Below are positions 1 to 64,000 of a stretch of DNA of 64,000 bases, one piece after another. The DNA is from Owenia fusiformis (Eukaryota; Annelida; Polychaeta; Sabellida; Oweniidae), in NCBI GenBank assembly GCA_903813345.2, contig CAIIXF020000006.1, positions 32,434,710 through 32,498,709 on the forward strand. Direction: 5' to 3'. How positions within the stretch are numbered: the stretch's first letter is position 1; each line of letters opens with the position of its first letter. The notes under the pieces were generated by a model, which was not told the DNA's origin, did not search any database, and saw nothing but the letters and a program-made list of their open reading frames with translations. The translations under genes and the position numbers were made by a program.

Positions 1-817
1 AGATCACGTGATCATTCTCAACGAGACATGGTCAACCCATGGTTAAAGGCATCGCCCCCTCCCCCACACATGTCATGTCACGTGACCTTTGCCTCGAGAC
101 TTGCAGTCAGTTATATTCGTTAATTCACATTTGTATTCGTAAACTCACATTTATATTCGTAAAGTTTCATTTTATAATTCGCTAATGTACGAATATTAGT
201 TTGCTTTCTGCAACAATTCATGGGTAATATGCAAGATTATCATTGGTAAAACTACATCTCTTCGATAAAATAACAGGCAGTTTTGGGGAAATTTACGAAT
301 TGTAAGCTATGGTTGGCGAATAATAAATTGTTAGTTACAAATATTTCTAGTCCTTACAAACATAAAATGCACCCGAATTTAGTATCTGTTTGTTTATTTG
401 ATACATCATATTTGTATTTGTAATTTGGGAACTCTATTTGTAAATGTTACATTAATATTCGTATAAGGGAATTTGTTCCAAACGAATAATGAAGCAGTTA
501 TGACGCTATAGAAAACTAATACAAAAGTATTCCAGAGACTCTATAAATCTACTTGGCTAAGGTTTTATTTGAAGATACATTGCCCTATTATGCCTTGGTC
601 ACATAGGCTCCGATCCGGGCGCCGTAGTGAAAATCGCAGCAAATGTGACATCGCAGCAATATTACATGTCAGGTAGGCCAGTGTTTTATATGGTGATTAT
701 ATGCACTTGTTTACATGAACGTAAATCATTACATGAAATCTGCAGTCTTCCGGGTTTTATCTGGGTTTGTACCCAGCTAACAATTTTACGTTGTGATAAC
801 GTCGTCAGAATATATGT
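1..817. other. Unassigned AT-rich DNA with a short 20-bp tandem repeat
   Basis: No supportable gene. Three copies of a 20-bp unit built on TATTCGTAA lie at 112-171, and looser ATTCGTA words continue to about 470. Positions 620-652 resemble 29806-29838 (shared core GCCGTA.TGAAAATCG), perhaps a dispersed repeat. Confidence 0.5.
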
Positions 818-928
818 CTCAAGTTGTAGCAACGTTAATATGGAACGTTGTAGGTACAGGAAGGTGTGGACTGAGGCTCGCACAGATGTTTAAAGAACAT
901 TACATTTGACTTAAATATCACGTGTCAG
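818..928 (+). repeat. 190-bp satellite, left fragment
   Basis: This stretch matches the 190-bp tandem unit at 4659-5507 (AACGTTGTAGGTACAGGAAG, then the CACGTGTCAG end). It stops abruptly at 928, where the Harbinger-like element begins, and resumes at 3970. The satellite is therefore the older layer and was split by insertion. Confidence 0.85.
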
Positions 929-1401
929 GGGTCTATTTCTCCAAACTCCGTAAAGTTACGGACCCGTAGAGTTACGATTTCCGTAAAATTTAAAAAAGTT
1001 ACGAGAAAGATGCGGAGTTTCAAATTGCATTTCTCCAAACTCCGTATCGTAATCGTATCTTAGTCCGCAAAGTTACGGAGATATGACGTCATTGTGCATT
1101 GTAAAAGGCCCAAAATATTATGATTCCGAATAAAATTATTTCAACTTCAAACAGTTAATGTGAACCTTAAATATTTTATCAGCAGGTATTTAATTGTTTG
1201 TGTTATATTATTTCAACATTTGAATTACATCCTCTAAATAGAATACAATAAATGAAGGTTTTGTTTTTAATTTTTTTCACTTCAATTACCCCAAAAGTTT
1301 GGTCTCTCAGCAGGATGTTAAACTTACTATGAACTTTTCAAGGCCCCGGACTTGAATCAGAGAAATTCCAATTACGACTGGACAGCTCTACACCCAAAAT
1401 A

Positions 1402-1618
1402 TTGTATAGAGTTTGGTCGGATCTGTGAATAAGATATCTACTTCGAAGTTTGACACTTGCAATAATGATTTACTTGATGAAAAAAAATCCAAGATTTACT
1501 CAATAGCAATGTAAAGACATTTTATTTAAAAACAATATCTTCATAAAAAATCAAATGGAGTTGCAACATCCAGCACTGAGTTAGCTAAAACCTCTTCTTT
1601 GCGTTGCTATATTATGGG
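1402..1618 (+). repeat. Internal direct duplication, copy 1
   Basis: This block starts at the GAGTTTGGTCGGATCTGTGA word and ends at TTTCTAGAT. It is repeated with small changes at 2796-3008 inside the same Harbinger-like element. Copy 1 is interrupted at its right end by the nested element at 1629-2480; copy 2 is uninterrupted. Confidence 0.8.
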
Positions 1619-1628
1619 GTTTCTAGAT

Positions 1629-2480
1629 GGTCGCGAGTAAATCTCAGGCACGACATGGAAATCTGAAATTATAGAGGGCGCAAATCCAAGTGCACTTGTA
1701 CCGGAAGTCTGTCTAAATATGATTATTGAACCCATTAACAGCACACTAAGTGATTTTTGGTGATTGTTCTTAATCTAAAGTGATTGTTTTTAATACACTA
1801 AATTTTTAGTTTGTACCGGAAGTCTGTCTAAATATGATTATTGAACCCAGCACACTAAGTGATTTTTCCCGATCCAAAAATTTCTTCTGAGCCCTTGGTG
1901 TTCTTAATTCTAAGTGATTAATCTTGATCCTAGGTGATTGTTATTGATCTAAGTGATAATGTTTTTGATCCTTAGAAATATCCTCATGATCTTGATCTTT
2001 GGTATCTGTCTTTCCTTAGGGATTGGGTCGCTCCTAAACAATTTTACGGGTGATTGTTCTTAATCTTAAGTGATTGTTTTTAATACACTAAATTTTTCTT
2101 GACTCTTCTGGGCAATTGTTTGGTTTTGATTCTTTAATATTTTGTTTTGATACTGTGATTGTACTCAATTGTTCCAATCTTAGGTGATTGTCCCTGGTTT
2201 AGGTGATTGTTCCTGATCATAAGTGATTTACCTTGATCCTTGATATTTTTTCTTTACTAAGCTCGGTCAGTAGATGGTTGATTGTTTTAGATCATATTAA
2301 TTGGTCCCTATGTGATTTGTGATCGTGCTGGTCAAATGTGGTTGTACAATAGACTATTAATATACTAGTATTGTCCAAAATTTCCCGGGAAATCTTTGTT
2401 TCATTTCGCCGTGTGTAAAATGAAAATGCGCCCTCTATAATTTCAGATTTCCATGTCGTGCCTGAGATTTACTCGCGACC
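1629..2480. mobile_element. Nested Mutator-like MITE with 54-bp perfect inverted ends
   Basis: Positions 1629-1682 and 2427-2480 are exact reverse complements over 54 bp, beginning GGTCGCGAGTAAATCTCAGG. The 10-bp word GTTTCTAGAT occurs directly outside both ends (1619-1628 and 2481-2490), and the uninterrupted duplicate near 3000 has a single TATTTCTAGAT. Long inverted ends with a 9-11 bp duplication fit Mutator-like elements (inference). The interior has no gene but carries many AAGTGATTGTT-type words and a direct repeat (1698-1735 and 1813-1850). Confidence 0.8.
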
Positions 2481-2795
2481 GTTTCTAGATCATTTGTCTG
2501 TGAACATATTCTGTCGTCCATTTTTGGACGTTATATGCGTTACACTTAATTTCTCAGTATGTGGACGTTCATATAGGGTAAAATACGAAGAAAAACAAGT
2601 AAAAGTAATTAAACGTAATTAGTGAAATCATTGAATCTTGGTGAGTATAAAAACTCTAAAAATGAAAGAGACGATGAATTCTCGCGTCGGTGATATCCTC
2701 CTCCCCTGGGAATAATAATTGATCCTATTCGCTATTGAATAATACAAATGCTGTTTTGAATAAGTTTCAGTTGTATATCAATAATTTCTCAAATT

Positions 2796-3008
2796 TTGTA
2801 TGGAGTTTGGTCGGATCTGTGAATAAGATGTCTACTTCGAAGTTTGAAACACTAATAATGATTTACTTGATGAAAAAATTCAGACTTTACTCAGTAGCAA
2901 TGTAAAGAAATTTTATAAAAATAGAAATATTTTCATCAAATGGAGTTGCAACATCCAGCAGTTAGTAGAAACCTCTTCTTTGCGTTGTATATTATGGTAT
3001 TTCTAGAT
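2796..3008 (+). repeat. Internal direct duplication, copy 2 (empty site for the nested MITE)
   Basis: This is the second copy of the block at 1402-1628. It runs through TATTTCTAGATC without the 852-bp insertion and so documents the pre-insertion state. Confidence 0.8.
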
Positions 3009-3966
3009 CATTTAAAGATAATACGTGGAAGATACGTTAGTTTTCCAGTGGTGTGTGGAATTAAACCTTTTTACAAGTCAGAACACAACTGTGCATTATA
3101 TTGATTGCTAATCTTTGAACATATTCTGTCGTCCAATTTTGACGTTAAATCAATTTTAATACATACAGGTCCAATTTTTGACTAAATTTCAAACATCTTG
3201 AAGTTTGGATTTTATTCTGGTATGCATGGATTAAAGAATTATGAAAGAAAGAAAATGAAGTGCTGATTATGCATCCAGCTATTTAATATTCACAAATATA
3301 TACGTTGCCGTAATGCCGTCAATCTGGGAAAATATTTTGTCATCTGTCATTAAAATTAAATTCAATGCGTTCTGAGACCCCGAAAGATTTGGTTCAAGGA
3401 GAAACACTGTAATTGAGATTTTCAAGTTGACGTTATCAAAATTAGTAGTAAAATCCCTGCGACCTGAAAGTTATCTTTTAATTTGGTGTAGCTCGAAGGG
3501 ATTTTACCCGGATTTTACTACCATCATCCGACCTCCCTGCCTCAAGTTGAAGGGTTGACCCAATAAGTTTGTCTACTTCCACATGCGTTTTCGGAGACGG
3601 CTCCGAATTACCAACGGATATTATAGCGATTCGCGAACTCTTCTCACCCTTCTTAATCGGTTTTGATTTCTATATACCTCCTAAGAGCTGCCATATAGCA
3701 GGTAAGTGGTACTGATGCAGGTAACCATAGTAATCATTATGCAATAGAATGGAAATTCCTCCGTAAATAGTTATGGACAGGGTCTGAGGTGCCTATAAAG
3801 TTACGGAAAAAGAAGGCTATGACGTCATGAATATCGTAAACTTACGGAAATCCCACAAAATCCCGTAAATTTGCGATTTTTCGAGAAATGCAATCTCTCC
3901 GTAAGTTTGAGAAAGAACAATGGACTTACGGATCCGTAATTTTACGGAGTTTGGAGAAATAGACCC

Positions 3967-4097
3967 CAGGAACGTAGTAGCGACCTTAACAATTACGTCG
4001 CCAAAATAACGAAACTGTAACGTACTTACATTACGTCATATATACGTGGCCAATCTAAATTTCTGGTAACGTTGATATGGAACGTTGTAGGTACAGG
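3967..4097 (+). repeat. 190-bp satellite, middle fragment
   Basis: The satellite resumes after the Harbinger-like element (GAACGTAGTAGCGACC...) and runs to GGTACAGG, where the hAT-like insertion starts. Confidence 0.85.
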
Positions 4098-4658
4098 TTA
4101 CTCACGTCGAGAGCTACCATGTTAGATTTTGAAAGTATAGCTCTCCATCGTGAGGATCTCCCAGCTGAAGAATTGTGACATCTAAATTTGATCAGCGCCA
4201 GTCAGCGGCTTGCTGTATGTCTCAAACTGTAGCCTACATATGGGCTCATATGTGTCTACTTTCCCCGTGCATGTAAGATCGCGGATGTGCTTCTATGGCG
4301 ATCAGGAGTTCTAATCGTTTTTTGTTCGATACCCATTTCCAATATGGCGGTTAAACGGAAATACTATCGACGCATGCGCAACTTGGGAAACGTCAAGCCG
4401 CCATATTGAATATACCTGGCCAAAACTTTTGACACGACCAATAAAATGAAGTCCTGATCGATACATAGGGCAGTGAGACGTTCTATAGTTGAGCTGAATG
4501 AAAGATGGCGATGTAGGATACATTTTCAGGTATATAATGTGCAACATGAGTCAGCTGAATTCCCTGAAATTTTCTTTGGAAGTCAGGATTCTTAAGCTGT
4601 TGATTCTAGCGATAGAGAGCTATACTTTCAAAATCTAAGTAGCTCTCGACGGGAGTAA
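4098..4658. mobile_element. hAT-like MITE inserted in the satellite
   Basis: Ends are inverted (TTACTCACGTCGAGAGCTAC at the left; the right end read in reverse begins TTACTCCCGTCGAGAGCTAC) and share the TTAGATTTTGAAAGTATAGC block. Uninterrupted satellite copies read GTTGTAGGTACAGGAAGGTG once. Here GGTACAGG occurs on both sides (4090-4097 and 4659-4666), an exact 8-bp target duplication. Eight base pairs is the usual hAT length, although the terminal bases are not a classic hAT CAG. No transposase is present. An inner hairpin AATATGGCGG/CCGCCATATT lies at about 4340-4408. Confidence 0.75.
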
Positions 4659-5507
4659 GGTACAGGAAGGTGTGGACTCGCATAGATGTTTAAAGAACGT
4701 TACATTTGACTTAAATATCACGTGTCAGGAACGTAGTAGCGACCTTAACAATTACGTCGCCAAAATAACGAAACTGTAACGTACTTACATTACGTCATAT
4801 ATACGTGGCCAATCTAAATTTCTGGTCACGTTGATATGGAACGTTGTAGGTACAGGAAGGTGTGGACTCGCATAGATGTTTAAAGAACGTTACATTTGAC
4901 TCAAATATCACGTGTCAGGAACGTAGTAGCGACCTTAACAATTACGTCACCAAAATAACGAAAATGTAACGTACTTACATAACGTCATAAATACGTGGCC
5001 AATCTAAATTTCTGGTAACGTTGATATGGAACGTTGTAGGTACAGGAAGGTGTGGACACACACAGATGTTTAAAGAACGTTACATTTGACTTAAATATCA
5101 CGTGCCAGGAACGTAGAACCAACCTAAACGATGACTTCGCCAAAATAACGAAAATGTAACGTACTTACATTACGTCATAAATACGTGGCCAATCTAAATT
5201 TCTTGTAACGTTGATATGGAACGTTGTAGGTACAGGAAGGTGTGGACTCGCACAGATGTTTAAAGAACGTTACATTTGACTTAAATATCACGTGTCAGGA
5301 ATGTAGAACCAACCTTAACAATGACTTCGCAGAAATAGTGAAACTGTAATGTGCTTATGCAACGTAACATATACCTGGCCAGTTTAAAGTTCTGGTAACG
5401 TTTATCTTGGAACGTTGTAGGCACAGGAAGGTCTGGACTCGCACAGATGTTTATACAACGTTACATTTTACTTAAATATCATGTGCTAGGAATGTAGTAG
5501 CAACCTT
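4659..5507 (+). repeat. 190-bp satellite, main tandem array
   Basis: The word GTTGATATGG (or its variant) falls at 4830, 5020, 5210 and 5400, an exact 190-bp spacing. Each unit contains ACGTCATA, AACGTTGTAGGTACAGGAAG, GATGTTTAAAGAACGTTACA and CACGTGTCAGG. Copies diverge towards the right. A decayed two-unit remnant is at 15838-16195. Confidence 0.9.
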
Positions 5508-6455
5508 GCGTGAAAAATGGAATTTCTAGACTAAGCACGTCTAGAAACTAAGTCTAAGCACGCCGGGTGCTTAGGCGTGACTAGTTTTGACACGTCTAGG
5601 TACGCGATGAAACCAACTCTAGACATCTCTAGGCACGTCTAAGCACACGCAGTGCAAAGACGTGCTTAGAGTGTGACAAAAAGTCTTGGTACGCCTTGAG
5701 ACTAATGATTGAAATCTAGAATAAAGCAATTATCGAACCAGATGAATGTATATTGTTATAAGCAATTATGATCAACATTCATAATTTAGACATATTTTCA
5801 CTGAAATATACTGATTTCTTTTTATCTTTTATCTATTTTATTTATATTTTGTCTATTTTATTTATATTTTGTATAACAAATTGTTCACGTATACCATGAC
5901 GTTTTACATATATGATTGAATAATAAATCGCGTACTGTTTAAAGCTTGTAAAATACCAAACAAGCTGTACTGATAACTAGTAAAAATATTTTTTCCCGGG
6001 CATCTATCAAGTTGTTACATCAAGCCCCGGGTATCAAGCAAGATACAAGAATATTATTATTATTGTGCGTCTGACCAAATGGATGAAAAAACTATGTGTT
6101 CATATTGTGTATGCAATGTATCATTACTAATTGATATAGGGCAGGGGCGAAGCCAGCTTTCATTCAGGATGGGGGGGGGGGTGCGATCGCCAAAAACTTT
6201 TCGGTTTTCAGTCACGGGGTTGCGATTGTTGCATAAACAAGCCATGAAAATAAGATTTATTTTGAATTTTACAAAAATCTCTTCAAAATTGAGCTTTTTC
6301 TTTCTCGTGGTTTTATTTTTATTGCACCCCCCGCCCCTCGCTTCGCCTATGGACCCAATTAGCATATTCATTTAAGTTGCCTCTCCCCGTAGATACACGG
6401 AGTTTCTAGACCATCCTACGTCTAGAAATTGCAAGAAATTCCACATTTGATGCAG
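5508..6455. mobile_element. TCTAGA/AAGCACG-rich palindromic element
   Basis: The left end GCGTGAAAAATGGAATTTCT and the right end, read in reverse (GCATCAAATGTGGAATTTCT), are similar inverted ends interrupting the 190-bp satellite. The left part is dense in short inverted words such as TAAGCACG and GTCTAGA. A related shorter copy lies at about 15690-15837, also bordering the satellite. A 20-bp direct pair occurs at about 5833-5872 and a separate MITE at 6143-6357. No coding capacity. Confidence 0.5.
6143..6357. mobile_element. hAT-like MITE family A, copy 1
   Basis: The ends are inverted around GGGGCGAAGC (left) and GCTTCGCC (right), with poly-G after the left end and poly-C before the right end. 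The AT-rich core (AAGATTTATTTTGAATTTTAC) recurs at 8510-8785 and 12166-12392. No clear target duplication was found. Confidence 0.55.
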
Positions 6456-8509
6456 TGATCATACTTGCGAATCATATTGAAATTAATCTTATTAAGCAAG
6501 CAAGAATTAAAATACAGTGTACGTTACGCTAAAAACAAAAAGTCCTTTGCACAATTACAGAACGATGATTCAAAATAGTTTTTGAAACCCTTTTTAGAGT
6601 ACTTCTCTCCTATAGTGCAGGAAATAATTGTTTAGACGGTGGTCAATATTACATACATCCCCCCTCCATAAAATTAGTAACAGGATCCCCTTTTCGGCCA
6701 CCTATCTAATCAAAGCCTGATTATGATTGGCGATTTAGATAAATTCGTCAAATGTCACAAATAACTGAACTACTAGATCTAGCATTGCAATTCTCGAAAT
6801 CGCTGTTCAATTTTCAAAAGAGGAGACGCGAAAATCTTTCCTTATAAGGTCAAAATATTTCCCATGATGCAGTTCGCGGAGGAACAAATTTATACTTCCT
6901 TGTTTTCCCTCATAGGTTTAACATGGGGATTTTCACACCTATTTTTCAAACGATATATTCGTTCATATTCCCGTACGAGGGTACAGAAAAAAATATTAGA
7001 AACGATTGATCTCTTATTAATCTTAATATAACAGCTATTTTTTTCATTGTATTGATTCATAGCGTGGTGAAAACGATGATTGAAAAGTGAGAAAATATTC
7101 CGGAAGAGAAGGTCACATGATCAGTTGACTAGTCGCCATATTGGAAAAAACAATTCCATTCGACTTTCAATACTTTCATGCCAATCTTACCGCACTACAA
7201 ACTGCAACATCGATGCAACAACTGAATAAAAGTATTCATCTTCAAATTACATCATAGAGTAACGTTGAAAACCAACAAATAACTGAGCAGTAGATCAAAG
7301 AAGAAGCGTCGCTATTATCTAGGTCACTCTGTTCAGTGGTTCGAAAGCATATCTATAAGTACTCGTTTCCGAATTTTGTTGTTCATTGTACAATCTTTTA
7401 TTGATTAAACTCGGTATACTGACAATTAAAGCAATGACAAAAAGAATACTTCCGATGTTGTCATTGTTTTATTTAGCGTGCGGGTGTAAAAACAAAAACT
7501 TTCGGGTCACGCAAATAGCTACGCGAAATGCATAGTGAGAAAATATTGACCAATCAAATTTTGTCCTTTTTGAGTGCTTTTTCACTACATATTTGCGAAC
7601 GTTCTGATTCAAAGAGCGAATCGCGAAAGGGAGAATTGAGGAAAGAATTAGATTTAAATATTGATATGCTTCGAAATGAAAACACACGATTGCCAATCTA
7701 ATGGAAGGGGTACGTAATGAAGACGTGATATTGTGTTTACCGTCCATCGTCCATCGCTCGAAAATAAAATCGCATTGTCCTGACCAATCCATCTCACAAA
7801 AATCGCATTCACCTCAAAACAAAAATTGAATTCGTCTCCCATTTGAAAATTAAGAGATTTTGAAACGAAAAGAGTATGAAGCTCTGTTTGAGCCTATTAA
7901 ACACAGGCGAATGGTAATTTCATCATCATGCTCTGACACAGTAAAGTCATAGACATCTGAGCAACAAGCGATTTTGTTTGGTCGCTGTTATATTGTTTTG
8001 TTGATCTTTTTGATGCTGGTGTGTTTATATTATTCAATAAAATTTTATATTTCAAAATGTCATTAGTTAAGTCATTCTGATATTTTGTAGACTTATGATA
8101 TAAGACTTCTGGTTTTGTTTCATCATACAAAGTTTAGATATGGACTTCGAACTTCAGATTTCATTGAAGAGAGTTAGGAATACCATGATCGGAACAGTCA
8201 ACTGAATATGGCCTATGATTTTATACCCTGTGACAACATGATATTAACCTCTGGCCCTCTGAGCCCTCGAGAAATGTATCGTGTCCCTTTGGAAGGGTTG
8301 GTGCACGTCAACCCACCCCCCGGCCAAAAAGTCTAGATCTTTCAAAAGCGTGCAGCTTTTCACCATTGTGAGCACTTTTCAAATACACCATTGACCATTC
8401 CAATGACATAGCATCGGGATACCATCATGTATTTCACCAGTCCATGTTATGTCGATGCACCATTGAAGACTCCTCATTTTCCCAGAACTCAAGTTGATCG
8501 AATCCCAAA
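6456..8509. other. Unassigned AT-rich DNA
   Basis: No gene, RNA or clear repeat was recognised. Short open frames (7469-7792, 7654-7842 and 7897-8130, minus) have no recognisable composition or domain. Confidence 0.4.
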
Positions 8510-8785
8510 AGGTACAATCATGCCAGCTTTCAGTCGGGGGGGGGGGGGGTGATGCCCAAACGAATTTCGGTTATCAGTCAGGGGGGGTACCATTGCGGCT
8601 AAAACAGGCCAATAAATTTATTTTGAATTTTACAAATATTGATGCAACTTCTTTCAAAATTGAGCTAGAGGTTCAAAATAAAAAGCATTTTACCCTTTTC
8701 TTCTATCTCATGGTTCTATTTTTTATTGGTTATCGCACCCATCGTACCCCCCCCCTCCACTTGGTAACGCCTATTGTTTTTTAAA
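8510..8785. mobile_element. hAT-like MITE family A, copy 2
   Basis: Same layout as 6143-6357: CCAGCTTTCAGTC, a G run of about 14, a core with TTTATTTTGAATTTTACAAA, and a C run before TAACGCCTATT. It is longer because of an inner segment also present in copy 3 (CTTCTATCTCATGGTT). Confidence 0.6.
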
Positions 8786-9124
8786 CAGGACATTAACACG
8801 CGGGAAGTCTCGGGAAGATATATTGTATTAATATCCCTCAGAATATTCCCTATATCCAAAACATTCCAGTGCATAACCCCTATAGGGGTATATGTATTAA
8901 CTTTATCATTTGAGAGGAGTTAAGCTACACGTTTTAGAGACAAAGTGCACGTGAACTTGTAATATTATGACCCCTCTACATTGGTTTCTCCAGGGCCCCT
9001 AATAATTCGATATCCCTTAAACCCCGGGCCTCAAACATTTATCACAGAGTCCTAACTACGACCGTTAGTTTGAATTTCAAACCTACCATGTGTTTAAAAA
9101 TCAAGGATTATGAGTCTCATAATG
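8786..9124. other. Unassigned
   Basis: No supportable feature was seen. Confidence 0.4.
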
Positions 9125-9336
9125 TACCGTTTTTGTTCCATTAAAAGCAAAACAAAAATGCCTCTCTGTCGGTGCATTGCTGTCGGGGCCGGTCCCAAGC
9201 TGTGTGAAGCGCTTCTCACAGCTGGGGATCTAAACGCCGCTAAAAGGAGGGACTCTCAGTCTGTATAACAGTATAATGTAACCATCAGAAAAATTTGTTT
9301 TCTTTTAATGGAACAAATTTGAAGAAAAACGGTGCA
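9125..9336. mobile_element. Small foldback/MITE
   Basis: TACCGTTTTTGTTCCATTAA at the left is mirrored by TTAATGGAACAAATTTGAAG then AAAAACGGTGCA at the right. A central hairpin (AGCTGTG...CACAGCT) lies around 9200-9225. No coding frame. Confidence 0.5.
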
Positions 9337-10510
9337 GTATATTGATTCACCTCGTGTTTATACTTACTAGTAATCGGACAAATAATACTACGAAAGGCAG
9401 AACTTATTCCAAGAGGACCAAAATTCTGCACGTTCACGAACAAGCTCCTTCATAACCCCCTATCATGAAAAATGGCATCTATTGCAGTTTTCTACACCTA
9501 TATTCTAAAGGACGTAATCCAAGTCCCCCCTCCCCCTATTCGCTCATGTTTATAATGTCCAGTGAAGATCATGAATTGATGCACATGTATACATGTGTCT
9601 GATATGTACATGTATGATTACAATTGTAGAGTTAGAAATTGAAATGTTTCCCTTTGTCACTTTTATGCATCTTATGTAAACCTGTTTGAACTAATAAAAT
9701 AACTTCATTCGAAATGCATGCAATTCACTCCAATTATATTTATTTTCATTATAGGATAGGGAAAGAGTTTTAATTAAAAAATAGACTGTGGTTGTGATTT
9801 GGGAGGGGGTATACTCTACTAAGGTGTTAGACCCAGCAATCTTAACAAATGGTGGCTACAACTTAAGTTCCAATTTATGAATCTCTCATTAAAATAAACA
9901 ACTATTACTAAAGGTTCTTTCTGATTGCATTTTACCATTGAAATTATAATCTCTGACTGAACTCGATTTTAGATTTTAAGATATGAATTTTAGATCTCAC
10001 TTTTATTTAACATTAAATGTCTAGTGTGTGATTGAGCGATAAATCTCCCGTCAAGAAAATGGAATGGCATCTCTTAGTCGGGCTCTTACTTTGCTATTTG
10101 GACATTCAATCTCACTTCTGACATTGCGTGTGAGGTATAATTTGATCAAAGAAATTCCAAAATCAGAATCTAGCAAATCGCAATCTTTGCCACAACCATT
10201 TATTCGAACATTGCACATACATCTATCGTTCCCAGGAAATTGTACATGTTATTAAAACTTCCACTAATTCCGGAGACAAATGTATTATTTTGTTCTCTAG
10301 CGTCATTAGATGATGGCAAAAAGTAATTGATTGACTGAACAATTTATTTCCTTATTTTGTAAGTGTACCAATGTATAAGATGACATGATTTATCATAATT
10401 ACAGGGTCTTTATAGTCTATGGCTACCCTTTGCATTCGTTCGACTTCTAATGCTGCTAATCACCCATCCCCTCTTCACAAAACGACGACATTTTAACTGC
10501 TTTCCAAATT
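9337..10510. other. Unassigned AT-rich DNA
   Basis: No confident feature. A 63-aa open frame at 10064-10255 starts at an ATG but has no recognisable domain and was not called as a gene. Confidence 0.4.
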
Positions 10511-10671
10511 CAGGCCCGTAGCCAAGGGGAGCGGAGGGAGCGGCCGCTCCCCCTCCTGGCCAAATGATGTTTTGCCAAAACAGTCAAAAAAGCCCCCCCC
10601 CCCACTCCCTTGGCAACCCCCCTCCCCCCATGGTAAAACCGCTCCCCAGGTAAATCCTGGCTACGGGCCTG
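10511..10671. mobile_element. hAT-like MITE family B, copy 1
   Basis: Exact 14-bp terminal inverted repeats CAGGCCCGTAGCCA/TGGCTACGGGCCTG bound a 161-bp GC-rich element. Ends of the CAG-GGC-GTAGC type are common in hAT-derived MITEs of animals (established pattern). The flanks AAATT and AAAAT do not give a clear 8-bp duplication. A second copy lies at 43666-43783. Confidence 0.7.
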
Positions 10672-12165
10672 AAAATATCATATATTGATCTATAATTTTA
10701 AACATGATTTTCTAGGTTCTAGGTTTCATGGGTCGTCATTCCCCCAGAGGCCTCCTTGAAACATACCGATTGCAATGTTTACCCATTTCAAACATGTCTT
10801 AGGCCCAGGTCTTGTTGCACCATTTTCGTTGCCACATTCTTACAGGAAATGTTATAGATATCGGAGATATATATCAACATAATAGTACTTTTTATTTTTA
10901 TTATAAAGAAGATGTTACCTGGATTGAGCATAAACTTAAACTTGAAAAACATCCGAACTCACCAACGACTTAATTATAGTGAATGTATGGGGGGGGTAAT
11001 GATTCCATCTTTTATTTTCTAGATTGGGCTCTAAAAGTTGACCTCTAATACGCCTTACTTTCTGGTCTAGACCAATAGTATGCCTCTTTTTAAAGGTTTT
11101 GTTATGGCGTAGACCTACCCTGCGTGCAGAGTCTAGTTAAACTACGAAGACGAAGCTCTCTTTTAAGAAGTGAAGTCAAACGAATGTAAAGGGTAGCGTA
11201 GACCAAATCATCTCCTTAAAGTTTTCTATTATAAGCATATAGACCAAAACTGCGCTTAAAACTTAACAATTATATATAGTCAAAATGACCATTAAAAACT
11301 CTAATGATTACACAAGTGGCCATAAGTACGCCTCAAAAACTCAAAAAATTGCAAGCAACATCTGAGACTAACATAAAAGGTAAAAAATATTGTCCTTTAT
11401 ATAAGTTTCAATAGATAATGTAGCTTGATCATTTGATTTCACTTGCTGTTGGATAGGATATTCATGATTCAAAATACTAGTCCATGTCCGTGCGATTAGT
11501 GTCAATAATTATAGTTTTGATTACAATCAGAATTCTCAATTTTGAGAATTCACTTTCAAGTCACTTTTCCTTTAATCTATCTGTAATCACTAATTAACTA
11601 GATCAATACATACTCGATTTCCTCTGCCCACCAACAACACTGTTATGTAAGGGCGGAAATAAATCACTGTAATCTTGTAATCGGGCATTTGAAAATGACC
11701 CCTAAATTTCATCCATGTCCGTGGTAAGAGCCAAGGGTAGATGGGGGGGGGGGGGTGGGGGGCTGGAACTCTTACATATGACTGGCCAAAATTTCAATCA
11801 CTTGCAGTTTTCATCATTTTTTGGACACTTCAAAAGAGCTCTTTGAATCTCAGGGCCGTTAGATGGGGGAGGGGGTGTTCAGATATCACTATATCTAGGA
11901 TGTTGATCTGACATTAGGAATACCTTCTTGCCTTTTCCAAGTCGGTATTTTTTACTTATCTGCCCGCTTATCTGATCTTGAATAATAGAAATCAAGATAG
12001 GAAAAAGATACTGACTTGGGCAAGGCTACCCCATCCACCCTATTCTAATATTTCTGAAAACTACATTACTCCCCATGTGGTGCGATCCCATTCTGATACT
12101 CATAGCATCTTTCTGTTTCACCTGAAACATCATCTCAGGACTGAGAAGAAATGCGATGTCATGAT
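10672..12165. other. Unassigned DNA with a small palindrome and a poly-G tract
   Basis: A short palindrome GAATTCTCAA-TT-TTGAGAATTC is at 11530-11551. A G-rich run is at about 11742-11762. No gene was recognised. Confidence 0.4.
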
Positions 12166-12392
12166 GTGCGATCGTGGCATAACTTATTAAGCGAGCCCAA
12201 AAAATGTTAAGATTTATTTTGAATTTTACAAAAATTGATGCATCTTTCAAAATTCTTCAAAAATGAGATTGAAACTTCAAATAAAAAAATTGAAAGCTCT
12301 TTTCTTCTATCTAATGGTTATGTTTTATAAGCTTTTTTTTGGGGGGGGGGGGGGGTGCCTTCGCACTCATCGCAACTCCCCCCCCCCCTCTG
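12166..12392. mobile_element. hAT-like MITE family A, copy 3 (5' degraded)
   Basis: It shares TTAAGATTTATTTTGAATTT, TTCTTCTATCTAATGGTT, a long G run and CGCACTCATCGCAACTC with copy 2. The left end is degraded or missing. Confidence 0.5.
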
Positions 12393-12464
12393 CCGTCCAG
12401 AGAGAGAGAGAGTCCAGAGATAGTTTGCAAATTGTGCTCACGGCTTTCCATGGAAAACATCACC

Positions 12465-12527
12465 AGTTGCAACTAGTCTCTTTTTTCTTTTTAATTTTTT
12501 TTCTTTTTAAAGTTGCAACTAGTCTCT
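12465..12527. repeat. 17-bp direct repeat around a T-rich tract
   Basis: AGTTGCAACTAGTCTCT occurs at 12465-12481 and 12511-12527 with a 29-bp T-rich stretch between. This could be the remnant of a minus-oriented poly(A) retroposon with its target duplication, or simple slippage. Confidence 0.4.
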
Positions 12528-12969
12528 ACAACAGTCACTGACTGAAGATCACAGACACACAGTTGCATGTCCATTATGTCAAGGTGAATACAAAATATGC
12601 CCTTTTTGGAATGTTCAGGATTCACGATGGTCAGAACGAGATTGTATTTTTGATAATACAAGTGTATTACCTTTTAGCAGGTTTCAACGGATTTTGATAC
12701 ACATTTTTTGCCGTGTGTCCTATTATGATTACAATCAGCAGTTTCCTAGATAAACATGACAACCGGGAGATAGTCTTCGGGCTGACATCTCGAAGCTGTT
12801 GTTTATGACTTCAATACGGTACATCAATATTGATTTCCTCGCAAAGTATTCAAACAACAATTCGTCTTTTGATAGGCTTTTTTCAAAAATTTTACACTTC
12901 GCTTACGTCATTTTAATTCATTCAAAATAATAGTTCACAAATGAATTCATCTGTGGGGAACAGCAAAAG

Positions 12970-13260
12970 TACGGCTTGAGAGGGAGGGGGTATGTATGTA
13001 CCCGGCAAATATAAGGGCTTTAACATGGGATTTAGGGGTAGGTACCCTGTACAAGTAGGGTTTTGAAGGGAGGTTGAAGGGGAATGTTACCTTCAAAAGT
13101 AGGATTTTAACGAGGGTCAAGGCCTTAGGGGGTAGGCCCCGGTGTAGACACCCTGTAAGATGGGTATTTAACAGGGGTTGAGGATTGATTGAAGATATCC
13201 TGGAAAAGCTTGGCTTTAACATGGGTTAGGATGTTAGTTAAAGTAGGGGCTTAATGTGGT
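12970..13260. repeat. Degenerate G-rich minisatellite
   Basis: Four to five imperfect units of about 46-59 bp, each with ACCCTGTA-like, AGTAGGGTTTTAAC and GGGGTTGAGG words. The minus-strand open frame through it (12947-13222) is a by-product of the repeat and not a gene. Confidence 0.6.
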
Positions 13261-13443
13261 CTTAAAAAGCTCCAACGTTCCTCTTAGGGTGTTAGTCACA
13301 ATTTTTTCTCTAAAACTCAATTGTATTGTTGTAGCCAGAATGTTTCGGGTCAAGAGACCAACTACGAAAGAAAGTTATCAAAAGGATTAATGCAAATGCC
13401 TTTTATATGAAAAAAATGTCAACTACATGTACGGGCGAGTTTC

Positions 13444-13722
13444 TAGTTCAACAAGTTAAACCCAATACCACGGCTTTCATTTATAATCTGAGTGTTCTTG
13501 TTGCCGTGGTTGGGTTTAACTTCCGTGCTATGCTTTCATTCGTTGCAAATTCTCACTATCAGTTATTAATAAAACGCGCATAGAATTCAATGCGCTGCCA
13601 TAGGCCATCATTAAAATATTTTGCATCTAGGGCCGAATAGGCACGGATGTTAAACCTAGGGCGGGCCACAAGAAATGTCAGATAAGAAATAAGGCCCAGA
13701 CAAGGTTTAACTTGTTGAACTA
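13444..13722. mobile_element. Foldback element with 9-bp imperfect duplication
   Basis: Ends are TAGTTCAACAAGTTAAACC and its near reverse complement. An internal hairpin repeats AAGTTAAACCCA...TGGGTTTAACTT with CCACGG/CCGTGG. The flanks GCGAGTTTC (13435-13443) and GGGAGTTTC (13723-13731) differ at one base, consistent with a 9-bp target duplication. No coding sequence. Confidence 0.6.
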
Positions 13723-13731
13723 GGGAGTTTC

Positions 13732-15075
13732 CTGCCCCTGCGATCTTATTTGTCCATTTAGAATAAGATAAACCATGTAACCAGGTCCATGTATTCCATT
13801 CTGACAGGATTTCAGATTCAATTTCAAATTAAGTTTATTTGGACGGATTAGACGGATTGACGGAGTCAGAAAATCCGCCAAATTAAAATCCGTCAAATTT
13901 CAGTTTGGAATTTTTGTCAAATGCACTTTAGAAATTAATCTTCTGGGGCCCCTTTTCTTGTCAACTGAGCATGTCATCAACATGTCATACATTATCCCAA
14001 AAGAAATACAGAAAATATCTTAGTAAATACCCGTCCTAATGACATAAACCATGGGCTTTCAAGAGAATCTTTTGATAGCCCATGCATAAACATAGACACA
14101 AATTAAACTTCAGTCCTGATTCCGCCAAATTAAATAGCCGCCAATAATTGAAATTGAGCAAATTCGTCAAATTAAGTAGCGTCAAAATAAGTGTATCTAA
14201 AGTATCTGTAAGGGGCGGGGGTAGCTCAAGGCATAAAGATTACCGAGAGATACAAATCGGAGAAATAGATGAGATGATGAATATGTATTGTATGTTTTCC
14301 AGTTGAATTATGTTATTTGTTATTGGTCCTAATATGATTAGGGACCACCAATATATATGTGACAGTTTTGAAATTCAAAAACGGGTAAAATTGGTTAAAG
14401 TAAATTGTAGATGATAATCAGAGCCGGGATTCAGAGATACACAACTAAAATAACGAGGAATTAAAAATAGCCTATAGACCATGTAGACTGCAATCGTGGA
14501 CTCTCTTGAAAGCCCATGCTATAATCAAAGTAATTTTGGGATATCCCGTCTTTGAAGAAGCAAAAACGCAATCAAACAGTTAATTAGTTATTGTGTGATC
14601 TAGATTACAGATCAAAGAAATCAATTTCAAGATCATTATTACTATGTATTTAGTTCGTTGTATTTTTGAAAAGGGGAACAAGAAAACTATGTATTAATAT
14701 ATCAAGGGCAGGGTGCTACTGAATCTGATAGTTAAAGCTGGGAAAATGCTCTCCCCCATTACGCAAATATTGTGTGATGCCAATGAACCCTGAAATTTGT
14801 TTTTGTTTTTGCGAGCAATCAACAAATATGTTTATGAAAATCTTGCGAGTCCAGACATATGATTCTCATTCTGTCTCAGCTTAGTGTTGATTAGATTTTA
14901 TTCCCACTCTTCCGACGTCTGTGTCTCCCTCATTTTTACCCTATATTCAGTTTCTTTTTAAACCAAATTTACAAATATCCGTTCATATATATATAAATCA
15001 GTAGTTGTTTATGACAAGATTATGTTTATAGATTATCAAAAATTAAGGAAGCGTATTCTGTAATTTCAACTATAT
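13732..15075. other. Unassigned AT-rich DNA
   Basis: No supportable feature, apart from short repeats of CGCCAAATTAAA-like words around 13860-14190. Confidence 0.4.
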
Positions 15076-15365
15076 GTTAGCCCCCCTCCCCTTTGCCGAC
15101 AGTAATGTATTGTTTAAAATAATACTGCATCCACCGGCCAATTATTTTTTCACCATTTTGAGCAGTTTTCGTGTGATTTTGAACAAATATCAAATGTGAC
15201 CCCACCCCTGGAATAAGTTAGCCCCCCCTCGCCGACAGAGATGTCTAGTTTAAAATAATACTGTATCCCCTGGCCAATAATTCTTTCACCATTTTGAGCA
15301 GTTTTCGTGTAATTTTTGAGCAAATATCAAATGTGACCTCACCCCTGGAATAATTCAAAAGTCAT
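15076..15365 (+). repeat. 141-bp tandem duplication
   Basis: Two copies begin GTTAGCCCCCCTC at 15076 and 15217 and share TTTCACCATTTTGAGCAGTT and CAAATATCAAATGTGACC. They differ at scattered bases, so this is an old duplication. Confidence 0.75.
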
Positions 15366-15689
15366 CCCCTTAGCAAATGCTGGATTCGGCCCTGGTACTT
15401 GTCAATGGGAAATAATGGGCGTTGATTAGTGGAAATACCCATTTAAACAGACCTTCTTAATTTATAACAAGTTAACAATTAAGAAGCCATGTTGCGATGT
15501 ACTTTTCGTGACTCAAGTCGGATATAAAGTGAAAACATACTCTTTTTGATTTGATATCCCGTATTTAGCTAAAGCAAAACATGAAATATTAACACGTGCG
15601 GTAAATTATAATTTAAATGTTTACATATATAGCGCAAAATCTCACATGGCAATTTAATAACGACTAATTTTGTCTTGTGTCTAACCACG
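15366..15689. other. Unassigned
   Basis: No feature was recognised. Confidence 0.4.
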
Positions 15690-15837
15690 GCGTGCTTAGA
15701 GATTTCTAGACTCTAGTCACACTCTTTCCACGCCAGCTCTAAGCACGTCTAAGCACGCCTAGAAATCTCTAGATACACGGAGTTCCTAGACCGACTAAGC
15801 ACGTCTAGAAATTACTAGAAATTCCACATTTGATGCA
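15690..15837. mobile_element. TCTAGA/AAGCACG element, short copy
   Basis: Contains CGTGCTTAGAGATTTCTAGA and GATACACGGAGTTCCTAGAC, matching 5508-6455, and ends in AGAAATTCCACATTTGATGC exactly as that copy does. Satellite-like DNA follows directly. Confidence 0.5.
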
Positions 15838-16195
15838 GTGACAATGACTGCAAAAATAAAATAACAGACTGTAACGCGCTTATGCAACGTCACATATACG
15901 TGGCCCAGTTAAAGTTCTGGTAAGATTAATTATAGAACGTTGTAGGCAAAGGAAAGTGTGGACACGCATAAATGAGTATACAAGTTACGTTCGACTTAGA
16001 TATCACGAGCCAGGAATGTAGTACCAACCTTAACAACGACTTTGCCAAAATAAAGAGACTGTAACGTGCTTGTCACATACATCGCAAACTTCTGGTTACA
16101 CCAAGCTAGGACAACACATGCAAGGAATGTTTTAGCAACCTTAATTATGACATCAACAATATATAGTGACAGCAATGACTTACGTCCAGTTAAAT
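15838..16195 (+). repeat. 190-bp satellite, diverged copies
   Basis: About two decayed units: CGTCACATATACGTGGCC, GAACGTTGTAGGCAAAGG and ATATCACGAGCCAGGAATGT correspond in order to the array at 4659-5507. Confidence 0.7.
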
Positions 16196-18009
16196 GAATC
16201 ATTACATGAACATATAGCTTATTTTAAGTTCCTGTACTTTGTGTTCCACACTTTTGGACGAGATATAGAATCAAATGCATATTCTTCTTATTTACTCCCT
16301 GACACATGCCAACGAATGTTACATAAGTTAATATCTCCGTTTTAAATAATTTTGTAAACGTTGTTCTCTACAGGTGCCATTTTTTATAATTGAAAAACAA
16401 AATTGAACATTTTGCATTTCTAAATTGATAAGTTTCTTGGAATACAACTTAACTATTAACGATTTAAGTCATTAATAATATTTCCCTCAGTGATCTCATG
16501 CTAAATAGACAGTAACTAGGTTATTATTTTGTGTTCAACCTTGTTTTCATGACCTTTAAACATGAGTCGACAATTATGTAGGAAATTTCAATTCCAAATG
16601 TAAGCGTGTCAACTCTTGTTTTTGCACAAAATTTAGCCTTTTATAAAGATAGATCGCCAAAATCTGCATGTACCTCTCAATGAGGCGACACGTTTTTAAA
16701 TTTATAGATGCTGAGCTATAAACTCAAACAAAAATTCAAACCACCGCCATTATTTTGATTACACTAGACGAAATTTCCACTCCCGGGGAGCACTGTGGTA
16801 ACACTTTGAAGGAGGATTCTTGAAAAATCGTTCGAATTTTCACAAAAGGTTTAACGCAATTTTATTGCTTTGTTTAAGCCTCAACTAAAATCATACTCAA
16901 ATCCGATACCATAATTATAAATTAAAATGAAACATTAAACTCAGGTCAGGTTATATTATAAACCGTTTCGAGAATTGATGATTTGAGTTAACTGTGTATA
17001 TTTAAATAAATGTAAGTCGGCATGTATTCGACAGTTAATGTAGATACATGATGTATGCATCCACGTGTGACTTAAATATCGATTTGTGACTATCATTTTT
17101 GGCCTTCAAAAATTAAGTTGGAAGTTACAGTGGTTGGAGATTAACGAAAACGTCAATCACATCCGAATATCCGAACGACGTCAAGTATTAACAATACCCT
17201 TTCTGTGCATCTCGAACAAGGCAAGGTTCTGTGATCCAGCAATGTGCATTCCGAAAGAAAAAATTCACAAATATCAACAAATTTCATTGAGTTGGATATT
17301 ACATTCGAAATCACAACTTTCGAAGTTTTAAACAAGAATTGTAAGAACTTAAAACATGTTGTTAGTTTTTTAACCGCATATCCTCATTTACGTTCTTTGA
17401 CAAGGATGAAATCATTAGAAAACATGGATTTTCTTGATAATTCTTCAAAACTACCCTTGAAATATAAGTATGTGGGATATTATAGTGTATATTGACACGC
17501 ATTTGTTTCCTCCATATCATGAGAAAATAAATGCAGCACCATCTTTCAATATTTGGAAACAAGAAGTTCATTCTGTATATAAACAAGAAAAATACATTTA
17601 TGGTTGATTCATAATGAAAAATGACAAATAACATACATCTTTTTAAGTAGGGGTATACAGGGACATAGTGGATATTCAGAAATATAGGCCATATCCCAAA
17701 GACTGCTTCACCAATATGTAACAGAACATCAAATTTATCATTTACACGTTTGCTGATAGGTTTATTGAAAATAATTAAACAGAGGTTTACTTCAATTGTG
17801 GCACCATTCTTAGTTAATACTGATGAACATACGAATATCGAATGTTGACTAAGTTACTTGGCTTGACCGTTAAACCAGTCATCAAAACATTCTGAAAATT
17901 TTACACATCGTCCATTTAATGGTCATCTTTTGGATGGTAACATTACAATTTGAATTATATATATAGACTTTTCTCTATATTGTTTTAGAAAAACACATCA
18001 GACACTTTT
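16196..18009. other. Unassigned AT-rich DNA
   Basis: No feature could be supported. Overlapping open frames at 17086-17331 and 17244-17495 (plus) and 17362-17634 (minus) lack any recognisable domain. Confidence 0.4.
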
Positions 18010-18560
18010 TTCGTTCTTGGTATCATATATTCGGAATGAAATGAAATATCTATCCGAACCTCATTGGAACAAAACGACATATAAACACAACGTATTTAGG
18101 TCTCTCAATATTGCAATTGTACAAAGGAAAGTTTGGTTGATTTTAAATAAGTATCTTGTTAATGAAATGAAAGGTTTATCTTAATTTTTATCTATTTTAG
18201 GGGTTTTGTTTTAAGTTTTTGGATACTTTTTGTTAAATCAACCAAAATCTTCTTTGTATAACTATAATATTGAGAGGTCTAAGAAAATGTTGTTTATGCT
18301 ATTTTGTTCCAACAAGGTTCGGAAAGACATTTTATTTCATTCTCAAGAATTCGTAAAAAGGAACAAAAAACAATTACATAAAAAAAAGTTAACAAAAACA
18401 GTTATATAGAATATACATCATTTTTGCATTAAATTGTTGCCAATCAGTCAACATTACATAAAGGATTGTGTTTTTTACAGAATGTTTCCTATAAATGGTT
18501 TAAGAGAAAAACATTGTTGAATTCAGTTCACCATATCGATACTTATCCTTTGACTTTCTT
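18010..18560 (-). repeat. Dispersed sequence F, uninterrupted copy
   Basis: Read on the minus strand, this matches 41297-41380, 42752-42781, 48579-48733 and about 49195-49224 in order, so it is the unbroken version of a sequence split by insertions at 41-49 kb. The empty sites are AGAAT at 18479-18483 (ATTCT on minus) and CCAATCAGT at 18440-18448 (ACTGATTGG on minus). The part at 18010-18360 is itself an imperfect palindrome (TTGAGAGG/CCTCTCAA, TTCATT/AATGAA words). I do not know what F is. Confidence 0.8.
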
Positions 18561-20568
18561 AGACATCGGTGGGTCTTTTTGTGATTAAATAAACCTAAAT
18601 TTGAACCCAGAAGGTCAAAAGAAAGGTCAGATTTGAGTTCCCGGGGACTTGTAGATGATTTTTAAAAATAAATTGGTCAATTTGAAGCAATATGACCAAT
18701 TTTTTTTGACGTCAATTATCTCAAAAACGGTAAAAATTTAACGCAAACATATAGTAAGCAATTTGTAGGGAATGCTTATCTAGTTACATTTTAATTCATT
18801 GCAAGAAATAATCATGAAATATGAAGACGAAATCTGAGAAACTTAAAAAAACTCTGATTTGACCTAGATTTGGCCTTTGACCTTGACCTAGATAAAAAAT
18901 TCCTTTCCTGCCAAGTGCAGCTCAGGTCCTTAGTAGAAGCATATAAGAGTTATCTCAGACCTAGCTAGAAGTAGGAGAAAAGTGGTTAGGAGGAATAAAT
19001 AAAAAAATAAATAAAGAATATCTACAAAAACTAATAAGGTGGTATCCTTTGAAAATGAAAAAATGGGCACCAATAATAATAGGCTACAATATAGAATACT
19101 ACAATCTATTGAGACAATATCACATATTCAAGGTTAATATATTTATACATGATATATCAATGCAGGATTCGAACCTGGAACCTAATAAATACAAACACAA
19201 TTAATAAATACACATTATGCCAACGCTTATACCATTACGTCACACTGGGAGAGATGCCGATATCCGATTTCGACTACACTATAACTTGGATCCTAGTAAC
19301 TACAAGTATTAAATCCTATCAACGGGGGACATTACAATCTGTTACTGGTGTGACAGATCTGAGAGTCTCCCCAGTTATAACTGTCTCCCCATTTTACCCT
19401 TGTTTATATAGGAAATAAAACCTGGTTTTCAATGTCCTCCAATGGACCCCGATCCCTAGGCTTGGCTGTCCCACGGACACTGACCACCGGGGGACACTTA
19501 AATCTGTTACACCGGGATCCACCTCAAAAGGTGCCAAGTGAAAAATTGTGAGTTAGACAAGTTAGACAATAAGATAGACAGATATCATGATTGACCATCG
19601 TGTAGGATGACATATCTATGAGCATAAAATACCTTGGAAGATCATGGTCTATAAATTAGTGTGCGCCAAAACTCCAGAAAAGCCCATAAACTGATGTTGA
19701 GGTAGGTTACTATGAAGTCACCCATAGTCATTATAGATTGGTTCATTAACTATTCATTTTTACTTGTCTGCAGTAAAAAAGGTGACACGAAAGGGCTAAA
19801 CGGCTTGCCCCAAGGATCAACCATCAAAAAGATGAGTTTGAAAAAATCACCTATTTTCAAATACACACAAATATCAAAAGAACAAAGTAGGAGTCGATTC
19901 TAGCAGATTATATGACCACAATTTATGACTGCAGGTATCCTATTTATGTAAAATCCCTAGTAATATTTTATTGTAAATGGCCCCATCTTTAATCATCCAA
20001 ATTTTATTTGTCATATTTTGAAAAAGTTTTTCTGAAAACATTAAATTAAGATAAAAAGTGTAAATTGCATCACATTTTGATAATAACAATGGGAAATAAT
20101 ACTTTCACAAATCGCCCTATGAGAATAAAAATGAAGAATTCATGAATTTTATGATTTTCTAAGCCTAGATGATTGGCCCCTATTGATATTAGTGTCAAGA
20201 TGTACATGTAGCTTAGACATAGCTTTAGAACCTCAGATAGGCCAGTGAGGCCACATAAATCTATAACTCGAGATAAAAAGTCAGGCGTTTGCCCTTTTGC
20301 CCATTGACTAGTATGGTGACGTGAATTAGGGCAGTTTTGCCTCTACATGGAAATAAATATCTGATCAAATCATCTTGTAATTAGTCAAATCCCATGCTCA
20401 CTGTGTGAGCCAAAATCATTTTTTGTGCATTTCTCCCTCTTTCCCCCTACAAGGATCAGTTTTTATTTGAACAAAATGTTAATAGACATACTTAATAATA
20501 GTAATAGAAATCTTATGGTTGATGCAATAATAAGGATTGTGTATTTATTGTATGAATCAATATTAAAT
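18561..20568. other. Mostly unassigned, with a short direct repeat
   Basis: CGGGGGACATTACAATCTGT (about 19323) and CGGGGGACACTTAAATCTGT (about 19488) are direct repeats some 165 bp apart. The rest is AT-rich without a recognisable gene. Confidence 0.4.
19158..19247 (-). other. tRNA-like / SINE-head candidate
   Basis: On the minus strand an A-box-like TGGTATAAGCGTTGG is followed about 45-50 nt later by a perfect B-box-like GGTTCGAATCC. The span is longer than a normal tRNA and I could not draw a clean cloverleaf. A tRNA-derived SINE head or tRNA pseudogene is more likely than a working tRNA. Confidence 0.3.
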
Positions 20569-22565
20569 CCCCTCCAAAAGGGGTTGAAGGGGATGGAGTG
20601 ATCTTTATCCATATCATTTAGATACATCACTGCCATAATTTCTGGATATAGTAAAAGATATTCCAGTAATTTAATTTGAGAACTTTTTCATTGGCTTCCC
20701 TGAACTACAGCAAAAGTTATGAGAGAATTACACTTGAAAATCAGATAAATCAACATTGAATTGGGGGGGGGGGGGGCAAAAGGATTAATGTCATAAATGT
20801 ATTCTAAATATCCTGCAAAATGCCTTATAATCAATGAGCTTCATATTAATTGACCATCTTAGGCATGATAAAGAAGAATTTATACAAATAATTTACTCAC
20901 TGAATATATTTTTTTCACATTGACTTCTTTCATTTGCATCAATACAATACAAAAAAAACTATGAGGGAATTTCTTGGAATAAGATAATACTAAACATGGG
21001 ATGGGAGATTAATAAAAACGCTTAAAATCACAAAGAGATATTGAATAACCAGCAAAATGTCTAATAAATAGTAAACTGTATGTAAATCAACCATTTTAGT
21101 CATGCTAAAAAAAGTGAGCACTAATCATATTCTCACAAAATATTTTTTCATATATACCCCCTACCCTCTGTTGAAGAAGTGGTGGGGTTGTTATAATTTT
21201 TTTCATCTTATTGATTAAACACATCTCTGTCATACTTTCTGGATTTGTCCAATGACTTTCGAGCAATATTGTGGAATTTATTCATAGACGTCCCTCCACT
21301 CGAAAAAAGTTATGAGAAAATACCTTTGAAATTAGGTATACTCAACATTGAATCGGGGATAGTAAAAGGCTTAAAATCACAAATTAATTCAAAATATCAT
21401 GCAAAATGCTAATAAATAGCCTAACCATATTAGGCATGATAAAAAGGAGTTTGCACAAATTATGTACTTGAAAAATATTCTTTCAAAATGACCCCCTACC
21501 CTCATTTGAAGAAGGGGTGAGGTTCTTGTGATTATTTTTCTTCACAATCACTGTCATACTTTCTTGATCTATAAAATGATACTTGAGCCATGTTGTTGAA
21601 TTTTTCCATTGGTACCAATGTGATAAAAAAAAGCTATGAGTAAATATTCTTGTTAAAAGGTAAACACAACATTGAATTGGGGGGGGGGGGTAGTAAAAAG
21701 CTTAAAATCACAAATAAATTCAAAATATCCTGCAAAATGTCTAGTATATAGTGAACTTCATATTAATTGACCATCTTATGCAGGATAAAAAAAGAATTTT
21801 CATGTAAATAATGAACTCACAAAATATTTTTTTCATATTGACCCCCACCCCACTGTTGAAGAAGGGGTGGGGCTGTTGGGATTTTTCCTCTCCAAAGTCA
21901 TTCAACACATCGCTGATATACTTTCTGGCTCTACCAAGTGATACTTGAGCAAGGTTGTGGATTTTTTTCAGAGGCATTTATGCACTACAACAAAAGTTAT
22001 GAGGGAATGTTCTTCAAATTAGATATACTCAAAATTGAATTGTGGGTAGTAAAATGCTTAAAATCACAAATTTATTCCAAACATCCTGCAAAATGTCTAA
22101 TAAATAGTGAACTTCATACTTACTGACCATCTTAGGCAGGATAAAAAACAATTTGCATAAATAATGTACCCACAAAATATTTTTTTCATATTGACCCCTA
22201 CCCCACTGTTGAAGAAGGGGTAGGGTTGTTGGTATTTTTTCTCTCCATATTAATTGGACACATCACTGTCATACTTTCCGACTTTATCAAATGATACTTG
22301 AGCAAGGTTGATGATTTTTTATAGCCATTAATGCGCTACAACAAAAGCTATGAGGGAATATTCTTGAAATTAGATATACTCAAAATTGAATTGGGGGTAG
22401 TAAAATGTTTAAAATCACAAATTAATTCAAAATATCCTGCAAAATGCCTAATAAATGGTGTCCTTATATTAATTAACCATCTTTGGCATAGTTTATGAGT
22501 AATTTGGACATAAAGAGTGCCCACAAATATTTTTTATTTTTGGCCCCCCAAATAATTTTGGGGAG
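20569..22565 (+). repeat. ~350-bp diverged tandem array
   Basis: The word GCAAAATG recurs at 20815, 21052, 21401, 21732, 22088 and 22439 (spacing 237, 349, 331, 356, 351). Each unit carries AAAATCACAAATTAATTC, TCATATTAATTGACCATCTT, a C-run/TTGAAGAA/G-run hairpin, GATACTTGAGCAAGGTTG and AAAAGTTATGAGGGAAT. The second unit has a deletion of about 110 bp. Divergence is moderate, unlike the adjacent 1093-bp array. No coding frame. Confidence 0.85.
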
Positions 22566-22723
22566 GGGGTCTACTCTCATTTTCTCTTGAAATACCCACC
22601 CTTCAACTTGCTCGGGCAATTAAAATTTATTGCAATATAATGTAATTTCATCATTCAAAGATTTACGATTTCTGCAGATCAACGAACAAAATGATACTTT
22701 TGGACGATGAAGATCTTGTACTA

Positions 22724-25700
22724 ATATCTTTAGAAATAGGCAAAAGTAAAAAATTAACCCTTCTTATTTTGAAAATAATCATGTTATTGTAATATACCAG
22801 CAATATGGGCTTTATTACTCTTTAAATCCCACTTGGGTAGCAACACAATAGAATTTGCTGTGGTTTATTTTTAAGAATGTATGGTTTTATCAAAAGGAAA
22901 GTGCATTATTTTTCTATTGTTTTTAAAGAATGTACACTTGGCAAGCTATCAAAAACAAGTGAGACATAAATGACCATTGACCGTTTTTGATAGTTTTCAT
23001 TCCCTAGAAAACAATATACAAAAATACATGTACCCTTCTCTTGTTACTGTGCATTCTTTAGAATAAAACAATTTATCAATTTTTGTTGCTATCTACATCA
23101 TTGATCTTATCTTACTTACAAATATTCTGCTGTATTCAAATTCAATGTTCTGGACTGGACAGTCACCTGTAGTGCACTGAAGCTAGACTAATTATAGCCC
23201 ACTCAGTCACTTACATCAACTCACACTCATGAGGTCAATGCAACCAACTCTTTTTGTTGTTACAATTAATTGGCTATATAACAACATATGTTAACCAATA
23301 AGAGCCAGGGTCATTGTGAGCCTGGTTGAAGTTTGCAAAATTCACAGTTTGAATAGTCAATACAAAAGAAATCACATTATTCCGGATTAAAGACCTTTTA
23401 ACTGTAATATAATAGACCATTTACCTGTAATAAGAATGTGTGTGATTTAAGTAAGATAAAGCATTCGAATTCGATTTGATAAGAAGTAATAACCTCAGGC
23501 CTTCGGCCTTCGGCCTTCGGTGTATTATTTCTTATAAAATCTCATTCTTATGCTTTATCCAGTGCTCTGCAGCCGGTCTTTTGAAGATTGATAAATTAAC
23601 ATGGGGCTCAATATAGGTTTTCTATAATTTCGTGTGCAACTTAATGGCTAAATATTTCAAAAATAAGAAATTTTTAGAAATATGTTTGTTTTATATATTT
23701 AACTATAGAAATCTGCAATATTAGAAAATTCCATTGTAAAAGGACATTTTATTAAAGCCATATTGATAGCGGTTTATAATGGCAGTCAATGGGAATTTTC
23801 TTAAATTCAAAAGCCAATATCTTTAGAAATAGGCAAAAGTAAAAAATTAACCCTTCTTATTTTGAAAATAATCATGTTATTGTAATATACCAGCAATATG
23901 GGCTTTATTACTCTTTAAATCCCACTTGGGTAGCAACACAATAGAATTTGCTGTGGTTTATTTTTAAGAATGTATGGTTTTATCAAAAGGAAAGTGCATT
24001 ATTTTTCTATTGTTTTTAAAGAATGTACACTTGGCAAGCTATCAAAAACAAGTGAGACATAAATGACCATTGACCGTTTTTGATAGTTTTCATTCCCTAA
24101 AAAACAATATACAAAAATACATGTACCCTTCTCTTGTTACTGTGCATTCTTTAGAATAAAACAATTTATCAATTTTTGTTGCTATCTACATCATTGATCT
24201 TATCTTACTTACAAATATTCTGCTGTATTCAAATTCAATGTTCTGGACTGGACAGTCACCTGTAGTGCACTGAAGCTAGACTAATTATAGCCCACTCAGT
24301 CACTTACATCAACTCACACTCATGAGGTCAATGCAACCAACTCTTTTTGTTGTTACAATTAATTGGCTATATAACAACATATGTTAACCAATAAGAGCCA
24401 GGGTCATTGTGAGCCTGGTTGAAGTTTGCAAAATTCACAGTTTGAATAGTCAATACAAAAGAAATCACATTATTCCGGATTAAAGACCTTTTAACTGTAA
24501 TATAATAGACCATTTACCTGTAATAAGAATGTGTGTGATTTAAGTAAGATAAAGCATTCGAATTCGATTTGATAAGAAGTAATAACCTCAGGCCTTCGGC
24601 CTTCGGCCTTCGGTGTATTATTTCTTATAAAATCTCATTCTTATGCTTTATCCAGTGCTCTGCAGCCGGTCTTTTGAAGATTGATAAATTAACATGGGGC
24701 TCAATATAGGTTTTCTATAATTTCGTGTGCAACTTAATGGCTAAATATTTCAAAAATAAGAAATTTTTAGAAATATGTTTGTTTTATATATTTAACTATA
24801 GAAATCTGCAATATTAGAAAATTCCATTGTAAAAGGACATTTTATTAAAGCCATATTGATAGCGGTTTATAATGGCAGTCAATGGGAATTTTCTTAAATT
24901 CAAAAGCCAATATCTTTAGAAATAGGCAAAAGTAAAAAATTAACCCTTCTTATTTTGAAAATAATCATGTTATTGTAATATACCAGCAATATGGGCTTTA
25001 TTACTCTTTAAATCCCACTTGGGTAGCAACACAATAGAATTTGCTGTGGTTTATTTTTAAGAATGTATGGTTTTATCAAAAGGAAAGTGCATTATTTTTC
25101 TATTGTTTTTAAAGAATGTACACTTGGCAAGCTATCAAAAACAAGTGAGACATAAATGACCATTGACCGTTTTTGATAGTTTTCATTCCCTAAAAAACAA
25201 TATACAAAAATACATGTACCCTTCTCTTGTTACTGTGCATTCTTTAGAATAAAACAATTTATCAATTTTTGTTGCTATCTACATCATTGATCTTATCTTA
25301 CTTACAAATATTCTGCTGTATTCAAATGCAATGTTCTGGACTGGACAGTCACCTGTAGTGCACTGAAGCTAGACTAATTATAGCCCACTCAGTCACTTAC
25401 ATCAACTCACACTCATGAGGTCAATGCAACCAACTCTTTTTGTTGTTACAATTAATTGGCTATATAACAACATATGTTAACCAATAAGAGCCAGGGTCAT
25501 TGTGAGCCTGGTTGAAGTTTGCAAAATTCACAGTTTGAATAGTCAATACAAAAGAAATCACATTATTCCGGATTAAAGACCTTTTAACTGTAATATAATA
25601 GACCATTTACCTGTAATAAGAATGTGTGTGATTTAAGTAAGATAAAGCATTCGAATTCGATTTGATAAGAAGTAATAACCTCAGGCCTTCGGCCTTCGGT

Positions 25701-25995
25701 GTATTATTTCTTATAAAATCTCATTCTTATGCTTTATCCAGTGCTCTGCAGCCGGTCTTTTGAAGATTGATAAATTAACATGGGGCTCAATATAGGTTTT
25801 CTATAATTTCGTGTGCAACTTAATGGCTAAATATTTCAAAAATAAGAAATTTTTAGAAATATGTTTGTTTTATATATTTAACTATAGAAATCTGCAATAT
25901 TAGAAAATTCCATTGTAAAAGGACATTTTATTAAAGCCATATTGATAGCGGTTTATAATGGCAGTCAATGGGAATTTTCTTAAATTCAAAAGCCA
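22724..25995 (+). repeat. Three near-identical tandem copies of a 1093-bp unit
   Basis: The copies are 22724-23816, 23817-24909 and 24910-25995. The first two are 1093 bp and the third is 1086 bp because it has two rather than three CCTTCGG-type heptamers. I saw only a few substitutions (for example CCCTAGAAAA in copy 1 against CCCTAAAAAA in copies 2 and 3; CAAATTCAATG against CAAATGCAATG in copy 3). Each unit contains an inverted-repeat hairpin around AAGCATTCGAATTCGATTTG and CTTATGCTTTATCC flanking the heptamers. Recent local amplification, homogenisation or an assembly duplication are all possible. Confidence 0.95.
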
Positions 25996-26135
25996 ATATT
26001 TTTGGAACTAGGCAAAGAAAAAAATTAACCCTTCTTATTTTGAAGATACATGTACTCATATAATTGTAACATGCTGGGAATATAGGCTTTATTACTTTAG
26101 AACTGTTCTGCAGGGGGTCTTTAGAAGATTGATAA
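25996..26135 (+). repeat. Diverged, internally deleted fourth copy of the 1093-bp unit
   Basis: The unit start (ATTAACCCTTCTTATTTTGA) continues diverged for about 110 bp, then jumps to the later part of the unit (CTGCAGGGGGTCTT, AGATTGATAAATTAA). This is an older copy at the array edge. The minus-strand 130-aa frame across it (25931-26323) is not called as a gene. Confidence 0.7.
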
Positions 26136-26759
26136 ATTAAACAGGCAATGCGCCTATTTTTGAAGGAAAAAGGACAAAATATTGTTCGAGACATGTCACT
26201 CACACAGTCAATCAAATATGATAAAAACTTTAATTTGGAATAATACTGAAGTGAAAAAAAATACTCGCATGGAAAACAGCATTTGAAAACAGAGATTGAA
26301 AAAAGTGAATTACCACTTTTCACAAATAGTGTATGTTTTAAATAACTCTTGGAATAAAAGAAAATCCTGTCAAAAATGAATTGATAATTAATGAAAACAA
26401 CAATGCCATCTTTCTATGGCATTGCTAAAAACTTGACATATATAAATTGATAGATCAAAAATATTTTGTCATGATCTAGTGTCAACTCTGATGTGGTCTG
26501 TTTGAGCTTTTTTGGTGTAAAATGAAAGATTGGGTACTTATTAATCCATTGGAAATACTATGAAGATCAAAAGTGAGACTTCATTTACGCACTTTGTCCC
26601 TTTAACATGGGGCTCAATGTAAAATGCAAAATTTTCAAGAGGTGCTTTTATTGAATGGGGGCACTTTTCATTACCACTTAGATCGTTAGATATCAAAACT
26701 ACATATACTATGATACTTTGGTAAAAAAAATGGGGCTTTATATACAGCAAGTGCAATTG
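26136..26759. other. Unassigned
   Basis: AT-rich. TTAACATGGGGCTCAAT near 26603 echoes the 1093-bp unit. No gene was recognised. Confidence 0.4.
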
Positions 26760-26992
26760 AACAGCTAATTGGCCCCACTAAGTGTGCCATGCACATACCA
26801 AATATGAACAAAATCGGTCCACTACTTTTCGAGTTACAGTATAGTAAAATACGTTAAAAATTTTCAAAATATATGTATATGTGTACAAAATATGAACAAA
26901 ATCGGGCCAACGGTATTTGAGTTATTGCCCAGACGGACAGACGGATGGAGGCGTTTCCTATATCCCTCCGAACTTCGATGGGATAACTAAAT
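26760..26992 (+). repeat. Dispersed invertebrate-type repeat
   Basis: Contains AATATGAACAAAATCGG twice, CGAGTTACAG, a GACGGACAGACGGATGGAGG run and ATCCCTCCGAACTTCG. I recognise this style of interspersed repeat from several invertebrate genomes; the family name is not known to me. Confidence 0.5.
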
Positions 26993-27597
26993 ATACTCTA
27001 CCTGTAACATAATCACTGACGGTGGTTCGGGGAAGCTTTGGCACTAGACTTTGTCTCCCTGGTCCCCCAAACGAGGCCGCTACGGGTCGCCACCTTTAGA
27101 CCCAATATCCTGCTCTGTATGAATTCAGAGAGTGACTTAAGGCACAAATAAATTCAGCTGACCATTGGTTTGATGTCCCTAAAAATTAACAATGGTAATC
27201 ATACTATGTCCGATCTCATGTACATTTACGTTGCAAACAGCGAAAATAATGCTAAAACGGCCGCCTGTTGATGCTTTGAGGTGTCATCAATTGTTATTTA
27301 ATCCAAATAAAGTAATCATTATTTTGTAGATTTAGACACGGGCTTTCAAGTCGTATATGCATTTTAGTCATTAAATTAACAAGAACGCTAGATTATACGT
27401 GTTAAAATTAAATATGAACACGTTGATAAATGACTTTCCGCTATCAGTATTAATGACTATCCGCTACTCAGAATAATTAAAATTGCCTGAACTACATGTG
27501 AAGAATCTTTCTATATAACCCCTTGAATGGTCTAATTCACTACCATACTCAAAAACCGATCGTTTAAAATATTTTGTTCAAAATATTATCATGCCAC
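26993..27597. other. Unassigned
   Basis: No feature was recognised; a GC-richer patch lies at 27010-27110. Confidence 0.4.
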
Positions 27598-30502
27598 CAC
27601 CGGATTAGCCTGACTACGGTAAAGTCAGATGCCGTTGTCACAAATGGCGGACATAACCGTCGATTCAAATCTTCAATCACTTGATCCTCGTTTCTTGGGA
27701 GCTTATTGTAGCTAATTCTGTGCATGTATTAAGCTCTTGTGATTATGTAATATATGAAATTCCGATTTCGATCAAATGGTGTCGTGAATCGCCACAATAT
27801 AACGTCTTCGATATCGTCAATGACAACGGAATCTGAATTCCCAAAGACAACGGCATATGGTTGTATATGACAACGGACTATGGTGGATATATTGCATTGG
27901 AACATTGGAGATATGACAACAGAAACTAGACGTATGAGAAGTTGAGTGTAAATGACAATTTTTGTTAACTTCTATTTGAAAAAATAATCTTAGGACCCCT
28001 ACTTATTCCAACTAAAGCAGGATTTTTTCTATATTTAGCCACAGTAGTGCACATGTACATGTATTCCTATTAGTTTTTAAAACCTTGGCCTCAATACAAC
28101 CAGGGTAAGATAAATCCGGTAGTTATAATAGCATGCGCTGTCTAATTTTTTCTCAGTGTATTTTACTTTTCAGATAGCAGGCCCACAGGGCGACCCCCCC
28201 GGCAATTTTTTTTTCAAAGAGTCATGCAGTTTTTACTATTCTGGACACTTTTTAAGTGATTTCTTGGGCCAATTTTGTCAAAAGTGAACCCCCCGGACCG
28301 TAGGATCCAAGAATTTATCTGGATAAATTTTATCTTTTTTGATGAGGCTAATATTTGGTGAATTCGTACGATTCTAAGATTTGGGGAAATCCCTAAGATT
28401 ACAATGGAATTCAGATAAAATTTATCCAAAAAGTAATTCACCTCAATAGGTGGATTGGGATTTATACCGGGGATTTAGGCTAAGATTATTCCCAGGATCG
28501 TACGAATTCACCGATTTTTGGATTAATTCTACAATCCCACAATGCATCATTAGCGAAATTTATCAACTACTAGAACATTTAACAGAAGGGGAAACAGTCA
28601 TGCGAAGGCAAAATAACAGAGGAAGGGGTTTTGGAACAAATTTAAGCTTTAAAAAATAATAAATACCCGGGATCAGATGGCTTCACAAGTCAATTTTATA
28701 AGCACTTCAAAAATGACATTGTAAATCTTATAAAAGAAAGCTTTAACTTTTCTTTTCAAAACGGCGAAATGTCAACAGAACAAAGACGTGCTGTCATATC
28801 TCTACTTCCAAAGAAAGCTAAAGATATTTTGGACTTAAAAAATTGGCGACCAATAAATCTCCTCAATATTGACTTTAAAATCGCTACAAGAGCTATAGCA
28901 GAAAGGATCAAGATGCACATAAAGAATATAATCAAGATGGACCAAACAGGTTTTATTTAAGGCCGACACAATGGAGAAAATATACGATTATTGACAGCAT
29001 GGAACATTTGGAAATACATCACACATGGGGAATCATCACGCTTATTGATTTTGAAAAAGCTTTTGATACCATTGAATGGGACTTCATACAAAAAACTCTC
29101 GTGTACTTTAATTTTGGACCAGATATATGTTAATTGGTCCAGACATTCTATAAAAATGCAGTAAGCACCGTAATAAATAATGATTACACATGGGACTACT
29201 TTCACGTCTCAAGAGGAGTACGCCAAGGGTGCCCACTGAGCCCATACCTATTCATTCTATGTCCTGAAATATTAGCAGAGGCAGTAAGACAAGATATACA
29301 GATATATGAATAGAAGGAATCAAAGCTGATGACACAGAAATAAAAATATCCCAATACGCTGATGACACTACACTGTTACTTAGGTCAACAGAATCAGTGA
29401 AAAACGCAATAAATTTATTCCAAAAATTTGGAGAAACCTCAGGTTTAAAAATAAACAAAAACAAAACAGATGTCAGTATTATTATTGGAGATATGAGCTT
29501 AGAACCAGAAGCACAACAACTAAACAGACAGAACAAACATGTAGAGAACTAAATATTAAATTTACAGCAGATAAAGTAACCATGCTTGGGATCACAATAC
29601 CGTTATCAAACAGACAACTCATTGCAGACCTGAATTACCCAAAAACTAAAAAGAGAATTAAAGACATAATTAAGTCATGGGAAGGAAGAGACATTACTCC
29701 ACGACGTACAATGATGGGAAACAGAGAAGAAGGTGGACTGAAAATGGTCCATCTCAAATCCTACATAGAAAATCTAAAAATACTCAATCGGCCAGACGCC
29801 GTACTGAAAATCGGCGCAAATGTGACCAAGGCAGTTCTTGGGCTTAAAATGAGATAGCTATAACTGAGATGAAATTATCGTTCAAATGCGAAATCGCATT
29901 TTTTGAATTACTCGATATATCAACCTTTCTAAATAAGTTACATAAACAGAAGTCAACGATGTCTTGACCCGTTTCAGTACAGCGTTTGCAACTCATTGAC
30001 ATAATTATAAAGATATAGTCCTGCGTAGGGACATTAGCGGTTACTGTTAGTGATTTGGTTGTCTGTATAAAAGTCATTTTTCTCCTTCGGCTTCCCTACC
30101 CCATCTGGCGTTTAGGAAGTGAAACGCGACTCGATATTTATAACGTAGAGTCAAACCATAAAAATTCAATGCTTCTAGCGTCACATTACCGTTGTCTTTT
30201 TAGATACCGTTGTCAGCTCAATTTTAGAGCACATTTGACCCACATTTACCGTTGTCATTTTTACAGTATCCGTTGTCTCATGCCATATCTTTATCGATTA
30301 AATTGAAGGTTTTATTTAGATGGTAGAAGATTATCAACTATACGGTGAGTACCAAGACACTTTTATTGATTCGTGTGCCAAATGAATTTAATATACGTGC
30401 TCTATTGAACTTATAATTCGTGAAAATCAAATCGAATACGAACCGGTGTCAGCCATTTGTGACAACGGCATCTGACTTTACCGTAGTCCGGCTATTCCGG
30501 TG
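27598..30502. mobile_element. 2.9-kb inverted-repeat DNA element hosting an L1-like relic
   Basis: The left end CACCGGATTAGCCTGACTAC and the right end read in reverse, CACCGGAATAGCCGGACTAC, continue as inverted copies through GGTAAAGTCAGATGCCGTTG and TCACAAATGGC (about 50 bp). Inside each end the word ACAACGG is repeated: near 27827, 27845, 27871, and as CCGTTGT near 30190, 30209, 30248, 30270. Flanking bases (GCCAC and TGAAC) give no convincing duplication. No transposase; the middle is occupied by the reverse transcriptase relic. Confidence 0.65.
28646..29795 (+). pseudogene. L1/Tx1-like non-LTR reverse transcriptase relic
   Basis: This is a decayed reverse transcriptase of an L1-type non-LTR retrotransposon, whose normal job is target-primed copying of its RNA into the genome. 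In order and in shifting frames I see ALKNNKYPGSDGF (from 28646), NWRPINLLNIDFKIATRAIA (in the frame ending 28960), IDFEKAFDTIEW (29044-29079), GVRQGCPLSPYLFIL (about 29215-29259) and the catalytic YADD motif (29354-29365), then an L1-like downstream region (29582-29790, MLGITI..., GGLKMVHLKSY) with an internal deletion. Frame changes and stops interrupt it several times, so it is dead. The endonuclease and ORF1 parts were not recognised. It lies inside the 27598-30502 inverted-repeat element. Confidence 0.85.
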
Positions 30503-30592
30503 TGAACTTGAGAGCATTTTGTTCTTCACGATTTGCTGTTATAGCGCTGATATGACGTCGTATTTCTCTATTTAACGTATACTATCAGTTAT

Positions 30593-30727
30593 CACACGTT
30601 TCAGCATGTGATACAGGAAATATTCCACGAAAGGTAATACTGTATCATCCACGAAAGCGAAGCTTGAGTGGTGATACATTGTTACCCGAGTGGAATATTT
30701 CATGTATCACATAAGCTGAAACGTGTG
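30593..30727. repeat. Hairpin/MITE with CACACGTTTCAGC ends
   Basis: TCACACGTTTCAGCATGTGA and GGAAATATTCCAC at the left are mirrored by GTGGAATATTTC...ATCACATAAGCTGAAACGTGTG at the right. It lies just before the Penelope-like fragment. Further related inverted words (ATTTTATCACATG, GCATTTTGAT) at 30735-30775 are mirrored at about 32098-32145. Confidence 0.6.
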
Positions 30728-30833
30728 ATGACGATTTTATCACATGTCTAGGAATTTTGATGCATTTTGATTTGGTCAGTTATGATTGTTTTCAATACTC
30801 TGTACTCCTGGTAACTATTATAATTTTACCGCA

Positions 30834-31571
30834 AAATTTACCGTTGTTTACCGCAAACCAACGCACACAAATCAGTATTTGCATTTCCAATCAAATCATT
30901 CTCTTGATACTAAAAGAGGAGTTGTCAAATCCCTCTTTAGGAGGGCAGAAACATTGGTAACTAAAGAGGAAGATCTAAAGAAAGAAAAGGAACTGGTTTG
31001 CCGATCATTAAAGGAGTGTGGGTACCCGGAATGGCTGATTAAAGAAGGTGAAAGACATGCGACAAATAATGTAAACAGAACAAGAAATGATGACGATATA
31101 AGGTGTACTGCAGTTCTTCCGTATATCCCTAGTATTTCCAACCAGTTACGGCGTATTTTTAAAAGGCATCGTGTCCGAGTATGTTTCTCATCGCAGAATA
31201 CTATCAAGAAACAGTTGGTGCATTTAAAGGACAAAACTAATGATCAAAAGAAGTCCGGTGTAATTTACAAAATTGATTGTAAAGACTGTATTGCCACTTA
31301 TGTAGGTGAAACAAAGCGGGAACTAGTTACTAGAATCAGAGAACATCGTAGACCCACATTACTGTCGACTGGAGGTCTTGCTTCTGCGGTTATTGAACAT
31401 TCCATGGAATATGATCATAATATAAACTGGAACAATGTAAAAATCATTGATAATGAGAGTCATGATCTTAAACGTAGGGTTAAGGAAGCAATTCATATTA
31501 AAACAATGCAACCTAAAATGAACAGAGATAATGGGTATCAGTTGGACAATTTGTATCATAAAATATTGTAA
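30834..31571 (+). pseudogene. Penelope-like element, C-terminal RT thumb plus GIY-YIG endonuclease (5' truncated)
   Basis: About 245 codons are open to a TAA at 31569-31571. The start of the recognisable protein, VVYRKPTHTNQYLHFQSNHS, is the end of a Penelope-type reverse transcriptase. A linker with VLPYIPSISNQLRRIFKRH follows, then the GIY-YIG nuclease: GVIYKIDCKDC, YVGETKRELVTRIREH (about 31255-31345), SAVIEHSMEYDHNINW and KEAIHIKTMQPKMNRDNGY. In this family the nuclease nicks target DNA to prime reverse transcription. The catalytic RT half is missing upstream and no in-frame ATG precedes the homology, so this is a 5'-truncated insertion, although the remaining frame is intact and suggests a fairly recent one. 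The flanking DNA carries inverted similarity (see 30593-30727 and 31993-32150). Confidence 0.9.
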
Positions 31572-31992
31572 ATTAAGAATGGTATAGCAAAGTATGCAAT
31601 AGTAATATTTGAGTTTAATTGTTACCATAACGATGATATATTTATCTTAAGGTTATTAGGTCATTCGTTTTTTCGTATCTATGTTTTTTGTTGTTGTTAT
31701 TTTTTAGGTTACTAGGTCATTTGTTACATAATTAAATTTTCCATTGTCTGTTTATGACGTCACATAAATGTATACATGCTGTTATATTTTGAAAAAGACT
31801 AAGGGATATTAGTCGAAAGTCTCAATAAATTAAAAATATTCTCTGAAGTAAAGAATTTGACTTGTTTCTGATTATAATTTTTGATTTCGCTTTGAAACAA
31901 TATGACGTCATACCGTACCGTACCGTCATATTCGTACTTTTTGTGAAATAGTATGACGTCATATTGTTTTCCTTAGCTTGAAGTGATATAAT
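31572..31992 (+). other. 3' region of the Penelope-like element
   Basis: Follows the stop codon. A stem GACTAA...TTAGTC (31797-31814) is followed by GAAAGTCTC, a structure placed as in the 3' repeats of Penelope-like elements. A run of TACCG with ATGACGTCAT words lies at 31899-31965. Confidence 0.5.
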
Positions 31993-32150
31993 CAGTGTGA
32001 CGTCACATCGTTGCTATTGACTCCGTAGTGATACAGCTTACTGTATCACATGAAAATTAGTCACGTGTCATGTGATACGGAATATACATCATAACAATTG
32101 ACCAATCAAAATGCGTAGACACTTCTAATCATGTGATAAATAAAAATATT
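31993..32150. repeat. Inverted partner of 30593-30790
   Basis: GTGATACAG...CTGTATCAC, TCATGTGATACGGAATAT and ATTGACCAATCAAAATGCG mirror words on the left side of the Penelope-like fragment. The retroelement may have landed in, or carries, a palindromic element. Confidence 0.5.
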
Positions 32151-32975
32151 GGGCGAGACTTGAGATAATGTATGCGGCGCCAGTCAATTGATTGCTTCTG
32201 ATTGGGTTCGAAGCCGAGATGCCCGGATATGACCCAGCAAAAGCCGGAATTCACGTGATTTTTCACGAAGAAGGGGTGGAGTTAAAGCGAGATCCATCGA
32301 AACTTCTTCATTTAAGGAAAGTGTCAGTCCGCTTATAACTCCGCCTTTTTGCCCTTAAATGGAGAATGCCATTTTCGAAGGGGTCCTTTTTAGGGGAGAT
32401 TTTCATCGGTTTTCCTAGATCTTGAACGTTTATGGAGTTATTTCAACCATTCTTTGTCAGTGTACACCTCTCGCCAATATTCATCTTAATAACCTATTGC
32501 CGAGTAATTTTTATTTTTTTGATTTGACAAAAATTCGATCAGAAACTACCTATTTCGAAAAACTCCAGTGTTATATTTTAGCTAGGCTTGGTCCAAGGGG
32601 CCCGTCTTAAGTGCGTGTTGAATTAAATGGAGCCCGGGTGTCGTAGTGATGAGTTTGAATTATGTCGATTATTCGATTGTTATATATAAATAAACATCGA
32701 TCTTCGGCGAAGATAAAGTAAGAACAACATATATATCCGAGAAACATGTTGGTAAGTACAGTATTTCATTTATAATGGCAGAAAATCAAATTGAATCGAA
32801 ATCGAATTTTCAACTTTTTCAATTTTTTTTCGTTCGATTATTTTGATTTTCTTACATTCTATCTTCTTCGTCCTGCGGGACTATACTAGGCATAGGCCTG
32901 GAACATGTATAACATTGAGTCAAATTCACTTATAGAACATGCTGTAAGCTTTATTTCTTTATTGAGAAGATACTC
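32151..32975. other. Unassigned
   Basis: No feature was recognised. Confidence 0.4.
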
Positions 32976-33225
32976 GTTACCAAGAAACCAAAAATGGAAG
33001 TTTTGACGGAAAGACATGACGTACAAGTCAAAATCTCTGAATCTCTGAATTTAAAGAGAATTTAAATCCTGATCGGCAAAGAAGCGGCTAATAACTTACA
33101 TATTTTCTCAACAAAAAGCACTGATGTAGCTCACATTGGGAGATAGTAGTAAGCACTTGAAGTTGATTTCAGTAGATCAGTTACATCTGTCATGATTTCA
33201 AGGAAAGACACAAAGTGGTTTATTC

Positions 33226-33642
33226 CCATTTCGCCACTTCCCATTTCGCCCCTTCCCATTTCACCCCTCATTTATTCCCATTTCGCTCCTTCCCAATTGG
33301 CCCCTTTCCCATTTCGCCCCTTTCCCATTTTGCCCCTTTGCCGTTTCACCCCTTTCCCGTGTTGCCCCCTTCCCATATCGCCCCTTTCCCTTATCGCCCC
33401 TTCCCATTTCGCCCCTTCCCATTTCGCCCCTTCCCATGTCGCCCCTTCTCCATTTCACCCCTTCCCATTTCGCCCCTTCCCATCTCACCCCTTCCCATCT
33501 CACCCCTTCCCATTTCGCCCCTCATTTATTCCCATTTCGCCCCTTCCCAATGGGCCCCTTCCCATTTCGCACCTTCCCAATTGGCCCCTTTCCCATTTCG
33601 TCCCTTTGCCATTTTGCCCCTTTGCCATTTTGCCCCTTTTCC
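33226..33642 (+). repeat. 15-bp minisatellite, left arm (CCCATTTCGCCCCTT)
   Basis: About 27 imperfect units of CCCATTTCGCCCCTT. A higher-order variant with CCTCATTTATTCCC appears at about 33268 and 33511. Open frames in all phases (Pro/Phe/Ser-rich) are produced by the repeat and are not genes. Confidence 0.95.
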
Positions 33643-33755
33643 TGATTTAAGGTCGTTGGGGCTGTTGTGAACCTCTGTGACCCATGATTAAGTGAACTAA
33701 GGTCAAGGTCATTCCAAGGTCAAAGGTCAGTATCTAGGTGTTTACTTTTTAATAA

Positions 33756-34110
33756 ATGAGGGGCGAAATGGGAAGGGGTGAAATGGGAATGAACGAGGGG
33801 CGAAATGGGAAAGGGGCCAATTGGGAAGGGGCGAAATGGGAATAAATGAGGGGCGAAATGGGAAGGGGCGAAATGGGAAGGGACCAATTGGGAAGGGGAG
33901 AAATGGGAAGGGGCGAAGGGGGAATGAGGGGCGAAATGGGAAGGGGGCATAATGGGACGGGGGCGAAATGGAAGAGGGGCGAAATGGGAAAGGGGCAAAA
34001 TGGGAAGGGGCGAAATGGGTAGGGGCCAAATGGGAAGGGGCCAAATGGGAATAAATGAGGGGCGAAATGGGAAGGGGCAAAGTGGGAAGGGGCGAAATGG
34101 GAAGACACCA
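33756..34110 (-). repeat. 15-bp minisatellite, right arm (inverted)
   Basis: About 22 units of the reverse complement (AAGGGGCGAAATGGG), including the same AATAAATGAGGGG higher-order variant. Long open frames here are repeat artefacts. Confidence 0.95.
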
Positions 34111-34350
34111 CACAAATTATCCGTCAAAAGAGAAAAGCTTACATAAATGCGAGCAAAATCTGCAGATTTATTATAGCTATTGACTTCTCGAATATGTTGA
34201 ACGCACAACTCTAAAAAATATGAGAAGACAGTCTAAAACCTAACTGGGAGAGCTGCCATTGTTTGCCCAGAAATCTTCAGAGATTTTGACTGGTACTTTG
34301 TGTCTTTCCATCAAAATTGCCATTTTGGTTTCTCGCTGGGTAATTCACAG

Positions 34351-36900
34351 ATGAAGAGAAATCTTGTTTTGTAAAAATCGTCGATGGGACAAATTATGTC
34401 ACGCACTTATTAAACAATAACTAAAGATCTAAGAAGGGATGATAGTCATGTGATATATCATTGGAATTCTGAGTTTATGAGCATTTTTATGATAATATAA
34501 TATAATATATTTTCAAAGTTTATATTCATTCTTTTCTGCCCTGGATTCAGCCTACTAAAATTCAAAGGAAAAAAATCGAGATGGGACAATTCTCTGTGAC
34601 GCACGTTTAAAGGAAAATCTCATACTTAGCTTGATCTAAAGATGTTAAACGTGATGAATCATAAAATATGAGCTATGAGTATTTTCTACATACCAAATAT
34701 GTTATCATTTGTTTTCCTGATATCATTTTAGACTGCTATTAAAAACACCCTAATCAATTTTTACAACGTCAAAATATTTTAGGACAAAAGAATGCTGAAT
34801 TTGACCAAGTCATATTGCCTGGTCCAAATACATGCAAAACAATGCAACTGAACTTAAAATTATAGTATATGTAGTATAAGGGCAATGCTTTTATGACATT
34901 ATAAAAAATCTAGTTGAATGTCACTTGAAAAACATAATTTCGTGTATTGAAATGACGAGAGTCTTTGAAACCAGCCATATTTCTATCAATTTTTTTCTTG
35001 GTACAAAACAGACACCAAGTCGCAAAATGTTTGCTATGTAAACAAAATGAATACAAAACATATATTTTTAACGTAAAGTTCTAGTTAAACATATATAGAA
35101 TAAGTAATAATGACATCTTTTTCATAGGTTTGATTTTTAAATAAGATAATAAGGGCCTAAGTTCCTTACCAACATTTATTTTTCGAGTTTTACAGATTTT
35201 TATTATTTCTTGGGCATCCAAGATGGCGGATATGCGTGGATGACGTCACAAGATCGTGTGACGTCATAAACGCCCATCAGCAATTGTTGTCCCATTCCAA
35301 ATTTGAACTAAATTGGTTAAGGAATAAAAAAGTTATGACCAAATTACCATATTTCAAAATTATCAAATGCAACGTTTTACATGGTAAAAAGTGCACTTTA
35401 AAACTCAATAGAGTCTTTTAAGCGTCCCTCATCTAAAAAATGAAAAATGAAAATAAAATATTAATACACCATATCATTTTTATTTCAATTACCTATGTTT
35501 TGATATCTAACATGTTATATATTATGCTAAAACCATTGTCCAAGAGTCTTCCGAAAATAGATGTACCATTACGTATTAGTAATTTTGTAAATGTACATGA
35601 GATCGGGACATAGCATGAATTTAAGGCCAATTATACAAAACACACTGAGTTTGTTCATATATTGATACTTTTAGAACTAAAAACAATATAATCGAAGGAT
35701 AAAATGGGATACGTAAATGACCAACGTCATACAATGCCAAAAGGCGATTTTCCGCATGATTGTATATTGTGCCATGAAAAATATATCAATGAAATAAACC
35801 TATTGTTAAAAAAACCAACGTATAAAAGCCTCATATTCGTGTTTTCCGTATCGCTTCACGTATAAATTGAACTGACTACGTATAAATCTGGTAAATACGT
35901 TTTGGATACGGATCCGTTGAGCTAAAATAACGTTTTGGGAAACCGCTCTATTATCCTTCAAACAATTTATAGTAACTAAACGGCACATTTTTTCATGGGC
36001 ATCTCGCTTTTGAATGTCTTAGCTTTACAGTAAGTATTACATTTACATGGGTTGAATAAAATATAGCTTGTACCACTACACCGTCTCGCTGAGAGTTCTA
36101 TTTACAGGCAAATACAAACATATATCTCAACCAATTAAATAACTGTTTTCTTTTAGACACATTAAACTAAAATTAAGAGACGTGAAAAATACCAGGTGTG
36201 CTTCGCTTAAAGGTAAATTCATGTTTGAAACAAAGTGAATACAAACTACATTAAAGATAACAGAAATAAAACTAAACAGAAATCCATTTATAATGGAGAT
36301 TGTGAAAGTTAGTCAGTGCACCTAGAAAACGCTTGAATAATTGTTTCTTTTTACTTAAGAATACTTCAAACATTTACCGCTTCAGTGTCCATGTGGGCAC
36401 CTTGGGTTTATACATTTCGATTTGGATGTCTCCTCCTAAATATGTTGTTTCTATCAATCACTTGGATAAGTATGTACTTTTCAGGAATGCATATTTATCA
36501 ACACAATTAAAGTACGGTTTTGTTACTAGGCAATTCGTCGAAGCCTTTTGTTTTTTCAAGTTGATTTTATTTACATTTCGTCCGTGAAAAAGATACACGA
36601 AGCGTCCAATATATCGTATTGTAATAAATAGGGCTAAAACGTCCATAAATTATTGAAAAGCCCTTCGTCAAAAACGTTAAATGCAATTTGTGTGATTATC
36701 ATCATTTCGTTGATCATTTGAAGCTATTTACAGATATTTACAATTATTAAAGCTGGTATGAGGTTGGTATTTTATGTGTTGTTGTCAATAAATGTTTATA
36801 TGATAAGATGACACTGCTGTTTTCATAAATTATATGTAATGACTGTGCCAGAAATGAGGTCATGGTCGTCTTTTTATAATATTATCACTAGATATCAATA
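34351..36900. other. Unassigned AT-rich DNA downstream of the LRR gene
   Basis: ATGGGACAA...TGTCACGCAC at 34384-34410 and ATGGGACAA...TGTGACGCAC at about 34580-34605 are weak direct repeats. No gene was recognised. It contains the CRE palindrome listed separately and is presumably the 3' flank of the LRR gene. Confidence 0.4.
35240..35267. promoter_or_regulatory. Paired CRE-type palindrome next to a YY1-like motif
   Basis: ATGACGTCACA (35240-35250) and its exact inverse TGTGACGTCAT (35257-35267) are separated by 6 bp, giving two TGACGTCA cores. CCAAGATGGCGGA, a YY1-like word, is about 10-20 bp upstream. The surrounding wording (CCAAATTTGAACTAAATTGG) looks like an interspersed repeat, so this may be repeat-borne rather than a host promoter. 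Confidence 0.4.
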
Positions 36901-36904
36901 TTTA

Positions 36905-39574
36905 TTATATTTGCGTCTCGGGCACCCCATCTTTAACAGCGTTTTCAACTTTTTGACCGGTGTCATTTGGAAGATGTTCCTGTTCAACATTTGACGTTTT
37001 CCCAGTGTCCATAGGACTTTCGCTATTTTTTCGCTCAATGGTTGTTTTGTCTACAATCGCTTCATTGGCAGACTGTTTTTCCTTTTCTTCAAGTGAATTC
37101 TGTTCCCGTAGGTCAGTAACATCATGAACATCGATTTCTTCTTCCTCTCCGTCGTTGTAGTCGTCCCCAGTATAATCCTGATCTTCTTCATAATCATACT
37201 CCTCCTGATCATTTCCGTAATCTTCATTATCATAATTGCTCTGGTCATACTCATCATACTTGTCATTATATTCTTCATTGTAGTCGTCATATTCGTCTCC
37301 ATATTGATCGTACTGTGCGTAATCATTGTACTCATCATTCACGGATTCTCTAGGTTCGTCCTTGGGATACACGATGGGTTGATCGACATGGTCAAGGTTT
37401 GCCTTAAGTACGTTTGATCCACCAGTATATATTGCGTAGTCCTCGTTATAATCTTCACTTTTCCTCGGTTCCACCTCATTGCGCATGCGTCTGCGGTTCT
37501 CTAGATTGCGTCCACCATGTTTGTGGAATATTCGAGCATTTGAACAGTCGACAAATGGGACGTAAGGCCACATAGGGCATGTTGGGGCGTGGTAACACAT
37601 TATGCTATTATCACTGTACTCTAATGGAGACGCACAATTGGTTTCATCAATGCGGATGAAGGAAGCGTAATACCTTAACCATAGCAACGAACAATCACAA
37701 TGTAGTGGATTATACGTCAAACGTAAATGTTTCAAGGTTGCTATAGAAACCGCATCGCGTGGGAGCTTAGCAATTCGGTTCCCAGAGAGGTTAAGGATTC
37801 CTAATTTCTGAAGTGACTTCATATCTGGAGCATTTATCGTTTCGAGAAAGTTGTAACTGATATCAAGCATACGTAAATTCTTGAGTACTGAGAAGGTTCC
37901 AGGTTGAATGTCAGCGATATCATTATGTGAGAAATCCAGCTTTTCTAAACGCTCCAGGCCGAGGAAGGCATTCGGATCCAAATACTGAATTTGATTGTGT
38001 GATAAATCCAAAATACGCAACCAGTCTGCACCATAAAACGTCACATCAAGAATATCAATGAGTTTGTTGTTGCTCAGATGTAGGAAGTGTAGGTTAGAGA
38101 GGTTGCTAAATGAATGGGGTACGATGTAGAACATATTGTTATAGTCCAATCTTAAACATTTCAACTTGTCTAGTCCTGATAGGGTCCTTGGGTAGATCAA
38201 GGGTACGTTATTGTGAGTCATGTTCAACTCCACCAAGTTTGGATTGTTTTCAAACATCCCTTCGGAAAGCTTTTCAATGCTGTTGTTATTCAAGTTGAGG
38301 TGTGTCAAGTTTCGGAGATTATTTTGGAAGTTGGCTTCGACGATATAATTGTTACTGACATCTAAGATTTCAAGTTCGGGGAAAATATGCTCAAGTTCAG
38401 GAATCCCATCGAGACTGTTATTCGAAAGCGATAGTTTAACAACACCAAATTTCCCATCAGAGACTCGATCTGCTATTTCTCTGATGTCATTATTATGTAG
38501 TTCAATAGTATGAACTTTTGGCATGTTCTCAAATGTAAACTCTGGCAGGCTGATGATTCTATTATCGTGAAGACCCATGTAGCGGAGAGAAATCAAATTT
38601 CGGAAGGTTTGTGGTTGAATCATCTCAATATCATTCTTTGAAATGTCAAGGTGAACTAATTTTGTAAGATCATGAAAAGTCTCTGAAAAAAGCTTTGGAA
38701 TTCGATTAGTGCTCAAATCGATGGTCGTAATTTTGTTCATGCCTTTGAATGTGTGAGGGAGTAGCTCATCGATGCGGTTATGTTGCAAGTATATTTTCTC
38801 GAGGTTCTTAAAATAAATTCCCATCTCGTCAGGGAGCGCTGGAATTGAATTATCCGAGAGGTGAAGCTCTTTAAGATATTTCAATCTTTTAAATGGATAT
38901 GCGTCGAAATAATCAATTCTATTGCCCTCCATTACTAACCATTTCAGATTGGGACTTTTTGGGAACATTTCATACGGGATTCGGTCAATTTTGTTATGGT
39001 TTAGGCCCAATAGATGAAGGCTTAGACCATCAAATGCATCAAGTTCGATCTCCTCGATTTCATTATGCCCCAGATACAAGAAGCGAATTGATCTCAGAGA
39101 TGCATTTGAAAACATAAATGATTCTACCACAGTCACTCCATTGTTTTCAAATCTTAAAGTCTCTAAGTTACGTAATCCAGAGAGAGCGATGACGGGTATC
39201 TTATGAAGTTCATTACCACTCATGTCCAACTCCACAACGTTGAGAGACTTTTTCTTGGGCCATGCACGTGGGTGCACAAAATTAATTCCTAGGTCTGTGA
39301 GTACCATAATTTTCACTTGCAAATCAAGAAATGCGTTCCGTGGTAACTTCTCAATGTCACTTTTTGAAAAGTCCAGAAGATAATAAACAGTTGATTCAAG
39401 GTCCCCTCCTCCGAAAGGTGGTGGGGTCCCTCCTTTCCAGTCAGAGCAATATATCTCGAGTTCATTCTCCGGGCCGCACCTGCAAAACGGCTGCACTCCT
39501 GTGGGACATGTCTCAACTCCATCCATTAGCCATACTATAATGGCAAGTGCCAGTTTCAATATCTGCTGTGCCAT
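36905..39574 (-). CDS. Secreted leucine-rich-repeat protein with acidic Tyr/Asp/Glu tail
   Basis: Intronless, 889 aa. I start it at the ATG at 39574 rather than the upstream in-frame TTG. A signal peptide (about residues 1-20, hydrophobic ILKLALAIIVWLM) leads into a Cys-rich LRR N-cap (CPTGVQPFCRC...YC). About 23 leucine-rich repeats of roughly 24 residues follow (about 60-620; LxLxxNxI pattern such as LDLSHNQI, LNLNNNSI). An LRR C-cap (HCDCSLLWLRYY, then four further Cys) ends near residue 677. After it come a basic RRRMR stretch (about 694-698) and a tail (about 705-820) very rich in Asp, Glu and about 19 Tyr. There is no transmembrane segment. The likely role is an extracellular matrix or adhesion protein; the tail recalls the sulphated-tyrosine or acidic ends of small LRR proteoglycans. 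The exact family is not recognised. It is the only intact host gene here. Confidence 0.93.
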   Translation of the reverse strand: MAQQILKLALAIIVWLMDGVETCPTGVQPFCRCGPENELEIYCSDWKGGTPPPFGGGDLESTVYYLLDFSKSDIEKLPRNAFLDLQVKIMVLTDLGINFVHPRAWPKKKSLNVVELDMSGNELHKIPVIALSGLRNLETLRFENNGVTVVESFMFSNASLRSIRFLYLGHNEIEEIELDAFDGLSLHLLGLNHNKIDRIPYEMFPKSPNLKWLVMEGNRIDYFDAYPFKRLKYLKELHLSDNSIPALPDEMGIYFKNLEKIYLQHNRIDELLPHTFKGMNKITTIDLSTNRIPKLFSETFHDLTKLVHLDISKNDIEMIQPQTFRNLISLRYMGLHDNRIISLPEFTFENMPKVHTIELHNNDIREIADRVSDGKFGVVKLSLSNNSLDGIPELEHIFPELEILDVSNNYIVEANFQNNLRNLTHLNLNNNSIEKLSEGMFENNPNLVELNMTHNNVPLIYPRTLSGLDKLKCLRLDYNNMFYIVPHSFSNLSNLHFLHLSNNKLIDILDVTFYGADWLRILDLSHNQIQYLDPNAFLGLERLEKLDFSHNDIADIQPGTFSVLKNLRMLDISYNFLETINAPDMKSLQKLGILNLSGNRIAKLPRDAVSIATLKHLRLTYNPLHCDCSLLWLRYYASFIRIDETNCASPLEYSDNSIMCYHAPTCPMWPYVPFVDCSNARIFHKHGGRNLENRRRMRNEVEPRKSEDYNEDYAIYTGGSNVLKANLDHVDQPIVYPKDEPRESVNDEYNDYAQYDQYGDEYDDYNEEYNDKYDEYDQSNYDNEDYGNDQEEYDYEEDQDYTGDDYNDGEEEEIDVHDVTDLREQNSLEEKEKQSANEAIVDKTTIERKNSESPMDTGKTSNVEQEHLPNDTGQKVENAVKDGVPETQI

Positions 39575-39656
39575 TATGAGCAAGAAACTGTCTAATGATC
39601 TTTCTATTTACGCACTTCTTAAAAACATTGCACAGCAGTAGCGGTCTGTTGAAAGA

Positions 39657-39665
39657 CTTATAAAC
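39657..39665 (-). promoter_or_regulatory. TATA-like box for the LRR gene
   Basis: On the minus strand GTTTATAAG lies about 83-91 nt upstream of the ATG at 39574, a plausible TATA position for a transcript with a short 5' leader. Unverified. Confidence 0.35.
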
Positions 39666-40888
39666 AAACTTCCTTAGTAGATTGTCAGTGGTGTGTTTTT
39701 GCGAGCTCCAAGATGGTTATCAAGTACATGTCATGACTAGCTTCACCCTGACTCACAAATCATATTTATAACAAGAAAACTAGACTAAAGAGAACTTTTT
39801 CACTTACAAATCTCTGTCCAAAAATGCATTAGTTTCAGCAACACACGTGTTATAATCGTTTGTTTTGTATACACCTGTGTGTGAAGGGATGCTGCCTTCC
39901 AAAGTCTACTGCAACATAGATTTAATGTTGATGCATATGTGAGCAAGTATTCTAAAACGGGTATTTCATTTTTGCTTTTGGGACATAAGACTGTTCATAA
40001 ATGTCACACTATTAAGTTGCACATATTAATCTTTTTAAATGTTTAACAGTGGGGACATGTGTCATCTATTCCCTTCTTTGTTTTCAACATGTGTCCCACT
40101 CGTATTTTTTAAACCAATGACGCCATCATAGTTTATTTTTGAAATAGTTGTACTGAATTCCAATTTTACAAATTAGAAATATGTTGCAGCAAAGTTACCC
40201 AAGGTTACATGTCAAAACGCCTGAATTCGGTTTCGGTAAGTGAATTAAGTTCGTATTTTCTAGACTGGTTTTGCTTATAACAGTACATTAATAAGTCATT
40301 TCTACCGTGCTGTCAAAATGTCAACATTTGATAGAGACTATTCATTTTTTTAGATTTGTATGTACACTATTCTTTTTAACCAATGGACATTGGTGAGGCA
40401 TTCTTAGAAATCGGTACATCTAGATACCGTAAACAAAAAACAAGGCAATAGTGCAACTTAGAATAAATGTTTGTATTTGGGCCAGGTTTAATCCACTGAG
40501 AACACTATGACCTGACATGTTAAAAATATGTTGTTTAAACAATAGCGTTGTTACATACGAACATACAAGAGCCAACAACGATATGAGAATTTGATTAGAG
40601 CATTTTCACAAGTTTTTTCACCAAACGTTTCTTAAATATTAATCATTTATTGGATATGGAGAGCATTAAATGGCATGAATATCGAGTAACATACTTGGCC
40701 CAGTGGCCTTAATTTGACCGTTTGAACGACGACTAGAATTTTCACAACATTGTCCCCGAACGTAGACCTAGGCACCCGGGACTAATATACTGGGATTTGA
40801 GAGGAAAAAAGTAAAAAGCATATTTTGCTGTTAAATATGATAAACCTTCTCAATAAATAGTTCAACAAAACGTGTCCAACTATTTTTC
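39666..40888. other. Unassigned; 5' flank of the LRR gene
   Basis: No feature was recognised. Regulatory sequence of the LRR gene would be expected here. Confidence 0.4.
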
Positions 40889-41033
40889 TGTAATATACTT
40901 AGAGGTTATGTCACTATGACGTGAAATATGCCTGAGTTCTCCCAATATAGGCCGACCTTGGGAGGCTCTATATTTGGGCAAGAACGAAGGCATATTTCAC
41001 GTCATAGTGACATAACTGATGTATTACATGCCT
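40889..41033. mobile_element. Hairpin MITE
   Basis: GTTATGTCACTATGACGTGA and AATATGCC at 40915 onward are mirrored by GGCATATTTCACGTCATAGT then GACATAAC ending at 41016. Weaker inverted similarity (TGTAATA) extends to both edges. No coding sequence. Confidence 0.65.
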
Positions 41034-41547
41034 TTGTTCCCATGGTTACTTTGTATCAATGACGTGACGTCATGATATTATCATGGTTATTAAAGAAATC
41101 TAATATCAAAACGAGGTAAGCGGGCTATATCGGGGTAATCGGGCAATATCGGTGGATATAGCTCGCTAACTTTCCCATTGACTTCCATACAAATGCTTCG
41201 CTAGGTATGTAATACTGCCTGTAAAACAATCCCTATTCTAACCAATAGAGGAGTTTCTATATAGGTTTGAAGTCACGCTAATTCTAGTTTTTTTCGCGAG
41301 ATGTTAAGAAAGGATAGGTATCGATATGGTGAACTGAATTCAACAATGTTTCGTTTTAAACAAATTATTGAAAACATTCTCACAGGCTGGTATCGAAAGA
41401 TTTGTCCGCTGTGACGGAGCATGCTATTTTTCATAAACACCCTGAGAATGCTTCCCGATTTATTTTTTAACTCATATGTTTCGTTATATCAAATAAAATT
41501 ACTTACTCCATGCAATGGATATATCATTTGCGTGTAACCTTCGCTTA

Positions 41548-41811
41548 CTGTTTGAAGTCCAATAACGCTAGGAGTAAAAGCTATTGAAAACGGCGCCAGA
41601 GTATCAAACTCTAAAATGTACCATTTCTTTTTTAACTTTTTAATGGCATGATATTGTGACACGATAATAATAACCATGTGTAAATATTATCGTGTCACTA
41701 TATCGTGCCAATAGAAAGTTAAACAAGAAATGGTACATTTTGAAGTATGATACTCCGGCGCCATTTTCAATAACTTTTCTTCCCAGCGTAATTGAACTTC
41801 AAACAGGAATG
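41548..41811. repeat. Inner palindrome of element 1
   Basis: Arms 41548-41670 and 41690-41811 are inverted copies (CTGTTTGAAGT, ATTGAAAA.GGCGCC, AAAATGTACCATTTCTT, GTGACACGATAAT). Confidence 0.8.
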
Positions 41812-41875
41812 TTATAAAAACCCTTCGACCTTCGACCTGCACCTTCGACCTTCACCTTCGACTTACAGGGTGTCC

Positions 41876-42511
41876 AAAAAGAAAATATTATAGAAGCTAT
41901 TTTTGCCGATCTCAGACCACGCAAGAGTCACTTGATTTGTGGTTCACAGGTGAGATCGTTAAGATCTTGAATTGTAGCAACGTTTGCAGTACTCTAGGTA
42001 TAGTTACAGGGGTGAAATATAGTTTTCATGTTATCAAATTAAGATTCTGTTGATGTTGATCGGGTAGTCAATCGGGTAGTTTAAATGGAAGTTTCCCTTT
42101 TTAGAACTTACTTCCTGGTTTTGATTCGATTGAATCGAAGTAAGATTAGAGTAAGTAGCGATCAATTACTGTTCTATTTATTGAGTTCAAATCATAGTCT
42201 TGTTGTGTGATCAATATTAAAACGGGATATGGCGTCAATAACTTGTTATTTAACTTTCAAATCTTGTCCGAAAAGTGATGACGTCACCAGGCATATAAAG
42301 TATTTCGCTGATGTAAACTAAAGAGATGACAGCTATAGCTTTCGACGAGGACAGAGCTCCGTTCAATTTCATGAACTATGTGAAGTTTGACTTAGTCGTT
42401 TTTCAAAGAAATATTTTTGGACTTTGACAATTTTCATAAGAAAAGTCAAAGGTGCAGGTCTTCGAAGGGTTTTTATAACTTTCTTTTTGGCCCGCTTTTT
42501 GGATACCCTGT
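41876..42511. mobile_element. Mariner-like MITE between opposed CTTCGACC repeats
   Basis: Ends CAGGGTGTCCAAAAAG and, in reverse, CAGGGTATCCAAAAAGCGGG sit between TA dinucleotides (41874-41875 and 42512-42513). Outside lie CCTTCGACC runs (41818-41873) and their inverse GGTCGAAGG (42514-42556). A third partial copy of the outer repeat occurs inside the right end (42449-42485). No transposase. Confidence 0.65.
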
Positions 42512-43665
42512 AGGTCGAAGCTGAAGGTCGAAGGTGCAGGTCGAAGGTCGAAGGGTTTTTATAACATTCCCTTCAAACAGAAGTGAAAGTTACCCGCAAA
42601 TGATATATCCATTGCATGGAGTAAGTAATTTTCTATGGTATAACGAAACATATGAGTTAAAAAATAAATCGTAAAGTATTCTTAGTGTTCTTATGAAAAA
42701 TAGCATGCTCCGTCACAGCGGACAAATATTTCGATACCAGCCCGTGATTCTGTAAAAAACACGGTCCTTTATGTAATGTTGACTGATTGGGGTTATAATG
42801 AAAACACGCGCTACGCGCTAGCGCGCCACGCGCCACCGCACTAATAGAAAATGATCCTTCCCCCACGATGTGTGCGCATGTTTTAAGCGCATGTTTATGA
42901 TTGGTCTATGTCCTTGGCCCAGGGACATGTATAATTAGGCTTATGATTCCCTGGGAACTTGTCAAAACATTGTCACTTCAGAGGCTGTATAAATCACCGC
43001 TAACCTGTCAATCAGACTTTGATGTGAACTTTGCGGCCGCAGGAGATAATCAAAGCTCTCAAAAATTACACTTTTCAGGTTACGATTTCTCTAGAAATAT
43101 AAGACCAATTATAATGTTCTTCACACCGTTAAAAACAGAATTCAATTTTAATTTAGGAAATAATTCCAAAACTAAATGAACGTGTACTTTTCTCTGTATT
43201 TTACCTGAAAGAACATGAGTAACATGAAAATTAATAATTATTTACGGTCAATTACCGGGCAATGATAAAACACGCTGGTCAGGTTTACAACTTTTCAAAT
43301 CGACTCTTATTTAAAACTTTGATTCCAATCTACATGAAATAAAATGTAATAAAATGAAAATACAATCCTGTTTTTAACAATATTCCTGGTAAAATAGGTA
43401 ATATAATTCACTGGGACTGACGTAATTCCAGACTTTTTGAATCTAAATTCAAATTGAGAAAAACGAAAGCAAACATGAAAGGGGGGTTAATAGGGGTCTT
43501 GGAAATCCATATTCCACACTATTTTTCACCCCTCTTAGTCCATTTACAGTATTTTGAAACTGCTGTTGATAAAAGTTTGGATAATATTCAGAAGGAAATA
43601 ACATAATGCAAGAATCCACGTAGTACCAAATGTATAATCATACGGCAAATACTATAGGCTGTACA

Positions 43666-43783
43666 CAGGCCCGTAGCCAGGGGGTCCGAAGGGTTCCCCA
43701 GTCAAAAATTCTTTCAAAATAAGTGACTTTGGAGTTTTTGAAATAGTGACCCCCCCCCTCGGGAAATCCTGGCTATGGGCCTG
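43666..43783. mobile_element. hAT-like MITE family B, copy 2
   Basis: CAGGCCCGTAGCCAGG at the left and CCTGGCTATGGGCCTG at the right are near-perfect inverted ends, matching 10511-10671. It sits inside the 5.8-kb element. Confidence 0.7.
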
Positions 43784-46765
43784 GCATATGGCATATACAG
43801 ACTACTATAGAGACCTGGATTACCCACATAAATGTGGGACAGATTTTTCAAATCACCTACACAACTACCTGTCTATTGAAATCTTAAAAAAAACGTTGTT
43901 AGTAGTTGACACACAGCTGGATTTTATCTAAATAACCACTAACCCAGCTTAATGTTCAACCCCAGTAATTGTGGAGGTGATTCAGAGAAAAATCAACCCC
44001 AAATTTTTGGGAGTTAGCTGGATCTGTTGTATTCGTTCAAACTGTACTTTCAGTGAAAACAAAGGTTATGCTGGCATAGAGAACATTCATTCAGAGTGTG
44101 ATGAGAGCACCGGATTTGATCTCTACCTATTACCGAATATATAGACTCAATAAAGTAAATGTAAAATTTATTCTGTGAAAATCGACATGGTCATTAAAAC
44201 ACACCCACAGGACATTAGGGGAATCCGAGAAAAATAGGTTATATGTGGTTAGCAAGTCCTTGATTCAGTTTATTAGACCATCGTATTCCAAATCGTGATA
44301 ATAATTGTGATTGAATTATAATGAGCATTATCTGAAAATTTCTGAAAATTCACCATTTTTTTGTGAAAAACGACCAAGATGTAATTCAAACATGGGCAGC
44401 ATTCTTGTGTAAAGATGAACACTATTCAAGAAAACATTATATCCACTCTATTTTAACGAAAAGATTTTACGAAATAACCAGCACGACCCCATCTATGAGC
44501 GAATATGGTGTGAAACTGTGACAATCGACATGCGTGAAAATCGACATGGTTATACCATTGAACTCAAAGCAGTAAATTAGTCATTTGTATAAATCACAGA
44601 TGGATGATTTTGATTTTATATGATTACCGATACTCTGATAACACATTTATAACAGTTTTACGGTATTATACGCATAACGATCAATTGATAGACATTGAAA
44701 AAGTAACAGCTAAAGAGTTTTCTCTTTGTTCAGCGTACCTTTTCCATTTTTATACGTCTTTACAAAAATACGTTACATGCAAGCAGATGTCAAGTTATTT
44801 AGAACTTCCATAAGCATAATTTACTGAAAAATGTTTACTACAAAAATCACTATGAAGACCATTATAGCCCAAAAAGTGTCAACCTCTGTAAATAGTGTTT
44901 CGTTCAGTTCATTCCCGGGGATTGCTGACTGCAATCATAGTCTATTAACGTTTGGAATCAGTTTCCCTTTCAATGAATGCATCATTCTCAATGATGAACA
45001 GCATAAACAGGCATCTCTAATTTGTAATATGAAAGATTTTATAGCTTTTCAACGATGTTTATTTGCTTACTATTTTTAATTCCGATCTGATCTACTACTC
45101 GATACATTATTACAATCTGATGTACAATATTCAGTGTCCCTTCGTGAAACGCAATTCTTTGCAAAACAAACAAAGAAAAACAAAAAGTAAACAATGTTCG
45201 AGAATAAAAAAATCAAAAAATCAAAACATAAAATTACGTTCCTCATTGAAAAATACCGCCGATTGAACTAGCATTATAGTAACATAAAGCACGAGATGCG
45301 CATGCGACGATAGAGGCAACAAAAGCAAGATAATTTTTCCCCTCTTCGAAAAATAAAACCACTAAGACCACTAAAAATATATAGACTTCAAGAGTTTCAA
45401 AGAAAAACAAAACATCAGAAGAAACAAGTTTGATAGCGAAAGTTATGAGATGCGAAATCAGAAATCCGAAAAAGGATCGAGTCTGACACGAAAGAAATTT
45501 GTTTCTCGAAAGCGGAAATTTTAGCGACTAAAACAAAAATCTCAGAATAAACCAAAGCATAGTAATAAAAACACTTCCAGTTGCCATGGAAAAAGGGTTC
45601 TTGTGATAGGAACTTGGAGAGGGAGGGGGGGGGGGGGGTCATCGGCGAAGCGCTCCGCAGATAATGGTGTCAAGAGAAACACCAGTGCAGATAATTTTTA
45701 TGATTGAACTATACGTCATCCTTAATGGACTGGACTCGATATCAATATCATGTTTCAATTGTTAACGTAGACTCGAGTAGAATTAAGATCGGCTTCTTGA
45801 TTTGGAATATGTTAAAAATTGTAAAAACAAGTCAAATAACCATACCTGGTATGTGAGATAAAAAAGAAAACATATGCCAAGGGTGTCAAAAAATTATTTT
45901 GACGACATCGCATCTGTCATCCCATTGTCATTCAATCTAAAAATGTAAATCTTGGTTTCATGAATCAGTGCGATGTTTTGGTAAAGTTGATGTGAAAAGA
46001 ATGTAGAAAAGATGTGTTCAGTGCATATAGACTTTGCGGACGTAATTACGTACATGTACATATACTTAGTTTATTCTCTATGACGATACTTTAGAATAAA
46101 ATGTGAAACACGACAGGGTTTTGACGGAAAGTTTTACATAAACGTGGTCATATTTGGATACAAATACACACTGGTTGTTTCTCAGTTCAGCTTGTTATAT
46201 CCTACATATCAAAAATGTCGATTCGTGAAGTTAACGGTCCATAAAGTGAACTTTCCAACTCATTGTCATTTGTTTCTAATTGTCTTGTGAAAATCGACAT
46301 GCGGATGAATAGTGAACTAGCCTAATGATCAATTCTTCCCAAATAAAACTGTTATCATTTTCTTATCGTCTTAAGCATCATTTTTCATGATCGCATCAAT
46401 TCATGTTTCAATAGAGTCGACCCTTTCAATTTAATTCAAATGAAAAACAAAAGGGAAGTTAAAAATTGAGAAAAACGATAGATTTTATTGGTTCATGTTG
46501 ACAAAGTGATGCACATCAAAAAGAAAAAGCTTGCAGTCCAAATCTATTTGCGATTTTAAAGGACAGTTAAGTACCATGAGGAACGTTGAAAATGATGCAT
46601 TCTAATTTGAATAGCTTGACACATTAATCAGGGGTCAAGGTGTGAAAATCGAAATGTTTGAGACGGACCCTAATTTCAATTTGAAAATTCGCCTATTTTT
46701 CCTTGGAGTTTACTTTAATGCTTTGGGTAACGAATGTACAAATGTATGCAGATATATACTTTATA
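43784..46765. other. Unassigned interior of the 5.8-kb element
   Basis: No gene was recognised. The word GTGAAAATCGACATG or a close variant occurs at 44175, 44534, 46287 and 46642, with related GACAATCGACATG at about 44520. A long G run is at about 45620-45638. Short frames (44604-44813, 44831-45079, 45063-45266) have no domain. Confidence 0.45.
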
Positions 46766-47811
46766 CAGGGCGTTCATAAAGTTCTTGCAAAAGTACTCTA
46801 AAATTTTTGTATCTCAGTCAATGTGACTGAAATTTTCACTCAGTATACCTACACTATTCATACATTGAGATCCAAAGTTATAATTAATCAGTCCTTGAGG
46901 AAAAAAAATTATGGTTGTTATAGTCACATGAGTCAGGGGTAGGCGGAGCAGGCAAAAAAGGATATGTTTTGTTTGGATGTTCAAAATGTTTTTACTTGTC
47001 CTATTTACTTTAATAACAGTATCCCAAGAGTATAGGTGTTCAAAATAGTGTCCATCGTGGTCTATACACCTTTGCTGTCTTACATACCATTCCTCAAATA
47101 TATGGGGGAACCCTGTTGGAAAATCTATTGCGATTGATCTTTGTATGGATGGCTTTTACCAACGTCATCTGATCCTCACTGGATTTCGTTCTTGGACGGC
47201 CTGATCTAGCATTGCCTTACCATTTGTTCTACCATCAGTATAAATGTCTTAGTCCGTTTTGTAAATGGTTCTTTTGGCCATAGCCTACTTCCAAAACACC
47301 TTATGAATATCATCAAGTGTTTGTTTTCTTGAATTTCCCAGTAAAACATACATCCCAATGCTACTGATTATTTGTAATTGCAATTCATCATCGTTTGCTG
47401 ATTTTGCAGTCATTTCCACAAAAATAAAATTAACGCTGCCTTTCACAAAGTCCAATGTTATCAACCAATATAGGACACTATGATAGTGATTTTATGAATC
47501 AAAGAAATTTCAACTATGATGTCAACATATGATATCTTATTGTTGACGTGGCAACATTGGCTAGTTTTGTATTTTCAAGGATACTTTAAAGTATGTTAAA
47601 GTTACCTCTAACCCATATTTTTTATCTAAATTTTTCTTTTTTTCAATGCTGCTCCGCCTACCCCCGACTTGTGTTACTCTAGCAATCATAACTTTTTTCT
47701 TCAAGGACATATCCATTATTATTCAAGATTCAAATATATGAATAGTGTAGGTATACTGAGGGAAAATTTCAGCCAGATTGATTGAGAAACAAAAAAATTA
47801 GAGTACTTTTG
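46766..47811. mobile_element. Mariner/Tc1-type element, internally deleted
   Basis: The left end CAGGGCGTTCATAAAGTTCT follows TA. About 190 bp are mirrored at the right (TACTCT, TCAGT.TACC, ATAGTGTAGGTATACTGAG, GCTGCTCCGCCTACCCC). The outermost right end has decayed. It contains remains of a minus-strand transposase. Confidence 0.8.
46999..47413 (-). pseudogene. Mariner/IS630-type transposase remnant
   Basis: On the minus strand an ATG at 47411-47413 begins about 42 codons (ends 47285) with an HTH-like start, SIGMYVLLGNSRKQTLDDIH, and a stop. Downstream, in other frames, are MAKRTIYK, YTDGRTNGKAML, QERNPVRIR and finally WYVRQQRCIDHDGHYFEHLY, which resembles the C-terminal end of such transposases. 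The catalytic DDE/D middle is missing, so this is a dead, deletion-bearing copy. Full-length relatives are about 340 aa. It acted by cutting its own inverted ends and inserting at TA. Confidence 0.7.
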
Positions 47812-48490
47812 AAAAAAACATTTTAGGATTTTTTTCACTTTTTAACAAAATTTATTTTACACTTAAGCGGTTTTGAGTGCTTTAAATTTTATAATAGGCT
47901 TCTTTAATTCTTTTAAAACACATATTAAACTTATACGATACCATATACGATAAATGTTGCCCCCTCTTATGCAATCATATACAATAAATTTTCACCTTCC
48001 TCTTTTACGATAACCCTATACACCCCCCCCCCCCTTATGAAAGCGAAAGAGTGTAACCGGGCACAATAAGAAAAATGGAAAGAATATAAATGCGATGCCT
48101 GAATTAACTGTTTGGTAAGTCATGTAAGATATAACTTCAAATACAAAGAGTAAAGATATATAAAACATCAAGGACTTGAAATAAAGAGGTAATATGCGAC
48201 AAATATACATCATATTAAATCATTAGTCAAGTTATTTCAGTCGGGCCCCCGGCTCAGATTTCGAAACGGGATTTTTCAATGCAATGAAATAGTGAGCATA
48301 TTCGCATATCTGCGACCATTCATCTTGTAAGTTGCTACTCTATCTTCCTTTTAAATCAGATAAAACACACTGACAAGCGACAATCTTTGCACAGTTAACG
48401 ATCAAACTTTACATTGGGCTTCTTCATAACTTCTCTTTTCTGATACGCCACCTAATCTCTTCACTTACACGATCTTTATACATGTTCCCG
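47812..48490. other. Unassigned interior of the 5.8-kb element
   Basis: Repeated ACGATAA words around 47930-48010 and a C run at about 48021-48034. No gene was recognised. Confidence 0.4.
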
Positions 48491-48733
48491 GGCCTGTGGG
48501 AACGATCATTCTGAACAGCGCGTTAGTGCGCTAGCGCGTTCGCGCGTAGCGCGTGTTTTCATTATAACCACTGATTGGCAACAATTTAATGCAAAAATTA
48601 TTTACATATATTTATATAACTGTTTTTGTTAAAAAAATTTGTTTTTTAGTGCAATTGTTTTTTGTTCCTTTTTACCAATTCTTGAGAATGAAATAAAATG
48701 TCTTTCCAAACCTTGTTGGAACAAAATAGCATA

Positions 48734-49194
48734 CAAATGCTCTAATTTCAAGAGATTTACCTGTTATGCGATGAAATTTTTCCAGAATGTTGAAAGACAT
48801 TATAACAATATATCCAACTGTCATGACTTTCAGTTTCAAAATGAAAAAGTTATGGTTGTTATGGTAACAGGAGTCGAGGGTAAGTAGAGCAACGTCACAA
48901 CTGTGTTCTACAAATCTCTTTCCTGCTCATATGATCTTGGCACTCCACCATCTATTCCTATATTATATCAAATTATGTACCACAACAGCATAGGGCTTAG
49001 TAATGTAACATTATTTGATCATTTTATATTCCTACTATCATTGAATATTCAGTATTTTCCCCATTATCTATACATTCTTGGTGCATCTTGACCGGCGATT
49101 CAAAGACCTGACAGAACCGATGCTGCCCATCTCTCAGATTGCTTTCCAGCTGAGTCTCATTTGTATGTTGAACTTTTTACAAATATCGTATATA
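48734..49194. mobile_element. Insertion within sequence F
   Basis: Absent from the unbroken F copy at 18 kb. It contains AAAAGTTATGGTTGTTATGG and GAGTCGAGGGTAAGTAGAGC (about 48845-48893), a relative of the subterminal sequence of the mariner relic at 46766. Exact ends are unclear (ATACAA occurs near both borders). Confidence 0.5.
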
Positions 49195-49224
49195 CAACAT
49201 TTTCTTAGACCTCTCAATATTATA

Positions 49225-49614
49225 CAGGGTGTCCGTTACGTTGCTGCTTACGTTTGGACAACTAAAAATTAATGGCATTTTCGTACCTATCTTTGGGACC
49301 AGGTAGATATTTGAAGCTGTCAAGCAAATGACAAATAATTTTAACTTTATACGCATTATATCTAAAACAAGTGTTTCACAAAATCTCATGGTATAAATTG
49401 GATACCAAGCGTATAAATAAACCGTGTTTTTAAGCCTGGACGGTGAAGATACTTGACGTAAATATTTTGTAAGATCCGCAGGACTTTACGTTCGTCGTAA
49501 AGTTACGTTTGCTTTATGAATACCAAAATAAGTTTCCGCAATACGATACGTTGACGTAAGTCATACGTTGGCTTTATGAATAAGGCTTCTGAATAGCAAA
49601 TCAGACACGAGTAT
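49225..49614. other. Single mariner-like end, then unassigned DNA
   Basis: CAGGGTGTCCGTTACG follows TA inside sequence F, as a mariner-type left end would. No matching right end was found. Repeated TTACGT/ACGTAA words lie at 49455-49570. Confidence 0.45.
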
Positions 49615-49753
49615 TTACATCCGAGAGCTCCAATAATCGAGTAAGAAAATCAACACAACACAAACAAGACATTATGAAATTCACCAGATAAAGGTAATAT
49701 ATATTTTGCAAGTGGATCCAAGAGACCAAGTGGGCGAGTAAATTATTTTGCAT
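49615..49753 (-). repeat. Inverted-pair repeat, left copy
   Basis: CAAGTGGATCCAAGAGACCA and AGTGGGC, plus GAGCTCCAATAATCGA, are mirrored at 52088-52207. The pair brackets the Tigger-like element and the orphan frame. Confidence 0.6.
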
Positions 49754-49811
49754 GATACACACATTTCAATTTGGTATACGTATAGTGAATTCCCAGCGAT
49801 TGATTTCAGTA

Positions 49812-51256
49812 CAGTAAAACTGTCACAATGAACACCTCTTTAGTGAAGATCTGTGCCCAATGAACACATATGTCTACTCTATTGAACACCTGTGTGTAAG
49901 CGAACACCAATTCCCAGCCAGTAATTTCAGTAACTTTTAGAAGGGATTGTACCTACAATAAAACCTTTCAATCCGAGGGACCAGCTAAAAGCGTTCGGAT
50001 TGGGAGGTGTTCACATTTTGAGGTTTTGCAAGATTTTGGATTTTGAAGAAAGAGGAACAAATTCTCAATAAATATTTATAGTTTTTTTGTCTACATGGCT
50101 TCATGGTATTACAGTGACATGAAAATCCGATTCAAATGAATTGAATTAAGTCATCCTATAGTGTGTCTCAAAAAATGTTACACTTACAAAAAGTTCAATA
50201 TCTTTCATGATTTTGACTTTTCCCCTAAAATATACTTAGATACCATAAGACCAGTCTTTCTCAAATAAATTCACACCATCAGATTCAAAATCCGTCCAAG
50301 ATTGGCTGCACAGGACAGATTTTATAGACGCATGTGAAATCTGATTTGCGCCAACTTCTCAGTGGCTGGACATGTGGTGATCAATTTTTTTGGTGTGAAT
50401 GCTGTGAACAGTGATATCTTGATATGATCAATGATCCAGTTGTTTTATTTCCTGGATAGAAATACAAGATTTCATTGTCAGAGTGTTCAATTTTGTTATG
50501 ATGGCAACAAGATGGTGCAAATGCCTGTGGCAGATCGTTTGGTAAAACTCTTTGGAAATTAGAAGATTGATATTACAATTCATGCGCGCATGGGCAAGGG
50601 TACCTCAAGTTTAATTTGGAGAACATGTTGAGGGGACCACATGTTTATGTCTTATACCCAATGATCATATGTAAGACAAATAGGAAAATTACATAATGAC
50701 TCAGTTTAAGGTCAAGCTTCTACTCAGAAGAAAGTTAAATATTAAAGAAACTGTTCCTCTTTTTTCATTTGGTCAATCCAATCACTTAGAATTTGGCGCA
50801 AGTCAGATTTTACCATGGGACACTAAAAGCTGTCATGTGGAGCCAATCAATGACAGATTTTGAATTTGATGGTGTCAAATTATTCGAGAAAGATTTGGCT
50901 TTTGGTATCCAAAGTATATTTTAGGGAAAAGTCAAAATTATGAAAGATATTGAACTTTTTGTGAGTGTAACATTTTTTTGAGACACTCTGTAGAAAGCCC
51001 CACCATGAGTGAGATCATTCCCTTTTTTTCAAATATTTAAGCAATTTTGTATGGAACATGTTATATTTTATGAAAAGTGTTCAGATTAGATTTAGATTAT
51101 ATTTCAAACATGACTGTTCACTGTTCAAATTGGGAGGTGTTCACATTTCACGTTTTTTTAAACATTTGAGTCATTGGGAGGAAAAACGGAACCCAAAAAT
51201 GTTAAAATTGGGAGGTGTTCGGATTAGCCAAGTGTTCAGATATACAGGTTTTACTG
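49812..51256. mobile_element. Tigger/pogo-like DNA transposon, non-autonomous
   Basis: Left end CAGTAAAACTGTCACAATGA and right end, in reverse, CAGTAAAACCTGTATATCTG, each next to TA (49810-49811 and 51257-51258). GGGAGGTGTTC / GAACACCT words recur inside both ends. CAGT-AAACC ends with TA duplication are known for pogo/Tigger elements. It is split by a nested mariner-like element and no transposase was seen. Confidence 0.75.
50159..50990. mobile_element. Mariner-like element nested in the Tigger-like element
   Basis: GTGTGTCTCAAAAAATGTTA at the left and its inverse at the right continue through AAAAAGTTCAATATCTTTCA and GGTGTGAA/TTGACACC-type words, giving long inverted ends (about 150-200 bp). 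TA lies at both borders. Interior 50360-50750 has no recognisable transposase. Confidence 0.75.
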
Positions 51257-51415
51257 TACTACAATTGTTTCCAATCTTTTGGAGGAAAGTGTACATCATT
51301 CAAGAGAAATGACAGGTGACACACTGCCATGGGAACTGGTCAAATCAGATCTTCCCACGCTTTACGTCAAGCAAAAGAGGTCATTTCCCAGGATTATAGA
51401 TGAACCCTTGGCCAA

Positions 51416-51793
51416 TCAATGATATAGTTTACATAAGAGAAGTATGACTGTATGAATTCTGGGATATTTCTGTTTTGTTGAGACAGATGAGAATAAAATA
51501 AACCCTTTGCAAGATTGATCAGAATTGCCTCCTTCAGTCCAATCATCCAATACTTGGCTCAGCCTAAGAGTGACCAAGTGGAGAAAATGGACTATTGGTG
51601 TAACGTTAAGGTAGTCAATAAAAACCGGATCTCTAAATGCCGGACTCGGATATGGATTCAAACCAATCGGATCACAGATTTTTCTGTCAATTGAATAACC
51701 ATCCTCCTCAAATATAGGGTTATGTAGGGGCATAGCTAGCAAATGACGAGGAGGTGCAGCAAATGGCGTAGCATCATTTACGCAAAACGCCAT
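51416..51793 (-). CDS. Hypothetical orphan reading frame, 125 aa
   Basis: Not recognised. The frame starts at an ATG in good context (GCCATGG) and reads MAFCVNDATPFAAPPRHLLA then MPLHNPIFEEDGYSIDRKIC and a hydrophobic stretch VFIDYLNVTPIVHFLHLVTL before DDWTEGG. The first 85 residues have a balanced, protein-like composition, unlike the other short frames around it; the last 35 look less so and may be read-through past a splice donor or decay. No signal peptide or known motif is seen. It lies between the Tigger-like element and an inverted-pair repeat, so it could be a transposon-borne or exon fragment. Confidence 0.3.
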   Translation of the reverse strand: MAFCVNDATPFAAPPRHLLAMPLHNPIFEEDGYSIDRKICDPIGLNPYPSPAFRDPVFIDYLNVTPIVHFLHLVTLRLSQVLDDWTEGGNSDQSCKGFILFSSVSTKQKYPRIHTVILLLCKLYH

Positions 51794-52087
51794 GGCATAC
51801 TCTCAAAATTAAGAGAAAATTTGAATTTTTTATATTGAAAACAACAGGCAATTTTTTAAAAACAACTTGTAAAAATTGCCTGTTGCCTGCTGCTAATGAA
51901 ACCCCTGAATATTCTGATAAATTGGCCAATAACTTATTTGTGCATTCTAATCTGGTTATTATTGAATTCGCTTTTGATTTTGGAATTTACAGATTTGATA
52001 TTTATTGACTACTAAACTTTTAGTAGGTTTTCATTAATAACGCAACGTGAGTATGTGGAAATTGATATGTGTATATCCTGCCACCCC

Positions 52088-52207
52088 TGCAAAATAATGG
52101 ACTTGCCCACTTGGTCTCTTGGATCCACTTGTAAAATATATATAACCCCAGATAACGTCCTGGCTGCTGATGTGAGGAATGCTCATTCGATTATTGGAGC
52201 TGCTAGT
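52088..52207 (+). repeat. Inverted-pair repeat, right copy
   Basis: Mirror of 49615-49753 (GCCCACTTGGTCTCTTGGAT, TCGATTATTGGAGCT). Function unknown. Confidence 0.6.
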
Positions 52208-52877
52208 GTTTCCAGCCTTGAAACAGAAACTTCGAGGAATGAATTTTGAGAGTAGCGAGGAGATCAAAAGTACTGCATATTCTACTTTTACCAAAATGTC
52301 TTCAAATGAATTTTCGCATTCATTTGATTAATCGGAAGAAATATGTATACTCTCAAAGGGAAACAAAAAGGAAACCCAGAGGATGGGTTATCCTGAACCG
52401 TGAATTTGTATCTATAATTATGCAGAAAGGCAAAATGAAAGTATGCCCCTTAGAAAACTTACCCAGTGGGTAGATCTAAGAATGGTAAAGACTGGCATTG
52501 CTCTAAAACGCAATATATAAAAGCTAATCCACGCGTGTAATCATGAGATTAGTTATTTTGTGTTGCAGAACAGAGTGGTGTATAGGGGGCTGGCCAGAGT
52601 TGACCAATTACAAAGACTCCGCATGTGGTTTAGGTCCAACACTTCATTATATCTGTATTCATTTCTCTGGATTTGGAGAATATACATGTATCGTATTATA
52701 CTCTAAAATATCTGATTATCTAATTTACAGTGGACTATAGAAGTCTACATATATACTTACAGACTTGATTTACTTTGTATAATTAATTTATGTGAAAGAA
52801 CATTAGTATTTATTATACGTTTCTTTCTCTGATCAATACTTGACATTGAAGAATACGGGAGTTATTCATGTACTGCA
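52208..52877. other. Unassigned
   Basis: A 75-aa plus frame (52246-52473) with KRKPRGWVILNREF is not recognisable. No feature was called. Confidence 0.35.
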
Positions 52878-52977
52878 TTGTTCGAAAATATTGAACAATT
52901 ATTGCAACCGATTAGGCCTACTAAGACATTGTTCGAAAATAACAACTGTTTACCGATTAGGCCTACCAGAACATTTT
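52878..52977 (+). repeat. 50-bp tandem pair
   Basis: CATTGTTCGAAAATA and CCGATTAGGCCTAC occur in the same order twice. Confidence 0.7.
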
Positions 52978-53103
52978 AACCGAATAAGACCATATAATAC
53001 TAAGAGTTGACAAAACTGCAGCGTTGTCTACAAGGTGGGCATCGGCACTACACTATTACCAATACATCCTAAGGGTGAGCAAATTCTATTTATTTAATGT
53101 GGT

Positions 53104-53753
53104 TTGTTGTCTACGATTACGATCAATGTTCTGATTTTTGGTCACTCCCTAGTAAGTCAACTTCAGAAATACTCCTCGAAATTTAAGCAAAGAACCAATC
53201 TGGGTTTGAGTTTCCAGGATTGTTTGGTGAGCTTTAAAGGTGTAAGAGGGGAAAACTTGTTGGTGATAATTGGGGAAGCCATCAGTTTAAAAGTATGAGG
53301 GCTTACATTTGTGAGTCGGTTGCTTATTTATCTCCAGAAATAGTTTATTTGCAAGTCGGAGGAAATGATTTAGATAACTACGATTGTACGGTAAAGCAAC
53401 TTGCTGTAGCAATTTCGAGTTTATCCGAATTCCTAATCGAATGCCATGGTATCAAGGCTGTGTGTATTGGTCATTGTTTTATCCGTCTTAAAACAAAACG
53501 ACAGGATTATATATCAAGGCTCTACAAGTTACATTACCTGCCGAAACATCCCTCCATCCATATCGCTCAGAACAGAAGATTCTTTGAAGATCCAGGCAAA
53601 TACCTTTGGATTGACGGCATTCATCTTTCAGATGACGGGAATAAAGTTTTTACCACACATGGCGAACACTGCCGAACACTCACAACTACTCCCATGAAAG
53701 ACATGCGTCGAAATCTGTCCTTCATTGTTCAATGCCCCACTTTATTAATTTAA
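53104..53753 (+). pseudogene. SGNH-type hydrolase, frameshifted
   Basis: Two overlapping frames together spell one SGNH/GDSL esterase-like domain: VLIFGHSLV (nucleophile Ser block, about 53140) in the first, then after a frame change near 53290 PEIVYLQVGGND (oxyanion-hole Asn block, about 53358) and WIDGIHLSDDG (Asp-His block, about 53613) in the second. All three catalytic blocks are present but cannot be read in one frame, so the gene is broken unless an unseen intron or sequence error explains it. SGNH domains of this kind are found in host genes and also in some retroelements, including tyrosine-recombinase (Ngaro-type) ones. No reverse transcriptase or recombinase lies next to it, so its origin is open. 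The real start is unclear: the first frame opens after a stop at 53095 without an ATG. Confidence 0.75.
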
Positions 53754-54957
53754 CTGATTACGTACGATCGTTTCTTTTTGTCATTTGATTTCATCCTGGC
53801 TGTCTGTTTTATTCCGCCAAGGTTAAAAAGCAAGGGACTAAAATCACAGCTTCATTTAAACCAAAAACTCCAAACCGGAGGCATTTTTAAGTCCAGACTA
53901 GATTGTGTTCCTTGGTACAATATTATAATATGTAACTTAACGTATGACATTCGGGACATGTGTTTAAAACAGAAAACAGCTTACAGAACGAGAATAGCCA
54001 ACCTCCTCTATTTCGTAACATTTTGTCAAAGTAACTAGAAATAGTTGTGAAACAATAAATACTAGCGTTACTTATAGTAGTACACTCGCCTCCAGCAACC
54101 TTTAGCCCCTTTTATTGGACGTGTTAAAGCCTTTCATGTTTGAGTTGTAGAGAAAAAAATATTTGTAGGGCTGCAGATTTCCAATTCCTCACTTTTCTAA
54201 GTTTTCGCTATTAACAATTAGTCGGAAATTGCCACAAATCATGTAACGTACAGAATATGCATCCATCCGAAGTTCTACCAAAAATATATTGAGTTAATAA
54301 ATAGAAAATTGAATTTAACTTTGTTGAACACAAAATTGTTATCTCCTTCGAAAATATTGGGACAGTTCGGAGGTGCAGAAAATAAAGGAACCAGTTGGGG
54401 AGTTAAGGCTGTCAAACCTATAGGGGGATGTATGATATTGAAAAATAATGTATCCTTTTAAAAACAAATGTTAAAAGACATAGAAAAGGTGTCCATTCGT
54501 CTGTACTTTTTTCAAAATACCTGTTCATTTGTAATTGTCTGTTCGGCTAATAACCCGATGATCGGATCTAGTACAGAGGCCAATAATTTCTTTCATCGGT
54601 TTGCCCCTCTTGATTTTATCAGGACCGCCCACGTCAGTGGGTCATCTTCACTGGAACCAGACTATATTCTTGTCCGACGCAGGAGAGAAATCATAATATC
54701 AATACTTTTGCAAATGCGGCGTTCCCCTTTTGCTTTTGCAAATGTTGAAAATTGAATGCGATTGTAACCCCGGGAGTGTAACATTGCTCAGAGGGACTCG
54801 ATCCCTTAAAGTCTCCGATAAATCGGACTACGTATACCGCCGTGTTTACATTAGGGGATTAGAAAAGTTTATTTTTATTTAGGTATGCAAGCAATATCAA
54901 TATTAGGCCTTCATGCATGTACTCGCGTGTACAATCAGCATGCCCTTCAATATTATA
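53754..54957. other. Unassigned
   Basis: Frames at 53778-54038 and 54468-54755 (plus) have no recognisable domain. They may be 3' remains of the SGNH-bearing unit. Confidence 0.35.
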
Positions 54958-55571
54958 CATGGTGGGCCAAAAAAAACGCCACTTTTTTTCAAGCCACTAT
55001 AACTTTTTTATTTTCCAACCTACATACCCCAAATTGTGCAGTTATATAGTGCCAAGGGTTCTTAGTAATGTAACACGTCCTTCAACTGGGATTATATTTG
55101 ATGTAAAAGAGGAGTTCAATTGGTCCGCCACTCCATTTGTTGATAGATTTTAGTTTTAGCCGCCTTGCTGATATAGCAGTATCAATGAAATGTTAGCTAT
55201 ATTTTTTTCAACGTGTCTTAATTGCCAGCTTTAGTTAAGTAATTTTTTAGATTGGGTGCCTTCATACCATCTCCTGGAGACCTCCCCATACCCGATACTC
55301 ACTTGGGTTTGAATTAGGGCTATTAGCTTGCGGTCATCAGGGCGTATCAGTTTAGGAACATTATGCAAATTATGCCTATTTCTCATGGCACACCACATGG
55401 TTAAGTGAGACGCTGGTGACATATTTTATTCCAGTAAAATTGTATAATTCATGATCAATGGCTAGATAACAACCTCAAGTTTCATTTGGTATGTAAATTA
55501 TGATTTTGTATCAAAAATTAAAAAAGTTATATAGCATTTTGAAAAAAGTGGCGTTTTTTTTGCCCACCCTG
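54958..55571. mobile_element. Mariner-like element, 614 bp
   Basis: Left end CATGGTGGGCCAAAAAAAAC and right end, in reverse, CAGGGTGGGCAAAAAAAACG share GCCACTTTTTTTCAA and TATAACTTTTTTA (about 55 bp). TA lies at both borders (54956-54957 and 55572-55573). A 63-aa minus frame inside is not a recognisable transposase. Confidence 0.8.
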
Positions 55572-55877
55572 TATAAACCAGGCTATTCAAGTACTACATA
55601 ATCTACTTCATCTACAAAGTATATCTAATAGTAATTTTCAATTTCAATGGTGAAACTTGCCTGGTTACGATTATTCGGGAAATCAACACGGGACGAAGAT
55701 TGTTCACCTTCCTGACTTACCTCTGAAGCCTGTACCTTGTAATCTCTTTATATAGGTTAGCGAGAGCGCTGCGCCTGCGCAGTTTTAAACTTTGGCGCAC
55801 ACTTTAAAACAATTGGACCACAATTTCATTCGTACCTCATTATCATCTGGTCGCAAATAGTTGCGATGCGTGATACT
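55572..55877. other. Unassigned, perhaps the outer end of a Harbinger element
   Basis: GTCGCAAATAGTTGCGATGC near 55850 resembles the GCGAT/TCGCAA words around 56380-56450 and 57735-57900. Confidence 0.4.
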
Positions 55878-56368
55878 GGAGAGGTTAAGCTACCGTATAA
55901 AATCCAAAACGCAACTTAAACGTATCAATCGGCCCTATACAAATACATGTAGAGTTCACACATAAATAGCCGTTCAGCTCTAGTGTTTGTTTAGACTACA
56001 CCATAGCTTGTAATGATTAACATAGTATCCCATTGATGAAGTTCAATAGCTGGTTTTCTAATACATATTTTAAACGAGCTCGTTTCGTAAGATTATTGGA
56101 GTTAAATCATGCGTAACATACATCATCTTCTTCAGAAAGAATTATACTCTGCATCGAAATCAAAATTGCAAGGATAGTATTCAACAGACATGAGTATAAT
56201 GATTTCCGTTGATAGCAACGTGGAAATTTAAAATCTCCCGTTCTAAACACGCAACTTTGAAGTTGAACGGGTATCTGAAGTAGACTAAAGCGATACAATC
56301 CTATGTTGATTCAATGTACTTTGCGTTTACGTATACGTTTTGAAAAACCGTATTTGCTTAACCTCTCC
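55878..56368. mobile_element. MITE with GGAGAGGTTAAGC ends
   Basis: GGAGAGGTTAAGC at the left and GCTTAACCTCTCC at the right are exact inverses, with TACGGT/ACCGTAT and CAAAACG/CGTTTTG words just inside. No target duplication was obvious. It interrupts a region rich in TTGCGAT/ATCGCAA. Confidence 0.65.
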
Positions 56369-56628
56369 ATTATCAATTGAGCGCAATCGCAGACGCAAAG
56401 CAATCGCAAAACAATTAAAACGTAAGTTGCGATCGCAAGTGTAGAGTGTATTTTGGCGCGAAATTTAAAAGGACACTGGCGCTAGTTTTTGACATTGATT
56501 GATTGAAATTGATAGAAATCCAATAATTGATATGATTTGATTGGTTGCGCATGCATTACACTTGTGCAAGACATAAGTGCGCCAAAATGCAAATCGATTT
56601 ACATTGAACAGACGGTAGTCGGAGAAAC

Positions 56629-56775
56629 ATGTCGAGGGCAAGGAATTGGACAAATGATGAACAAGAATTATTAGTATCTCTCATTGAGAAGGATGCAAAT
56701 ATTATTTTGGCACCACTTAGCTGTCAAATAACAATACAGTCACAGGATAGTTGCTGGGCAAGGGTAGCTGAAAAA
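56629..56775 (+). pseudogene. Myb/SANT-like DNA-binding protein of a Harbinger element (partial)
   Basis: An ATG at 56629 begins MSRARNWTNDEQELLVSLIE then KDANIILAPLS and SCWARVAEK, a trihelical Myb/SANT-like domain of the type encoded beside Harbinger transposases, with the expected tryptophans (W7 and the late W). In PIF/Harbinger elements this partner protein binds the transposon ends or helps the transposase into the nucleus. After about 49 residues the frame degenerates into unrelated sequence and stops at 56916, so the copy is truncated or an intron border is unseen. It points away from its usual partner, whose fragment lies at 57091-57339 on the minus strand, so the two coding pieces converge. 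Confidence 0.65.
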
Positions 56776-57090
56776 AAATTATTTTCCTTTGGAACAAAAT
56801 ATGAAACACGTCTTTTGCATTGTGATCAAAGCAAATCATGTTTGAATCAGGGTCGGGATGAAAATGTGAAAATCTACAATTTTGAGACGAACTCTCATTT
56901 CAAATTGAAAATCTAACTCTTTCCGACGACTCAACTTCAATGCGATGGGTGATGCTTGAACAACAGATACAGAGTACATGTCTATGTAAAAAAGAAAATC
57001 GTGCTTTTTCATTTTTAAACTATCAAATTTAACAACTTAGTAATTTGCAGTGATATGCATTTATTCTATTATGTAGAATTAACAACGTTT

Positions 57091-57339
57091 CTATTCATAT
57101 TCAAACTCGATCAAATAAAATGTGATCAACATTTTTAGAAACCCCGGGATGAAATGATTGTTCCTATTCTTTGGTGTCAGTTCGTCTTCAAAAAGGTTTA
57201 TAACCTCTATTAACAATGCTTTCGGCATTCTGTATCTCTGGAGCATCTCGATGTCATTTAGTGAATCGAGTGGGTTAAACCTATCTCGAAATACTCTTCG
57301 GCCAATACGATGGTGGTGATCCAGAATGAAATGAAACAT
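57091..57339 (-). pseudogene. Harbinger (HARBI1-like) transposase N-terminal fragment
   Basis: Starting from an ATG at 57339 it reads RVFRDRFNPLDSLNDIEMLQ, RYRMPKALLIEVINLFEDEL and IPGFLKMLITF, the conserved N-terminal region of HARBI1-like transposases. Only about 80 codons remain of the usual 350 or so; the DDE nuclease domain is absent, so it cannot be active. The normal role is excision and insertion of the element at a 3-bp target. Confidence 0.75.
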
Positions 57340-57905
57340 CTTGGTGTTCTTGTACTTTTGCAGACGATGTAGGTAAGGTACATATACACTAGGAATACTC
57401 AGAACATTAGTGTAGTAGTGGCAAGATTAATTCACCAAACAAGCTTTATTAGCTAGTTAAATATTTAATTGGCGAAAATCCTATGCTCCAAAGAGCACGA
57501 AATATTGCAGGCGTATACAGTATGTTGCGTTCGCAATATTAAGAAACAAACGTGATTTTTAAGGATTTACAGGCTCAATTAAATGTATATTTTAATCATA
57601 TTAAATAAATAAAATTGAACAATTTCTTCGATACTATTGATTAATACTTAATAGGTAGTGAAATGACCGATATAAAACACCACAAAATATCCATTAACAT
57701 AGATAAAATAACGCTCAAAGATGAACTAGATTTGCGATTTGATTTGCGACAGGGTAAACGTCGTCGCAACTTTTTGTTTAGTAGCGATCAGAAAATCGAT
57801 AACTTTGCGTCAGACTTGCGATGCGATGGAATGATAATAACATTTTTGGGAAATAGTTGCGTTGCGATGTCTTGCGATGCGATTCGCATGCGATTTTGCA
57901 GCGTT

Positions 57906-58235
57906 TTAACCACGTGGACTTGGATGTGAGAGTTGTCTCTCCACAATAGGAGGTATTGGCAATTGAGGTTAATTACTCATGTTAGGGGACTGATTTTTCC
58001 CCACCAGTAATTCATGAATGAAACATTGATATGAGGTCAATTTTAGGTTTTATTAGCTTCATAATTACATCATGGAAAACCATCTACTAGAACTACTGGG
58101 AGAGATTGCTCTCAAATCCGATGCCCACGTTAGTTTTTTGTTAATTTTTTATTTTATTGAATATTTGAGGATTGGGAGTAGTAAAAATTAACAAATCACA
58201 TTATTCAGGATGTAAATACACCGTAAAGGGTAAAA
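57906..58235. other. Unassigned
   Basis: A short frame from the ATG at 58072 ends at a donor-like GTTAGT (58129) after 19 codons, but its phase does not match the zinc-finger exon at 58945, so no gene is called. Confidence 0.35.
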
Positions 58236-58301
58236 TTAAATGTGTATTTCACCCAATCCTTTACATGAAATCTACTTGAATGTATGGATGTCACTTAGGA
58301 A
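58236..58301 (+). repeat. Flanking direct repeat, left copy
   Basis: GTATTTCACCCAATCCTTTA through TGTATGGATGTCACTTAGGA recurs almost exactly at 61152-61218, outside the palindromic element. It overlaps a perfect 16-bp stem hairpin (58287-58302 with 58309-58324). Confidence 0.85.
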
Positions 58302-58324
58302 ACATAGATTTCCTAAGTGACATC
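58287..58324. repeat. Perfect 16-bp stem hairpin
   Basis: GATGTCACTTAGGAAA, a 6-nt loop CATAGA, and its exact inverse. The right-hand direct repeat at 61.2 kb lacks the second arm. Confidence 0.85.
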
Positions 58325-58383
58325 TATATTATTGAGTAGAGTGAATGTTTATTCTAAATCACGGGATGTCATCGCCTGATTTG

Positions 58384-58779
58384 GTCAATGTTAGGGAGCA
58401 GGTCGTTTTTACAATAAATTTCAATATTTTCACACAAAATATTTTTTACTGAAAAACTGCTCATTCGCAGAGAAAATGTACTAGCACATGCAATGACAAT
58501 GTCAATCACGCTTCTGTACGAAATTCGGCGGAAGTCTTTTATAATCTAATACGAAGTTACTAAAAAAGGCGCGAACGCCCTACACTCAAAATGATCGTTT
58601 TTCCATTATAACTTTTTAACGTAATTTAACGAAGGCTTCTAATTATTATCCAAGATAGTCTAAATACCGATTAAAATATTTCTTACTTCAAACAGATACG
58701 CCGTCTTTTATTCAATTTTTTAAAAAATAATAAAAAATAACTCTTGTCAATGTTAGGGAGCAGTCAATGTTAGGGAGCA
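58384..58779 (+). repeat. 17-bp motif GTCAATGTTAGGGAGCA, left arm (3 copies)
   Basis: Exact copies at 58384-58400, 58746-58762 and 58763-58779 (the last two in tandem). Inverse copies are at 60567-60583, 60584-60600 and 60947-60963. This is a candidate protein-binding site of the element. Confidence 0.9.
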
Positions 58780-58944
58780 AAATGATTTTATCAGAATATT
58801 AAAAATGTAGCAAATGGCCATTTAAAATATGTATGGCATTTATAAACTAAACAATATTGTTTGAATGATTATTTTAAACCCCTTGCCTTAACAAAATTTA
58901 ACAAAATCGATAAAAAAATTGTTTTGCATTTTTGTTATCTTCAG

Positions 58945-59132
58945 AAAATGAACTCTCAAAGATTTTTGACGAAGGAAAGTTACGCTGCTTCAAAACAAAA
59001 CATTACTTAAACGTTCACAAGAAGCTTGTTCATGGAAACACGTTATTCAAATGTCCACATTGTTGTAAGGAGTTTAAATACCGAGCAACCTTACAACGGC
59101 ATATTAAAACGAATCATTCTTCAAACATGTAA
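58945..59132 (+). CDS. C2H2 zinc-finger terminal exon (partial)
   Basis: After a pyrimidine-rich stretch and AG (58943-58944) a frame runs 62 codons to a TAA. It encodes half of one finger (HYLNVHKKLVH, lacking its Cys pair) and one complete finger, FKCPHCCKEFKYRATLQRHI with KTNH (CxxC-x3-F-x5-L-xx-H-x4-H). There is no in-frame ATG near the start, so it is best read as a 3' terminal exon whose upstream exons are missing or elsewhere. The splice acceptor sits within the diverged end of the palindrome arm; the opposite arm has a similar TTTTCAG but no zinc finger after it. It may be a captured host exon or an element protein. The expected role is DNA or RNA binding. Confidence 0.6.
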
Positions 59133-59381
59133 GATAGCGTAATAAATGCGCAGCTGCAGTTGCTAGCTAGCTCATGATCTAGTAGCATGAAATGTAATGT
59201 TTTGTTATTTTAAAAATTATGTCTCCCCTGAACTGTAAATTTCAAAAATATTCTCAATAATTCCATGATAATTCATTCATATAATTACTGTAGTACATTG
59301 GAAAGTGAAATAAGTAGCTTGCACGGTGGATATGGATGACGCAGTCCAGCCACGTACTGTATGTGTAATCCCAGGTTAATA

Positions 59382-59457
59382 TATAGGGTGTCCCCAAGTC
59401 TGCAAGTGAGCCGCTTTTTGACAATTAAATTCATTCAAAACTTAAATAAAGTAGCCT
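59382..59457 (+). other. Mariner-like single end
   Basis: TATAGGGTGTCCCCAAGTCT resembles a mariner-type terminus; no partner was found. Confidence 0.3.
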
Positions 59458-59971
59458 TAAGCCCAGTATACACCAATGGGGCAAAATCCCACTTGCCCAT
59501 CGAGTCCGATCTTGCCCTATCGAATCCGAACTTGCCCCAATGAGTCCAACGGAGTCCCATGGTTGATGACTTTGCCCCATCAAGTCCCAACGTGCCCCAT
59601 CGAGCCCCATGGAGTCCCATCAAATCCCACCTTGCCCCATTGGTGTATGTTGGGCTTCACATAACATGTGACCTGATCGGAAATCCCACGATGCCCCATG
59701 GAAAGAATGAACATGTTCATTCTCGATGGGGCAAGATGGGACTCCGTGGGATTTTGCCCCATCCTGCCCCATCGAATCCCATCGAGTCCAACGTGGGACC
59801 TCATGGGACTCGATGGGGCAAGATTATATGCAAGTTGGGGCAAAATCCGACGGAGTCCCATTGATTCCCACGGACTTCATGGGGCAAAATCCCAAAAGGT
59901 CCCACTAGGTCCCACGCCATGTTAAGTCTATGGAGGTCCCAACTTGTCCCATTGGTGTATACCGGGCTTTA
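59458..59971. mobile_element. Foldback element of GGGGCAA/GGGACTC repeats
   Basis: The left end TAAGCCCAGTATACACCAAT is mirrored at the right (ATTGGTGTATACCGGGCTTTA), and a third end-like copy (ATTGGTGTATGTTGGGCTTC) sits at 59638-59658, suggesting a composite of two units. The interior consists of short palindromic blocks (TGGGACTCGATGGGGCAAGA and inverses). Long open frames on both strands are repeat artefacts. It lies in the centre of element 2. Confidence 0.75.
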
Positions 59972-60566
59972 GAGTATCATTAGCAAGTGGTACACATATA
60001 ACAGAGATCGGTTATATACTGCATTGTCTGAGTATTGACAAATTGAAGTATACGTGTAAAAATCTACTATCATACATGTAACTGCGCAATGAGCCCTTCA
60101 TAGCGTTTGTGCCAGCTATCAGGTGATACCCGGTCGTAAAGATAAGTGCGAGACTAACTCTCTTACTTTAATACTAGGAAAATATCAAATCATAGAACTG
60201 AAGGATGTCGGAGATTTCTCAAGCCTATATATCAGTTCAGATAATTTATCATCCACAATTTAGGATTGTGAACTGATGACATCATCAAAAAGTGTATATA
60301 ACGATACATCCATTCATTTACAGTTAGAGGTCAACGAATAAAGAAGGAATGGTTCGCATCTAAATATTTCTAAAACGAACGTAAACAGGATTTAGCTGAA
60401 AATAAAAAATGCAAAATAACCTTTTCAATGATTTTCTTACAATTTTAACGCTTTCCTCCCCAAAGGGTATCAAATAATCATACAAACAAAATTGTTCAGT
60501 TTATAAATGCCATACATATTTTAAATGGCCATTTGCTACATTTTTAATATTCTGATAAAATCATTT

Positions 60567-60963
60567 TGCTCCCTAACATTGACTGCTCCCTAACATTGAC
60601 AAGAGTTATTTTTTATTATTTTTTAAAAAATTGAATAAAAGACGGCGTATCTGTTTGAAGTAAGAAATATTTTAATCGGTATTTAGACTATCTTGGATAA
60701 TAATTAGAAGCCTTCGTTAAATTACGTTAAAAAGTTATAATGGAAAAACGATCATTTTGAGTGTAGGGCGTTCGCGCCTTTTTTAGTAACTTCGTATTAG
60801 ATTATAAAAGACTTCCGCCGAATTTCGTACAGAAGCGTGATTGACATTGTCATTGCATGTGCTAGTACATTTTCTCTGCGAATGAGCAGTTTTTCAGTAA
60901 AAAAATATTTTGTGTGAAAATATTGAAATTTATTGTAAAAACGACCTGCTCCCTAACATTGAC
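60567..60963 (-). repeat. 17-bp motif, right arm (3 inverse copies)
   Basis: TGCTCCCTAACATTGAC at 60567-60583, 60584-60600 and 60947-60963, the exact mirror of the left arm. Confidence 0.9.
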
Positions 60964-60992
60964 CAAATCAGGCGATGACATCCCGTGTAAAT

Positions 60993-61151
60993 AGGGAATA
61001 CGAGGGAGGTAGTCATTAGCGAATGGAATGGATAATAGTTTACATATCATGAAATTTGGATGAAATATCATGGAATTGGGAAATGATTGAAAAATAAGTT
61101 ACCCTCCCACCCAACCCATTTCCTGAGGCTGTACATTCTGGTGGGTTTCAC
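60993..61151. other. Unassigned
   Basis: Between the palindromic element and the right direct repeat; nothing was recognised. Confidence 0.4.
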
Positions 61152-61218
61152 TTAAATATGTATTTCACCCAATCCTTTAACATGAAATCTACTTGAATGT
61201 ATGGATGTCACTTAGGAA
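61152..61218 (+). repeat. Flanking direct repeat, right copy
   Basis: Matches 58236-58301 with very few changes. Confidence 0.85.
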
Positions 61219-61963
61219 CTGCATAGACATCTTATAAATTACCGCTAGTGACAAATTGAATGATTGTATTTTGATTTTCACTTTACAAATATTACATACA
61301 ATCCTGAGGTTACAACAAAGACATATAAAACTGTTTTATATGTCTGTACACAAAGACAATGGGATATGATGTAGTTTCATGTTACCAGGTTTATCAATCC
61401 TATAGTCACTTCACATACAAAAACGTATTTCTCATTTATCAATCACCAAAATATTGCTGGGGTGTACATATAATTTTGATTGCTGTTAGCTAACCGCGGG
61501 ACGCACAAATTAGCTCGATCACAATTTCTTTGATAATGAATTGAGCTGTATGCCAAAACTAATTAGGTGCTTTCCCAAGTAGGAATTCACCAACCAGAAA
61601 ACGTACATATTTGAAGTAAGATATGCACACTGGCATGTAGCGATTATCCCGGGGCGATTATAGAGAAACAGAATACTTTACTGAATCGTGTCGAAGTTAG
61701 ACGTGTGGTGCGGAAGTTAATATGCAGATGACCATCATTTCAATGTTATATTGTTTGTAGGCAAATTGAGATTAGGCCATTGGAGTATTTGTTTCACGCA
61801 TACATAAAGCATAACGCATTCAAGGGTCACATTTATCATTAAACCAATAACTCAAACATATGACCTTGTACACCGACCACCTCTTGAAATTAATGCAGGC
61901 CGATTTCAACGGATGCAAACGGTGATATATAAAAGAAACATATTCAAGCATGACCACGTCCCA
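61219..61963. other. Unassigned
   Basis: AT-rich, no gene recognised. Confidence 0.4.
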
Positions 61964-62370
61964 CACGGGTAGTATCTAAAGCCCCGCTATGATCTAAAAG
62001 TCGCGTGCAAGTTCCCGCTGAAATCGTGAGCATAGTCCTGTTTATTTGTATCACTTTAGAAAATGAACCAAAAGGATGAAAATACTTATTACCGTTCTTT
62101 GATACTCAAGCAAAACTTTGAAAACAGATATATTTGACAAAAAATGACATGAAAAATGATTATTTTTCACTTGCATGAAGGAAAGAGGGTCAACATGCAC
62201 GTTTGCATAATTTACTATTCATATATTACCTTTATCGTTAAAATAAAGGCAATAAATACAATTTACGTACTCCATAATAAATATCGGATCAAGGTGGTCT
62301 ATATTGATAAGTTACTGGACAATTACACCTGCCATGGGGGTTGAAATACTTTATTAAAGGTGTTCCAATG

Positions 62371-62438
62371 GCCCCGCTGAAAACACGAGGAGGCCCCGCT
62401 GAAAACATGAAGAGACCCCGCTGAAAACACGAGCAAAT
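62371..62438 (+). repeat. 23-bp repeat, three units
   Basis: GCCCCGCTGAAAACACGAGG and two close variants in tandem; the inverse form (TCGTGTTTTCAGCGGGGCC) recurs at 63047-63146. It is not a CRISPR array: the units adjoin without spacers and the setting is eukaryotic. Confidence 0.85.
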
Positions 62439-62640
62439 TTCACGACTACCCGCTTCGATCACGAGGAAAGACAACATCACAAATATTTCTTCTTCATCTT
62501 CAGGCAGTCTATTCCATCTGTCAGCGGCATGATCAACTTTTTTTTTGTAAATAGACTTTGTACATTTCAGAGTTAATTAAACAATTCTACATACTTCACT
62601 GTTCCAAGGAGTATACTTCTGAGGACACATATATTTCTTT

Positions 62641-62990
62641 GTCCGACCGTTCATTCGTGCGTGCGTTCGTCCGACCGTTCGTTCGTTCGTTCGTGCGTGC
62701 CTTCGCCTGACCGTGCGTTCATCCCACGGTCCGTTCGTTCATGCGTGCGTTCATCCGACCGATTGTTCGTTCGTGCGTGTATCACCCGACCATCCGTTCG
62801 CGGCAGTGTTCGTCCGACCGTCAATGTGTTCGCTCGTGCGTGCATCCGTTCGTGCGATCGTCCGTCCGTTCGTGTGGGCATGCGTTCGCCTGGCCGTCCG
62901 TTTGTGCTTGCTTTCGTCTGACTGCCCTTTCGTTCGTGAGTGCGTCCGTCTAGCTGTCAATTCGTGCTTTCGTTCGCCTGTCCATTCATG
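62641..62990. repeat. CGTT/CGTG/CGTC tetranucleotide-derived satellite
   Basis: About 350 bp made of GTTCGTTCGTGCGTGCGTTC-style words with CCGACC interruptions. It is rich in CpG and open in many frames on both strands (Arg/Thr/Ser-rich), which is a repeat artefact. Confidence 0.9.
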
Positions 62991-63550
62991 CGTGCGGGAA
63001 ATTTTCGGGGTATAATCGGGATTCGCTTCATTTTTGAGAGACACTTGCTCCTGTTTTCAGCGGGACCTCCTCGTGTTTTCAGCGGGGCCTCCTCCTGATT
63101 ACAGCGGGATCTTTGCTTTATTGCTCCTGCTAGAAGCGGGGCCTCGAGGGATGTGATAAAATGTAAATATAAAATGTTCTGTAAAGCTTTTGGAAGTGAA
63201 ACTCGGTACATCTTTATTTCATATCACTATCGTTATTTCAACCACAGCACAACATCGTTCTTCACCAATAACGTATAGAAATATATAGATAAAGATTCAA
63301 AATGATACTTTCTCTCTTCAATTGACAAATAACGAACCACAGAACGACCGCTCGTGAAACATTTTTTCCAGCAGTTGCTTTTTTTAGTCTCAATACCATG
63401 TAATCATTGGGATTAATTAAAAGAAAACGTTTTGTAAATCATACAATTCAAGTAAACAAAACATAACCCATGACTTTTTATTCCTCGTGATTTCAGCGGG
63501 AACTTGCTCGCGACTTTTAAATCATAGCGGGGCTTTAGATACTACCCGTG

Positions 63551-64000
63551 TCCCAACTTCTTTTGTTTTCTTTACAACTAAGCTATGACCGCAGTCCATT
63601 CAGTGTTGCGTATCGAACCTTGTTTATTATAAAAATAGTGCAACAACAAGCAGAATTCACACATTTACCTTATACTTATTCTCAACTGAAGACATTGAAT
63701 TTATCGCTTAGGTTTTACATTATAAATATCTTAACATGCAGAATACGAAAATAGTATGAATTTTATGAGAATAATCTGATTTTAGAGAAATGCAAAGAAA
63801 AATGTCCACACCCTACACAAAATATTAAAGGTTCCCCGGGAATACGTATGTGTTGCTTGTATATTAGAATCGTATTCCAGTTACAGAAAGAAGTACATAT
63901 CATGATAAACTATATCTTTTATTATCCTATGACAAGTAGAGACTGAGTAGAGAATAAAAATTAAAAAAATTAAAATTTAAAAAAGGAAATAAGATTAATT
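63551..64000. other. Unassigned
   Basis: Begins with the TCCCA duplication of element 3; nothing else was recognised. Confidence 0.4.

Follow-up and report, generated by a model that had tools for sequence, protein, structure and literature searches.

A stretch of 64,000 nucleotides from the annelid Owenia fusiformis (contig CAIIXF020000006.1, positions 32,434,710 to 32,498,709 of the forward strand), hereafter the window, contains three elements, E1, E2 and E3, that end alike. The question raised by this locus is whether a single transposition machinery moved all three, and which kind of transposase this could be. A preliminary description had assigned to them terminal hexamers of the type CAC(A/G)GG and CCCGTG and the exact 5-bp duplications ATTCT, TAAAT and TCCCA. 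These features were found in all three elements (Table 1), each of which has terminal inverted repeats (TIRs) and, on both sides, an exact duplication whose length is the same in all three. The window contains 14 CACRGG and 11 CCYGTG sites, forming 24 pairs at a spacing of 30-8000 bp. An exact 5-bp duplication flanks three of the 24, which are E1, E2 and E3, against about 0.03 expected in the window. When any CAC and GTG ends are paired at a spacing of 60-6000 bp, 9 of the 40,471 pairs combine a 5-bp duplication with at least 9 of 16 terminal identities; the elements described here reach 15, 16 and 16 and the remaining six 9-10. Over 30 terminal bases the numbers of identities are 28, 30 and 30 for E1, E2 and E3, and on account of these tips and the three exact duplications chance or artefact was set aside as an explanation. 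Without mismatches, the tip CACRGGNTGNNATC occurs in the window only at both ends of E1 and both ends of E2; E3 fits it only with a one-base gap. A looser version of this tip (at most 2 mismatches) gives 23 window matches, which is no excess since 6 of 100 shuffles yield as many. A second block lies about 10 bp inward of the tip and reads NTGNNATC in E1 and E2 and, with a one-base gap, TAGTATC in E3.

Table 1. Coordinates of the elements and of their parts in the window.
Feature	Position	Strand	Remarks
E1	41381..42746	.	ends CACAGG/CCCGTG
E1 target-site duplication, left copy	41376..41380	+	ATTCT
E1 target-site duplication, right copy	42747..42751	+	ATTCT
E1 left part, outer arm and inner palindrome	41381..41805	+	alignment, folding
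Nested element in E1	41806..42570	.	9-bp duplication CTTCAAACA at 41797-41805 and 42571-42579
E1 right part of outer arm	42580..42746	-	
E2	58360..60987	.	ends CACGGG/CCCGTG
E2 target-site duplication, left copy	58355..58359	+	TAAAT
E2 target-site duplication, right copy	60988..60992	+	TAAAT
E2 left arm	58360..58944	+	585 bp
Tandem pair of 17-bp unit GTCAATGTTAGGGAGCA	58746..58779	+	extra copy at 58384-58400
Last-exon-like stretch in E2	58945..59132	+	C2H2 zinc finger, stop at 59130-59132
Probable nested element in E2	59460..59968	.	509 bp, inverted ends 26/29 bases, 3-bp duplication TTA
E2 right arm	60396..60987	-	592 bp
E3	61964..63550	.	ends CACGGG/CCCGTG, outer arms 62-68 bp
E3 target-site duplication, left copy	61959..61963	+	TCCCA
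E3 target-site duplication, right copy	63551..63555	+	TCCCA
Four inward-facing copies of E3 unit CCCGCTGAAAACACGAGGA	62373..62467	+	fifth at 62014-62032
Three mirrored copies of E3 unit CCCGCTGAAAACACGAGGA	63046..63108	-	fourth at 63482-63500

The interiors of the elements had been described as unrelated. This is incorrect for E1 and E2, whose arms align and in which the odd interior of E1 is a nested insertion. The right arm of E1 aligns with the left arm of E2 over about 260 bp with a score of 77.5, compared to 43.5 for the best of 200 shuffles. Whether or not the first 60 bp were included, both this alignment and that of the left arms of the two elements were better than 200 of 200 shuffles. 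The in-register tip identity between E1 and E2 is 24-25 of 41 bases, a level reached at only four of 127,918 window positions, namely the termini of E1 and E2 themselves. On sequence grounds, the two elements have diverged within a single family, and their long arms are homologous.

The nested element that makes up most of the E1 interior is 765 bp long and MULE-like by the length of its duplication. When it is removed, E1 becomes a 592-bp imperfect palindrome whose halves are identical at 260 of 293 aligned bases and pair throughout, giving a foldback architecture. The inner 249 nt (41557-41805) folds as DNA at -80.4 kcal/mol, compared to a shuffle mean of -19.2, with none of 200 shuffles as good. 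Arm lengths of about 175, 500 and 66 bp had been proposed for E1, E2 and E3; the last value agrees with the outer arms of E3, but the E1 arm measures about 294 bp without the nested element and those of E2 are longer than stated (Table 1). The E2 arms are identical at 565 of 580 aligned bases, with 17 gap columns, and occupy about 1,177 of 2,628 bp, a partial foldback architecture. The E2 unit GTCAATGTTAGGGAGCA is mirrored at 60567-60600 and 60947-60963, and its six window matches (at most 4 mismatches) are all exact and inside E2. The shorter insertion in E2 is probably a nested element, which we take to be Harbinger-like from its duplication. The nested insertion in E1, and the probable one in E2, came later than the elements themselves. 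Next to the left arm of E2, a stretch encoding a zinc finger follows an AG acceptor-like site (58943-58944). Its reading as an exon is tentative, because the open frame extends back past the AG to 58914, and E2 has seven AATAAA sequences in all, including the one at 59141. The zinc finger may be an exon taken from the host or the last part of a transposon gene.

The position of E3 is less straightforward. Its outer arms are identical at 63 of 68 bases and, together with the mirrored units, fall short of a foldback architecture. Nine of the ten window matches to its unit CCCGCTGAAAACACGAGGA (at most 5 mismatches) fall in E3. E2 and E3 both have mirrored, inward-facing subterminal units that are essentially confined to the element. 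What E3 clearly has in common with E1 and E2 is the terminal 17-18 bp, made up of CACGGG and the next 11 bp or so, aligned with a one-base gap. The GTATC and AAA that were said to be common to E1 and E3 just inside the ends are indeed present. Among four comparisons of E3 arms, only that of the right arm of E1 with the left arm of E3 exceeds 200 of 200 shuffles. The right arms of E1 and E3 gave 51 of 200 shuffles as good, and the left arm of E2 gave 111 with the left and 84 with the right arm of E3. The tandem unit of E3 is no more similar to the E1 unit than expected by chance (518 of 2000 shuffles as good), and the same holds for the comparison with E2 using the TIR copy (844 of 2000). The TIR copy of the E3 unit scores better against the E1 unit (7 of 2000). 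Since the arm and unit matches of E3 to E1 and E2 are weak, E3 may use a different transposase. With one enzyme for E1 and E2 and another for E3, the tip and duplication length of E3 would be due to chance or convergence. That view, which the failed arm and unit alignments favor, has to face the hexamer, GTATC, AAA and duplication length that E3 has in common with E1, as well as the one arm alignment that beat all shuffles, and we consider it unlikely. The earlier proposal of a single machinery mobilizing non-autonomous elements is supported by tips, duplication length and, for E1 and E2, arms; for E3 the support consists of tip and duplication length only.

An intact transposase gene is missing from the three elements, the longest stop-to-stop frames being 85, 106 and 130 aa in E1, E2 and E3. 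The Pfam search of the elements covered two stop-free stretches, and because just these two were examined a transposase remnant could be missed. The stretch in E2 had hits to zinc-finger families (lowest E 3.2e-05) and to ADNP_N, and that in E3 to Dumpy_DPY (E 0.38), all under the curated cut-offs. No Pfam match to RAG1 was obtained among seven window stretches, which cover little of the window. An LRR gene lies at 36905-39607. Neither Rfam at gathering thresholds nor ARAGORN with the bacterial code returned a hit. BLASTN of each element against the window (E at most 0.01) gave matches solely within the same element, searches with two end profiles had no hit under E 0.2 beyond the elements, and a second copy of any element was not found within the window. 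Pattern scans of non-animal contigs were also carried out. In viral contigs one pattern gave three stretches and five others none; judged by eye, uncounted, the three have no likeness to the elements past the pattern and were rejected as copies. In bacterial and archaeal contigs one pattern gave no stretches and another gave nine. These were also rejected and are attributed to chance, because their next 24 bases agree with E1 or E2 at 2-10 positions, compared to 16 between E1 and E2.

In view of the above, the elements are probably non-autonomous TIR DNA transposons that are moved in trans by a transposase acting on CAC ends with a 5-bp stagger, with E1 and E2 being of the foldback type. One DDE transposase whose gene lies elsewhere, or several closely related ones, would recognize the 15-18-bp tip and probably also bind the subterminal unit, after which the element would be excised and reinserted across a 5-bp stagger. 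Whether the enzyme is of the hAT or the Transib/RAG type, the flanking host DNA would be expected to end in a hairpin, because both cut in this way; flanking hairpins during cutting are described for Hztransib, RAG and Hermes (PMC6941560). We infer that arm growth may occur through inverted duplications and through tandem copies of the subterminal unit.

Our confidence in this family-level reading does not extend to the superfamily of the enzyme. We consider a hAT5-like transposase possible, if short of an even chance, an enzyme that is neither hAT5 nor Transib/RAG a tentative option, and a Transib/RAG-like enzyme, in that case from a lineage with CAC(A/G)GG in place of its customary heptamer, somewhat unlikely; the two named groups are both compatible with the family-level reading, and hAT5 fits at least as well as Transib/RAG. 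In the case of hAT5, BED domains of the transposase would bind the subterminal units. The hAT tip consensus is YARNG, which may not hold for hAT5, and it has a purine at the third base, where all six ends carry C. Passages of the literature describe 5-bp duplications for hAT5 (PMC12730594), as present in all three elements, and name hAT5 in a mollusc genome, that of Lymnaea (PMC6128900). The hAT element Mar starts with CAG(G/A)GGTAGGC (PMC3517528), which the E3 tip matches at 8 of the first 9 and 8 of 11 bases overall and the E1 tip at 7 of 11, including the A/G at the fourth base. However, the third base is C instead of G, and Mar is described with 8-bp duplications. In Hermes, also a hAT element, BED domains are reported to bind subterminal repeats (PMC10368747), and E2 and E3 carry repeated units. 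The comparison is one with hAT tips, not with hAT5 termini, for which no terminal sequence was found in the accessible parts of the open-licence literature, and no transposase was seen. A Transib/RAG link had been suggested earlier from the CAC ends, present at all six ends, and the 5-bp duplications of all three elements. These stand, and the conserved tip is of comparable length, a further likeness. The departure from the heptamer CAC(A/T)(A/G)TG given in the preliminary description is also confirmed, as this heptamer is found at none of the six ends. To our knowledge, a 5-bp duplication length occurs within the CMCT clade (EnSpm, Mirage, Chapaev, Transib, Plavaka) in Transib only. CA and TG ends, as found here, together with 2-5-bp duplications, are described as general in that clade including Transib (PMC12730594), in contrast to the constant 5 bp at this locus. 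Non-autonomous copies are also reported for RAG-like elements (PMC7204232), and the long arms are no argument against Transib because Hztransib is described with long TIRs (PMC1852546). On the other hand, the protostome RAG-like consensus CACTWMCAAACKTYKBB (PMC7204232) is unmatched, and its A-block at positions 8-10 is absent from all three elements. ProtoRAG, Transib and RAG are described as preferring GC in target duplications (PMC8289069), and that of Hztransib is GCTCG (PMC1852546). Here 4 of 15 bases are G or C, which is no GC bias but a weak indication with three elements. No RAG1- or RAG2-like gene was seen, the Pfam search having covered seven window stretches. With neither the heptamer nor the A-block present, the Transib/RAG link is not favored.

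Outside these two groups, MULEs make 9-10-bp duplications and the ends of Ginger2 are TG; both are counted within the joint share of enzymes that are neither hAT5 nor Transib/RAG. Cited passages give 4-10-bp duplications for MuDR with IS256 and 4- or 5-bp duplications for Ginger2 (PMC10045372). Kolobok, with TTAA duplications and 5'-RR ends, was rejected, as was the KolobokP lineage, whose 3-5-bp duplications go together with long terminal repeats in direct orientation (PMC9587614). Foldback elements of the P superfamily such as Galileo resemble the present ones in architecture: long, variable, internally repetitive arms that form much of the element, little coding DNA and nested elements, with arm lengthening by tandem repeats and recruitment of inner sequence reported (PMC4168063). 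Yet Galileo is described there with 7-8-bp duplications of consensus GTATTAC, unlike the three 5-bp duplications found here, which makes a P-superfamily origin very improbable. Finally, an undescribed transposase lineage could be envisaged, defined by a CACRGG tip, the second block about 10 bp inward and a repeatable subterminal unit. It would make 5-bp duplications without GC preference and drive foldback elements whose arms grow by repeats of the unit that the transposase itself binds. The accessible open-licence literature yielded no report tying CACGGG termini to a target-site duplication and none linking Transib to CACGGTG. We regard such a lineage as unlikely.

The seemingly unlike E1 and E2 belong to one foldback family, which illustrates that nested insertions can mask family ties. 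If the transposase is of the hAT5 type, a thinly described group would gain a terminal signature with subterminal units. If an undescribed lineage is involved and proves RAG-like, it would represent a CAC-end system that follows a new heptamer rule, and a RAG-like transposase with a CACRGG tip would broaden the known end rules from which antibody-gene recombination evolved.

The three elements E1, E2 and E3 have CACRGG...CCYGTG ends and lie between exact 5-bp duplications at the coordinates of the preliminary description (see table). Pairing of the 14 CACRGG and 11 CCYGTG sites in the window at spacings of 30-8000 bp gives 24 pairs, three of which carry an exact 5-bp duplication (about 0.03 expected). 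These are E1, E2 and E3, with terminal identities of 28/30, 30/30 and 30/30 bases. In a broader scan for any CAC..GTG pair 60-6000 bp apart with at least 9 of 16 terminal bases identical and a 5-bp duplication, 9 of 40,471 pairs in the window were retained; E1, E2 and E3 score 15, 16 and 16 of 16, and the remaining six 9-10. Other duplication lengths at this loose threshold give 32 (4 bp), 6 (6 bp) and 0 pairs (both 7 and 8 bp). When all 64 terminal trinucleotides were combined with 5-bp duplications and low-complexity tips were removed, four pairs reached at least 15/16, namely the three elements and one pair within E2's own arms. In the window the tip CACRGGNTGNNATC is found without mismatch only at both ends of E1 and both ends of E2; allowing as many as 2 mismatches gives 23 matches, which is no excess, as 6 of 100 shuffles equal that number.

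Coordinates of the elements and of other features in the window
Feature	Position	Duplication	Remarks
E1	41381-42746	ATTCT	
E2	58360-60987	TAAAT	
E3	61964-63550	TCCCA	
Nested element in E1	41806-42570	CTTCAAACA (9 bp)	
Probable nested element in E2	59460-59968	TTA	509 bp; ends match at 26/29 bases
MULE-like element (by duplication length)	42791-48569	ACTGATTGG (9 bp, exact)	5.8 kb; begins 44 bp right of E1; inverted ends GGTTATAATGAAAACACGCGC; longest start-codon ORF 92 aa
852-bp element	1629-2480	GTTTCTAGAT (10 bp)	ends GGTCGCGAG
Minisatellite blocks	33223-33638 and 33759-34104 (whole span 33223-34104)		TTCCCATTTCGCCCC units, blocks facing each other
Tandem array	4658-5507		190-bp unit, 4.5 copies
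Tandem array	21686-22535		351-bp unit, 2.4 copies
Hint of tandem copies of ~1.09 kb	~23500-26000		matches repeat every 1,086-1,093 bp
ORF, read as Penelope-like	30786-31571		weak GIY-YIG match, E 0.0047, under cut-off
LRR protein	36905-39607, minus strand		single 900-aa frame, acidic tail
ORF with GDSL/SGNH hydrolase match	53238-53753		E 3.3e-05, just above Pfam's cut-off

The elements had been described as unlike. For E1 and E2 this does not hold: judged from their sequences they belong to one foldback family, and they look unlike because nested insertions disguise it. The nested element in E1 came to light when inverted ends flanked by duplications were sought; without it and one duplication copy, E1 is a single imperfect palindrome of 592 bp whose halves are identical at 260/293 aligned bases. 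Folded as single-stranded DNA, its inner 249 nt reach -80.4 kcal/mol (shuffle mean -19.2; matched by 0/200 shuffles). The arms of E2 measure 585 and 592 bp and are identical at 565/580 aligned bases, with 17 gap columns. Its probable nested element has a duplication of only 3 bp, which alone could be chance. In register past the hexamer, E1 and E2 share 24-25/41 bases; among 127,918 window positions four attain this level, namely both ends of each of these elements. The right arm of E1 aligns with the left arm of E2 over about 260 bp (score 77.5; shuffle maximum 43.5), and the left arms of both align at 67.5 (42.5). With the first 60 bp removed the scores are 54.5 (39.0) and 50.5 (45.0), and in none of the four tests did any of 200 shuffles attain the score.

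The kinship of E3, whose outer arms of 62-68 bp are identical at 63/68 bases, is less certain. The E3 tip shares CACGGG and, as had been noted, GTATC and AAA with E1, with a one-base gap. Among four E3 arm comparisons only that of the right arm of E1 with the left arm of E3 exceeds all 200 shuffles (41.0 against 38.5); E1 right with E3 right, E2 left with E3 left and E2 left with E3 right are equalled by 51, 111 and 84 of 200.

All three elements carry short subterminal units. That of E2, GTCAATGTTAGGGAGCA, has six window matches at up to 4 mismatches, all exact and inside E2; each side holds three, oriented inward. For the E3 unit CCCGCTGAAAACACGAGGA there are 10 matches (up to 5 mismatches), nine of them in E3, where five left-side copies face right and four right-side copies face left. 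The E1 unit has two matches in the window, one in each arm. Similarity between units of different elements is weak: shuffles do as well in 7 of 2000 cases for the E1 unit against the E3 TIR copy, 518 against the E3 tandem unit and 37 against the E2 unit, and in 844 of 2000 for the E2 unit against the E3 TIR copy. The mirrored units resemble transposase binding sites and may be bound in E1-E3; Hermes exemplifies binding of subterminal repeats by a transposase (PMC10368747).

E2 also contains an exon-like stretch with an AG acceptor-like site (58943-58944), and a C2H2 zinc-finger frame that stays open 5' of this site too and closes with a stop codon (59130-59132). Of the 7 AATAAA motifs in E2, one lies at 59141. 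Pfam was searched with two stretches from the elements and five other window ORFs, and the zinc-finger stretch matched weakly (best E 3.2e-05, under cut-offs). The similarity between the E2 arms ends at an AG splice-acceptor-like site on both sides (58944, 60396).

Three origins of the transposase can be considered. The preliminary description had brought up Transib and RAG-related elements, with a possibly distinct lineage. The CAC ends and 5-bp duplications agree with Transib/RAG, as do the long TIRs recorded for Hztransib (PMC1852546), but the usual heptamer is absent, as is the A-block at positions 8-10 given as a protostome RAG-like feature (PMC7204232). The duplications have 4/15 G/C, whereas a GC preference is stated for ProtoRAG, Transib and RAG (PMC8289069); three duplications make this weak evidence: 4 or fewer G/C bases have a probability of 0.33 at window composition, 0.009 at 60% GC and 0.0007 at 70%. 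A survey of molluscs is on record with one Transib element (PMC10294476). We consider a Transib/RAG-like enzyme unlikely.

A hAT5-like transposase, of the hAT type described as making 5-bp duplications (PMC12730594), is our tentative first choice. The E3 tip agrees with the published Mar tip at 8 of the first 9 bases and 8/11 overall (PMC3517528), and the subterminal units fit, but the third base is C at 6/6 ends. It is also possible, if somewhat doubtful, that the enzyme belongs to neither group; MULE and Ginger2 are listed with compatible duplication lengths (PMC10045372). An exotic reading is possible and not favoured.

E1-E3 were likely mobilised by cut-and-paste through a DDE transposase provided in trans. 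The enzyme would recognise the 15-18-bp tip, excision would carry the arms along, and insertion would occur over a 5-bp stagger. When Hztransib and RAG cleave, the flanking DNA ends in a hairpin, and the hAT element Hermes is said to be alike (PMC6941560); such a hairpin is therefore expected under both main candidates. Because its arms are more alike than those of E1, and E1 has taken in another element, E2 is probably the younger insertion, although arm conversion could also be the source of its higher arm identity.
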